The notes beneath the pieces are model-generated. The model saw only the letters and a program-made list of their open reading frames with translations, was not told the origin of the DNA and did not search any database. Positions 1 through 64,000 of a stretch of DNA of 64,000 bases are shown one piece after another (within the stretch, counting starts at the first letter, position 1; every line of letters starts with the position of its first letter). The DNA comes from Bolinopsis microptera (lineage: Eukaryota; Ctenophora; Tentaculata; Lobata; Bolinopsidae). The stretch is taken from assembly GCF_026151205.1 (NCBI RefSeq), contig NC_087077.1, forward strand, positions 18,398,475 to 18,462,474. Direction: 5' to 3'. Position numbers and translations under genes: made by a program.

Positions 1-1203
1 CAGCGTTGTATAGGTTGCATGGATTAGGATAAGTTCCTGCTTGCTGTTGGCGTTGCTGCGGTGAGGCTGGCTGGAACAATTGTCGGAGAACTCTTTGGCT
101 TCGTTCTCTCTTCACTTCTTTCTCCGCACAAAACTGTTTAATCCGTGGGAGGCCCTGTTTTAACGTTCCTTATGTTCCAAACGTTAAAATCTTTTAGCGA
201 ACGCGTTCACAAACTATTTTAGTGAACGTTCCGTACGAATTCACTACAAGTACAACTAAGCTATAAGGGCAAAATCATCGATTAGAGGCTTTTATCTTAA
301 AGAGTGAACCGGAACGTGAAACAGATCCTATTGCACGGTGGAGAACCAAACTAGCAACTTTTCTATTATGAATACGTTCAGTAGGTGAAATTTATTGTTA
401 TTAATTTTTACCTGTCAGATACGTAAAATAACAAAGTAATCTCTCCGTTAGGCGTTCGGGTAGGAGAAATAAGCAAGCTGATAAGAGACAATAAAATGAC
501 AAACGTATGCAATTAGTGTGTGGCGTGAGGTATATTTACTTTAATTTTTAGTGCCGACTTTAGCTTCAATGATATCACCGCGCACCGTTAACATACTCAT
601 AGTCTGGACAGCACCCTTCTAAATCCGAAAAGTGTCATACTTGTAGTAAATATTTGGTAGAATTCGGTCCAGGACAAGCTATTAAATTTTTTGCTGCGCT
701 CCGGTCTATCACAGCAGTTTTCCTAATACCGTAGAGAAGTTTTTTTTATTAACAAATAAAACTCGATTACTAGACTCCTAGCCTGATACGAACTAAATTA
801 AAAATTGCTCATAATGAACTTATCATCTTATCATAAATAAAAATAAATGCTGTTAGCTGTGAGCTTTTGCTGGTCCCATGAATATAATTCAATGGATATG
901 ATATAATATAAATATTCATATACTTGCACATTTACGAGTCTTCTGAATCTATTATATTACATAATACACGACTTCTCATTTCATAATTCATATCAAACAT
1001 TTATATACTCATGCAGCGAGAACAAAATATTTAGTGTCGAAACTAACACAAGCAGTCATATTGCCATGTTGTAAAACGGCCGACCGTTTACTACAAGTTA
1101 AGTCAAGTCAAATCAAATCAAAACATAGTTTTAAAAAACGTATACGCTATCTGCAACATTTGACATCTAGCACAACGTGCACAGTCTGGTTTAGTCAACA
1201 ATG
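1..1203. other. AT-rich DNA, no gene seen
   Basis: No open frame with convincing composition and no matched splice-site pair was found on either strand. The stretch is AT-rich with short homopolymers. Confidence 0.5.
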
Positions 1204-1283
1204 TTACCTGGGAACCTCAGGCTATCATGTTCATTAATGAATAGAGATTCGGCGGAATGACAGGCTGAGCGCTGCCCAATAAT
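1204..1283 (-). repeat. Dispersed ~80-bp TTACCTGGG element, copy 1
   Basis: This is one copy of a small family also seen at 3078, 17342, 17661, 18130 and 18600. The copy is inverted: it opens with TTACCTGGG and ends with GCGCTGCCCAATAAT. Shared core blocks are GGCGCTCAGCCTGTCA, a CCGCC block, a TATGAA block and CCTGAGGTCCCCAGGTAA. The ends are short inverted repeats (TTAC-TGGG against CCCAGGTAA). I do not recognise the family. Confidence 0.6.
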
Positions 1284-1366
1284 CAACAATGCAGCTCTAA
1301 ACGCTGCGGACTTGCTATTATAAAAATTGATGAGCGCTCGATTTGAAATCCCGACGCGCATAAAAA

Positions 1367-1585
1367 CTGCCACTAACTGCTACTAACTGCCACTAACTGC
1401 CACTAACTGCCACTAACTGCTACTGTCGCGCGCAAATGCGTGGGCGCGATTGTAGCAGTTAGTGGCAGTTAGTGGCAGTTAGTGGCAGTTTGTAGCAGTT
1501 AGTGGCAGTTTGTGGCAGTTAGTGGCAGTTTGTGGCAGTTAGTGGCAGTTAGTGGCAGTTAGTGGCAGTTTGTAGCAGTTATTGA
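1367..1585. repeat. Inverted 10-bp minisatellite (long hairpin)
   Basis: About five units of CACTAACTGC on the left face about thirteen units of its reverse complement, GCAGTTAGTG, on the right. A short GC-rich spacer containing GTCGCGCGCAAATGCG lies between them. A single strand would fold into a long hairpin. Variant units with TTTGTGG are scattered in the right arm. Confidence 0.85.
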
Positions 1586-1737
1586 CAGTTTCTTTGCACT
1601 TAGCTCCTCCTGTGTGTCATTCCAACGAATCTCAATTTTATTTACCTAGAGATTACCTTATACTTATAGTGAGATTATAATTAATCGCATTGTTTTGAAA
1701 GCACCGAGCAACTCAAAGGACAGCGCACTTCGGCTGG

Positions 1738-1776
1738 GCGACAATTGACCCCCCGACAATTGACCCCCCGACAATA
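1738..1776. repeat. GACAATTGACCCCCC repeat, left flank
   Basis: Two and a half copies of the 15-mer GACAATTGACCCCCC lie directly left of the telomere-like array. The same unit occurs in the opposite orientation on the right side of the array. Confidence 0.85.
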
Positions 1777-1794
1777 TAATTTATTACAATTAAC

Positions 1795-2030
1795 CCTGAT
1801 TCTGACCCTGACCCTGACCCTGACCCTGACCCTGACCCTGACCCTGACCCTGACCCTGACCCTGACCCTGACCCTGACCCTGACCCTGACCCTGACCCTG
1901 ACCCTGACCCTGACCCTGACCCTGACCCTGACCCTGACCCTGACCCTGACCCTGACCCAGACCCTGACCCTGACCCTGACCCTGACCCTGACCCTGACCC
2001 TGACCCTGACCCTGACCCTGACCCTGATCC
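1795..2030. repeat. (CCCTGA)n hexamer array
   Basis: Nearly uninterrupted CCCTGA hexamers run for about 235 bp with one CCCAGA variant. This is a one-base variant of the animal telomere unit CCCTAA, and it passes abruptly into the canonical array. Long frames here (LTLTLT or RVRVRV) are products of the repeat, not genes. Confidence 0.9.
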
Positions 2031-2033
2031 AGG

Positions 2034-2300
2034 ACCCTAACCCTAACCCTAACCCTAACCCTAATTCTAACCCTAACCCTAACCCTAACCCTAACCCTAA
2101 CCCTAACCCTAACCCTAACCCTAACCCTAACCCTAACCCTAACCCTAACCCTATAACCCTAACCCTAACCCTAACCCTAACCCTGACCCTAACCCTAACC
2201 CTAACCCTAACCCTAACCCTAACCCTAACCCTAACCCTAACCCTAACCCTGACCCAGGACCCTGACCCAGGATCCTGACCAAGGACCCTGACCCTAACCC
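2034..2300. repeat. Interstitial telomeric (CCCTAA)n array
   Basis: Tandem CCCTAA, the C-rich strand of the TTAGGG telomere repeat, runs from about 2034 to 2248 with a few variants (CTAATT, CTATAA, CCTGA). It ends in mixed CCCTGACCCAGGA units. It is internal, because unique sequence follows on both sides. Confidence 0.9.
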
Positions 2301-2301
2301 G

Positions 2302-2488
2302 ATCGATTGACCCCAGTTTAATTACATGGGGGGTCAATTGTCGGGGGGTCAATTGTCGTACTAAACCCTAGATTTCGCGACAATTGACCCCAGTGTAATT
2401 ACAAAGGGATCAATTGTCGGGGGGTCAATTGTCGGGGGGTCAATTGTCGGGGGGTCAATTGTCATTTGTCAGGAGGTCAATTGTCGCG
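2302..2488. repeat. GGGGGGTCAATTGTC repeat, right flank
   Basis: Several copies of GGGGGGTCAATTGTC, the reverse complement of the left-flank unit, are interleaved with inverted copies (GACAATTGACCCCAG). With the left flank they give the telomere-like array inverted-repeat borders. Confidence 0.85.
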
Positions 2489-3077
2489 GTACCCGCACTT
2501 CAACCCTCCACTTCAACCCGAAACCTCCTCCGAGAGACGAAGTGACGTCATCCGCCGACTCTCTTTCGATTAAATTTTTCCCGATCCATGACTCAAAGTG
2601 CCGAAGGCACAAAAGAGTCAAGGACAAGGGTTAGCGATCGAGGTTTTTTTTGTATATGGTACCTAGCTTGTGACCGTGCGTGCGTGCGTGCGTGCCCTCG
2701 CCCCCATGTCGACAGTCTAGTTATCGCCCACGTGTCTGCCTGCGCAAAGTTATTTTGCGCGATCATCTGAATTAAACAATTGTTGGCGCGCGGTGCTGAA
2801 ATGTTCAAGTACATTGTTAATTTCACCATGTACGCATCCCGCTAGGGACAAATTGATAGCATTGTATTATTATTTTGAGTTAGTATTACTATTTTGCAAA
2901 GATCCGTGTCAGGTTGCATAAACAATAAACATATGGTTACATAGAAAATAGAAATATACACGATTTTCAAATTCAATATAGAATTATTGATACATGTTAC
3001 GTATCACAAATATATACCTTCGGCGGCGCGCGCTTCGCGCGCGAAAAGTGGCATGCAACGTATGTCAATAGAATTAT
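2489..3077. other. No gene seen
   Basis: Short overlapping frames on both strands but no splice-supported exon. A (CGTG)n-like run lies near 2676-2690 and a CpG-rich palindrome (GGCGCGCGCTTCGCGCGCG) near 3025. Confidence 0.4.
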
Positions 3078-3155
3078 ATCAACTGGGCGGCGCTCGGCCT
3101 GTCTCTCCGCCATATCTGCATGCTTATAAACCGCAAAGACTGGGGTCCCCAGGTG
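3078..3155 (+). repeat. Dispersed ~80-bp TTACCTGGG element, copy 2
   Basis: It reads ACTGGGCGGCGCTCGGCC, then CCGCCATATC, then GGGGTCCCCAGGTGG. This is the same block order as the other family members. Confidence 0.6.
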
Positions 3156-3691
3156 GTATGGAATATGATAAAATACTTCATCCCGGATCGGGAAATTGAG
3201 CGGCCATCCACAAAAGAAAAGCGGCCGCATTTCTTGTTAAATCTAGTAACTCCACAAAAATGTTTGATAACCACCTCAACAGAGGGTCAAATACAGATAA
3301 GAAAAGTAAACATAGGATAACCGTCCGATGCTAATTGCTGCTGTTATGTGATTGGTCGGATCTGAGTCACACAACTCATAGATTGCTATTGGCCGCTAGG
3401 ATGGGATGGACCAAGAATCGGCCCGTCCCTATCTGCAGTTGTGATTATTGTTTGAACGTTTTGCTTGCCTACTGTGGATTTTCAGACCACCCAAGTATCA
3501 ACCGTTAAATCACCTCTGAAAGTTATTAATATATCACACTATCTTTCAGAAAATTGTAATCGCACCGAATATGTTTTCGGTTGCTCTCAAAACAGTGCAA
3601 TTAGTTTTGTAATCGCAATCCGTGGAAAAAAACCGGTGCAATTATGAAAATAATATGTGGCCGTCAAATACTCAAATAGGTCAAAAGTGGA

Positions 3692-3725
3692 GTTATAAAC
3701 ATAATAGCCTGGGGTCCCCAGGTAA
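3692..3725 (+). repeat. Dispersed element, 3' fragment
   Basis: Only the right half is present: TTATAAACATAATAGCCTGG followed by GGTCCCCAGGTAAAG. The position abuts the start of the Crypton-like segment. Confidence 0.5.
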
Positions 3726-3745
3726 AGTTAACTCCGATCAAAGCT

Positions 3746-4560
3746 TTGGATGAGGAGCGAGTGGTTCCTGCAGACAGTCAGGAAAGCCGACGGGAAGGAG
3801 TACAAACACCATATACTACTCCATCTACTACACCATCTACTACTCCATCTACTACACCATCTAGTACTCCATCTACTACACCATCTACTACACCATCTAC
3901 TACTCCATCTACTAAACCATCTACTACTCCATCTACAACTCCATCTACTACTCCATCTACTACACCATCTACTACTCCATCTACTACACCATCTACTATT
4001 CCATCTACTACACCATCTACTACTCCATCTACTACTCCATCTACTACTCCATCTACTACACCATATACTACTCCATCTACTACTCCATCTACTACTCCAT
4101 CAACTACACCATCTACTACTCCATCTACTACTCCATCTACTACTCCATCTACTACTCCATCTACTACTCCATCTACTACTCCATCTACTACACTATCTAC
4201 TAGTACTACTCCATTGAGATACCTAGTAGAGAATGCAATGTCGTCTCATATTGGAGCTGCTTATAAACTGAGAAAACGTTCTGGTAAGGGAAATTTTGAT
4301 AATTCTATTGATATGCTGAAAACATCCGAGGTTCGGGAGTAAGTTGACCGTAACGCACAGTCCAGCAGCATTGTGGAACTCTATGGCCATTATCTGTCTC
4401 TCACTGCACTGGGAGGACAAAGAGCGAGGACCGAATTGCGGGAAACAAGATTTGGTGATATGATAATTGAGGTGGTAGATGGGAACCAATATCATTATGT
4501 TGGATGAAAGTAAATTGGACTCACTAATTGTCGGATTAAAACCTGTCAATTTGACCTCCA
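3746..4560 (+). mobile_element. Crypton-like tyrosine recombinase remnant, copy 1
   Basis: An N-terminal motif near 3760-3800 reads LQTVRKADGKEY, close to the FxxxVRKxDGxxY start of the recombinase domain shared by Crypton transposons and the DUF3504 proteins derived from them. It is followed by the 12-bp minisatellite. The domain then resumes at 4216-4340 (LVENAMSSHIGAAYKLRKRS) and 4380-4500 (RARTELRETRFGDMIIEVVD). The parts parallel the second copy immediately downstream, so this is a tandem duplicate. The reading frame is not continuous through the segment. The family is inferred from motifs. Confidence 0.55.
3820..4215. repeat. 12-bp CTACTACTCCAT minisatellite
   Basis: About 33 units of CTACTACTCCAT or CTACTACACCAT encode TTPS repeats in one frame and HLLL repeats in another. 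The array sits inside recombinase copy 1 and is absent from copy 2, so it expanded after or alongside the duplication. Confidence 0.9.
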
Positions 4561-4740
4561 GATCGCAATTTTTGAGATTCAAGCAAATCGAGGATTTTCA
4601 AAGAGTGCAGCATGTTCAGCTCGTCAAAATACCGGCGGAAATTATTTTGTAGGCCCTAAAATGACTCCTCCAGATCCAGTCTTATCCTTAAATTAGGATA
4701 AAGAACGCCTGAGCAAGACACGGCAGGGGGAAGGTCCACG

Positions 4741-5420
4741 CAATCGGATATTGGAGTAGGAGCTTAGGAGTCGTGAGATTAATACAATGCTTTCTGCAGA
4801 CTGTTAGAAAAGTGACGGGGAGGAATATGAACCAGGAAGCCCGAATACAATATACTATGCAATAAAGAGACACATAGTTGAGGACTTGGAAATGGTCATA
4901 TCCGTCAAAAACTGGAAGGCCATGTCGGCTCACCTTGGAGCTGCTTGCAAACTCAGTAAGCGATCTGGTAAAGGAAATCTAGATAATTCCATTAATATGC
5001 TTACGACATCCGAGGTTCGGGAATTGTTCGTCTGTAAGTTGGCGGGAACACACAGTCCAGCAGCACTGTGGAACTCCATGGTCATCATCTGTCTGTCGCT
5101 GGGACGGAGGGCAAGAACTGATTTGAGAGAAACCAGATTCGGGGATTTAATAATTGAGGTGGTAGATGGGAACCAATTTATTACGTTGAATAAAGAAGGC
5201 CTTAGTAAGACACGACAAGGGGAAGATCCACGCAGATCTGTCCCGTAACGACCTTCCGAAAGTGTTGCTTGATGAGACCAGGGGTTGTCGACGATCCTGG
5301 TGCGCCTATGTTTCTCAACCTGGCGAGAATTACAACATCAAAATCCCAGCTTTTCTCATGGCCAAGTATATCGATTTATGACGATACTGGAAACTTCTGG
5401 GGTTTACAAGTTATGTATAC
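4741..5420 (+). mobile_element. Crypton-like tyrosine recombinase remnant, copy 2
   Basis: The open frame at 4886-5248 encodes AHLGAACKLSKRSGKGNLDN, then SEVRELFVCKLAGTHSPAAL, then SLGRRARTDLRETRFGDLII and KEGLSKTRQGEDPR. The order and spacing resemble the DUF3504/Crypton tyrosine recombinase core, where an arginine in a GRR-like box and a KTRQG motif are typical. Weaker similarity to copy 1 extends upstream (the EYEPGSPNTIYYAIKRHIVE region) and possibly downstream to about 5400. I see no complete gene with all catalytic residues, so this is a decayed DNA transposon or a fragment of a domesticated gene. Confidence 0.6.
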
Positions 5421-5599
5421 TTGAATTATAGAAGCATGAAGACCTTATAGTCTTTAAGTCTTCCGTAAGGGTTGCAATCACCTTCGGATTGCAGGTTGCA
5501 TGTCTAGGTTTTGTCTACTATGTCCAGGCGGAAAAGGTGCAGGAGACCACCTACTCCACGATGGCATCTGATACAATACAAATTAATATTCTATTTCGG

Positions 5600-6075
5600 T
5601 CACTTAATACAAACCGCACTTGAACCGTGTAATGCACAAGAAGGAATATCTAACATCTTCAGCTAGCTCCGCCAAAGCCGACAAAAGTCGTCCCACCGTT
5701 CGCTTCACTTGAGACGTGACTATCTATCAAAACTTTACTTAGAAGCCGGTAGTAGCAGCTCATAATATGTGGCAATATGGTAATTGTTAGGGCGGTAGTG
5801 CACGGTGTGTTGTGATTGTTGGGTGCCAGTGGTAAGCCTGAGGTTCCACTCGGATCACGGAGCAGCAAACCGAGCTGACAGGGGCTGCCAGGACCCTGAC
5901 CCTTCATACTTGTCAATATTGTTACAATGACAACATTCGGGGACAGAGAATCTAGAAGGAGGGTCGAGAGTGATCATCGTTTGGTTACAGTCTGTCTTCG
6001 ATTACAAGAATCTTCGCAGACTCTAAGGCTGTGGCATAATGATGAATATTTACGATTACAAATGTAGGGCTTCAG
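5600..6075 (+). mobile_element. LINE-like fragment (SDHRLV motif)
   Basis: Translation at about 5940-6060 gives GDRESRRRVESDHRLVTVCL. The SDHRLV box resembles the C-terminal end of LINE apurinic endonuclease domains. The whole stretch matches 33035-33500 in inverted orientation, which defines a repeat of about 450 bp. The frame is interrupted. Confidence 0.4.
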
Positions 6076-6246
6076 ATCGCTTAGATAAGAAATTATATAT
6101 TATTGGTTTGGTGCATAATATCTATTAAAATTCTAGATAACAGCTACTGTAAATCCCAACGTTGGCTGCTATCCAACCATTCTCTGGGATAATAAATAGG
6201 TCGCATATTGCATAATAGGTGCACTGTTTCAGTGTGGTACAGTTTA

Positions 6247-6320
6247 ACTATGGTAACTATGGTAACTATGGTAACTATGGTAACTATGGTAACTATGGTA
6301 ACTATGGTAACTATGGTAAC
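6247..6320. repeat. 9-bp ACTATGGTA minisatellite
   Basis: Eight perfect tandem units of ACTATGGTA. A shorter version (CTATGGTAACTATGGTAAC) reappears at 7746-7764, inside the transposon remnant. Confidence 0.9.
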
Positions 6321-6589
6321 AACTTTATTCGTAGATAGGACAACAATCCCACCAGTAATAGTCTACGATAACTGTGAGATGTACATTTTAAATTAACCCA
6401 TTAATTACCATTACATTGCAAGGAAATTCTTATTTCACATTTGCTGGCTTCCTGGTTTAAAATGTTAGAATTCCTTAGCAATTTTTACATCATACCTGCT
6501 ACATTTTAGGCTCATTTCCATCCTGGCCTCACCACAGACATGTTGTTTTTTATGTCCAAGTCAAAAAAGAGGATGTTACCTTACTCCAG

Positions 6590-9560
6590 GCTAAGAACCT
6601 GTCATTCAAACAAGGGGTATGATGGCCCCTGGGGATTGGGGAACCTATGCCCAAATTTTGAATTGTATGTCTGACATACGGCCGTCTTTTTCCAGATCTA
6701 ATGACTTCAACACGATTGAAATGTCCACAATGTGGTTTAGGCTTTGGCCACGAATCGTCTTTGTCGCGCCACAAAGCGAAGTGCATTCATCTATACTGTG
6801 CATCTACTGTGCATTCATCTACTGATCCTGTTGAATTGTACAGCATGCTTGATATCATTTAAGAGACGGGACAACTTGAAGCGACACATGCAGAACAGTA
6901 GATACTGCAACAAAAAGGTTGAAAAGGAAAGAGCACTATCTTGTTCAGTTTGTCATAAAGGTCCGTTTCGTGATAAATACAACAGAGTCCGACATTAAAG
7001 ACAGGACCATGGGGATTGGGGATTCTAGGTGCTCGGCAAAAAAACCATCCGTTGATGACGGAGATTTAAGAGATAGCAACGCCCAGGATGCTCCTGATCT
7101 GCTTGACTCGACAGCGATGCAGAAGTTGAGCCTATGGAAACAGATATTCAGTCTGATCATGTGAAACGAGACAGGGATTGTGCAACAGGAGGGGTGACAA
7201 AAAAGTAAAAACAACCGAAGAGTTTAAAGACTATGTAGTCTTCTACAACCGATACTATTTTAATGAAGACCCATTTGATGATAATATCTCCATGGATTGT
7301 CCATCTGACGAAGCACCCGATGAGTCAAAGTATTATGAGGAAGAATATGCCAGAATGCTCCAAAGTGAAGCCGAAATGGTAAGAATCTCCGGGTCGGGAA
7401 CAGCTAGTCCAACAGTTGAGGACTCTGGTCGTGCTACTCTTGACACTGACAGAAGCTTCACTAGCCTCAGTAGTTCGAAACGGCAGTATTTAAAACATAT
7501 CGGGCAGCTAAAACTATCAGTGCTGTCGTTCAGACCCATTTGGAACTGTTACCACAATCATTAACTGCAGATAATACAAGAATTATTTGTATGGCATGGG
7601 TATTTACGATGATGTGAAAAATGAGATGAACTCCGATAAGACTACGATAGATTATGATATAAACCAAGCTCGATTGTCGATGGAATTAAGGAAGAATTTT
7701 TGGGATTTTTATCACAAAGAAGCCACATACTCCACAGTCGGCCGGCTATGGTAACTATGGTAACACGAGTCGGCCGGCAATACTGAAAGTTGATGCTAGA
7801 CCTCCGGCGCAGTTATGTTTAGAGTTTCATGACAAATTCGTGATAGTTAGTAAACGCAACAAAAGCTACTGGCAATCACCATGGTTGATTCATGAAAAGA
7901 AACTTCGCCGGCTTTTTAGCGAATTTTTGTCCGAGAATCAGTTATTAAAACTCTCTTGGGGATCATTCTTGAAACTGAAGCCATTTCGGGAGCCCAGCAC
8001 AAAAGATGTCGAAATGTGTGTATGTTAAAATCACCTGAATGCCGTGAACGGTCGCAACGCTTTCAGCGCTTTGAAAAGGCTGCTGAGTGGCTTTGTCAAT
8101 GTGAGAGAACTGCAGCCTTGGATTGGTTTGGGCTACAAGGAGATCCGAGATACTGATGTAAGTCAATAGTCATGGGATCATCTTGTTATCTCGGTTTAGA
8201 CGACGACACATATTTAGACTGGTCATGCACACCATGTGCAAAGAAATGTGTTCAAGATGGTCGGGGCTATGTGATACTGTCACGAAGAACATTCCTGCTG
8301 ATGTGACAGTTCACTAAGTCCACTTCAAACGGAAGGATCGAGGGATGTAAGCGTTAAGGATAACATGGACTTAGAGCGACTTCTTGCTTTCATCTACAAT
8401 TTTTTTGGTAACCTTATTCACCACAGAAATCTCCGCCGATTTCTCAGAGAACCTCCTAATTCCACTGTACAAGGAGCCTCAGTCGCTTCACTGGAGCAAG
8501 AAAATGGTCTCTATTCATTGCTCGGTGGTCAAAGAAGGAGATAACAAAAGTTACTACGGCCACATTTCGGATGATGTTACTCACGACCAGCTATTTGTCA
8601 ATAGCGTCATGATATCGACAATCCAGGCAGAGATAAAACCATTTTCGGACACAATTCTTATTCAAAGCGACAACTGTGCAAGCAAGTATAAATCAGCAGA
8701 GTCATTCTATGATCTGCAGAACCTTTGGGCGACGGTTAATCAGAGTTTATGGTGTTGCAGGTCACAGCAAATCAGAAGTAGACAGTGTTGGTGGTACGCT
8801 CAAGATCGCAGTACGCCGAGCTGTGAGCTTGTGGCAGCTATTTTGAAAAGTCAACTGATATAGGGCAAGTGTCGTTTCTGTCATCAAAGTTCGGCGGTAC
8901 CAAGTTCAATCTGCGAGGAAGTGGAGACAGTTGATCTTAATAGTTAATAGAGCTCAATCAGAGTCAAATCTGCAAAGATACGAAACTGTGAGAGGCTCAT
9001 CAAAATTCCAGGTGATCGTTTTATAACCAGCAATGGAAACTTTCCTATAGAGCCTGTCATTTTCTCTATCTCTGTGTCCAGTGCAGTTTCGAATATGGAA
9101 GTTGTGCCAATTTCAAAGAGTCAAAGTCAATGTTTCTCCAAGCTTGGCTTCCGACATAATCGTACCCTCTGTGCTGCTGGACACAGCTGAAGTTGAAACA
9201 GTTACAAACCTCTCTGAGACTATATGTTTTGCGAAGGACTTGACAGGGAACGTATATCTAACTTATGTCATCAAAGAAGAAACTCATAAGGAGAGGCAGA
9301 TCCCGACAGACGTTAAAGGAAATGTTGTTAGTCCAGGTGAAACATATTGGAGGAGTTGTCCAGTTGAAATGGTGGACGATAGCGAATCAGAAAAATACCA
9401 TTTCGATAGTCATCCACGGAAAAAACTGTGTTGTCCCGTGATCATATCATTTATTCGATGATACAACACGAGAAGTCAGTTAAAAAACAAAAACATTCCT
9501 TAAAAATTGATAAAAAGCATTTGGATGATATTTTGGACTTCATTAACGAATTCGAAAGTG
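6590..9560 (+). mobile_element. Eroded DNA transposon: C2H2 finger plus transposase-like ORF
   Basis: Successive plus-strand frames read as one decayed protein. A C2H2-type finger lies at about 6835-6905 (CTACLISFKRRDNLKRHMQN). An acidic linker follows at 7210-7420. Further blocks are YWQSPWLIHEKKLRRLF and LKLSWGSFLKLKPF at 7866-7990, VSIHCSVVKEGDNKSYYGHI with IQSDNCASKYKSAESFYDLQ at 8500-8720, and a C-terminal region at 9090-9430. The DNCASKYKS-type block resembles the second acidic motif of DDE-like transposases in a family scattered through marine invertebrate genomes. I cannot name the superfamily. Several frame changes show it is inactive. Confidence 0.5.
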
Positions 9561-9742
9561 CACGTTTGTAATTGTTTGTTGTTCAATGTTGATAATTTCT
9601 GTACTGTAAATATACTGTTTTAGATACCATATCTCTATGTTGATGCCCGGTTTTTATTTGCCCGGTTTTTATTTTCCAAAAAATTGCTGTTTTTATTGAG
9701 TCGAATCATTATTTGCGGACTAAATGTTAAATCTCTCCAGAT

Positions 9743-9970
9743 ATGAACAAACGTAACTGTGCCAGCTGTCAAGTAGTTGCTGAGCAGCAGCAGCAGTTAT
9801 ATGAAGACTCCATTGAGGAAGGAAATAAAATAATGGAAACGACATCAGATGACGAATCAGCAGAAGATCCCTATTCTGAGTCAGAGCCGGATTGGGACTG
9901 TGAAAATGTGTCCTTCAGGCACTACAGTTGGTCCAAGCAGACCAGGAGGAAAGAGAGGGCTGTCCACTAA
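9743..9970 (+). CDS. Short acidic open frame, unrecognised
   Basis: An ATG-initiated 75-codon frame encodes MNKRNCASCQVVAEQQQQ followed by a strongly acidic stretch (TSDDESAEDPYSESEPDWD). It lies just after the transposon remnant. It may be part of that or of a related element, for example an acidic N-terminus of a transposase. No splice sites or homology were recognised. Confidence 0.2.
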   Translation: MNKRNCASCQVVAEQQQQLYEDSIEEGNKIMETTSDDESAEDPYSESEPDWDCENVSFRHYSWSKQTRRKERAVH

Positions 9971-10012
9971 CCCCACAATTGAAGCTAGACGTCATAACGG
10001 AATCTGGAAGAT

Positions 10013-10064
10013 CCGTTAATGCCTGCAGATGTTCTGGATTCCAGAACATCTGCTGGCATTAACC
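10013..10064. repeat. Near-perfect 25-bp-arm hairpin
   Basis: GTTAATGCCTGCAGATGTTC is followed after a few bases by its reverse complement, GAACATCTGCTGGCATTAAC, with one mismatch and almost no loop. It could be a transposon terminus or a structured RNA. Nothing else in the region explains it. Confidence 0.75.
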
Positions 10065-12100
10065 ACACATGAAGCAGAGAAAGAGCCGGGACAGTCGGGT
10101 GGTGAATGATGATATACGTTTTAATCCTTGTTTATAATTCTCAGAGGTTGATTCGAGTTCCTGCATCTACCAAATTTCGATCGCTGTCATGCCTAACAAA
10201 AATTAAATCTTACGGTAAATAAAAGCATTCAATATTAAAACTATCACTTATTAAATATTATAATAAGCATGACAGGAGTTTGCCTCCCAAAACTCATGTC
10301 AGGTTAATATATGATCGTCGACTATTCATGAATACAGGTTAGACAGAAACAATTTGAAGGGCTAGTCCGAAGAAGCAGTAGAACAAGTAATGAACAAAAC
10401 CTTGGTCAAAAGGGGTCGGCTGTGCCGGCCTTCGACCTAGAGCATCCATTCCATGTATTTTAGGTTAATGGATACTTTGATAGACGTTATTGTTCAAAAA
10501 TAATTCAAAAATTAGAAATGATCTGTTAGCCTCACTTTAGAAGGTACAGATGTTATCAGACGTGTTATGCGAGTTTACTAAAAGTATCGGGATGGAAACT
10601 AACATGTACGCGCAATTAGGGTGGTACAGCTGTTACACTTACAAGCTGTTACAATCTCTTCTGAGAAAGCTGTTATTTTATGCGATATCCAAGCTGGGGT
10701 ACGCTAAAATAGAAATACTGATTTCACAGCTGGACCTGCAACTAAAATACGAAAAGGTGAGAAATTGTTACAGCAATAATCAATATCTGATCGAATTGCA
10801 AAGATGATTGGATAGCAATCTGGACTTCTCATCTTCAGCTGAAATAATAAAAGCTGTCCAACTAACAAATTGCTTCAATAAATCTGTTAATTGCCAGGTA
10901 TAAGATCCAAGAGGTTCGCTATGATTTAAGAGAACGGAGTTATAGTTAAGTACCTCACGGTAGAGGATAACCCTCAGAAGAAGTCTTGTACCATGGCTGG
11001 ACATGTACTGGAAGCTCTGGGTGAGAGATATTATTACTTTATGCAATATCCGGATAGGAACCTTATTTATGAGTCGCATTGTTGTAATGTTTCTGATAAA
11101 TTTCTATTGATTCCGTATACGCGACCTACACTAGGGAAAGTCTTGAAAACAGCATTTTCCCTAGTTTATTATTATGAATTATTAGAAATTTATCAGAAAC
11201 ATTATTACTTTATCTTGTAGTTGTACAGTTCAGTGCTTCAGAGTTCAGAGGAGTTTTATATTTGACGTAATATCTGTTTTGATGCACATAAGAGATTAAC
11301 AGTTACAAACTGATGTTTAAACAGTATTGGTTGATCATATTGATATATTGAGCACTTTAATAACGTGTAGCGTTTATCTCTATCTCTATCATGTATATAT
11401 TGTATAAACCAACTTTGACAGGCACAGTGGCACACCCATGCGGATTGCGGCGGCCTATAGGTTTTGAAACCTTTCAGTCAAATTCGTCGGAAATGTAGAG
11501 AATCTTATTCTTTAAAAACTAACTTACACAGCTCGGTAACTGTAAGATCACTCTATTTATAAAGATAGCTCTACCTTACTGAGGTTTATTTCAGACAATC
11601 GTTACCACGACGCTAGTGAGGATCACCCCTTACCAGTGTGGTATCACCACGGTAACAAGATAAGTTTTCCCCTCCTCGGAAACTATAAATCTAGAGTAAA
11701 CTAGTGAATTGCACTCAATGGTATCAGAATAAAATGGAGGGACCAACAGTGGCACTTCATAACGTATGATTATTCGTATGAACACTGAACGTTGGGATCT
11801 GTAAATATTGTTGACTAAGTTGATGACTGTTGATGTTGAAATTTTAATCGTTATAATATAAAATCTGTTATCATTGTCTCAAAAAAAGGGCTGGACGACC
11901 ACCGGATTTTTGAGCACATTATAAATATCTCCCGCCGGTTTGTACTGAATTTCAACATTGTACCGGGGTTGAAACAATGTACAGGGGATATAAAGATATC
12001 TGAGTTAAGGAAAATTCATTGCTTCATCCCTATTCAGAAATAGGGAGTAGGGACTGAGGTTTAAGGATTTGGGAATAAAAAGGACTTGGGTCAGTGAAGA
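10065..12100. other. No gene seen
   Basis: AT-rich sequence with small frames on both strands, none with splice support or recognisable domains. Microsatellite-like CTCTATCTCTATC lies near 11380. Confidence 0.4.
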
Positions 12101-12111
12101 CTAGTGACCAA

Positions 12112-12366
12112 GAGGGGTTAAAGGGGTTAGATGGGTTAGAGGGGTTAGATGGGTTAGAGGGGTTAGAGGGGTTAGAGGGGTTAAAGGGGTTAGAGGGGTT
12201 AGAGGGGTTAGAGGGGTTAGAGGGGTTAGAGGGGTTAGGGGGGTTAGACTTAGAGGGGTTAGAGGGGTTAGAGGGGTTAGAGGGGTTAGAGGGGTTAGAG
12301 GGGTTAGAGGGGTTAGAGGGGTTAGAGGGGTTAGAGGGGTTAGGGGGGTTAGAGGGGTTAGAGAAA
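12112..12366. repeat. 9-bp TTAGAGGGG minisatellite
   Basis: About 28 units of TTAGAGGGG, a G-rich unit like a stretched telomere repeat. The LEGLEG open frame is a by-product. Variants TTAGATGGG, TTAAAGGGG and TTAGGGGGG occur. Confidence 0.9.
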
Positions 12367-12473
12367 GGGGCTGAGATCAGGGACCGGTAGCAAATGTAGG
12401 ATTTATACGTGACCTGATTTTATATGGCCACTGCTTTTCTTTGAAGCTTTTTATGGATGGTTCCAAAGTTATT

Positions 12474-13294
12474 ATGAATACCTTAGTTCCCAAAAATTTG
12501 TGTGCCATTAAATTGAGCACAATTTATTTGAGCCCGAAAAATTTGGGCAGAAAATTTGAACTCATTTGGGCGACCGAAAATTTGGGCACAAATTCTTCGA
12601 AAAATGAACGATTTTCCACTAAAATTTCAGTTAGATATTTGCCTTAGTTCATTATTATTCCTTATTATTCCAGTCATTTTGCTTTAAATTTTAAGCATGT
12701 AATTGTAGGTGGTAGTCTGAGTTGTTTCACATTATAAGATTTACGATCTGCCCAGTAACTACTAAAAAATGCAGTGATGATGGCACAGTACAAAATGATA
12801 GATATACAATAGTGATATTTAGTCTCTCAATCAGATAGTATATTTAAAAGGGAGGCCAGATGACATAAGGAAAGGCTTTGAGAAGTCGGGTATAACTGAT
12901 GCTTGTAGATCAGACTTTACGGTGGATGATAATCCATCTGCAGATCTTGTTTAAATCTCTAGCTATCCGTACCTCTAGCGATTTGTTTTATTAGTAGCTG
13001 TTAGCTATTCCAGTTATTTCTATTCATTTAAAATATAAGCCTTTTTAATTGGTCAAGCCATGAATGACAGATTAGAAAACTAAAATTTCAAATATTATTT
13101 CACTTGGATATGAAGAAAAAGCCATCTTTCTATAGATTTCAGGGCCACAGGCCAAATGCCAAAAGTTTGGTTAGCAAAAAATTTAGCAGACGGAAAAGAT
13201 TTATGCAATTAATTTGGTCTGCAAAAAATTTGGGCGAGAGGCCCGCTCAAATTTTTTGTCGCCCAAATTTTTTGGAATTAAGGTAGTCCCAAAG
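12474..13294. mobile_element. Candidate foldback element with AATTTGGG-rich ends
   Basis: The left end reads ACCTTAGTTCCCAAAAATTT. The right end, reverse-complemented, reads ACCTTAATTCCAAAAAATTT. Repeated AAATTTGGGC-type blocks lie just inside both ends. Length is about 820 bp. No coding capacity was seen. Confidence 0.4.
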
Positions 13295-13432
13295 TTTTAA
13301 AGAATTCAAGGAGACTGGAGAGATACCGGGTCAGCTATAACAATATCTTGGGAACCACTTTTAATTATTTGATGAGAAGGCCATACTAAAAACAAAACAG
13401 CTAATATGCAGGGAAAAGAGCCAATAACATAC

Positions 13433-16400
13433 CATTTAGGCAGCAGAGTGACAGTCTCTCAATAGGAACTATTTTGCCGTACAGACAAGTTGCCTTCTTC
13501 ACGTGATCACATGAACAAGAAAGACTGATATCAGCTCCGTGTTGAACTGATAGAGGAGGTTCTGTCAATACTCCCTTCCATGCTGGGTCGAGGGTATCGC
13601 AGTTTGATTCCGTAGGAGCATACTCTTCGGCTGTATAAAACATTAGAACTGTCAATGAAAGTATACTTATATCGAAATTGAATTTTTTGAACTTTTTGAC
13701 GGCTTTTCCGCCTGTATAAAATTCAAATTATCTAATTGACTGTTGATGTTGAAGTTTTAATCTTATTCTTAAGTTCTTAATATGATAAAACGTGTTGTTA
13801 TAATCTCACCTCGTTTCCCTATGATGGCGATTTCGACCACGAAGATTTCACCGCCGTCAGTTCTCTGAAACTTGATGCTATCTCCGTATCTACGCTCTGA
13901 TGTATAAGGGACATTGTCCGGAGCTGCTTCTGATTCTATACTAATAGTAAAAGAGATAGTGGTACATCCTAGCGCTTTATTTGTACCCTCGCAAGAAAAT
14001 TCCGAGTTAGACCAAGTCCAAGTGAGACGAGGAGTACCAATAGACGCGAACCATACTATCTCCTCTAGAACGTACACCTGGTCTAGTGAAATCTTTAACC
14101 AGATTGCGCCGTTTGAATCAGGAACCGTCACAGACTGAGAACCCAGGTCTAAATCTAATGCTTTTGCAGCAGACTTCTTGATTTCCTTCTCCTTGGACGA
14201 TTCAGCATTCACTGGTATTATCTCACCAGCTAGCCTTTGTCTCTTTGCTGAAATGAAACAAACTGTCTACCTTATTTTAATTTAGATTATCAATATTTCC
14301 CCTACATTTAAAACTAACGTGCGTCTGTCATAGGGTTTGCATTATCGGTCCAATAATATTTATCGCCGATAACCGATAACAATTTTGAAATTATCGGCGA
14401 TAACGATAATTATCGGCGATAAAATTGGGTCATAACAATGAGGTGAGTTTCTGTTGATTTGCATGACTTACATTATCAATTACACTTTCGTCACCTTTGT
14501 GAATGATGATTACGGAAGTCCTGAGTTACTGTTACACGAATTTTAAACACATAATTTGAAATTCCACAACGGCATTGTAAATTTATTTAGAAAGCATTTG
14601 CTAGACTATACATTTCAGCAGACTCAGCTTGAGTCTTCTTTTCTATGTACGGTACGATCAGGGGTTGACTTTTTGGTCGTTTGACTTGGGGTGATGTGGA
14701 CGATTTAGCACTTATTATAGTGGCTAGATTTTCAATAGCGTGCTTTACTCGCAAGTGATTCCACAAACTAGTTTAAGACCTCTTGGCACTGGCAGTTGTA
14801 CCTTGGAAAGACTTTTTACAATGCAGGTCACGTTGTCTCCCTCTTTTTTGAAATGTTTCCAAGTTAAAGTACGTTGAGATTTTTTTTCCAAAATTATTCC
14901 ACTGCGAACTCATGTTTAGGATATGACAACTTTTTAATTTCAGTCAATTGTAATACTAATTTCTATCATCAGATTCGGACTAACCTATATCATTGGATCA
15001 ATGAAAAACTAGTTTAAGTGAAGTAACAGCACCTACACGCAACCTTTCAAAACTTCGGAGCTCATGAGAGTATAGACATTGTAAACACACGCCACACATG
15101 ATCTCAGCTATAATATTATGAGTATTTATGATTTAGTTTGAAGATCAAAATGCTCACCACTGCATGTAGGTATATCACAGTACTCCCATCGAATTAGACC
15201 CTCAGCATTATAACACCATATTGCACTTGAATCACTGAGGAAAATGACGACACTTGTTATAGTTATACTTATAATGAAGAATTTCTAAAAGTAAAAAGAA
15301 ATTTCACAGATCATTTATATTCCAAAGCCCCTTCATTGCAGTTTTATTGTAGATTATACTTAAATCTACAATAAATGTTTGTGCCCCTACCTTGTGCTCT
15401 TGATAACATTGATTATGGAACACTACCAGATATCAAATATTGAAGACTTACCCGGCTGGATTTCTGCAATAGTTCTCTTGCAGTCCTGAATCAGGGTAGC
15501 TGAAAATGTTTTTGTAATTAGATATTTTCCTAAAGTAGGTAGTGTTGTGAATCGTAACTAATAATTTGGCTCCTGCCGAGAACCCTTTTAGAAACATTTC
15601 GAAGTTTGGGTGTAAAATTATTTAGGATTCTCGATTAAATAGAGTACATGTCTCATCTTCCAAAATCCGAATAATCTGGATAAGAATAAATCTAAATCTG
15701 GATTATGCCGTATTGTGGCCGCCTGTGGGTGAGACTAGCTTATACCTGTTGTGCCTTAGAAGCACCAATAAAACTTACTTCTTAGGAGTGTTAGTGTGTT
15801 GATTAGGTGATTGAGAGTCCCATCTCTGGCAGACGTGTCCTGATGCTGTGACAGATGCAGTTCCCCTGTAGTCTGATCCATTCTCATCCGCATTATCAAC
15901 ACACTCGTCTGGAGCTGGAGTTAATCCATTTGTTATTCTTTTTAGAAACGTTAATAATGAATAAAAGTTTAAAGTAGTTTCTTGATAAACGATGGCTTGA
16001 TAGTGAGGTAGATTGGGGTTTGCGGTAAATCGGCGTTTGCGGTAAATTAGAGCGCAGTAAATCTGCATTTGCAGTAAATTGGAACGCAGTAATAAAATAT
16101 AAATGAAAATCAGAATCTGTAAACAAGGCCAGGGCGGGGTAAATCGGACATCTGTGAATCGGAGCGCGCGGAGAATGTCGTATATGATTAACAAAGGCTG
16201 TAAGACCTCTGGAGTCGATGCAAACATAAAAAAAAACATATTTTCCAATATCTGGCATTCTGGCTCATTCACATTGTTTATACAAAGTGGAAATCATACG
16301 ATGTCAAGTTTAGAAATAATCACTAAGGTATTTTACGGTTCTACCCTAAACTTAAGTTTTAATTATATGCAAAAATATTTTAACGTCATTATCATCACTC

Positions 16401-16867
16401 GATGGACGATGACGTCATCAAGTTAAGCGTTTTTAAAGCTTGATTTTTGATAAAGTATAATAACAACTTTTAATCAAAGTCGATGCATTTCGTGATTTAG
16501 TATTCTCTGTTATTGGGTCATTCTTTGGGATTTGGAGCTAAGTCTGGTTTCTATACTTAGGGGTCGTTCACATATTACGTAATCAATATTTTGGCAATTT
16601 TCCCCCCTCCCCCCCTCCATAATCAACCGTAATCAAGACCCAACCCCCCCCCCCTCCTGACAGTAATAATAATATTACGTAATCATGGCCTAACCCCCCC
16701 CCCCCCCCCCCCCCCCCTTTGACTTTTTCCCCTTTTTTCCCTGGAAAATCGGTTAGTTTCCTGTCTTAAATAGTCTCTATATCGATGTATATTGTATAAT
16801 TTAATTTCTTACCACTGTTAGTCCTCGAGAAGAGTTGCTGGAGCATCAAGAAGAGGAATATCGACAT
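13433..16867 (-). CDS. Secreted kringle / galactose-binding-like / sushi-like protein
   Basis: Six minus-strand exons share compatible phases. Exon 16867-16813 starts at ATG and encodes a signal peptide (MSIFLFLMLQQLFSRTNS). Exons 15908-15779, 15499-15452 and 15234-15158 join into one kringle domain with all six cysteines: GSDYRGTASVTASGHVCQRW, then YPDSGLQENYCRNPAG, then WCYNAEGLIRWEYCDIPTC. Exon 14247-13810 encodes a 146-residue beta-rich module with two cysteines (FSCEG, LGCTT) and a LDLGSQSVTVPDSNGAIWLK start, resembling F5/8C or fucolectin-like folds. Exon 13630-13433 encodes a sushi-like module (NCDTL, ISLSCSC, KATCLYG, LSLC). Junctions between modules are all phase 1, the usual pattern for shuffled extracellular domains. 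Donors are GTAAGA, GTAAGT, GTAAGT, GTGAGC, GTGAGA and GTATGT. The last exon also ends in phase 1 with a donor, so a C-terminal exon may be missing from my model. Confidence 0.8.
14333..14930 (-). mobile_element. hAT-like transposon remnant in kringle-gene intron
   Basis: The minus strand at about 14600-14920 encodes KREGDNVTCIV, then SKVQLPVPRGLKLV and RPKSQPLIVPY. This resembles the BED zinc finger and linker of hAT transposases. The 14333-14425 end carries four copies of the palindromic block TTATCGGCGATAA or close variants (TTATCGCCGATAA). It lies wholly inside an intron. The finger and frame are broken. Confidence 0.5.
16559..16725. mobile_element. MITE-like element, GGGTCGTTCACATATTACGT family
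   Basis: It begins AGGGGTCGTTCACATATTAC followed by GTAATCA. An inverted ATTACGTAATCA occurs near 16674-16685, and poly-C runs follow. A better preserved relative lies at 56572-56786. Confidence 0.6.
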
Positions 16868-17341
16868 TATCTAGAATAGTAGAAAAATATTAGAATAAAT
16901 TATAATAATTAAATAAAATCAAGTTTGATAGTATTAGTAATCAAACAGCAAAATTATAGTAAACCGAAACGTATACAAATGGTACATGATAATGGTAACT
17001 AGAGGAGCCTGCAACACACAAATGTGTTCGGATGTTTTTAAAATCCGGCCTGGCCTCCTCGCCGGATTACTGATAAAAACCCCAATGGAGCATTAAAGTT
17101 CCCAATGGAGAATAACTGTGTGAACATATTGTACCCTAAGTTTAACATCAGTTCAAATGAGAAAAAACTTTGCTTGGCAAATTCGGAGTGCTGCAAATAT
17201 ATGAGGTTGAGTTGCCTTACTAAACGGTGTCCAATTTATTCCATGCAAACTGTTGAATCATATATATGATTGAATATACACATATTATGTATGACTATGA
17301 GGTTGACTTGCCTAGCCCTAACTAAAGGCAAAGCTTAAACG

Positions 17342-17412
17342 CTACCTGCGGACCCCAGGCTATTATATTCATAGAGATTCGGCGTAATGACAGGCTGAGC
17401 GCTGCCCAGTAA
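17342..17412 (-). repeat. Dispersed ~80-bp TTACCTGGG element, copy 3
   Basis: An inverted copy: CTACCTGCGGACCCCAGGCT, then GATTCGGCGTAATGACAGGC, then GCGCTGCCCAGTAA. It is followed by ACTAAACGGTGTCC, which also occurs in direct orientation at 17219. Confidence 0.6.
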
Positions 17413-17660
17413 ACTAAACGGTGTCCTTTATTCCAGAGAAACTGTTGAATTATTGGGCAGAAGAATGGGATGGCCCATGCAACAATAGCGCTGTGCTTGT
17501 CATTAGTTGGAACTATGGACTGCTACTTGCTGGTTAAGAGGATTTCCCAGAACATTAATAAAAGAAACACAGGTTTTCTATGCTGGGGTACGAGAAGACT
17601 GATGTTAACATTTCTCTTAATGTGTGACTGTGAGACAATGGATTACACACAGGAGGAACT

Positions 17661-17740
17661 ATTACTGGGCGGCGCCCAGCCTGTCACTCCGCCATATAAT
17701 CGGTGGGTCTATGAACACTAAAGCATGAGATCCCCAGATA
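17661..17740 (+). repeat. Dispersed ~80-bp TTACCTGGG element, copy 4
   Basis: Starts ATTACTGGGCGGCGCCCAGC, has CCGCCATATAAT in the middle, and ends GCATGAGATCCCCAGATAGG. Confidence 0.6.
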
Positions 17741-18129
17741 GGAGCTTAAGGAATAAGGTACTAAAGAGTAGGCTCCTAGTCCCAGTTTAACTCTCTCTTA
17801 GTCTTAGTGCGCGTATTAAACGATATTTCTTTTCTAGTAGGTGTAGAAGGAGGGACGATAAGCATTAAAATATATATTTGGAGTTGGAGTCAACAGATGC
17901 GCTTAACACTAACAGCACGCCTAAAATGGAAGGCTCAAACATCGGTATCTCCAATCTCCATTTCCAAAGGTATCTCACATTTTATTTCTAATGGTAGAAC
18001 ACTAAAAGATGAAATGAGACCGATTAAATAATTAGCCTGCAATTAGCAATTAGCATGCAATTAGCCTGCATTAACCACTATTCAAATTCACTGTTGAATA
18101 CAGTGCTGCTCTTCCTACTTCCTAGATGC

Positions 18130-18217
18130 TAGAGGCGCTCAGCCTGTCAGTGTCATTCCTCCATATCTTCAAGTTCAATCTGTTTATAAACAGAAAAAGC
18201 CTGAGGTCCCCAGGTAA
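18130..18217 (+). repeat. Dispersed ~80-bp TTACCTGGG element, copy 5
   Basis: Contains GAGGCGCTCAGCCTGTCA, CTCCATATCTTC, and ends CCTGAGGTCCCCAGGTAATA. Confidence 0.6.
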
Positions 18218-18599
18218 TAATATATTTATATACAGATACTGTAAGTGTAGGTACTTGTAGCCTAAGCCAGGGATACAGAAATTGATATCGGCGATTTACG
18301 GTGTGCTGATCATGCTATGAGTATGCTCGATCGTGATTTATGGAGGAAAATCGTTGAGGAGATTTCGATCGAGGATCACACAAAATAAAACAAGTCTTGT
18401 TAAATTCCTGCTTTAAAGAATTTCTTTTCATCTATTTTTATCATCGACTTTATTACTATTAGTATTAGAATTAATTGTATGTTAATTTGTAATTGTTAAC
18501 TCTTCCGAGTTACCAATAATAATTGTGTTTACAGTTTATGAACACAGAAGCGGGAGAACTGAGATTCCCAGATAATCCCACCTTTGTAATCTAAATTTA

Positions 18600-18698
18600 A
18601 ATTACTGGGCCGCGCTTAGCCTGTACTCCATGTCGTTCCGCCAAATCTTCAGCTTATGAAGTTGAACACAAAAGCCTGAGGTCCCGGTCCCCAGGTAA
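18600..18698 (+). repeat. Dispersed ~80-bp TTACCTGGG element, copy 6
   Basis: Starts ATTACTGGGCCGCGCTTAGC and ends AAGCCTGAGGTCCCGGTCCC plus CAGGTAAAA. The GGTCCC block is duplicated here. A partial seventh copy (TTTATGAACACAGAAG to GATTCCCAGATAATC) lies at about 18535-18577. Confidence 0.6.
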
Positions 18699-18841
18699 AA
18701 TTTAAAATCAAAGTACTGTCTAACTTTATATTTCTAAAAACAATGACTGAAAGATTCGCGCTGTAAACCTACTTAGCAAATTCAATTTCAAATGGTTATT
18801 TCATTGAAAGAGCGAGAGACAATACAACTTTTAACTTACGC

Positions 18842-18883
18842 ACACTGGTCACTGGTCACTGGTCACTGGTCACTGGTAACGAC
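18842..18883. repeat. 7-bp CACTGGT repeat
   Basis: Five tandem CACTGGT units ending in a degenerate ACGACTGGT. Confidence 0.8.
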
Positions 18884-19948
18884 TGGTAGCTTGGACTGAG
18901 CTAGTTACATCTTGGGGACAGTCCTTAACTTAATCTTTATATGTTATAGCCTAGCTTTTGAGTCTTAATTTGTCTCGGGCCGTACAGGTATTCAATCAAT
19001 CTATAGATCAAAGAGAATTGGATGGTTGAAAATTCCAGTAATTTATTTGTTACGCTGCCAATTCCCACGTCATCTTAGTTTTATCGATAGTTAATCTGAT
19101 TTATGTCACTTCAATGAGATTCTATGGGAAGACTAAGGTAACACTTCCGTTTCAAAATGTTGATAAATGATTAGATTAAACCGATTATAAACATGACCTA
19201 TCACTCAAACGATAACTTTTGTGAGAATAACTAATAACTTTTATGGGTATAACTTAATAACAACGATCTATAAACCATAGCTACCGAATTGTTCCAAACA
19301 ATGACATTTTTCAAAATGTATCGTTTAAACGGAGAAAAGATCTGATGCAAACCTACTTAGCAGTTTAAGTAGCATACAATGAATGGTTGTTTCATTGTAA
19401 TCTAATATGACTTATGTGACTTCAAAGAGATATTACAGGAAAATTCCAGTTATATTTCTTCTCTAAATATTATTCTATGTTAATCAGTGACTTGATTTGT
19501 ATCGATTGTAAATATCATTAATTATGAGTATAACTAACAAATGTACAATTGCCACGCAGTATGAACCTAAATAAAGCACCAAATTATTCAAAACAGTGAC
19601 AGACAGGTTTCCATAATGGCATACCCGTTACCAAATTTAATTTGGGGGCAGTCTATGAATGGCTGTTTCATTGAAAGGACAGTAGATACATTAAATGTAG
19701 GTATAGTAGGAAATATATTGATGATGTTAGAACTTAGATGTAACGATAGTTTAGTTACCCGATTGGCCACAGGCCAGGCTCCAAAAGTCTATCTCTACAC
19801 TGAACTCCCAAAGTTGGTGATATCAAATTCCTAATCAGGTTTTGATGTTATTAGGGGTACAATGAAAATGAATATTTCTAACTCTCTACCAGTTACCACC
19901 AAACAAATACAAGGAGACAGTATGTCGATAGTCGATACGTTAACTCAC
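18884..19948. other. No coding exon seen; first intron of the kringle gene
   Basis: AT-rich, no splice-supported coding exon. If the 5' UTR exon at 19949 is right, this is intron 1 of the kringle gene. Confidence 0.35.
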
Positions 19949-20105
19949 CGTCAAAACCTCAAACAGACCTACACACGATGATACTCAAGAAAAGCTGACG
20001 CCAACAAAAGACAAAAGAGAGTGATCGAATATACCGGAGACGGAAATCCAGTTCCCACGCTCCCTCAGCGACCCTCTGAAAACACTGCCGCGCGCGCTCA
20101 CCATG
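19949..20105 (-). other. Probable 5' UTR exon of the kringle gene
   Basis: The minus strand ends at a strong donor (TTTTGACG|GTGAGTTAACG). The nearest downstream minus-strand acceptor with an ATG is TTCTACTATTCTAG|ATAATG at 16870, the kringle gene's signal-peptide exon. A short upstream frame starts at the ATG at 20104. The upstream border of this exon is a guess based on the adjoining CpG-rich region. Confidence 0.4.
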
Positions 20106-20235
20106 ACTGTCAAAACGTGAGAGTAGTCACGTGACGCTCGCTAGCCAATCAGCGCGCGCCATTAACGCGCTATATTCTCAGAACGGCGTATGTTCCCCCA
20201 TTACTGAATTGCACACTTTTCTGCCGCTGCGATCG
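20040..20235. promoter_or_regulatory. Probable bidirectional promoter
   Basis: A GC- and CpG-rich island (GCCGCGCGCGC, AGCGCGCGCCATTAACGCGC) stands out in AT-rich surroundings. It has an E-box in GTCACGTGAC at 20127-20136 and a CCAAT box (GCCAATCAGCG) at about 20144. It separates a minus-strand donor at 19949 from a plus-strand signal-peptide exon at 20328. Divergent transcription is inferred. Confidence 0.5.
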
Positions 20236-20327
20236 TTGAACTTGTTGATTTACTGACAGATTTTGACAGCTTGAGGGTATTATTCTACTTGTGGACGCTA
20301 TGTTAACTGACTACGATCAATTCAAAG

Positions 20328-20437
20328 ATGAGACCTGTTTGTTCGGGGTGCATAGTTCTTGTCTTGTTGTTGAGTTGTGTTTCAGAAGAGTTCACATTGG
20401 TAAAAGAAGATGTTGCAGACTCCCCCGGGAATCTAAT
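20328..20437 (+). CDS. Signal-peptide first exon, secreted or membrane protein
   Basis: The ATG opens a classic signal peptide: a short basic start (MRP), hydrophobic core IVLVLLLS, and likely cleavage after SCVS. The mature start is EEFTLVKEDVADSPGNL. The exon ends at a consensus donor (CTAAT|GTGAGTAC) in phase 2. An upstream ATG at 20300 opens a 46-codon frame that overlaps this one in another register and reaches the same donor in phase 0, so it could act as an upstream ORF or as an alternative start. I could not identify later exons. Candidate acceptors at 35840 and 28740 fit phase 2 but are not convincing. Gene identity is unknown. Confidence 0.5.
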
Positions 20438-22221
20438 GTGAGTACACATTTAGATATTAGATCAAATTATATGTGCATTGTATACTTTTGAGAATCCCCC
20501 CCCCCCCTCATCTCTCGTCCACGATGTTTGAAGACTTCTAAGATACATATCAAATCAATTGCATGCAGTACAACTATTTCATATTAGAATATTTTCGAAT
20601 GTTTACTGGCTAAATAGAAATTGCCAAAATATTTCACTGAAAGTAGAGCAGCCCAACCCTTACATGAGATATGGTCGACACATAGTTACTTGTAGTCCAT
20701 CCCGATCTCATACCTTCCCATTCTTTACATACCTTAGATTTACATTCTCATCATTACTTTCGAGTGGAGATAGTTTGAATCATCCTGTAAATGCGTGTGT
20801 CGCGTGTTAGACCGCTAGTTTTATGTTGAAATTTAATCTCTTCAATTGACGAATTTGATGAGATCTTGCACGATTAGCTGTAATCATCTTTATTTTCGGT
20901 CATTATACAGCTGCTAACGTTCGTTACGTTCTTACTAAGAATTGTAATAGCAAGGATTTCCTTGAGTTCGGATGATCCAGTACACATCATGATGTGCTTC
21001 CTACCACGGTGAAACCACAGTAACCCAAATTGAATCTTCTTGCCATCTCTTATTTCAATGTTCTGTTAGTTGTGATCCTTGTAACTGATAGTTTTAATAA
21101 CTTTCTGTCTGCCATTAATTAGGAGAAACCCAACTTATATCTCATCATGGTAACACTGTTTCTGTGTGTAGTTTCATATTCCACTAATTTGAGACTTACA
21201 AACCACGCTATCACACTTTCACGCACCAATCTGTCAGATTTGACGGGAAACAATCATCATCCCAATCAGTGAGCCTTACTTTTATACCTCTGTCTGATAT
21301 CCAGCTTGTATCACCATGGTAACACTTTCGGGCGAGTGCTTCTCCTGTCGGGTTAGTTTTAATGTCTACAATATTGGTCTAATAGTAGTCCCATGTAGGC
21401 GTCACATAATCAGAAGCTTTGATTCACAAAGCTACAATTAATTTGGCACCTACTTTAGAAGCAGCTTATAACCGAATATGCGAATGATAAGCCGGGCCCC
21501 CAATGTTAATGTCTAGAAGTTAAAATAGCACCTTTATCGATGATACGCCAAGTCTGACAGAGAACTAGAAGTAGCAAGCAGCATGTGGCATCTTAAGATC
21601 TTCAGATCTGAGAGACTGAGACAGTGAGACATGATGTGAGGAGTATAGAAACCGAGAACAGCAACTTGACGGATTGAACATGTCAAGTGTGCAGGTCTCG
21701 TCTCCTTCAATGTGTCAAATGTGGTTTTATCTTTTCTGAGACTGAGAATGACATCATTTAACGTGCGGGACAGTCCGAGATATTCAGTGAACTAAGTAAT
21801 TGCACTGACAGGAGGCTACCAATTAATTGTCTAAATCTCTGAGTTGAGAGCACTACATCACTACGTAAATGCAGTATGAGTTGAGAGCACTACATCACTA
21901 TGTCATACTGTAGTGAGCTTCATAAGCTCACTTCTGTCATAGCAGCCAACTAAATCAGACTCATTGTTTTAAAAAGACCTCTAATGGTATAATTACAGAT
22001 GGTTCCCACAGATTTCCTCCTCACAGCATCCTTCAACATCCACTAAATATCCATCTTTAAAAGCCATTACAACTCTGAAAAACCACTACATCTTTAACAG
22101 ACGGTAATCGGATACAGATCCTGTTTTAACCGCTGGATGACTTTAAAACGCTCTGATTCCCAGGACCTTGTGCGTCACTACTCACTACTCTGATTGTCGG
22201 TTACTTTACTGTTCTATACCG

Positions 22222-22290
22222 CACGTGCTGGTTTAGCTTTCTGCTACACTGCACGTGCTGGTTTAGCTTTCTGCTACACTGCACGTGCAA
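22222..22290. repeat. Tandem 30-bp unit containing E-box CACGTG
   Basis: The unit begins GCACGTGCTGGTTTAGCTTT and continues CTGCTACACT. It is present twice plus a third partial copy, so three CACGTG sites are evenly spaced. Confidence 0.8.
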
Positions 22291-23105
22291 CTTCTAACAC
22301 TTCACTAACTAACATAACGACTATTGCACGCTTAATATTTGCTTGATGTCTCCTAAGTACAGCTTATACCCATTAAGTGAACCATGTCCTAATGGCTCAG
22401 TTTAGCTTCTACTGCGCAGCTCTCAATTTAGGCCGGCCGCTCTTCTCGTTTAGTTAGCTGTAATAAGTCTTCCTTCTTGTGATTATCACCAGTAATATGC
22501 CATCATAGTCTTGCTGTAGATAAGATTCGAAACTTTGGAGTTTTAACCGAGATTATGAGATAACACTCTGCCTGATATTTTATCAGGTGAGAGTTATCTA
22601 ACGTGACTGTGAGTGTTACTGATCTACTATGTAGAGACACTTAGTATCAGTGAAGTTGGCACCAGTTCTACAGGATAATATCAAGATATGTAATAATAAA
22701 ATCTACTCACTACTTTCTTAAGAAGGGCGCCATTAGTTTAGAAGCCATTGTTTCAGCTCGCCGAGCCCTAACAATACTTAGTAACTATTATTACGGCCAC
22801 TTTATTCCGCTTTTGTTTCCCTCTTTTGTAATGTTGTCAGCAGTGTTGTTGTCGGGACAAGTTACTTTACTGTTAACCATTGTTTCAGAGCTAGACATTA
22901 AGACATTAACCTGCAAATTTACGGTCACTTAACAACCGTCTCCCTCGTTTTAGCACCGCCCTTTTGTCTGCTGCACACGTTTACTGAGCAGATATTTGCT
23001 ATAAGTTTACTAGTGCCGTAATAGACCAGATGTTTTCTATTTACTTGTCTCTAATAGAGAGGTTTCTAGACCAGATTCAGTAGAGGTCTGCTAGCCTAGT
23101 TACTG

Positions 23106-23119
23106 GTTACCGTGGCAAC
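23106..23119. promoter_or_regulatory. RFX X-box-like site
   Basis: GTTACCGTGGCAAC fits the RFX consensus GTNRCC(0-3 bases)RGYAAC exactly. Weaker relatives are at 38549 (GCTACCATGGTAAC) and 28246 (GTTGTCATGGTGAC). Confidence 0.4.
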
Positions 23120-24789
23120 TAGTCAATTGTTATCAGTCTGGTCACCAGGAGTTACTGTTCAGATTTAGTTTTACAGTCTAATTTGAAAACTCTCGCAGAA
23201 CACTGATTGTTTCTGATTACTCCCTGAGTTCTACATCTTGTTTACAACTATTAATCCACGCCTTACATTACCTCCCGATTCCGCCTGATATTTACAACCA
23301 TCGTAACACTATTAACTAACACACCCTACCATTGTAATAGTGTTAACAAACACCACCACCTGCTCGCAACATGGGGATAAAGATTCAGTGTCTCTTAATT
23401 AAGGTTCGTAATCCTCACTCCCTTTTTAACCTTCCCTCTAAATAGACTCACGTAATTGTGAAAAGTAGCCACCTTGACTACAAAAATAGAGTTTAAAACT
23501 GGCTATTTCCCGCCAAATACTGCCACTAATTGCAGCTTGCTTGAGCTATTCTCAAACCCTCACTTTTAAAACAACCTCCAAACATATTCGGGTCCTGGAA
23601 GTGGTGAAAGCAGCTCCAAGCGGCACTCTCATTTTAACTACCACTTTCTCCCTCAAAAGTTTCAGTGCACACTTTTTAGCAGCAGCCCTATCTGCTGGGG
23701 GCACATGTTAAACCACCGTTAACATGCCCTAACGTGCCCGATAGAGCCCAGACAATCAGACTAACCCCACTGCTAACACTTACTTACTTTATGTTACACT
23801 TCACACCCTGACCACCACCGCGGTTAAATTGGGGGGCTCTCTGGATCATCCCACACTTTAGAACCACCTTGTATCGGTGAGAGAAGGAGTTTGGGAAACT
23901 TCTGGAATTCTCCGTCACGTGACAGAGAAATAAGCCAATTATTAGGGGGTTAATCACGTGTCATGAGATAGTGCTGTGGAGGTGGATATTCTTAGTATGT
24001 GGCCTCTGCTCTGGGAACATTTTATGTTTATATTCATGACCACTGACTGACCACCCATCAAAAGCTGCCCCGTACAATCTAGCCCTGAGCTGGTCTGTAT
24101 GATATTTACAGTCACGTGATGCTCCTCAGAAGTAGTGATTGGTAGTTGGGGTCTGTCTCCTTTATTTCAGAGAAGCAGACCTTCCGAGAAGCGACTAGGT
24201 GTGGCCTAATGGCTCGTGCTGAGGCACGCTAAGAACCCCCAGTAGGAGGCTGATAGTTGCTTGTCAGGAACAGCGGTGGCAGTGCAGTCACGTGGGCAGT
24301 TTGTGGTGTTCTGATTGGACGAGGTTTGTCACGTGGGCAGTTTGCGGTGTTCTGATTGGGTGGTAGTAGGGGAGTGTTATCTGAAACAAAGGGTCCTGTC
24401 AGGTGTGAATAACTGTGGTTCATATCAGACAGTCCTGACGTTTGTGAATGGTTCATTGATTAGGTTCCAGTCAAACGTACAAAGCAGTACAAGCATATTT
24501 TAGAGGCTTGCTATTTGTTTAACTGTAGTGGTGAAAGAAATACTGTGGTAATAACACCAACACCTAACAGTGCAATAAAGGTGTGTTGAAATAGTGTGGT
24601 GATGATTGCAAATGTTTCTCTAAAGTATTGTTATTACTTCACACTTTACAGTAGTAGATTGTACACTGAACACACGTGTTTCCTGCCCGGAACCTAGTTA
24701 TAGTCCTGTGGTTTTAGGGCAGGGGTTTTTAGGGGTTGTTGTTAGCTTACAGCTGGCTATAAAAACAAGGAAACACTTTCTTCTTCTAG

Positions 24790-24921
24790 GGTGCCACTCC
24801 TTCACTAATAAGGGCTCATCTGGCATACACTAGATATGTGTTATTAACATACGTGATAGGAATAATAATAATGATAGGAAATGTCAGAATGCGACAGATT
24901 AGACAAGCTTGTACTCACTAA
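24790..24921 (+). CDS. Unassigned 3'-exon candidate with hydrophobic segment
   Basis: A strong pyrimidine tract and acceptor (CTTTCTTCTTCTAG) opens a 43-codon phase-0 frame. It encodes a hydrophobic stretch (YVLLTYVIGIIIMIG) followed by a basic tail (NVRMRQIRQACTH) and a stop. This would suit a transmembrane C-terminus, but no partner exon is known and it may be chance. Confidence 0.18.
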   Translation, partial: GATPSLIRAHLAYTRYVLLTYVIGIIIMIGNVRMRQIRQACTH

Positions 24922-27462
24922 AATCAGAGAAAAGAGTTGGTAAGAGAGGAGCCCAGCAAATATTCCATGAAATTGTTCATTATCGGGGATAAATCACATG
25001 ACTGTTCGGAGAATCTAACCTATTCATTCTGAATATTTTGACTGTCATTACTTTCTACTTATTTCCCGATTAAGCAAGTCGTCATCGCTCCATTCTCCTA
25101 ATATAAACCTAACATAAATCTAACCAGGTTTTGTAATTCTTTCAAAGTATGTAATTTAGTAAACGTTTCCTCCTCAAACCACTACACAAAGCAAGGAACT
25201 GTTGTTTAGAGTTGACAATATTATTGTGTTTTCAGACAGTCCGACTCTTTTTAAACTCTAGTAAACCAAAGTAGCAAGTTGTTCCCTCACAAAGTAGCAA
25301 GTTGTTCCCTCACAATGTTACCAGCTGTTTCCAACATAAGTTGACTATTTCTAATCAAGTTGCCAACTGTTTTCTCCAATGTTATGTCTATATTTCTAGC
25401 TGTTTCCACCACCAATAACCCAATATGTCTATATTACATCCCGTGTTTAGAGAATTTCACGATGATTTTAGTAAAAATGAGCGCCGTGTTTACTCCTTTA
25501 TCAAAACAAATACCAGGGCGTGGAATAGCTCTTGTCATGCAGCTGCTGGTATTCAATCAATCAGATAATGATACGTTAATACTAGCTCACTGTGTTTTAA
25601 TACTAGCTCACTGTTTGTACTGTTTGTACTGTTTTAACTTAACTCGCCTGGTATTTTACTACTGAGCGCACAGCTTTCTTTTTAATGTTTTACAACTGTG
25701 TGGGTCTGACTCAGCTTGCGTGTGCTCCTTCATAATAATAACTTGTTGTGTGCATGATATAAGGAATGATAGCTTGCGGTTGTTTTACACGAAGAAGAAA
25801 AAGAAGAGACGAAGATAAGTACTTTATAGAATGCAGCTGTCACGTGAATCACGTGAGTGTAGCGCAAGCTTGGATATTTCAACTTGTTAAAATCTCTTTT
25901 TGAAAGATAAATCTGTCAGAGTTTGATGATCAAATGCGGGTGATGTGTTGGTGAATAGTAGGATGACCTCATACTGCATTTTTGAGAGTAGTTTTAACAC
26001 TTACCTAAGCCTAAATACTGTTTTTTGACAGAAAGGCTGGTGTAAACTGCCGTGACAGGCGAATCTGGTTATATCTGTCTAAAAATCTGTCTAAAAATAT
26101 TAATATCTGTCTAGGGCTGATAACAAACTGGAGCTTGGCACCAAATTTAGCACAGATTAAGAGCCTAAGTTAAGAAGTCCTAACAGAAGCCCATTGAGTC
26201 ATCGGCATCAGATTCTCTATAATCATACTTTATCCAAAAACCAAACCAAGATGACATGAAGAGTTAGACACGAAGATTTCTTGAACTGCACATTATTTCT
26301 AACGTAATAGTTACCTGGTTCTAACTCAGCTACGGATACTGGAAAACACTTGTCACGTTGTTAGGTCCTAGGTTAGTGGCGTCAGCAGAAACGGCTGATT
26401 GCTTTCATCAGAAGTCTAGTTAACTATATTATCTTATCAGAGTACATACCTTCACCAACAATTTCTCATTTCCAATACTATTCCTTATTCCCTAGAACCT
26501 AATGTTTATCCTTCTTATCAACTGTTACAAATTCCTTCCGTCACTTGTATCTGTTCCAATAGATAACAATATAATATAGATAGACAGACAGACTACAATT
26601 ATTAGACTAAGGAACTATTTAATATATTCACATAATGAATAGTGCTCCTTCATAAACACTCCCTAGCTTCAAACCATGGAGTGGGAGGCCGTATATTTGA
26701 CGTATTATCATGTTATACAACATAGTTATTAGTTGTGATATAGCTGTGAAGCTCGTGCAGTGAAGTTGGCAGACAGTGGTGATATGTATTGTTACTACTA
26801 GTATTGTGGGTATAGTCACTGTGTGTTACTGTTGTTGTTGATGGTATCAGTTTGTACGCCACTATTTGACATTTAATAGATTTGTATCTCCGTCAACTGT
26901 AACTTTCCGTACTTTCCATGCGTTTCATCTCTACCTGTGTGTCACATTGTCTCTACTGTTTCTCTTAAAGAGCCCCTCCTCTCTGAGGATGGTTTTCCTC
27001 TCCAGTACTGTTGACAATGTTGACCTTATGTTGCTCTCTATTTGTAACACTCCAATCCACTCCAGACTTGTTACCCAGCTCTCGTTCACAGAGTCTGTAG
27101 TCCTGGTTACTGGAGTCTGTAGTCCTGGTTACTGGACTCTGCTTCATGCAGTCTGTAGTTGCAACATGAGTGATATAATGCACTATAAGCTAGTAAGAAT
27201 ACGCTGCACAGCATGTATAACTAGGTAATATAACGCTACCTCACAGTGCCAACTCTGAGCGCGTTAACAGATTGACTCTGTTGTGGACCTAACCCCATAC
27301 CCTGAGAAAACCCTTACTTGCTCACTTCAAACCTACTCTTTTTAATGCCACGTAGCTTTTTTCTTTGTTTGCAAAAAAAGAAATCACCCGTTATTGTTGA
27401 GTTGAAAGTTCCGTTATGTTGAAATGATGAGACGTTGTGTTTGTTACTTGACCTAACTTGGA

Positions 27463-27576
27463 ATGTTAATATTGGAGATGATCTACGATATGGTGGTGTC
27501 TCCTCTAGAGATGTTCAAGTTCAGGACGATGAGCCGGAGCAGGAGACGGGTATCCTCCCTGGACAGCTTCTATCGG
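27463..27576 (+). CDS. Candidate alternative first exon A (docking protein)
   Basis: The ATG at 27463 opens 38 codons ending in phase 0 at a consensus donor (TATCGG|GTGAGTAG). The peptide starts MLILEMIYDMVVSPLEMF, and its basic second half is FRTMSRSRRRVSSLDSFYR. It is on the same strand as the PH/PTB docking gene, whose second exon (50668) begins in phase 0, so the two are splice-compatible. An RSRRRVSS run could be a basic-kinase or membrane-targeting site (inference). Confidence 0.45.
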
Positions 27577-30011
27577 GTGAGTAGTCCTGGTTACTGGACT
27601 CTCCTTCGTCTAGAGACAGAGAAACCTTACTCTCTATCCAGCACTCTTTACACCTTGATAACTACACGTCAGGGTAGTAGTCTAATTAATATACCAATTA
27701 TTATTTACCTGATCACTTCCCAATTATCAGCACTTACTTACTTACTTCTCACTCGGGCCGATAAAGCACTGTTAACACTCTCCCAATTATCACTCTAATT
27801 ATTAGAACTCTTTAATGTGGTGTTTCCTGTTGTTTTAAATTAACTCTGAGAGCCCTTCTTTTAACCGTGTCAAAGAAGGGCTCTCACCAAGTCAGACGTA
27901 AAGGTCTTCAAAGGGAGCTTCTCACTTGTCAGTGCTCTTTGAAGGTGTAAACAGTGAATCACTAATAAAACACTTTGAAACCAGGGGAGGAGGTTATCTG
28001 TACTGTTAGAAAACTTGAGAAGTACGCTAATCTAGGGGAATATTATCACTCAGTATTTGGGGAGCCCGGCTGGAGTCTGACCCTGGAGTCATGGTGTCTG
28101 TATTAAGAGAGTCATGGTGGACCCCCCGGAGAGAACTGGACCCAGTCTTAATTTGTATCATTACCACTCATCACCATTATCTAAATCACATATTCGTCGT
28201 ACATGTCACGGTTTTGAAACACGTGCAACTAGGACATGTTGTCATGGTGACGTCATGGAGCACGTGTAATGTCTGGGGACAGGTTGTCAGGTTTATACCT
28301 ACAGACAGTGGCGTTTCCTACTCCAAGCTATTACACTCACGTGACTTACTGCTGATCTATGATTGGTTCTCAGGTTTTAATGCTTTATTGTGATTGGTGC
28401 GTGCTCCTATTGAGTGAGGTAATTGGGGCTTCTGATGAATTACTGTCGTCCCTCTCGCTCCATATTTGGTGTATTCAATACTCTCAACTTCACATTAAAC
28501 ACAATATGACACATACCTTTCTAATTGGACCTATTCACGACTAGCCTGCTTCAGACCGTACCATTACAGCACGCTTCATTACAATTACTTCCTCAGTCAC
28601 CGGTCACCTTGACATGGGAATCTCTCACAATATCCCCTGATCTTCTCAACTTCAACTCCTGAAATTAAAAAAACAACCACAATAATGATAATCTAATACC
28701 TGTGACCTCTGTGTTTTAGAATAAGGTTTCCCGTGTTAACAGTACAAAGGGCCGCTACAGGTGAGGTGTTACTCACGTTTAACCTTGAGAGTATGTTATA
28801 ATGCTTACCTGTTACTGTAACATAGAGGGAGATGGTTAAAAACAATCAGGGTGATTGGGGCCCACATCAGTCCAGAATACCCTGGGTCGAGGGGGATCAG
28901 GGGGCTGGGAGTAGGGGAGGAGGGGAGGAGGATCTAGCTGCAATTATATCATGACATGTTGGGAGTGCTGTGTTGTAAAGAGGTGATAAGGACAGGATGT
29001 CCCCTGGTGATAGAGGAGTCTACTCAGGGGAGGAATATTGTACAACCAGAGTTGAGGAGTAGAGTAGATAAGAGGAGTAGAGTAGATAAGAGTAGAGTAG
29101 ATAAGAGTAGAGTAGATAAGAGGAATATTGTACAACCAGAGTTGAGGAGTAGAGTAGAGTAGAGGAGAGTTTGATTAGTCGAACTAAATTATTCGCTTAA
29201 ATTGTTGGCGACAATATTATTATATTAAGCATGTAATATCTAACCAACATATTCCTGGCAACATTTCGCTTTGTTTTAAGTTTTAAACGGTCCGGATTAA
29301 GAAGTTGTACTTTATTGTTTTATAAAGCTGAACTCTGGTGAACTCTAGGGTACGTGGGATGTGGTATTTTTTGCTTGAGGTAGCGAGGTGGCGCACCTGT
29401 AAGAATAATGTCTGTACCGGGTACTTATCACTTAAACGGGGGATTTCAATTAAATATCCGCACTTTGGTGTCTGGAGAAGCGTTGTTTGAGAGAACTATC
29501 ATTGGATTATCCCGGGTGTGTAAACCGACCAATGACCATCAACCTCACAACTCAGAAATATGAATTCTTAGAATTCCTCCAAACCTTTAAAGCTTCAACT
29601 ACGTCATGCTTGCGCTAATATAAAAACTATCACCACTACAAGGACCCCAAATTTGGCAAATAATACGAATAAAGCGTGATTTAACTGATTTTAAATTGTT
29701 CCAGTCCATTACCAGATTATCTTGGTGCCTGTGTGAAATAATCCAGATAATTTACAACTCCGGAAACGTGTCTTGACGTCAGTTGTCGTCATACCTTCCC
29801 TCTCTCCTCCTCTCTCCTCCTCTCCTCCTCCGAGTGGAGCTATTATTGGAGGAAAAGTAAGTTTATCAGGAACATGGAAGCTTTACTTTAATACTTCATA
29901 CTTACCTGATTATTACTAACGTGGATATTACGGTGGGGGATGTCTGGAAAGGGATTATTACCTAAAATTGTGGGAAAGGGTCTAGTCGCTATAAAGGGAT
30001 GGCTCGACTCA

Positions 30012-30095
30012 TTGCTATGGCTCGTTGTTATGGCTCGTTGTTATGGCTCGTTGTTATGGCTCGTTGTTATGGCTCGTTGTTATGGCTGGTTGCTA
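30012..30095. repeat. 13-bp TATGGCTCGTTGT minisatellite
   Basis: Six units of TATGGCTCGTTGT with variants at both ends (GCTATGGCTCG, TATGGCTGGTTGC). Confidence 0.85.
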
Positions 30096-30910
30096 TAGCG
30101 GGATGAGAAGTGTTAGGGAAGTACCCCAGAACCGGATATTCACATGATCATGATACCCCTGAGCTGTATCTACCAACACTGTTCATGGGCTGATTGCCAG
30201 TTATCTACCCCTCTCCTGCTTATTATATCTGTAGTAGTACTATTAGTATCTCTATACTCTAGTTTATAATATTATATCTCCCTACTCTACCTCTGCTCTT
30301 TACCACCACTACAGGGCCTGATATAGTGCTATTAAAGACACAGTTCCCCTTGTAGTATATACTAATACTATATATACTTTACTGCAGTGTATTTACTAAG
30401 TCTTCAGATAAAGAAGGGTTAACCTGTCTTGTTTAGTGCCCTAATCTCCTCCTAATAGTGTACCTACCTGCAGATATCAATATACTAACTAACTACTTTG
30501 TTAGAGAGGGGTTTTAGTCTGTATTATCTAGAGTTCCCAGCCGTGCTTTTACTGTAGTTTTACTGTGCTTTTACTGTTTGTGTTTTACTTGTTATTTGTA
30601 CACATGATCCCCTGACAGTGTGTCTAGTTAGTTGTGTAATCATGAGCGTATCAGGGGAGACATGAGAGTCTTCTCTCTTACGTCTGTAGTCTGTACAAGT
30701 GCTGCTATGCTACAGTGAATAGTGGGTAATGTGCTAGAAAGAGCTTCATTTCCCAGACCTCCCCGATACATGCTGTAACCAATAACCATGTACATCTTTA
30801 CTCTAGTCTCTACTAATCCTACCTTCATTCGATCAAGTAGTCCCCCTCGTAGTAGTAGCACCTTGTGAAGCTGTCTTACACCTATAATACCTTTTACTAG
30901 TAGTAGTAGC

Positions 30911-30991
30911 TACCTCGTGCTCGTGTAGCACCTCGTGTAGCACCTCGTGTAGCACCTCGTGTAGCACCTCGTGTAGCACATCGTGTAGCTG
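30911..30991. repeat. 12-bp CACCTCGTGTAG minisatellite
   Basis: About six tandem CACCTCGTGTAG units. Looser relatives continue to about 31110. Confidence 0.85.
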
Positions 30992-32545
30992 CCTTATACC
31001 TGCTGCACTGTCCTAGTAGCACCTAGTAGTTACCTGCACCGTACCTTTAACCTTGTGGCTTGTGTAGCTATCACCTACCTTATACCTGCTGCACCGTGCC
31101 TTGTGAAGCTGTATAAGTCACTACATTATAATATTATACCACATTATTGGGAGGATACGCCTTCTTGCTCCCCGTTATGGTGCTCCTCAGTAAACCCTGT
31201 TAATTAATTAATTAATTAACGATACCTTACAACTACTCTTCCTACTTCCTCGAGTAGTACTGTAAAAACTGGTCCCACTCTCAGTTCCCTGAACTAGTTA
31301 CACTCTCCCTTACTCCTTACACTACACTCTCAGTTACTTCTCTCACTCTTATAATTACTTCAAATTACTTCAAATTTGATCGGAACTACACCAGCATTCT
31401 TTCTCTTCATTAAAACCGAATTGATGAGGGAAATGGGGGCAGTTTGCCTCACTCTCTCCTTCTCTCTCTTCCTTGCACTACGCTCAGTGTGTATAACTAA
31501 ACAGTGTATGTTGTAGCGGCGACTTGTTTCTTAATCCTGCAGTATTGGTTTAGCTTTAATGCTGTGTAATTGCAGGTTTAGTCAAGCCAATCTGAATCTG
31601 CTTTAGAACAAGTGCCGGCTTGCACCGCGCTGGTTGCTATAGCTGGTTGCCATAGTGCCGGCTTGCACCGCGACTTCAGGCTTGCTCCGTTATACTGACT
31701 CACTCGGTTGCACCGGGCAGCTTTATTATACTGACATTCCTGCTATGTAAAAATATTAGCTGTCTTTACTGCTCTGCACTGTAGTGCTTTAATTCACTTG
31801 TTATCTTGGACAACGTTTTCTTTTGTTTAAGTGACACGAATTTACCATTGGCTGTAAAGTTCCTCTACTGCCCCTGGTCCGATTATTTTCTGTATTCTTC
31901 AACTCTTCAATGCACCGGGTAGTCTTACCCTGAAGCCTTTCAGATAGACGTTTCTCTTCTGAAGATTGTACTGCACAATACTCCGTTCTTTTTACAGAGG
32001 TAGTGAACAGTCTTGTGACCCCTAGGATGAAGCCGTGCAGGCTGAAGCTTTGTGCATACATTTGCTGGGATTCATGGGAGAATTCAATTCTTCGGTAGAT
32101 CAGATCGGAGATTATATCCGTTATTAGAGGCAATCTTACTGGTAATCTTGCTAGCAATTAGCTGTCAGTTCGCCCGTGAACTCTATATCCCCTTATAGCT
32201 AGCTGTCACTACAACTGTCAGGGCTTCACGATCAATCGCTTACCAATCCTGTAGTCCTACTTCACCGGCGAAATTATCCCTTTTTGGGAGAATTCCAGTT
32301 GATAATATAACGGTCGGACTATTAGTGGAAGCTCGCGATTATTTTGTAATACTATTTATTGTTAATTTCGTGGTCGATGAAATTACTTTTTCACTCAGAA
32401 GAAGTGACAAGTAATAGACCTTTTAAGTTTTACTATATCAAGAACCTGCGATTTAACGGAATCCAAAGAAATTAAAATACTTCAAGAGAAGTATTTGATC
32501 CTAGTCCAGAATTCCAAGCCATCCAATCCGGCCCTCGTACCTCCA

Positions 32546-32630
32546 ACACGTGGTACCCTCTGTACAACACGTGGTACCCTCTGTACAACACGTGGTACTG
32601 CTCAGAAACACGTGGTACCGCTCAGAAATG
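32546..32630. promoter_or_regulatory. Four tandem CACGTGGTAC sites
   Basis: CACGTGGTAC occurs four times at about 21-bp spacing (AACACGTGGTACCCTCTGTA units, then variants with GCTCAGAA). The cluster lies about 300-380 bp upstream of candidate first exon B. Confidence 0.6.
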
Positions 32631-32923
32631 TCGAGGCTTCTAGTGTAATTGTTATGTTGAGGAGCTTTTAACGCTCGCGAATATCTTCTTCGTATCTTCC
32701 CGATCAGATCAGATATGTTGCGTTGTTTGCTGTATTAAACTATTTGTTATTGCTAATTTTCATAATAATAGCGCGGCTGATAGCTTCGTAAACAGTAGCT
32801 AAACTGTTAGATTCAATGATATGAATCTCTTTTAAGCCTCTTAGTTCTGTTTGTCTGTTTGATATTTATATAATGTTAACCGTGTTGGTATCATTGCTAG
32901 TGAAGTTGCTCGAGTCTAAAAGA

Positions 32924-32968
32924 ATGAACTGGATGTGGTTCGGTAGATCCAAATCTTACGACAGCGGG
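32924..32968 (+). CDS. Candidate alternative first exon B (docking protein)
   Basis: The ATG at 32924 opens MNWMWFGRSKSYDSG and ends in phase 0 at a consensus donor (AGCGGG|GTGAGTTA). It is splice-compatible with the phase-0 acceptor at 50668. The peptide is short, aromatic and basic. A cluster of four CACGTGGTAC boxes lies just upstream, which supports a promoter here. Confidence 0.45.
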
Positions 32969-33034
32969 GTGAGTTAATTTAGCTGAGTTTTAGAAAATTC
33001 CTCGAACTTTCGGTATAATTATTTGTCAGTGAAA

Positions 33035-33500
33035 AGCCATACATTTGTATTGCTGAATATTTGTCATTAGAGCGTAATACCACTGCCTTAAAGTCGTCTT
33101 CCAGTCTGTGAAAATTCAGGTAACCAAAGACAGACTGTAACCAAACGATGATCACTCTCGACCCTCCTTCTAGATTCTCTGTCCCCAAATGTTGTCATTG
33201 TAACAATATTGACAAGTATTAAGGGCCAGGGTCCTGGCAGCCCCTGTCAGCTCGGTTTGCTGCTCCGTGATCCGAGTGGAACCTCAGGCTTACCACTGGC
33301 ACCCAACAATCATTGACTAGAGAGCACTACCAACCTAGCACGCACCAAATTGCTACATATGAGCTGCTACTACCGGCTTCTAAGTAAGGTTTTGGTAGAT
33401 AGTCACGTCTCAAGTGAAGCGAACGGTGGGACGACTTTGGAGGAGCTAGCTGAAGATTTTAGATATTCCCTCTTGTGCATTGTACGGTTCAAGTGCGGTT
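33035..33500 (-). mobile_element. LINE-like fragment, inverted relative of 5600-6075
   Basis: Reverse-complement identity to 5600-6075 is clear over about 450 bp (for example the CTGTCAGCTCGGTTTGCTGC block). Translation on the minus strand near 33120-33185 again gives SRRRVESDHRLVTVCL. Frames are interrupted. Confidence 0.5.
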
Positions 33501-35567
33501 TTGATTATCATGGTTATTGGTTATGTGATGAAAACCTAATATGGAATCTGCTAATTTTGAATAATTGTTCGGCACAATCGACACTTGGATTGGAATGATT
33601 TGGATTTGAAGTCATCGATCTAAATGAAAAATGTCACGTTGACACAAATATTTCAAATTGTCGCGTTTACTCCATAATTAGTACCTGAAGGAGCTGTTTC
33701 AGAAATTTTTGTGGCTTCCTTGGACAATCTGGGGGTCCATAGTGACCTGGTCCTGAAGTACAAACTTTATCATTTTTAGGGCCACCGTGTACCACCAGTT
33801 TCTAAAATGAAAAGGAAGTCTCGATGATAAGGCGTTAATTTGCGAGGGTGGGCCCGTTCTGTGGTATTAGTTTTATACCACAAGGTTATAAGATTGGAGC
33901 TCGTCCCATAATCATTTCCTGATATTAGGCCCTGTATATTATATAGGGTCCCCGCCCGAAATAACATAAATTAAACATCCCGTAAACAGTAAACGTTGTA
34001 GGTCTTGGTTATTCTAGGTATAGTCCCCCGCAAATATCTGGGATCTGGGATTAAGAAAAAGTTTTTATCGATAAACTTTAAAATTGATTACACAAAAATA
34101 CATAATTGTATCATTAAAAATATTCGCCGAAAGACCTGTTGAAAACACTGTTCATTTCCATTCTCTTATCTGGGACCAGGGGTTGTAACCATTACATAAT
34201 CTAATTTACTCAATGACCCAAACAACTGTTTAAACCAGCGTTTAAAATATAATTAAAATCCCAAACATCTAGACCTTGATTTAGACTAGATTGTCTGAGA
34301 TCACCCTCGTACCTGACACGGAATGTAGAGTTACAGTCCCAGCACCTCCTACCTGTCTATGTTGACACCACGTGGGCGCTAATAACGTGCACGTGGGCGC
34401 CGTACTTTGTTCCTAGTGGCTAATGATCGCTAATCAGATATTATACCTGTCACTAATTGAATTTAGAACTTGAAACACATATTGACTGAGTGATCGGGTG
34501 AGGTCTATATTGGGTCACATATCCCCTCTTATCTGGGGAGGACTGCATGTTGGGAAGCGATTACTAGCCCTGTATTCATTCTGCTCATTAAAAATGAGAA
34601 ATGTTGGCGCTAACTTGTCGCGGTTATCATTTTAAATCACTTAACATACTTGAGGGTGCGATTAGTGGTGGCAGAAGGGTCAGTGAGTCTGAGACCCAGC
34701 CACACCGGTGGAGACCCAATGTTTCCTCTAGTATTTACTGGTTCTAATAATGACTTAATCTCACGCGATCTGGAAACACACGTCAATATGATTTAGGAAG
34801 ATATATTATTGTCATTGTGACCAATGTTCTGTGATCTTTTGTTAGTTGAATTACGAGGCTTTAAAACCGGATCTTACAGTTCCTGTAAGTGTTCAACACT
34901 TGAAGATTGTATAACCAACTTTAATAAGTTTACGTCACACTCATATTAGATCAGGAGTAGAACACACACGTTCGGAGTCCCAGAGACCATCTTTAAACCT
35001 TCTAAATCAAGTCACATGACCTTCTAAATCATACTCCCAGACCTAAACACCTCAACTTCCCTGCCACATCAATAAACAACAAATTTCAATGCAACAAAAA
35101 CCGGCTCACTCATCAAAATGATAGTCAATAGATTGAGTAGTTCAAGTTGGACAATGGAACAGTTCCTCAACGTGACATCATCTGTGCTCGCTGATTGGCG
35201 GGAATTGAGCGTCACTAAAACTACCTTGTCAGTGTTTGTTAATACTGACTGGGAGGGTAATTTAGCCCTGTCAACATTAAGCTGCATGTTCTGCTGTATG
35301 AGGTATAGAGTTATAACACGTGATATTACAATACCGCGTGTCACGTGATATAACAATACCTCACTCCGCAAGCACGTAATGACATGTTGCAGGAACTGTC
35401 TTTTTTTCAACTCTGATATCAGTTAGTCAGGCATTTCTTCTTACTAGCTCTCTGTTTTTTAGTTGTCGTCATTGTAGACTCTAACCGGGTTAGTTTTGTA
35501 GTTTAAATCAACATATTTCATAGAGTTTCTTGATAGTTGTTACTTCTCGGCGGCTTTTATCTTCAAA
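33501..35567. other. No gene seen
   Basis: AT-rich. E-boxes occur near 34370 and 34392 (CACGTGGGCGC twice). Two CACGTGATATNACAATACC units lie at 35320-35360, and a TGATTGGCGG box near 35190 precedes candidate exon C. Frames at 34835 and 35118 reach donors in the wrong phase. Confidence 0.35.
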
Positions 35568-35603
35568 ATGGGGAGGAGAGCTTTGATCTACTATCTTCTT
35601 AAG
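35568..35603 (+). CDS. Candidate alternative first exon C (docking protein)
   Basis: The ATG at 35568 opens MGRRALIYYLLK, ending in phase 0 at donor CTTAAG|GTGAGATC. A glycine at position 2 followed by arginines raises the possibility of N-myristoylation, which would suit a membrane-recruited adaptor (inference). The ALIYYLL run resembles the SLAIYYLN of the proximal first exon at 50225. Confidence 0.45.
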
Positions 35604-38600
35604 GTGAGATCAACAAAAAAGTTATTTCATGTTAGAAATTAAATAACGTTTCCCCTAATTTTAGAACTTTCTTTAAATAACGATTTAAAATTTCCTTGAT
35701 GACATCATCAGATTTGAAACGCAGAAGTGCACTATTTTAGGGACCTTATTATTGTGGTGATCATCCGTGATTGTGATGCAGATCATGGTTACCATTCTAA
35801 TACTGATTTAAACTTCCTGCTGTTCCCTGTTCTGTCCAGTTCCCCTTGTCTACTGTCTACTTCTCTACAAGAGGAACTGAAAGAGACCGTTAATCTGCAC
35901 GTGCAGCTCAGTTTGCACGTGCAGCTCAGTTCCACACGTGTACCAGTACTTATCAAGCAGTTCCCTCCACAACAAGTACATAGTACTGCACGTTAATCAC
36001 CACTTCCAGTATTGTTTGCCGTTTTATCCCCTCTTTTGTCAAGCAAGATTCTCTCCATGTTTACGGCTTTGTAAATCAGTGAAGTACTCACCCACGTGAC
36101 TAGAGGTCCTCTGCTCTGATTGGCTGGTTTGAGATCGTCCTTCTCGCTGATTGGCTGAGAGTTCTCCTTAATTCTAGAGCAAATTATTGCGTGCACAATG
36201 CCAGTACTTGAGATTAAGTCTTTAGATCAGTAGGAGTAGAATTAAGGAGATTAGAAGATTACAATTATAATTTTAGTCTCTTCGGCGGGGTATTAATTGC
36301 TGGTTTGAAGAGAATGATTAATAACAGTACACAACTTAATCAGTAGATAACCTAGTGGGCCAATGTTTGAAGAGTATGATTAGCTTTTAATTAATTCCAC
36401 TAATTTTGGAGTCTGTAGTGCGGGGAGTTTAAAAGGCTAGATTATATTCTTCAACATGATTTACGATGAAGCATAGCATACAGTTTATCTTATTTAAGCT
36501 TTTTAGGAGGGATGTACAGTTAGCCTTATTTTAGGAGAGATGTCTACTGTCTAGCATAATGGAGTGTTTTAGCAATGTTTTACGCTGACTAAAACGTTGA
36601 CTAAAACTGACTACTGAGCATTGTTATACACAGTAAAAAGGGTTATTTATCCCGTGTTTCTAAAACGTGAGTTCTAGCTCAGGATGGTCGAGTAAACAAT
36701 ACAAATCTAGGTGTCAGGCTACAATAGAAGGGTAGCAGCCAGGCTCCTGTCTGACGAGTTTAAATTGGAAAGTTGCAAACCATTGCTAAAACTTTCAACT
36801 CCAACCATTGATTTAGTTAACTATTGATTTAGTTAGCTCGTATTATTTGGGGACGTGATGTGACTCTTTTGTTTAACTATAGGGAGTAAGCCGCCCTGAG
36901 GTCAGATCACAACCACATAGTAACTGGGCTGTCTTAATTACACCTGTCTTACATAATAGTATAATATATTTAGTAATCTATAGAACAATATATAGTAATA
37001 TCTATATATTATATAACATCATTAGCCGTCAGCCTGTCAAAGCGCTTTTAAACCTTATTTCTATCCTAATCGAAGATTATACGTCCGATTATTATTAATT
37101 TCACCGGCTGAAGACTCATGCAAAACGAGATTTAAACGAAAATTATAGCTGGTTTAGTCGTGCTCTGTTAAAATCAATGCATTATAATCTCATCTAACTT
37201 ATCATGTGATTGCAATGATTAGCAATTTCGCGCATAAATATCCTAGAAAGGGACAATTAAACCCGGTAAATTATTCCTAATCTACTGCAATGGAAAAGGA
37301 CATTATTAAAATCACCTGATAGCCCCCAAATTGCTTGTTAGCCCACAAAATAGCCGCTAAAGTAAGGTCCTTGTTTTCTCTCTAAGGAAATTTCAAAACC
37401 CCTTAATTTTTAATCCTTATCTCTGGAAAACGGTAATTTTATCTCCAAATTTCCAAACATTTGCCCACAAAAGAGCGCTTGTGTAAGGTTTCTTTAATAA
37501 TAAAGCAATAAAACCTGGAACCATGTTGTGACTGAGTGTGACGGTTAGAGACAAGGTCCGGACACTGCTGGGGGTGAAACTGTTAATCAGGTCCGTGTTG
37601 GAGCTGGCAATGGTAAACAACCAATCAGAGAGCTTCTAGATTAAACATTGACCAATCAGAACACAGTATCAGACCCCAGTATCGGCCATCGGGCCCAATG
37701 GTAATGGTAAACTATCTGGGGCTGGCACTGACGTTCTGATCATCAACCAGAGTCCCTCAAATCAGTGATCGCGTGACTTAGTGGAGGTCTTTGATTGGTA
37801 GATTTGTTAGCAAGTAGCTGTTGATTGTTTATTAGCTCGTTTTAAAGACTTGTTAATCATGCTGACTTGCTGATTAAGATCTATTAGAGAGGTCAAAACG
37901 AGATTGTGTCTAGGTGTCACCATTTAGGTTGAAATCACTGCCAGTTTCACTGCCAATTATTGAGAATAAACTGTTTTCAACGGACTTATCACCAAATCTC
38001 ATATGCTAAAAATAATCTCAAAAGGAGATTCTTTCTTAGGATCTTTCCAGTTTCCACTGGTAACAGGTCACCCTAGAAGGAACATTATCTTGCTAATTCC
38101 GTGTAAGACAACAGTAGGGTGCAGGTTCATGTTGGTCCTGAATGAGAAGATCACAACAATACGGAGCCGAGCTGGCTCCTGATAATATTGGCGCTGTCTC
38201 CCATGATGATATATGGTATAGGACCCAGCATGTCTCTAGTGATGATCTCTGTTATAGGACCCAACATGTCGTACCTGATTCTCCCCCCGGAGATATGACA
38301 CCTGATATATTCTGCAGACCCTGGACACGCCTCAGTTGCTGAGAAGTAGCTGGTACTGACCTCCTAGTGTCTTGACACGTTTAACCCTGTTACTCCTGTT
38401 ACAAGTACGCCTCTTATTTAATCTAGTAACCAGCCAATTACAGAGTAGCTAGATTAAACAGCAACCAATCAGAGCACAGGATCAGGTCCCATGTGATCAA
38501 CACCTTCCAGTGGGACGGTGGGAATTGTTTCTCGTGATTTTTTGTTTCGCTACCATGGTAACTTCAATTCCTTAGTGCTTATTGCCCATTAGCATTGTAA

Positions 38601-39377
38601 TTGAAGCGTGTAATCTGGTTAAAATGGTCATGTTGTCATGGAGATGACCAAAGTGCCAGGAAACATCACCATTATAATCATATTCATCTCTCTGTATCTG
38701 AGCTAAAAGCTTTCTCTTCCCCTTAAAATCCCTCCACTACAATCTCGCCACCACTTTGGCTGGACCCCAACAGTAAGGGTCCCTGAAGGGGTTCTGAAAC
38801 AGGAATTACATTAGGGTAACAGATTTAGACAGTAGGCAGACAGGGCTGAGTCAAAACATGGTCCGGCTCCTGACTGGCAGGCGCCTGATAATTAGGGGAC
38901 ATGAACTAATTATATCGTTATATTATCCCTCATAATTAACATAATTACTCGATTATTGGATAATGACTGGTAACTGGCAAGGAAGTGCTGAATACGGAAG
39001 TGAGATGAAGTAATCACTTCTCAAATCATTACCTGCTTATAATAGATCACCACGGTAAAAAGGTGCGAAATATATAAATCAAATCCTGGTTGTAATGATT
39101 GGTCAGTAATTAAAAATATAATACTTGATAAGTATCTAGATATATTGTGTCCTCAGTGACTGGCAGAGATTTAACTTGATTAAAGTTCTGATAATGTTAC
39201 AGGATTCGTCTCCCTAAATCAGGGTTATTTACAGTTTACACGGTTTACAAATGTGGGAGTGATGGTTATTTGGTTCTTGTAATTTCTAAGGCCAGCGTTC
39301 CTGTGCTAACGTTTTCTGTTTCATTCAATTGATCTGATCAGTTGAATATTATCTGCTATTTCTTATTTTTACCACAG

Positions 39378-39560
39378 TCAATTTGTCTGGAGCTGTTTAA
39401 ATATTTTGATGACAAATTCCGGTTCATGAATACTCCTCACAAGTATTCCAGTAGACGTTACAAAATAGTTGCACTCAACAAACTCCTAAAATATTTGCTG
39501 AATTCCTCCGAACTCAATACAACTCAGAGCTATATAGAGCATGTGTTCAACGGCCTCTAA
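39378..39560 (+). CDS. Unassigned 3'-exon candidate
   Basis: A good acceptor (TTTCTTATTTTTACCACAG) leads into a phase-0 frame of 60 codons with a stop: SICLELFKYFDDKFRFMNTP then KIVALNKLLKYLLNSS and IEHVFNGL. It would be splice-compatible with first exons A-C. No domain is recognised, and it may be a decayed gene fragment. Confidence 0.2.
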   Translation, partial: SICLELFKYFDDKFRFMNTPHKYSSRRYKIVALNKLLKYLLNSSELNTTQSYIEHVFNGL

Positions 39561-42500
39561 AAATTCAAAATATTCGTTGCTTAAGTGACCGAATTCCATC
39601 TGCATTTTTATGCCATCTGAGTTAATTATTTTCCCGGTAACTTCTTGTTTTCAGATGATTGGTATGTTTACTTTACTATAGATGTGATTCCCACGCGCTC
39701 ACGAATTCCTTTCTCCAAACAGTCTCGTGTGTTACTTGCTACTTGTTAGAAGCTCGTGCTGGAATCCGTCCAGTCTAATTATTCTCATATCCAGTATTAA
39801 TTTACCATGTATAATATCTTCAGTAAACTTTACTTAATTCCTGGTTTGAACTTGTGATTATTCGAGGCTACTTTTAATGGTTCCCTCTAAAATCAAAACG
39901 TTCGTTCTAAATATTTGAATGGCGCTGCTTCTAATCCAAGGCTTTGTGATTGGACTCTGTAATTAGTAGACCACCTATAAGTCGACATATCTCTCATATT
40001 TATCATATTATTGTTTTATATTTAGGATACCTTCATTCTTCGTGTCAGTTAAATTCTAATAAGATCTGAGTATCTTCGTGGTTGGCGGAGACCTGCCAAA
40101 TACCCTGCATTTCCTGTCAACTCTTCAATCTCAACTGTAATGAACTTTACAGCATTTAAGACAGCTCAGATCTTAGATAATTCAGTTATTATACCAAATA
40201 TGTGGATATGAAGATATTTTACAGTTATTATTTTGAAGGAAGTCACTTTATTCATGGTGGGTGGCGAGCCGTTTGAAATTAACTATTTTGCATTTTCTTC
40301 TGCCGAAAATAAGGCCCAATGAAGTTCTCTTAAAAAAGCACCAATTAAAGTTGAGTATTCGCAGATTAAAAGTTAAAAAGTTCCAATAAATTCTAAAAAT
40401 AAGAACCAATAAACGTTGAGTATTTAAGAGATAACCCAACTGGTTATCTGGTGACTTAGTGCTCAGCTCCTCGTATTTATCAGCTAGTTCCCTTGGCCGT
40501 CTAGTAGTAGTAGAAAACTCTGAGTTGTAGCTGTTTGTTAGTACCTTGCTCCGAGTTTTAGCAGTTCGTTTTCAGAGCCCAACACTATATTTTAGAAGTC
40601 AGATAGTACCAACTGTACCATGTCCACCAGCTTACCAGTACTACCCTAGTACCAGTCCTACTCTAGTACCAGTCCAACATACTTACTACTAACATCATAC
40701 TAAAGAGTGTTCAGTTATTTACATACGTCTGACATTTAAATTAAATCAAATTATTTTATACGTTTAAAGCCATTTAACTCGGTACAGTAGTAGTCACTCT
40801 CTTGTTGTAACATACATCATCAGACTTCCCCAGCTTGTATCTAAAAGTCTATATAACTTCCTCGATTTGCGTAGACCATTAAATATTAGATTAAAGTTCC
40901 CTGAATTCTAGCACTCGCGATGTGACGTGAGATTGCCCTGAACTCTTGATTACGAGAACAGACGGACGTTATTCTTGTTCAAGTTGTAGAGAGGTCCTCT
41001 ACTTCCATACTCTGCTTTTATCAGTCTCAGTTCACAGCTCGTTTGATTCGTCGTGTTTAAAAACCTCTTTAGTTGGCTTGTTAAAAGTTTTGGGACTGTT
41101 TAAATTTGTGATACTCCCTGAGCTGCCCCCTGTTAAACAGCCCCCTGTTAAACACCCCCCTCCCCCTTGTTAACATACAGCTTATCTAAATAACAGCCCC
41201 CTCCCTGTACTGCAGCTGTACTGCTTTATTACACATGACGTAACTAGATATGACATCACCCAGAACCATCACTTTCGTTCCGGTTCAACCCCCGCTCTCT
41301 TCCGTCTGCAGTCTTAATTAATGACCCCCCCCCCCCCCCCCCCCCCCCCCCAGCATAACACGTTGCTGGTGATTTTACTTCAGTCACGTGACATGTTGTA
41401 ATATCACGTGACTGGTTTTCTGGTTTTCTATTGGTTCTTATCCCGTCCTGTTTGTACGGTTTTGTAGGGGAGGACCCCGCAATTATACACATTATACACT
41501 TAGTAAAGACACTGTTCCAATACTACTCTAGTATTACCCTGTAGTATTACCTGTATTAGTCCTGTGTAAGTGTTTACTATTTGGCGGGTCTAGCTGTCTC
41601 TGGTTCTGACAAGAGACGTGACCAGTTGAGAAGTTGACACTAAATACTCACTAAAACACTTTCCACTCAAATACTTCTCACATCTGGAGGGGAAATAAGT
41701 GTATCGTTGGGGTATTTGTTCGTCAACTATATTCGATCATGGGAGTAGTGTTAAAACAGAGTGTTTTTTGTGGGTTTGAATTCCAATTTCCCTTAGCACT
41801 GACAAACACGCCTTTTACACTGCAGATGATTTTATTTACTGTCAGGTTATTTTAACTTGTGAACTAAGTTCACTCTCCTATCCTGATACTGCTCTAATAT
41901 TGCACACTTCTACCCTGATACTCTGATACAGTCCACTTCACACGTATTTTACCCACTTCACACGTATTCTGCCGATTGACTGAAATGAAATCAACTCATC
42001 AGAAAGTCTCAGGCGACTGAGCCTGTATTTCCCATAGTGACATGACGCACACTGTAACTGTTGCTGGCTGTTTTAGCGTTTATTTTAGATCGCTTACAAA
42101 TTGTCTCTTCCTGCAACTGGTATATTGGTATGTTGCAGCACTGTGCCCCCTGCTGCACCACTGCCGCCTTGCACCCCATTTGCTTGCAACTCTGCTACAC
42201 AAATTTACTGAATATTTAGTTTTTAGTTTTAAAAGGTTCCGTCTTCCAGTCTCGTACAGTTTCAGAAACTTAAAATTTAAAGTTCCCAGTGCCCCGTCAG
42301 TTCTTATTTCTGATCACTATTGCTCATATTAGTAATATTAGTAATATTACTGCTCTCTCTCCGTCACCACATTACTCTATCCTATCATCTTCATTAATAT
42401 TTAATACTGACTGTGGCGTGCTGTAACGTGTGCATCTAGAATCTAGATATTATTGCCATACTTATTGTGTGGCATTATTTTCGTGGAGCGTTCTAGAAAA

Positions 42501-45500
42501 AGTAAATATTTATTAATACAAAGATAATGTTAATGTTGCTAATGTTGCTGCGTTTCGCAATAATGGTGCTAGAATTTTACTGAGGTTAATGTTCGTGATA
42601 TTGCTAGAAAAGTCAATGTTTAGTTGCGCTCCAACAAGTATAATGGAGCTGTTTGTTTGTTTAGTTGAATGACTAGTACGAACAGACTAGATAAGTTAAA
42701 GTAGCACTTGTTCTGCACTGCATTGGAGCATGGTCATCAATGTGGTATTCACTACAGATCTAATGCTTGCTCTCAGTTTCTCTGAGAATTGTTTAATACG
42801 CTCCGTTTAAATTGGTTGTCTCCGTGTAAGCTTTCAAGTTAGTTATCCAGTTCTTATTCTGTCTCGTGTAAACTCTCAAATGGTTACTCAGCTTTTATCC
42901 GCAAGCCGATCTTTAACACCATCCAATAAACTCTCGCTAATCTGTAAATAGTTAACCGTTAATAGTCTGCAATCAGTAAACAGTTAATAGTTTTCTGCAC
43001 CCACTCTCTAAGTAGTGAACGGTAACTCCGTGTCTCGTTTATTATTCACGGTTATATATAGTGTCCTGATATAGAGTTCCCCCTAGTCCCTGCTACTGGA
43101 GTAGAGATGTTGCAACTCCCTCTGTAACCACCTAAAATATTTAAGATAACCGTACAACCACCTGTAACCAGTAATAGTTATGACAGGTAACCATCACTAA
43201 CCGTTTGTAGGGGGAGCTTGGTAATAAGGTAACTTGGTTTGTGGCGAGACCCCTTCTAACTAAATAACCACTGGATAATCCTTCATTACCGGATCCTAAT
43301 GTTCTGGCATTGTCTACTACACACCAAATTAAATTCATCATCATGTGAGGTCCGAATTTTCGTGAAAAACATAAGATCATTGCCTAAAATATGCATTAAA
43401 TAAAGGTTCATTCTATTTCACTGTGTAACCAGCAGGTAAACCTGCGTCCAAGCTGGGATCATGTTCATCCTGCTCCTTTATAGTTATTAGTTTAACCAGC
43501 CAGAGCACAGATCTTATATCTTCATAATGGGACTCAATATTCAACCAAACCCGCATATTTCATGACAATATTCTGCTCTATCTCTAGGTTTAGCGTGAAG
43601 CTAATGCGTATATATCAGCTATATAGCTGCTATCTTCACGTGATAAAGCCCCTATCTTCACGTGTAGGTTTAATTAGATCCTAGTGCTATGTCCTGTAAT
43701 AGAGTGAGCTTGTTTCTGTGTAAGTGTGGACTAGGTTCTGTAGTTAGCAGGTTATTAGGCTCACCTAGCTTCTGTAGTTAGCAGAGAGAGTTTTTGTAAG
43801 AAAATATCACTCCTTCCTGAGTTCCACCCAATCACTAGCTAGCTCTCAGTGTTTCCTTTAGTTGTTATTAGGCTCTGTATAGGGTTCTGTAGTTAACTTT
43901 AGTGAATTTAGCTCAGTGTTTCCTTTAGTTGCTATTATTTCCTTAAGTCGTCTTGTTATTAGGCTGACTTTAGCAGTCGAGTGTCGATTGAGTCGTCTTG
44001 TTATCCCATGAGAGACTTCTCACCCTGTTATTAGAGATAACTCCTTGTTAAGTTACTGAATTTGTTTCCGTTGTGCAATTTCTCAGTGCAGTTCGGTTTG
44101 TAATTCCTCAGCTATAGACTGGGCGGTTACTTTTTTAGTTTAACGGAATTAAAGATAAAAAGCTTTCTAAAAACGGCCGGCCCCACTTCAAACCGCCTTT
44201 CTATTTGTGTCGGCTTGATTCTAATTGCTTGAAGGTGTTCGGAATGTTGTGAACATGTAACAGAGTTGTGACATTGTGCAGTTTATAATTAATGAGATTC
44301 TCTCTCCAGCTCTGCTATGTCGTAATGCTGTCCCGGCCCCCGGGCCCGTCATTTGCCTTGTTTTTCCAGCACGCTTAATATATTGGATTTTCCGTGTTAA
44401 AACCCAGAATAGCTACCTTCCAATTGTGTCATCAAATATTATTTGGGGCATGACTTAGTTTCGTTGGAATCTGTCCCCGAGACGAAAACCTGGCATCCCA
44501 TTTTTAGAATTCTTGAACTCCACGTACACTATACTGTGTATTGGCTGTTCTGTGTCCGTGATGTCATGAGTATAATGCTACAAGTCAATATAATGCTACA
44601 AGTCAATCCCTACTAATAAATTACTAATGTCACACGTTAACTATCTGCATCACTATTGGAATTACGGTATCACTATTGCCTACTGTTCTTTCAGCTTACG
44701 TTTCTGCCGAAGCGGGTCTTTTGTATACTCCTCAAGGAAATGACAGTGATATTTCTGATGAAATAATGATTTACAGTGTCAATAATTTCTCGCACGTTGA
44801 GTGTTGACACCGTAATAGCAAGTTAATAAATAGCATTTTACATCAATACAAGGAGTTGCTCTTTGCGGACTTATTCCCGACAAAAATTGCTTTTACTTGC
44901 CTTCTTTTTTCGGTACTTTGCGGTACTTTTACGGCACTTTGCGGCACACTGATTTGATTTCACTGCGTTATAATAGATATTTCTCAATTAAAGGTTTCAG
45001 TTTTGGTAGTTGTGGCTTGTGTAGATTTCTTTTTGCTCCAAATATTCCTTGATTTCCTTGTACGAGCTACCAACTATTCAATGTTACAGCATTATATTCT
45101 CATGTAATGGTGCTGAATGATTGCTCTTACTACATAATTCTACAATAACGTCATCAGTACATCGCCCCGGGGCCACCATTAGTCATTACTGTCAATACTC
45201 ATCTCTTTTGTATGGTCTGGGACTGGCCCGAGGTAATGCACCTCTGAAAAGAGTAATAACGATCTGGAGTGTCAGTGATTTCCGTAAAGAAAACCCTGAT
45301 ACTTACCACCATGTGATAGTTACACTGCATTAGCATTGGTCAGTTTCTTCTTCTGGAATGTTGCCAAGAAGTCCACATGGCAGTAGTCACATACTTTGGG
45401 CACACAACATGACATTTAATATTACCCTTTATTGCTTTTATTGCAGTTTATACCAATCTCTACTCTCAAGTTTATATTGCTTTGTTTAATCGTTTACGCA

Positions 45501-46589
45501 GTTATTTTACATCACGAAACATTTTTCAGTCAAATCGATTGTTATTTTTACTTTTCAGTTAAATCGATTGTTATTTTTACTGTATATTGAAGAAATCCCA
45601 CCGTAGAAAACTATGACAATAGAAAGAAACTGTTGTAGAAACAGATCCCCTCAAACCGCTAGAAACACACATCAACCTGCTCGAAAAATAATTCCTTGTC
45701 TGATTGAAATAACTCACAGAGATTTCGATTATTCGGCTCACCACTCTTTTCTTACAGTAAGTATGGGAAACTACTGAGTGACAATTTAATAATTATAAAG
45801 ACTATATTATATATATATATAAAAAAAATATATATATATCCGGCTAAGTTACAACTATTATTTATTATACGTCAATATTTTATCAGAGTCATTCTTGGCA
45901 GAATTGTCCAGCAGTTTAAAAAATCAACATAAAATTTTAAAATTCACATCATCAAGTACCTCTCCGCATTCATTTTCACAGTTCTTACACTCATTTTGTG
46001 CATGCTCACGTTAAAAAGGGACCGTTACTCTACAAACAAGCAGTACACAACCACAATGTCAACACAGTCAGCTTCTCCTGGGTGGGCGTCATGCAGTGCT
46101 CTTCTTCCCGGACCTTTAGTTCCTGACCGGACTATATGGGAATATATTCCTTCATTATGTATGTGAAAAAATGTGAAATTCCTGGTAAGCATGTTGTTAG
46201 TAGCTTCAACTCAGTGCTTGTCTAGTCAAATAGCTCCGTGCATTCCCTTAACTACTACTCTTAACAGATGGATTGCATCATCGGAATGGGGGAATGGAAT
46301 TTATCTAGACCCATTGTCCATATTGGGGTTGTGCCTATAACTCTACCTAAACGACAAATCAATCGTTATAAATCTGGGTTTTGTGAATTCCAACGTAGCA
46401 AATCATGAAATTGAACTTTAATCTCCGTAAAATAAAGGCTGGAAAGTTCTAAAACAACAAAGTAGAATGTGACTAGCAGTTAGCAGGATGTCTTATGTTT
46501 TGACAGTCACGTACAGGCTCCCGTTCTCGTTATCAAATGGTTCACACCAATGTTATTGTAACATCCACCTGCCTGGTAATGGGATCCCG

Positions 46590-46700
46590 TGTCACAATTA
46601 CCTGTAATCCCTCCTCCCTGATTGGGGGATATCACCCACGTGCTCTACTCCCCTCCTCTGGTTGGCTGTTGCCATGCCCACGTGGTAGTGACACGTGGGC
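46590..46700. promoter_or_regulatory. CCAAT/E-box cluster upstream of exon D
   Basis: CTGATTGGGGG, CCCACGTGCTC, GGTTGGCTGTTGCC, CCCACGTGGTAG and ACACGTGGGCGC lie within about 80 bp, some 300 bp before candidate first exon D. Confidence 0.45.
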
Positions 46701-46996
46701 GCTGCTAGAGATCTTGACACATTGCTCGCGGCATGTGTACAAGACATTGTATAAACAAGGAAAAGTAATGTCACGGAGTAGTCACCTGCTCCTTTTCTCC
46801 TTGTCAGGTTGGACGTGTTATAATATTAGACACTGCAGCGTACTCTCCGTCATACTACTACTTCTAAAACCAGTCATCCTTGCTGTTCTGTAGTTATAGT
46901 TCTACTTGTTTGTAGTTCTACTTGTTCTGTAGTCTGTACTGTTCTACTTGTAACTTGTAGTTCTTGGTTTCGTCCTACGCTCGTATCTTTGTGAGG

Positions 46997-47041
46997 ATGT
47001 TTCTAAAAAGGAAATCTTGTCCTCTAGCATCAAAACCCTGG
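46997..47041 (+). CDS. Candidate alternative first exon D (docking protein)
   Basis: The ATG at 46997 opens MFLKRKSCPLASKPW, ending in phase 0 at donor CCCTGG|GTGAGTTG. It is basic and short, like exon B. It is splice-compatible with the acceptor at 50668. Confidence 0.45.
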
Positions 47042-47234
47042 GTGAGTTGCACACGGTATATATTAGAATTGTACCAGTAGTTTTGGGAGAATGTCCACTT
47101 GTTGGGGGCCTGTGAAACTTGCTAACTGATCGTTATATCAGTTAACCCAGTAACATGTCCTGCTCCTTCATAATATGCCCCTTTCTTGAGCCTCCCGGAA
47201 TGTTTGGGGCCAGGAAAACAGCGATAAACGTAAC

Positions 47235-47345
47235 ACGTGCACCGTTAACGTTAGAAAACTAACGTACCCCGTATCTGGTTCTGATTGGTGGTAAAATAAC
47301 ACGTGATATTAATACTCTGCTATGATTGGTCGAGGATCATGTGCG
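47235..47345. promoter_or_regulatory. CCAAT/E-box cluster upstream of exon E
   Basis: ACACGTGCACC, CTGATTGGTGG, ACACGTGATATT and ATGATTGGTCG lie within 110 bp, about 100-200 bp before candidate exon E. This resembles the arrangement before exon D. Confidence 0.45.
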
Positions 47346-47432
47346 GTAACCCTCGTCCCTTGGTGTTGGGTAGCATATTCTTTTCAAACATTTGTACTTT
47401 GAGTTTTATATTTGTTGACCGCTGTTTTAACG

Positions 47433-47501
47433 ATGAGTTGGTTTGTATCTGCTAAGAGAACTGCAGGACGAGTTTTAATGGGATCTGATACCAGCTGCAA
47501 G
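47433..47501 (+). CDS. Candidate alternative first exon E (docking protein)
   Basis: The ATG at 47433 opens 23 codons starting MSWFVSAKRTAGRVLM and ending in phase 0 at TGCAAG|GTAATACT. The donor is weaker than those of exons A-D. The aromatic-basic composition (MSWF, AKR) matches exons B and D. Confidence 0.45.
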
Positions 47502-47905
47502 GTAATACTACATAACCTGTATATTACGTATATATACAGATAACCTGTATTATAATGAGGAACTTGCCCTTCCCTTTATCTTGCTCACTTCCTCACCCGA
47601 GTATCTTAAGGCATTAGTGTCCGGGTAGTGCTCCTCAATCATCAATCTTGTCTATCTACACTTCCTCACTAAACATATAATCAGTATGTGACATAGTGAC
47701 TGATAAGGCTCGCTGTGAGTTCTAGTTCCACTGATATCACGAGAAGTTCTACTTCCTAATATGGAGGTACAGTCTGGGGAGTTATCTATTTTAGAGTATC
47801 AAATTCAGAGAGATACCAGGAAGAAATAAGTTAATTAATATCGGTGGGAATAATGAAAATCATTGGAAATATCTTTAAATAACCAGTGTTAAATAAAACT
47901 GTTAA

Positions 47906-49262
47906 GGGGGGGGGCCAATGGATATTTTTTTGTGAAACTTGATTTCGAGATAGCAGTTGACCAACAAACTAAGACCAGTGACCGAACTTTTGAGGGGGTC
48001 CCGGACCCCAACCGCCAAACGGTGCCCGCGGGGCAGCCACGCCCATATTTGGTCCAAATTAGGCCCAATTTAGCCAAATACTCTGAACATGCCCAAAACC
48101 CAAATTTAAGGTGCTCTACTTGTAGCTAGTGGTCTCCTGAACTCGTATATGAAATTTCATCAAGATTGGACAAAAAATGACTGAGTTATGAGCCAAAAAC
48201 CATATGCCCATATTTGGGCATACGCACCAAATTTGGTAGATTTCGTCCCATAAATTGGTCAAATATCAATATTTTTCACTGAAACTTACTTTATATGAAA
48301 GGTAAGCCTAAACTACATATTCTCTGTAAGTTATAGCTTTATATCTGTTTCATTGTGGATACTAAGGCGAAAAGACCACAAAAAATGAACTAAATTGCCC
48401 ATATCTTGGTTCGCGATATTCGCGGAATTGATCTCATTAAAATTGTAACAACTCAATCAGTTTTCAAAATTTTTCCATAATATTTTCGGAATCGACTCGA
48501 AATCGCATTTCCACCTTAGTTTGAGAACAGATTTTTGATTAAGGCCTCAAAAAAAATTTGGCGGCCAAATTCTGAATTTCTCCGGGAAAATTTTGGAATT
48601 TGGCCGCCAAATTTTTTTGGAGGCCTAAATCAAAAATCTGTTCTCAAACTAAGGTGGAAATGCGATTTCGAGTCGATTCCGAAAATTTCATGGAAAAATT
48701 TTGAAAACTGATCGAGTTGTTACAATTTTAATGAGATCAATTCCGCGAATATCGCGAACCAAGATATGGGCAATTTAGTTCATTTTTTGTGGTCTTTTCG
48801 CCTTAGTATCCACATTTAAACAGATATAAAGCTATAACTTACAGAGAATATGTAGTTTAGGCTTACCTTTCATATAAAGTAAGTTTCAGTGAAAAATATT
48901 GATATTTGACCAATTTATGGGACGAAATCTACCAAATTTGGTGCGTATGCCCAAATATGGGCATATGGTTTTTGGCTCATAACTCAGTCATTTTTTGTCC
49001 AATCTTGATGAAATTTCATATACGAGTTCAGGAGACCACTAGCTACAAGTAGAGCACCTAAAATTTGGGTTTTGGGCATGTTCAGGGTATTTGGCTAAAT
49101 TGGGCCTAATTTGGACCAAATATGGGCGTGGCTGCCCCGCAGGCACCGTTTGGCGGTTAGGGTCCGGGACCCCCTCAAAAGTTCGGTCACTGGTCCTAGT
49201 TTGTTGGTCAACTGCTATCTCGAAATCAAGTTTCACAAAAAAATATCCATTGGCCCCCCCCC
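47906..49262. mobile_element. 1.36-kb foldback element with TTAA flanks
   Basis: Two inverted arms of about 660 bp meet at a spacer of roughly 15-30 bp near 48575. The outer ends are nine G then CCAATGG, and CCATTGG then nine C. Both sides are flanked by TTAA (47902-47905 and 49263-49266), the target duplicated by piggyBac and Kolobok transposases. The arms differ at only a handful of bases, so it is young or gene-converted. No transposase is present. The mirrored 65-codon frames in each arm are repeat by-products. Confidence 0.85.
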
Positions 49263-49269
49263 TTAAATA

Positions 49270-50224
49270 ACAAGTGTCTCGTCAATACGCAATACTCAAT
49301 GTCTGTGTTGGTATTGGTTACATATCGGTCACGTGATGGTTGCTATGGCGTTTCTAAAGACTTTAACGTCAAATACATACTGGTGATTAAATTTAACTGA
49401 CATGGGTCGAATTACACCGATGTCAAATATAGATAGGGAGGAGGAGTACGCAATTCTCTCCGTTGCTTCTCTTTCCCATGGTTTTGTTTCGTATCCCCCG
49501 TAACATTGAGCTGCTAAAATCTCCTCTTTTCTGTACGAAATTATCACAAGTCAGTGGCACATGATCTCCAGACTCGGTGATACAGACGGCATGAGATTAT
49601 AATTATAATTACAATCCGCGGGTAACGGCGATTAGAGGGGCTTGTTGTGAAGTGTCCCTGTTAATTGTTATCAGGGTTATAATATAAATTAAATAACAAT
49701 CTGAGACCAAACCTTGTGTTGGGCGATTGGTTGTGAGGTCACTCCTTCAATGTTAGATTTTATACAGTTGAAACCTTTTCGTTTGCAAGTCAAGTTGTTA
49801 AACCTAAATCACTCTGGTGCCGAAGCCAACATTTCACTGATTTTGGACAAACCAGTGCGTGGTCTGGCAAACTACGTAACGTGTACTCAAGTAGTGTTAA
49901 GTAGTATCAAGTAGCTATAATAACTGCGAGGGTAGTGGCGAGGTTAGAGAAGCCAGGGTAGCATAACACAGACCACAGTGACACACTTACATCTCTCTTA
50001 GTGACAGAATGCGTGCGCAAGTAGTGGCGTACGTGTCGAAGTTACCACGACGCTCTACCCCGAATATACCAGGGCTACTACCAAATATATCCCTCTCGGC
50101 TTACTGCACTATTCCAGCATTAGACAGTGTGATGCGCGCCCAACACTACTACACTATAACTACTACTATTACTTAGTATACTCCGTTAAGTTTCCCGTAT
50201 CTCTTGTTGTTTTGCTCCGACACA
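49270..50224. other. No gene seen; probable proximal promoter region
   Basis: Short frames without splice support. The part just upstream of 50225 presumably holds the proximal promoter of the docking gene. I see no clear E-box or CCAAT pair here, unlike upstream of exons D and E. Confidence 0.3.
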
Positions 50225-53188
50225 ATGTTATCTCTAGCTATCTACTATCTGAACCGAGCCATGGTCTCCAGACAGAAGTCCCTGAGAGCTCTTACTACTG
50301 ATTGTAAATCTGACTCTCAGTTCTATGTCAGCCCTTGTTGTCAGGTACTACAGAACTGCTTGTTTCCTCCTCCGTTCCTTCATTTCACTCACCCTTATTT
50401 GTTTAAAGACTGGGAAATTAGTCCCTTTGTTACTTAGTCAGGGAAATTTCTCCGAATTCGCAAATCTTTGTTTATCCGGACACGTGGAATATCTTTTTGG
50501 ACGGCTATCTCTGTATAAAACACGTACAACATCATTTGTGGATTCAGCGTGATGGTCAAACACAAACAAGATGGGGGATAATTATTTACTAAAGAATTGT
50601 ATCTGCTATTATTTGTTAGCTATTATTTTACATAGTATTCTGATAACTAACAGATGTATTATTTCAGGATCAGGTCCACGTGGTAAAACAAGGAGTGTTA
50701 GGACTCCACCTGGACTCCAGCTCTCACAAACTAAAGAAACCTAAGAAACTTACCAGTAGGTGGAGCGTACTGACTAGATGCGAGAAAACAGGACAACACA
50801 CACTGCACGTGTGTAAAACAGACTCCCCTGATTCCAGTGTTAAAGATAGCTTCCCTGTTCAGGTTAGTTTCTATGGTTACTTAATATTGGCATTGTTACT
50901 TACTATATTGGCATGGTTACTTACTTTTATTTGATAGTTACTATTGGCATGGTTACTTACTTTTTAATACGCTCAACTGCACTTAATAAGGAACTTAATC
51001 TTCCATTTCCTTATTTTAGACAATTGACTCAACAGTTTAATAATAGAGACACTAAACCCCGCTTCCGTAGTAGCTTGAGACTAATGTACCCAACTTATTT
51101 ATCCTCATTTTTTGGCTATCGATTTTATGACTTGCCCTTTAGTTCAGTTACTCACTTATCACATCATCTCCTATATTTATATAATCTATATTAATCTCGG
51201 TATTTTAACTTGGCATTCTGGCTCTGAAACCTCAGCTACTTTCCAGTACCTTGCACTTAATACCTTAGGAATTAATATTAGGTTTTAATATTATCAGTAA
51301 TCTTAAAGTAATCGGGCATTCCAGACCTCCGGTATGCCAACCATTCTGACTATTCTCACTGCTGTGTCATGGTTCACAATGAAGGCATGCATTGCTGATC
51401 AGCTGTGGGTAGGTGGTAGCTGTGAAATGTAATGAATAGTAAGAAGACAGTAGGTCTGAAGCTAGTGAAATATGCAGGATAAGTGATACTATAATCTAGT
51501 AATGTCCTTTAATAGACCCCCCTATATAGGGTCCCCCCTGTAATATAGACCCCTGATCTAGTTATACTATTAGGGCACGCTACTCAGCCTCAGCTAGACA
51601 GTTATTACTCTATTATCTACCCAGTCTACTTCTCCTGCTGACACAGGGCGCCAATTCTCCTCCTACCGTCCAGCTCTGCTCCATTTTATCTCATTTCTCC
51701 TCTTCTCCCACCCACTCCGGTGCCTACTTGGCGAGGAGTGTGGGGCTGTAGTGTGAATCTGGGGCTGAAAGTGCGGAACCGTAAACATAGAGCCCTCCTG
51801 GGAGAACAAACATTACGTGTCTGTTTCCTTGAAGTAGAGAGAGAAGTTTGGGTATTCTATGCTGCTAGTTGTGGGGGAGAAGTTAGCTAATAAGACAGTG
51901 TTACTCCTTACTATCTGATACACACATGTTAGGTCTCCTTGCTCTAGTCTAACTGTCTCCAGCCTCACTGCGCAGATTACAGCTCTTAAATCTCACCTCT
52001 ACGTGTTAGAACCTGCATCTGAATTCGTATGCTCCTTTATAATATATATCACTCCCGTCTCCGCTCTGTCTTCTTAATTTCGGACATTCCTGGCGGAGTG
52101 ATATATATTATGAAGGAGCAGGACATGTGGCAAGCAGTGGTGCAGTGTAGTTTTATTCGTGTGGTCGTAAAGTTGTGTGTAACTTAGAGCGGTGTTTATT
52201 CATAAAGAATTCATTGTCAAAAAGGTGACACTAACAAGCATTAATAACATCACAACTATTAATACAGTTTTCATTACTTACTTAACAGTTACCATCGTGT
52301 CTGATGTATTGATAGTATTATCTAACTTTCTCTCTATTTCAGACTTCTTGGAGTATCAAGAGTGCGCACTGTTTGAAGAGCTCTCAAAGAATGGATATCT
52401 TCAAAGAAGAAGGTGAGAACACTGACCAATCACGTGTTACTATTTCCCAACCAATTATAGACCAGCACGTGCAAACGATATTCAATAGTTGAGCCAATTT
52501 ACTATGATACAATTCGTGAAGGGCCCTGGAAGTTCGTAATACCACAGAAATGCTGTGTAATCACTCAGTACTGCAGGCCCTGTATATCTGTACCGGTCAT
52601 ATTCACGTGCAGTGTTTTTACAATTTTCACGCTTATAGCCCCGGAAATTGGTCACCCTGTTCGAACACACAAATTATAATATATTCACCCATAACCATCT
52701 CGCACCGCCGGCGCCGCCAGAAAAGATAAATCTCGTGTCTCCTCTCCAGTCCCGAATTTTTGGAGAAAATCTGATCTTTTAGAACCAATTTCGGTAAATT
52801 AAAGTAGGGTAACTTAGGAATGATAATTGCAAAGAAGGAGCAAAAATTCGGTTAAAACTTAAGAGCCCTTCTTCCCTGATAACCACATTTTTCAACGTGA
52901 ATCACGGCTTATTGCTCCTTCATAAACACTTCACTAACGTAACAAAGGGAAATGTTTGCTTTGAAGTAGTCTATTTGCCCTGTCTATTTATCACCATTAT
53001 CACATTAACGTGTAATTGTATAATGATTGTTTACTTAAAGTTAAAGTTTTAAAATTAGTGCTGATTTCAGGATTTATAATACACATGGGCCGACAAGTAG
53101 CCTACATAAGCTCCTCTTCAAGAACTGAGGTGAAGAGTTGGATGTGCGCTATATTGGAGGGCGTTACATTAGGTAAGCAAGTCTAACA

Positions 53189-53222
<34 letters not shown>

Positions 53223-55180
53223 AACTGTTGGATAATATCTATAAATAAAACAAGATGACATAATAATTCTTTATTTGAGAGTGCCTGATCTTTTGTCTGA
53301 TCACGAAACGTTAAGTCAAAAGGTCTTGGTTATGAATTTAGTCAAACCGATTTAATAAATCCCCCTAACCTCTCGTTACCCCTCCTAACCCGTCTTACCC
53401 CCCAGGTTTTGAGTACCACTGCAAGGTAGGAGAGCACAAAACCCTGGGAATAGCTGGAGAGTGCATGTTGGTCCTCACTCCTGAGTGTATTGCTCTACTC
53501 TGCCCTCTTACTGGGGCTCCCTTAAGGAAGTGGCCCTTCTTCTTACTCACTGGTACGTTATACTCTCACATGATATGTCTTACAAACAACTTTACACATC
53601 TCTACTGCTTCTTTAAATATTTAGTGTCTTAAAATAGTTGTAGCAACCTTTATAAGTTATCACCAAGTCATATAATGACATTTTATTAACGTTAGGAAAA
53701 CCTGAAGTATTCTCTTGATATCCTATAATTGAACGGTTGAAAAACCCCCATTCTGTACGTTATATAACGTGTAATATTTAACAGGTTGCAGTGTAGTAGA
53801 CGACACAGTTTACTGGATAACAAGTGAGTGTGATCTGCCCTTCAAAGCTACAATTAACCAGCACAACATATTTACTCTGTACAACGTGCTCTGCAGATAC
53901 CTATCTCACACCAACTCTAACGTTCAGGTATGTTTCTACAAAGGGTTTCTAAATTCCTTGCAGTTAATAATATGATGTTAAGTCATCAGGGTTTTCATCC
54001 GACTTCCTTCAAAACTCCAACTTTAGTTCTTCTGGTCACCTTGTTGTTCCACCTGTTACCCGATTATATCATCCTCATTCTTCCCGCAATTTAACATTTA
54101 ACATTTCAGCCAGACATAAGCATCTCCAAACCGGAGACCTCCAGAAAGGCCCGAGTACAGAGCCCGGCTGAGAACAAGTACACAGTAAGAGAGATGCCCC
54201 TCCAGAACCCCCCACAACCTGCTGCAACTTCTCCACAAGGTCTCTGTACCAACCAGCTCTATCTCAGCCAGGAGACATGCTCTGAGAAGATGAACTACGA
54301 ATTGTTGAGTAGTAACCATAGTGATTACAGTACGGGAGTCTCTTCTACTGGGTCTACTTATGACAGTGATGTAAGTTACATTAACTGTGAACTTTTCAGA
54401 GCCTGGTATTTTGTCAAGTTGAAGCTTCCAACGTTGGTTTAACCTTAGCATACAAGAATTATTATAAAGGAGCATACCAGAATTATATCGTGCGTGATTT
54501 CTGGACCGGACAATTATTCTAGAACTCACTAGATAACCCCTGATTATTCTAACCTCCACTCTCCCCAGGTGTACGAACTGATGGAGAACAGTGGAGCACC
54601 CGGCCACACTACTGACTGTATCTACGAGGACATGACCTCCACCTCTCCTCTTACTGATGAAGGTTACATGACGTCCTCTGGAAGCAACTCCAGCAGGTTC
54701 AGGTTCTCGTCAGCTGGCAGATCTGCTGCTGTCCGTCCTATTCCTCTCTCAGTTTATATGAACATGGACGGGAAATCAAGAGACCAGGAAGCTACTCTAG
54801 TTCCGGACACGTCATCAAGAGGGGTGTCTCGTGAGACGTCGCGCGACGAGGATGCGACACTGAGACCACCTTGTTACGAGTATATTGACATTGAACTGCC
54901 GGACAGGGGCCTCCTCTCGCCGGTAGCACCGCCTTGCTTACCTAGTCGCAACAAGAAACCATCAAAACCAGACATTTACACCACCAGTACTCCGCAAGAA
55001 GCGACACGTAACCCTTCGGGGGAATCACGCGACAAACAACTCAGCGAAGGATTAAAGTCTTATCAGGAGCAGTCGCGCCTTCAGAAGGAGGTAATGATGA
55101 ACTTCTCAGCGTCTGTTTTAGAATCGAACTCTCGGAATGATAGTTGTCATAGCAGGGCGTTCATGAATTCTGCTGTATGA
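50225..55180 (+). CDS. IRS/DOK-class docking protein (PH + PTB)
   Basis: Eight exons: 50225-50344, 50668-50862, 52343-52412, 53071-53172, 53406-53552, 53785-53927, 54110-54370 and 54569-55180, all with GT-AG borders and matching phases. Together they give 549 residues. Residues 41 to about 165 form a PH domain (VKQGVLGLHLDS, SRWSVLTRCEKTGQHTLHVC, ending TEVKSWMCAILEGV). The next roughly 95 form an IRS-type PTB domain (HKTLGIAGECMLVLTPECIA, RKWPFFLLTG, the WITSECDLPFKATI strand and its final helix). The C-terminal 290 residues are disordered with tyrosine sites: VYELM, IYEDM, GYMTS, VYMNM, YEYIDIE and IYTTS. By family knowledge it would dock on a phosphorylated receptor tyrosine kinase at the membrane and recruit SH2 proteins. 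YMNM can bind PI3-kinase p85 or Grb2. YxxM favours an IRS affinity, the short length favours DOK. The first exon given here is the proximal of several candidates. Confidence 0.85.
52030..52120. mobile_element. 91-bp MITE with GCTCCTTTATAATATATATC ends
   Basis: TGCTCCTTTATAATATATAT plus CACTCC is inverted at the other end as GGAGTG plus ATATATATTATGAAGGAGCA. It sits in the docking-gene intron before the exon at 52343. Solo-like ends of the same motif occur at 25723, 26643, 43469, 47161, 52912 and 54465. Confidence 0.75.
53189..53222. repeat. (GTCT)n microsatellite
   Basis: About eight GTCT tetramers in the intron after the exon ending at 53172. Confidence 0.9.
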
Positions 55181-55462
55181 GAGACTAGATCATACGACTA
55201 GTTTTAGTTGCATCCCCTTTTATATTGATTTGTCTGCGTCAGTTTTAATTAACTGAACCGAAAGCTACTTTGACGCAGATTTCAGATTATCCTGAGCTAG
55301 TTTGTAACCCATTGGAAGATGAGTCGGTTGCCTAGAGACTGAGACGTTGCTAATGATAGAACGTGAACCGAGAAGATTAGTTATTGAAATTGATGTCGGT
55401 CGTGAATTTAAAGACAGTGGATTGTTTAGATTTTTCAATGAAGCAGAAATTGCCATTCAATT

Positions 55463-55468
55463 AATAAA
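55463..55468 (+). terminator. AATAAA poly(A) signal, docking gene
   Basis: The first good AATAAA after the stop codon at 55180, giving a 3' UTR of about 300 bases. Confidence 0.45.
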
Positions 55469-55539
55469 GTCCTACAAATTTCAGTCGATTAAATGTATTT
55501 GTTTTAACCTAATGAAAAACGATATGCTTGAATGTTAAG

Positions 55540-56571
55540 TACATTTGTTTCCACAAATACATTTTTCTGGTCTAATAGATTTTATTGACTTTGATTCCTA
55601 CAGTGCTAATAATGCAGTCAACCTTCTTCAGTGTTCGCTCAATAGGAATAATTTATTGAATTTGAGGTACAAATTGTGTGTGTTGTTGTTTAATCGTTAT
55701 TGTTTGGATCTACTATAAAATATGTGGTGTTTCATTTTTCCAAATCTGAAAGTAAATATCCGATTCTCTTCAAAGTCATACGGCTTCGCATGCACCCCTC
55801 CCCTGGCCCGGTGTCTAAGATATTAGATATGGTGGAGTGACAGCAGACAAGCTGAGTGCCAGTAAAGCTGCTTTGAGTAAAGTTGCTTTGATGGATATTT
55901 TAGCTCGACAAAAATATGTGTAATTATTTCAACTGTTCCTCGGGGCTTTCTTTCTTGAAAATTTAGTTACTTTTGATATAACTGAGAGTATCAGGAAGAC
56001 CCACAGCATTGGGAGGATACCGAATCACAATAATTAAACATTATTTCCCACAGATGCGGGGTTAAACACGTCTGATGACATTGAACAACATATTTTATGA
56101 ACATATGACTGTTAATGTTATGCATAAGCCAACTAGATAAAGCACTGACTTGACCGGTGGGCTAACAAGTTTTAGTCTGGTGCAGATAGTCTGTACTCAT
56201 CAATTTTAAAATGTTGTTTAAAAAAGGAATTTGTAATTAGTAATAGTATGGCTTAGCTGACATTTTATCAGATTGTTTTTTCAATGCGACGGTCGAACTG
56301 GAAGTTCAAATGCCATCGAGCTGAGTGCAACGATAACTATAAGTATAAGTTTTACCTCGAGCTGTTTGAATTTACAATTTATCAATGTAAACTGCTCGAC
56401 CTAATAACAATAATAATAACATATTCGTGACAGTATGATCACAACTTTTCCGATCATATCAATACGATCCCTTTACACTTTAAGAATTTTTTGCCCCATG
56501 TTGTGCCTATGGACCGTGCTCGGCCATATCGTGGCTTAAGGCTTTCCTTAAATTAAATTAAAATGAGGATT
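55540..56571. other. No gene seen
   Basis: AT-rich intergenic DNA without splice-supported exons. Confidence 0.4.
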
Positions 56572-56786
56572 AGGGGTCGTTCACAATCACATAGGGGTCG
56601 TTCACATATTACGTAATCAGCTGAGGGGGGGTTCCAAATGATTACGCTAGTGTAATTTTGACATAGCAGCTACTAGCTATGCCATATGCGTAAAACTGAT
56701 TATGGAGCTGGGGGCCGGGCCGGGGGGGAGGGGAGGTTAAGATGTTCCAAAAAATGATTACGTAATATCATATGTGAACGATCCTT
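56572..56786. mobile_element. MITE-like element, GGGTCGTTCACATATTACGT family
   Basis: AGGGGTCGTTCACATATTAC plus GTAATCA at the left is mirrored by ATGATTACGTAATATCATATG plus TGAACGATCCT at the right. A truncated extra left end (AGGGGTCGTTCACAATCACA) lies at 56572-56592, so one copy may have inserted beside another. Confidence 0.7.
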
Positions 56787-56929
56787 TACACTTTGACTTA
56801 CAGTTACGACGTGAGACACTGACAAAACATTTTACCATGACATAAAAGTGAAAAGGCTGCGGTTATTCGGAGTCAGCATTAAAAACATTATGATCACATT
56901 TCATGAAATAATAATATTGAAACAGTTTG

Positions 56930-59830
56930 TAGAAAATTTAAACGAGAAGAATAATTTATTCACTTCTTGTACTTTAACTTACTATTCTAGCTGCCCTAAA
57001 AAGTTTACAACAAAGGGTTCACATTTATTGTTTTGTCCAGTTGAAAGGTTCAGTTCCTACGGAGTAAGGGGTCTGACATCAATAGTTATAATATGAATAA
57101 TAGCAATACATGCAGATTTATGAAACGTTTTAAAATGATTAATCCGGTTCCATTTATCAATCGGTGCAATTTCTTAAAATGTTAAAAGGACACCGGTTCT
57201 ACTGTTCGGTTACGGTGTACAAAGTTTACCTTTCAGTGTAGGTTGATACTATTCTAGTCAAATTGTTTATTGAGAAAGCTTATAATGTCTGGTTACACCG
57301 TACCAGGGGTCAGATATCTGAAACCCTTCGCTCCACGATGTACACAACGAAGAAGTAATACACAGCAGTATCCTCACAGTGGCGGAGGTCTGGTTTTTCT
57401 CGAGATCTTCGTTCACATATCATAGGCTCCGTTTCATGATCATGCAATGTAGAGTGACAAAAATCTGGTATTATTTAAATAAAAGTCTTTGGAAAACACC
57501 ACAGATCGTGGTTTGGAACGTAACCGTAAATGATTCACATTTCAAAAATAAAATTAATGAACCGTTTTGTAGAAAAATTTAAACTAGAAGAATATTTATC
57601 ACATCTGTACTTACTATTCCAGCTGCCTAAAAAGTTTACAAAGGTTCACATTTTGGTTTATCAGTTGGAAAGGTTTTTCTTCTGAGTAAGAATCTGAAAT
57701 AAACGTATTATTTGATGTAATAACAAAACAATCAAAACTTTGTTAAATCTTTGAATAGATTTTGAATTTTGTTTAATGTTAAATACATATTTGAGGTATA
57801 ATATGTAATTAACATTGAATAATGTTATAAATGTTTTCTATAAACACAAATTGGTCCCACAGTGATGGAGTTAATGAGCCTTTTCAGGATATTCATTTTT
57901 ACATACAATGCAACCAGTGCGTAACGATGCCTGTCGGCGGCCCCCTGCAAAAAAAGCGCCCCCAGTTTGGCGCCCCCTTCCTTAATTTTGCCCCTCCCTA
58001 AAATTGAAACAAATTAGGTGATTTTAGAGGATACGCCCGGTAAATCTCTAAAAAGAAGTGTATATCTAAGCAAAACGCGCAGGTTTGCTAGTACTTTGTT
58101 AAGTTTTCGAATTGTCCCACATTCAAACGACGATTTGGCGCCCCCCTAAGACAACCCCCCCCCTCCCCCCCCGCACAGCGAAAATGCGAAAGTAAAATTT
58201 GATCACAGTCAAGTTCAAAATAAGTTTATGATAATATGTGTGATTTAAACAGCAATTGAAATTAGGAATTCAGCAACAAACGAAGTGTTATCAACGAAAA
58301 AGCACATTACTTTAAAAAGGGTCATTTTTACTAACCTTCAATTCACATTACTTTGTTAGAAGCTGATATCCGCTCTATCTTCCTGTTTGAACATTCGTAT
58401 AGTCTTTAATATACATGCATCGTCTTCGTTCCTGGATTGTTTATTAAAATAACTTAAATAAGATAAATTATCATAATTGACGATAATTAAAAATTCTTCT
58501 CGCTTTGCCATTTGAAATGGAAAGCACCGGATTTTCAGTCATTTCTAAGATTTTGCTAGAACAGTATCACCAAGCTATAATGGTGTATGTTATTACAATT
58601 ATGACAAGATCTACGTATTAAGTTATAAATGACGTAACGTAATAGTAGCTGCTGAAACAGCTAAAGTAAAGTTTAAAAAACGAAGGCAAATAGGTTTGCT
58701 TTTCTAAAGGTTGTTATAAAATCAGGGCTGGCCATAAACTTCAGCATTTCAAAAATAATTACAAACACTACAAATCTATTACTTATTGAGAATTATGAAC
58801 GCGATGGAAATATTTTAACGGTAATATTATCCATATCCAAACCCAGGTATACATAACATGAAACTTGTTGTAACTATTGTATGAGAAGACTACCCTAAAT
58901 AAATGTTAAAATTTTGTGGATATTGATTGAGCAGTTTTTGAAAGATATCGCCGAAAAGAGTAATCCTCCGCTTCTTAAGTACTTACTGCTCACAGCTTCA
59001 TAAAATTGTCAACAAAGTAATCACATCTTTTCAGTGAAAGTGTTCGTTCCCTACTGATAACGGGTCTGAAACAATTGTTTATAATATGATATAATAGCAC
59101 TACATCAAACCCTTTGTTAAAATCTTTGAATAGATTTTGAATTAATTTAATGTCATACATATTTATAATAATATGTATTTAACATTGAATAATTTTTATG
59201 AATGTTAAAAAACACAAAATGTCTCACAGTGATGAGTTAAGTGTCTTTTTTCAGGTATTAATCACTTATCAATGCCATGAAGCTTGTTTCTGTAATCTTT
59301 AATCAGAAATGGTGAATGGTTGCTGAGTGACACATTATTCTGGTATTGTACATGTAATTCTGGTATCAACACGGATTCATGGTTCAAAATGTAAAATTGG
59401 TCACCAGTTTAAATTGAAAATAATTTAGATAAAGCAATGTGTTTTCATTAGCAATTGAATTTAGGAATTCAGCACAATAGGAAGTGTTGCACTTTGCAGT
59501 ATATGAACAAAAAAAAAAACAAACACTTTAAGTGGACGATTTTACCTTACTAACCTTGAAGTCTCATAGATTTAATTGGAGCGATATTCTCTCTCTATTC
59601 TTCCGTTTCAACTCTATTCTGTCGACATTCTTATAGACATTATACATCATCGTCATTGATCCTGGGTTTGTTAATTAGTAACTTGAGAAATGAGTAGATT
59701 ATCATAGACCTTAAGAAGATCTCTGGTTTTTTTCATTGAAATGGAAATCACCGGATTGCGGTTAGTTTCTAATATTTGCTAGAACTATATTTTCAAGGGT
59801 TGTTTAATTGTAACATTGAGCTAGATTCCT
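56930..59830. repeat. Degenerate tandem duplication, ~1.3-kb unit
   Basis: Blocks recur in the same order: TAGAAAATTTAAACGAGAAG (56932) and its relative at 57571; TCTTTGAATAGATTTTGAAT at 57745 and 59125; TAGGAATTCAGCA at 58263 and 59462; GAAATGGAAAGCACCGGATT at 58515 and GAAATGGAAATCACCGGATT at 59737. An extra GC-rich insert (GCGCCCCC-containing, about 57920-58190) is present only in the first unit. No coding sequence was found. Confidence 0.6.
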
Positions 59831-60430
59831 ACAAACATCTCACGATGCATTAAGTGTTTTATTTTCATTTAATATATTTATGAAACAAAGTTTTTACTAT
59901 GTTTATAATGGAAAAAACAGTGGGCATTTCTTTGTTTAAATTGTTGATTTAAATCTGATTTTACATTTTATTTTGCTTGTTTTTTTTGTCAAATGCCTGT
60001 TGTGGTTAGATCTCAGAGCAGGTTACCCTCGATAACTATTCTGGGGACTTATGGGTATTTGGTTTCTGCTGCCATACTTCCACCCACGGAAAACTTAAAC
60101 ATACTTTCTTATTTAGTATCTAAGTTAGATTGCAGTATCATCTAGCTATTTGTCATATCCATCCAGCTGAAAGATATAAATAAATCAGTTTTCTATAGTA
60201 AAATAACCATTACCAACTCTCCCCCTTACGCCATTATTTAACCCCCCTTTCGTCGTTTAGCTGATGCTGAATACAACCCTGGTTGTAGAAGAGTTTAGTT
60301 CTCCTTTTGTAGTGATGCTATGGTCATTTCAGCATATCCAGCTTTACAATTATACCGTATTTATAACACTCGGTTATTACAATCGAAAATAAATACCGTT
60401 CCTGAGGAGCCGGTCACCTCGCTGCTCCCT

Positions 60431-60899
60431 TTATGAGAGTTCTGGATACAATACAATTCCCACTTCCAACCACGGTTCCTGGGACTCACTGGGAACTGTG
60501 TTGTTGTTCTGGATCACAATCTCCCACTCAACACCCTTCAGTCCTACAGCTTCACTGTCGAATGTCATATAAATCACGTTACCTGATTAATAAGGGTTAT
60601 TTGACGGTTTCTTGTGTTCTCTTCCGCAGTTCCGCGATGTAGTTTTTGGTCCTGTCCCACCCAACCCTTCCAAGCAACCTCAATAAACTATACTATCGTT
60701 TGCCTCGGGGTCCAAGTCTCAACATACAGTATCAATTACCATTCTGTAACGCAGTTAATTAAATTTAAAACATAACATAATATAAGATTTAAACGTTATA
60801 CTTACCACAGCAGTTTTTTTAGTTTTGTTTTTCCATCCAGTGTCACATGTCTCACAGCATGTCCATAGCATCATTCCGATATTTCCTTCCCCACACGCT
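60431..60899 (-). CDS. Cysteine-rich, possibly CUB-containing gene, 3' exons
   Basis: Exon 60899-60806 has an acceptor (TTTATTCCAG) and a consensus donor (GTAAGTAT). It encodes ACGEGNIGMMLWTCCETCDT then GWKNKTKKTAV, with five cysteines in 31 residues. Exon 60582-60431 follows acceptor TTATTAATCAG and encodes NVIYMTFDSEAVGLKGVEWE, then about 29 more residues to a TAA stop. NVIYMTFDSE..GLKGVEWEI resembles the last two strands of a CUB domain. Exon 1 ends in phase 0 and exon 2 starts in phase 1, so they cannot join directly. A 4-base microexon (AATG between TTACAG and GTAATT, at about 60739) would fix this and give VNGNVIYM, but that is speculation. Upstream exons were not found; a foldback element lies next to them. 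Confidence 0.4.
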
Positions 60900-61054
60900 C
60901 TGGAATAAATAACGTTATATATTATTACAACTGGTAAATCGTTTGTGAAGAATATGGAAATCGTTATTATGCTCAGTACACTTCAGATCTGTTTCCAATT
61001 TAATTAGATTTAAAACAAGAGTGTGATAATGTAACTACATCGTATTCCAGACTA

Positions 61055-61880
61055 AAAACAAGTGTTAAAACAAATTCAAAACGTAAAAAACATATATCTG
61101 GTCAAAAAAATTTGTGTACATTAATTTATTTTTTAATATCAACTTTATCCAAAAATTCGATACAAAAAAGTCATATAACAAAATTCATAACAAAATAGTT
61201 TATACGACGACAAACTTTTCTGTCATACGTTTGTATGACCCGCCGCTGTCGAAGTACGCTAACAGTGAAGACCTACATCATTGAAGACGCTACATAGTGA
61301 AACGACCGTGGGGGTAGCAACCGTGATACAAAAACTTTTATAGTAAATACTTGTACATTCCCAAAACTACACTATTTCATACTTTACAGACAGGGATTGT
61401 CATACACATATGTAGTGATAATTTAGTGATATTTTAGTTTTGTTTACTTCTGAGTACAGGACCACATCTCACACACGCACACTTCCGCCTACCTATTCAA
61501 CACACTAACCCTTATAACATCAATCAAACCATATTAGGCTCCCACGTTTACCCACTTCTCATTGGTCCCTACGATTCCCGACCATTTTTTCACTCCACAC
61601 TATACATACCTCCACACTTCACATCATCACCTGTTCACCGTTGTAGCACATCCTGCTTCCTGTATCAGTGTAGTATATTTAGTAGTATTTTAGGATGTAA
61701 CATATTTACTATAAAAGTGTTGTCGTCGTATAAACAAATATTGTTATAATTTTGTTATGACTTTTTATTGTATCGAATTTTTGGATAAAGTTGATTGATT
61801 AAAAATAAATTAATGTACACAAATTTTTGCCTCAATAGATGTTTTTTAACGTTTTGAATTTTTTAACACTGTTTTTTAAG
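61055..61880. mobile_element. Foldback element, ~830 bp
   Basis: The left arm (61059-61212, with TTCGATACAAAAAAGTCATA and ACGACGACAA) is the inverted counterpart of the right arm (61710-61872, with TATGACTTTTTATTGTATCG and GTTGTCGTCG). The arms are about 155 bp and have diverged by several bases and small indels. About 500 bp of unrelated, C-rich, non-coding DNA lies between. Confidence 0.75.
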
Positions 61881-62082
61881 ATCATGAATACGATTGTATT
61901 AACAATGAAACGTAGAGTAATCTCCTTTCCCTATAAGAGCATTTTTACTTGTCGCAACAACCCGGGATAAAGATAGATATACTTCATTTTATACATATTC
62001 TCTTCGTTGAATTTAGCTTAAGAAAGAGTCGCAAATTGCAGCATGTTTAAACTTAATCTTTCGTAATTTCGTAATTTTACAG

Positions 62083-62706
62083 GATTCAAGCTCAAACACA
62101 GTCCTATAACCAAACATACCCACTTCCCAAACCCGACACTCTCTCTGACAGACCAGAATGGAAACTTTAACAGAAGTAAGAAATGATGATCTGGCCGCAC
62201 AAGGAACAACCATTAAATGATTAACCTTTAAAAGAATCATAATTGGTAATTTTCTCATAAGCTGGTCAGGAATTCTCACATCATATATTTACAAGGTGTA
62301 TCTCATGGAAGGAGAAGACTGGACATACTACGGAATCACGATACTTCCGATCTATCAGCCGAACAGAAACGAAAACAATGCTGAAGAAGTCCAAGACCAA
62401 TATCGACCCTGGTGTACAAGAGTAAGGACGGTGGAGGAGGCGCTGGAGGAGGCGCCGCCTCAGTTCCCGAGCTCTCCTCACTCTTTCTCTCCTTACAAAC
62501 CCTCCACTCCAGCTTCGATAACGGGTAATTCCAGCTCAGTAACAGCAGAGCAACTCCCTGCTAGTGAAGCAGACCACCACCGGACAGTGAACCCCGTGGC
62601 AGCACTTTCAACAATGTCACTAGGTGACACGCTGGTCTCCCGTGACCCCCACTTTAACCTTCGTAAAAATCAGGGCCTTCCTCGCGACATGCATTCCGTC
62701 CCCTAG
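62083..62706 (+). CDS. Two 3' exons of an unrecognised protein
   Basis: Exon 62083-62175 follows acceptor CGTAATTTTACAG, encodes FKLKHSPITKHTHFPNPTLS then LTDQNGNFNR, and ends in phase 1 at AACAGAA|GTAAGA. Exon 62270-62706 follows CTGGTCAG in the matching phase and gives ILTSYIYKVYLMEGEDWTYY then GITILPIYQPNRNENN. A serine/proline-rich tail of about 110 residues ends in a stop (QGLPRDMHSVP). AATAAA lies at 63204. The first part looks like a folded domain and the tail disordered. I do not recognise the family. A resemblance of YKVYLMEGEDWTYYGIT to a TM-adjacent loop of XK-related proteins was considered weak. The N-terminal exons are missing from my model. Confidence 0.4.
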
Positions 62707-62709
62707 CAA

Positions 62710-64000
62710 ACGCGACCTCCTTACCCTTCATGGAGGAAATAGAGAACAGAAAGAGTCCAAGTAGAAGTCTTCCCAGAATAGCTTTTGATTGAGACTATTT
62801 TTCGTGTTGTCAATTTTAATCTCGAATACAGCAAGTGCTCACTTTCGATTCAGTGATTGTTGAAATTTTTTGTCTGCTGAAAGAATGTATTTAAATCGTT
62901 GAATTTTGGATACAGAATGCGTTTTTAAATTACCCAGATGTTGTTTATGATAAATATTAACACGTTTATTTATTAATTATATCATCAACCAACGCCTTAT
63001 TTCTGAATTAAATTTGATCTTTGGGAACAATCGCAGTTTTTCGAAATTTCCGTTCCGCAAGGATAAAAATTTCTAAACTAAAGATGTAAAATTCAAATTC
63101 TTGGCGAGTGATTTACTTACCGTAGAAAAAAAAAGTATGTTGGTTTTTTTTTCTTCCCCCAAAAGTAAAACTAATTAATTTAACTAATACACCACGTTTT
63201 CTCAATAAATGACCATGCACAGTCCAACAGTTGACTCGACTGTAGCAATGATTCCAGTTTCAACAGATTTTACTTTTATAAACATCCTAAAATCGATTTC
63301 ATCTAATCCTCATCCCATTCCCCCCCCCTTCACAATGCTATTGGACAAATGTACCTACCAATCTCAAGTCCCATTTTTGCTGAAGCCTGTTCCAACAAAA
63401 TATAATCAGAATCAAAACCCAATTTACTGTTTGCCCGTTTTTTAGTGAGTGCCAACTAATTATCATATATTAATAACCTTATTACAGTATATTCACTTTT
63501 TCATGTCATATAATTATCTTCGCGAAACCTGATAGCTCACTTTGTGCTACTAGTGATAAAAGACTAAATTTGTTTTAAAGACCCCGGGCCGCCCTTTAAG
63601 GGCTTATGAAACCGTTTATTTGACAACATAAAATATATAAATAATCTGAAAAAAAACGTAACATTCATGTCAATACTAACTGAAATAATATAATCTGTAG
63701 TTAAAATAATAAACTTACTGTCACATAATAAGATATAGATTAATAAAATGAATCTCTTTTATTTCCACACTTATTCTCACAACCAACATTATAGTCACAC
63801 ATACCCAAAACTTTAAATTTTATCAATTACAAATGTCCACATCTATACGACTCTATCTTTTAGTTAAAAAGTCAGGGTGCAACGAAGCAGTCCCTATTAT
63901 ATATCATACGGAATAGCTACGTACGACTAAGCATTGAGAATTAACAACAGACCCTTCTAGTTTTAAACAACTTTCTCAACCTTCAAACTCTTGTCGTTTT
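62710..64000. other. 3' flank, no gene seen
   Basis: AT-rich DNA. It includes the AATAAA at 63204-63209 that could end the upstream gene and a 78-codon frame at 63209-63445 without splice or domain support. Confidence 0.35.

Follow-up and report, generated by a model that had tools for sequence, protein, structure and literature searches.

The window, a stretch of 64,000 nucleotides of the ctenophore Bolinopsis microptera (assembly GCF_026151205.1, contig NC_087077.1, forward-strand positions 18,398,475 to 18,462,474), contains seven exons on the + strand, from 50668 to 55180, which join to an open frame of 509 residues. Exon E2 (50668..50862), which is in phase 0 at both ends, encodes the N-terminal half of a putative PH domain, which continues in exon E3 (52343..52412), its C-terminal part lying in exon E4 (53071..53172). 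Exon E5 (53406..53552) corresponds, by a weak match, to an IRS-type PTB domain with its remainder in exon E6 (53785..53927). Exons E7 (54110..54370) and E8 (54569..55180, including the stop codon) encode a tail in which YMNM (in E8), GYMTS, IYEDM and other motifs can be read from the translation; the three named we take to be tyrosine docking motifs. Pfam matches both domains weakly: PH over residues 6–118 (E 0.0027, 18.6 bits, under the curated cut-off of 25.1) and IRS at the expected position and in the expected order (E 0.2, 12.1 bits, under the cut-off of 22). A phmmer search of the PDB for relatives with solved structures gave one match, at E 0.95, and none that is credible. Rfam gave no match at gathering scores, a pattern scan of viral contigs for relatives gave 6 pattern matches of which 0 were confirmed, and a search of the genome for a second copy of the docking gene found the one copy only.

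The predicted protein shares with the DOK/IRS docking proteins, which in vertebrates comprise DOK1–7 and IRS1–4, a tail in which tyrosine motifs such as YMNM occur and, as far as the weak matches indicate, the preceding order of a PH and an IRS-type PTB domain. It differs from them in its Pfam scores, which are below the curated cut-offs, in a start codon that must lie on an exon of its own farther upstream, and in its ctenophore host. Near the join, where the PH domain starts a few residues in, the sequence VVKQG resembles what we take to be the IVKQG of DOK4–6.

Candidate first coding exons

As the preliminary description had proposed, the PH-encoding exon opens in phase 0, directly after TTTCAG. 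Upstream of 50668 the reading frame continues for seven codons (LTDVLFQ) back to a TAA at 50644, without encountering an ATG. Since the PH exon has no in-frame ATG of its own either, an upstream coding exon must exist that is spliced to it in phase 0.

That description had also listed six short ATG frames with GT donors as an array of alternative first exons. All six are present on the + strand, and the length of each is divisible by three. Four of them, at 27463..27576 (38 codons, donor CGGgtgagt, score 11.3), 32924..32968 (15 codons, GGGgtgagt, 10.38), 35568..35603 (12 codons with A at -3 and G at +4, AAGgtgaga, 10.66) and 46997..47041 (15 codons, TGGgtgagt, 9.13), have donors that are comparable in score (9.1–11.3) to the six donors of the gene body (7.8–10.7), on donor and acceptor matrices that are generic for animals rather than trained on B. 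microptera. There is thus more than one candidate ATG exon whose donor matches the phase of the common acceptor, all four strong candidates being in phase 0; the one at 46997 is closest to the PH exon. The remaining two, at 47433..47501 (23 codons, AAGgtaata, 5.45) and 50225..50344 (40 codons, CAGgtacta, 3.59), have donors below all six of the gene body. For two of the strong candidates another start is available: an internal ATG at 27529 (A at -3) would leave 16 codons of the first, and the open frame of the second reaches an ATG farther upstream, at 32873.

In a search of the genome DNA in which very common words were skipped, each of the six candidates matched itself only. No candidate therefore looks like a dispersed repeat, and a derivation of the exons from repeats was rejected.

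Frequency of comparable frames

Frames consisting of an ATG and 12–40 codons, in phase 0 and with a donor score of at least 3.5, were counted on the + strand between 27.0 and 50.4 kb. The background was formed by both strands of 20 stretches of 10 kb from the same genome (400 kb), which contain real genes, so that the background rate is not one of pure chance. The region contains 21 such frames, including the six listed earlier, where 18.25 are expected per 23.4 kb. Corresponding numbers seen and expected are 15 and 10.0 for donors of at least 5, 8 and 6.67 for at least 6, 5 and 1.75 for at least 8, and 4 and 0.82 for at least 9 (Poisson P 0.01), with the thresholds of 8 and 9 set post hoc. 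The clear excess is confined to the class of frames with strong donors. In 300 dinucleotide shuffles the mean number of frames was 0.78 for donors of at least 9, with a P of 0.01 for four or more, and 5.5, compared to the 8 seen, for donors of at least 6. With donors of at least 9, phases 0, 1 and 2 are represented by 4, 1 and 0 frames in the region, and by 14, 13 and 12 in the background.

The array proposed earlier thus survives in part, in that four strong phase-0 donors are found in excess. The donors at 47501 and 50344 are at background level, for which reason an array of six members is not supported; chance probably accounts for the frames at 47433 and 50225.

Strand asymmetry

A sustained excess of T over A is observed on the + strand from 20161 (about 20.2 kb) to 54000. 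It amounts to -0.081 between 27 and 37 kb and to -0.095 between 37 and 47 kb, like that of the gene's own introns (-0.088). When 1-kb bins were permuted 5000 times, a procedure that ignores the correlation between neighbouring bins, no segment of equal strength arose; the A/T asymmetry is larger in 2 of 20 random stretches. The T excess points to a single long transcript in the sense direction, spanning roughly 20 to 54 kb. Depletion of poly(A)-signal words is a possible trait of a long sense intron; between 27.0 and 50.6 kb no such depletion is seen on the + strand, with 14 copies of AATAAA on each strand and 30 (+) and 21 (-) of ATTAAA.

Possible arrangements of the 5' region

Taken together, the locus is best explained as the 5' half of a single-copy, DOK/IRS-like PH-PTB docking-protein gene, in which an exon farther upstream, spliced in phase 0 to the start-less PH exon, would provide the start of translation. 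Judged from the DNA sequence, it is fairly probable that one to four of the strong candidates (27463, 32924, 35568 and 46997) are working first coding exons, each of which would be spliced to 50668. Every working exon would have its own transcription start or spliced-leader acceptor, and would equip the adaptor with a distinct N-terminal segment, 12 to 38 residues long and net positively charged. The use of at least two of these exons and the use of one appear about equally likely.

The one-exon case overlaps with a rival reading that has a considerable chance of being correct, in which there is a single real first coding exon, among the strong four or elsewhere, and the remaining frames arose by chance in a long 5' intron. 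The background, which yields 0.82 strong and 10–18 weaker frames per 23.4 kb, is in line with this, and once one real exon is granted, three further strong frames would occur by chance with a P of about 0.05. Codon usage points in the same direction: the six frames fall between the 55th and 72nd percentiles of the background frames (the 20th for the start at 27529) and are not set apart, on a codon model that hardly picks up the seven exons of the gene itself (-0.08 to 0.145 bit per codon) and a background, used also for the peptides, that omits five simple-repeat-rich stretches among the 20. Against a single exon stands the concentration of strong frames, since of the five phase-0 frames with donors of at least 9 on both strands of the window, four are on the + strand of this 23.4-kb region (binomial P 0.005). 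In addition, under a rule chosen post hoc, an ATG preceded by A at -3 is available as a start for all four strong candidates, but for only 5 of the 14 background frames of the same class.

A promoter array would be unnecessary if a spliced leader were trans-spliced to just one upstream coding exon, and we consider this possible but rather doubtful. The leader of the ctenophore Hormiphora as such gave three matches in the genome, each with three mismatches, and two in the control. From one of the three, locus L021, the motif of a leader RNA gene was taken, AATTTGAGGTANGATTAAGTTC, and this has 112 matches in the genome and 0 in the reversed control. These spliced-leader RNA genes carry the end AATTTGAG, which the genome shares with ctenophore trans-splicing as reported in the portions of PMC8527503 consulted; according to the same portions, the leader is present on 56% of the Hormiphora Iso-Seq reads. 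On the other hand, the acceptors that precede the six ATGs are ordinary, their scores falling at percentiles 27 to 87 relative to 305 of the 312 background frames, namely those situated 500 bases or more from the start. Moreover, trans-splicing adds a non-coding leader from another locus and does not explain the coding frames found here. As the PH exon would receive no start codon from such a leader, the leader may add to the question of the first exon but cannot replace it.

A further reading, in which some of the frames would serve separate + strand transcripts as first exons, for example those of nested intronic genes, and would not join the docking gene, is improbable. Nested genes of this kind are numerous in Hormiphora, for which the consulted portions of PMC8527503 give 2357. 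Here, however, ten longer frames of the region have no Pfam match over the cut-off (the best is mTERF, E 0.0056, 16.1 bits compared to 23.1), and no second coding body was recognised in the frame list between 27.5 and 50.2 kb, where one built of short exons may escape. The earlier statement that this interval contains no internal coding exon is in keeping with the result for these ten frames, whereas short exons are beyond the reach of the weak codon model.

The pattern of CACGTG boxes bears on the full array. At least two boxes within 400 bp upstream, a span chosen post hoc, are found for four of the six candidates (P 0.006 relative to random positions in the region), for 10 of the 305 background frames and for 0 of the 30 with donors of at least 8. 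Paired boxes occur at 15060 places genome-wide, compared to 1534 for the reversed control, and several pairs of the region are situated in small tandem repeats; little weight is therefore given to these clusters as promoter marks. Only 6 of 137 tandem arrays with periods of 14–45 in the window and the 20 stretches have CACGTG in the consensus unit, so that in this sample the box does not mark such arrays in general. That all six frames are working alternative first exons is thus very improbable, for although all are real, in phase and self-matching only, and four have paired boxes, the gene body has no donor as weak as those at 47501 and 50344, frames of this kind are common, and so are the pairs.

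N-terminal peptides

The six predicted peptides are not detectably related. Their summed pairwise score of 212 compares with 201 (SD 11) for shuffles of the same composition (P 0.17) and with 199 (SD 47) for background peptides (P 0.19), and homology among the six exons was rejected on this basis; the likeness to protocadherin and UGT1 arrays seen in the preliminary description finds no counterpart in the peptides. The lipidation of the MGRR end that it had considered possible was likewise rejected, because the N-myristoylation pattern PROSITE PS00008 allows neither the Arg that follows Gly nor the Leu at position 6. The positive charge of two of the four strong candidates is close to background. 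A patch [RK]-[RKSTQN]-[KRV]-S, a pattern picked post hoc, is present in four of the six N-termini, including the one from the weak-donor frame 50225, and in 4 of 312 background frames. Because of this patch, one might speculate that a basophilic kinase switches the N-termini and so controls membrane binding of the PH domain, which we regard as unlikely.

Comparison with known systems and significance

PDE4 and GNAS are genes with alternative coding first exons. The candidates resemble theirs in that short, unrelated N-termini from first exons that are far apart could join one body in one phase; they differ in that there are at most four strong candidates here, predicted from the sequence. With UGT1 and the clustered protocadherins the locus has in common the potential for splicing any of several upstream exons to a common downstream exon. 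The variable exons of these systems are large duplicates that code for entire domains, whereas those described here encode 12–40 residues and are mutually unrelated as far as can be detected. Among the titles and abstract openings of the literature surveyed, no alternative first exons were mentioned for a DOK/IRS gene or in ctenophores.

If one exon is real, the region is an ordinary long first intron. If at least two are used, the gene would show that promoters diversify the N-terminus of a receptor-kinase adaptor in one of the earliest animal lineages, and the different ends might affect targeting. Such diversification would occur in a lineage with one copy found, as compared to the seven DOK genes of vertebrates mentioned in the parts of the literature consulted, and the locus would provide a test of alternative promoters coexisting with widespread spliced-leader trans-splicing.

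A downstream gene, probably for a docking protein, requires an upstream exon

Seven plus-strand exons, placed by eye at 50668-50862 (the PH exon), 52343-52412, 53071-53172, 53406-53552, 53785-53927, 54110-54370 and 54569-55180, agree in phase and join into an open frame of 509 residues. Pfam matches to this product comprise a PH domain (E 0.0027) and, C-terminal to it, an IRS-type PTB domain (E 0.2), both under the curated cut-offs. The tyrosine motifs read from the translation of its tail, including YMNM, are of the docking type. With moderate certainty, the natural reading of the domain order and motifs is a DOK/IRS-like docking protein. A search of the genome (264,652,675 bases, 232 contigs) with the product matched well only at its own locus (next best E 4.17), which leaves neither a paralogue nor a second haplotype copy for comparison. 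Followed upstream, the frame of the PH exon is closed after seven codons by a TAA at 50644 and contains no in-frame ATG, so that the gene must have an upstream coding exon with a phase-0 end.

Strong-donor candidates for the first exon

The preliminary description proposed that six short plus-strand ATG frames, starting at 27463, 32924, 35568, 46997, 47433 and 50225, are alternative first exons joined to the PH exon. The six frames are present as described, but they are a selection from a larger set: on the plus strand of 27.0-50.4 kb, 21 frames of this type (ATG, 12-40 codons, phase 0 at a GT donor) have a donor score of at least 3.5 and 15 of at least 5. The observation is real, but over-counted. 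Expectations scaled to 23.4 kb were derived by scoring both strands of 20 stretches of 10 kb, fetched from this genome, with a generic animal splice matrix. They are 18.25 at score 3.5 (21 seen), 10.0 at score 5 (15 seen), 6.67 at score 6 (8 seen) and, at two thresholds chosen post hoc, 1.75 at score 8 (5 seen) and 0.82 at score 9 (4 seen). A clear excess is limited to the frames with strong donors, 27463-27576 (score 11.3), 32924-32968 (10.4), 35568-35603 (10.7) and 46997-47041 (9.1), whereas the donors of the frames at 47433 and 50225 (5.5 and 3.6) are unremarkable against background. The six donors of the docking gene itself cover a comparable range (7.8-10.7).

Shuffled sequence (300 shuffles) yields a mean of 0.78 frames at score 9 or above (P for at least four, 0.01), and the rest of the window contains none on the plus strand and one on the minus strand. 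An ATG with A at -3 is possible as start in all four strong candidates, versus 0.29 expected under this post hoc rule. If one real exon is granted beforehand, three extra strong frames would arise by chance with P ~0.05.

The six peptides resemble each other no more than shuffles do (P 0.17), and therefore do not constitute a recognisable duplicated-exon array, unlike UGT1 and the protocadherins, to which they had been likened. The interpretation as alternative first exons is retained in part, through the required upstream exon and the strong-donor excess, but not for the full six or as a duplicated array. Ranked by codon usage among background frames, with a model of little power, the six fall between the 55th and 72nd percentiles, and the acceptors scored 5' of the six ATGs are ordinary. 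Net charge per residue of the six spans 0.07-0.27 (background: mean 0.05, SD 0.11), which does not make these N-termini conspicuously basic as a set. The suggested lipidation of the MGRR start does not hold, as this start does not fit the PROSITE myristoylation rule. A [RK]-[RKSTQN]-[KRV]-S patch, a pattern defined post hoc, occurs in four of the six N-termini (27463-27576, 32924-32968, 46997-47041 and 50225-50344); of 312 background frames, 4 (1.3%) carry it.

CACGTG boxes are clustered 5' of four of the six candidates (P 0.006). This clustering carries little weight, because pairs 18-23 bp apart are frequent genome-wide (15060, ten times commoner than the 1534 for the reversed hexamer) and several pairs near the candidates fall inside small tandem repeats. 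The pairs among the matches listed, from the first 0.71 Mb of contig C1, include single pairs and arrays with differing spacers. The window holds 45 boxes (0.70 per kb); the fetched stretches, 200 kb in total, hold 79 (0.395 per kb).

Strand asymmetry

On the plus strand, A minus T is negative in all 18 2-kb bins of 20-56 kb and in 30 of 34 1-kb bins of 20-54 kb; it is also negative in the bins of 12-16 kb. The turning point lies at 20,161. Its value is -0.081 at 27-37 kb, -0.095 at 37-47 kb and -0.088 in the introns of the docking gene. An equally strong segment appeared in none of 5000 permutations of 1-kb bins; in random 10-kb stretches the absolute asymmetry is below 0.06 in 16 of 20 and above 0.1 in two. 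Of eight further loci that encode PH domains, six are weakly T-rich on the sense strand outside long frames. This composition is most simply read as a single long unit of sense transcription, which would start at or before 27 kb and end with the docking gene; the absence of plus-strand depletion among the poly(A)-signal words counted argues against it. The asymmetry favours the far candidates, without telling which are used.

Other elements in the window

A near-perfect palindrome at 47902-49266 (682-nt arms, 98% complementary, separated by 1 nt) is flanked by TTAA adjoining G/C runs. Ends were located in 7 of 10 copies fetched, and these are flanked likewise. The element resembles a piggyBac-like fold-back MITE that targets TTAA. 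Tens of copies are listed on contigs C1-C13, nearly all 96-99% identical (39 of 1900 candidates scored), and the element has therefore been recently active. Frames at 6741-6998 (C2H2 zinc finger, E 0.0014) and 8375-8863 (weak DUF7869 match, E 0.016), both under the cut-off, perhaps belong to a decayed mobile element (6741-8863). At 62305-62706 lies the beginning of a further probable plus-strand coding exon (MEGEDWTYYGITILP...), for which Pfam gives no match up to E 1. Long simple arrays occur at 1793-2300 (6-bp unit ACCCTG), 3809-4202 (12-bp unit CCATCTACTACT) and 12111-12363 (9-bp unit AGAGGGGTT). The GC content of the window (C6:18398475-18462474) is 39.3%; the published genome of the ctenophore Bolinopsis microptera is summarised as 265 Mb in 13 chromosomes, the largest of 26.2 Mb, with 38.5% GC (PMC11797021).

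Spliced leader and proposed use of the candidates

With up to two mismatches, AATTTGAGGTANGATTAAGTTC has 112 matches in the genome (52 + 60); the reversed control has no match. These look like spliced-leader RNA genes and, among the matches listed, often lie in tandem arrays, on C3 (13.511-13.534 Mb, spacing ~591 bp), C5 (21.342-21.352 Mb, ~858 bp) and C13 (12.78-12.95 Mb). The leader end AATTTGAG agrees with that described for ctenophores (PMC8527503).

Most likely, the first coding exon comes from one of the four strong candidates, or from a few of them. Each would be transcribed from a promoter of its own or else receive a spliced leader 5', and would be spliced in phase 0 to 50668, thereby setting a short N-terminus a few residues ahead of the first PH strand. 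Judged from the sequence, the chances that more than one of these exons is used are close to even.
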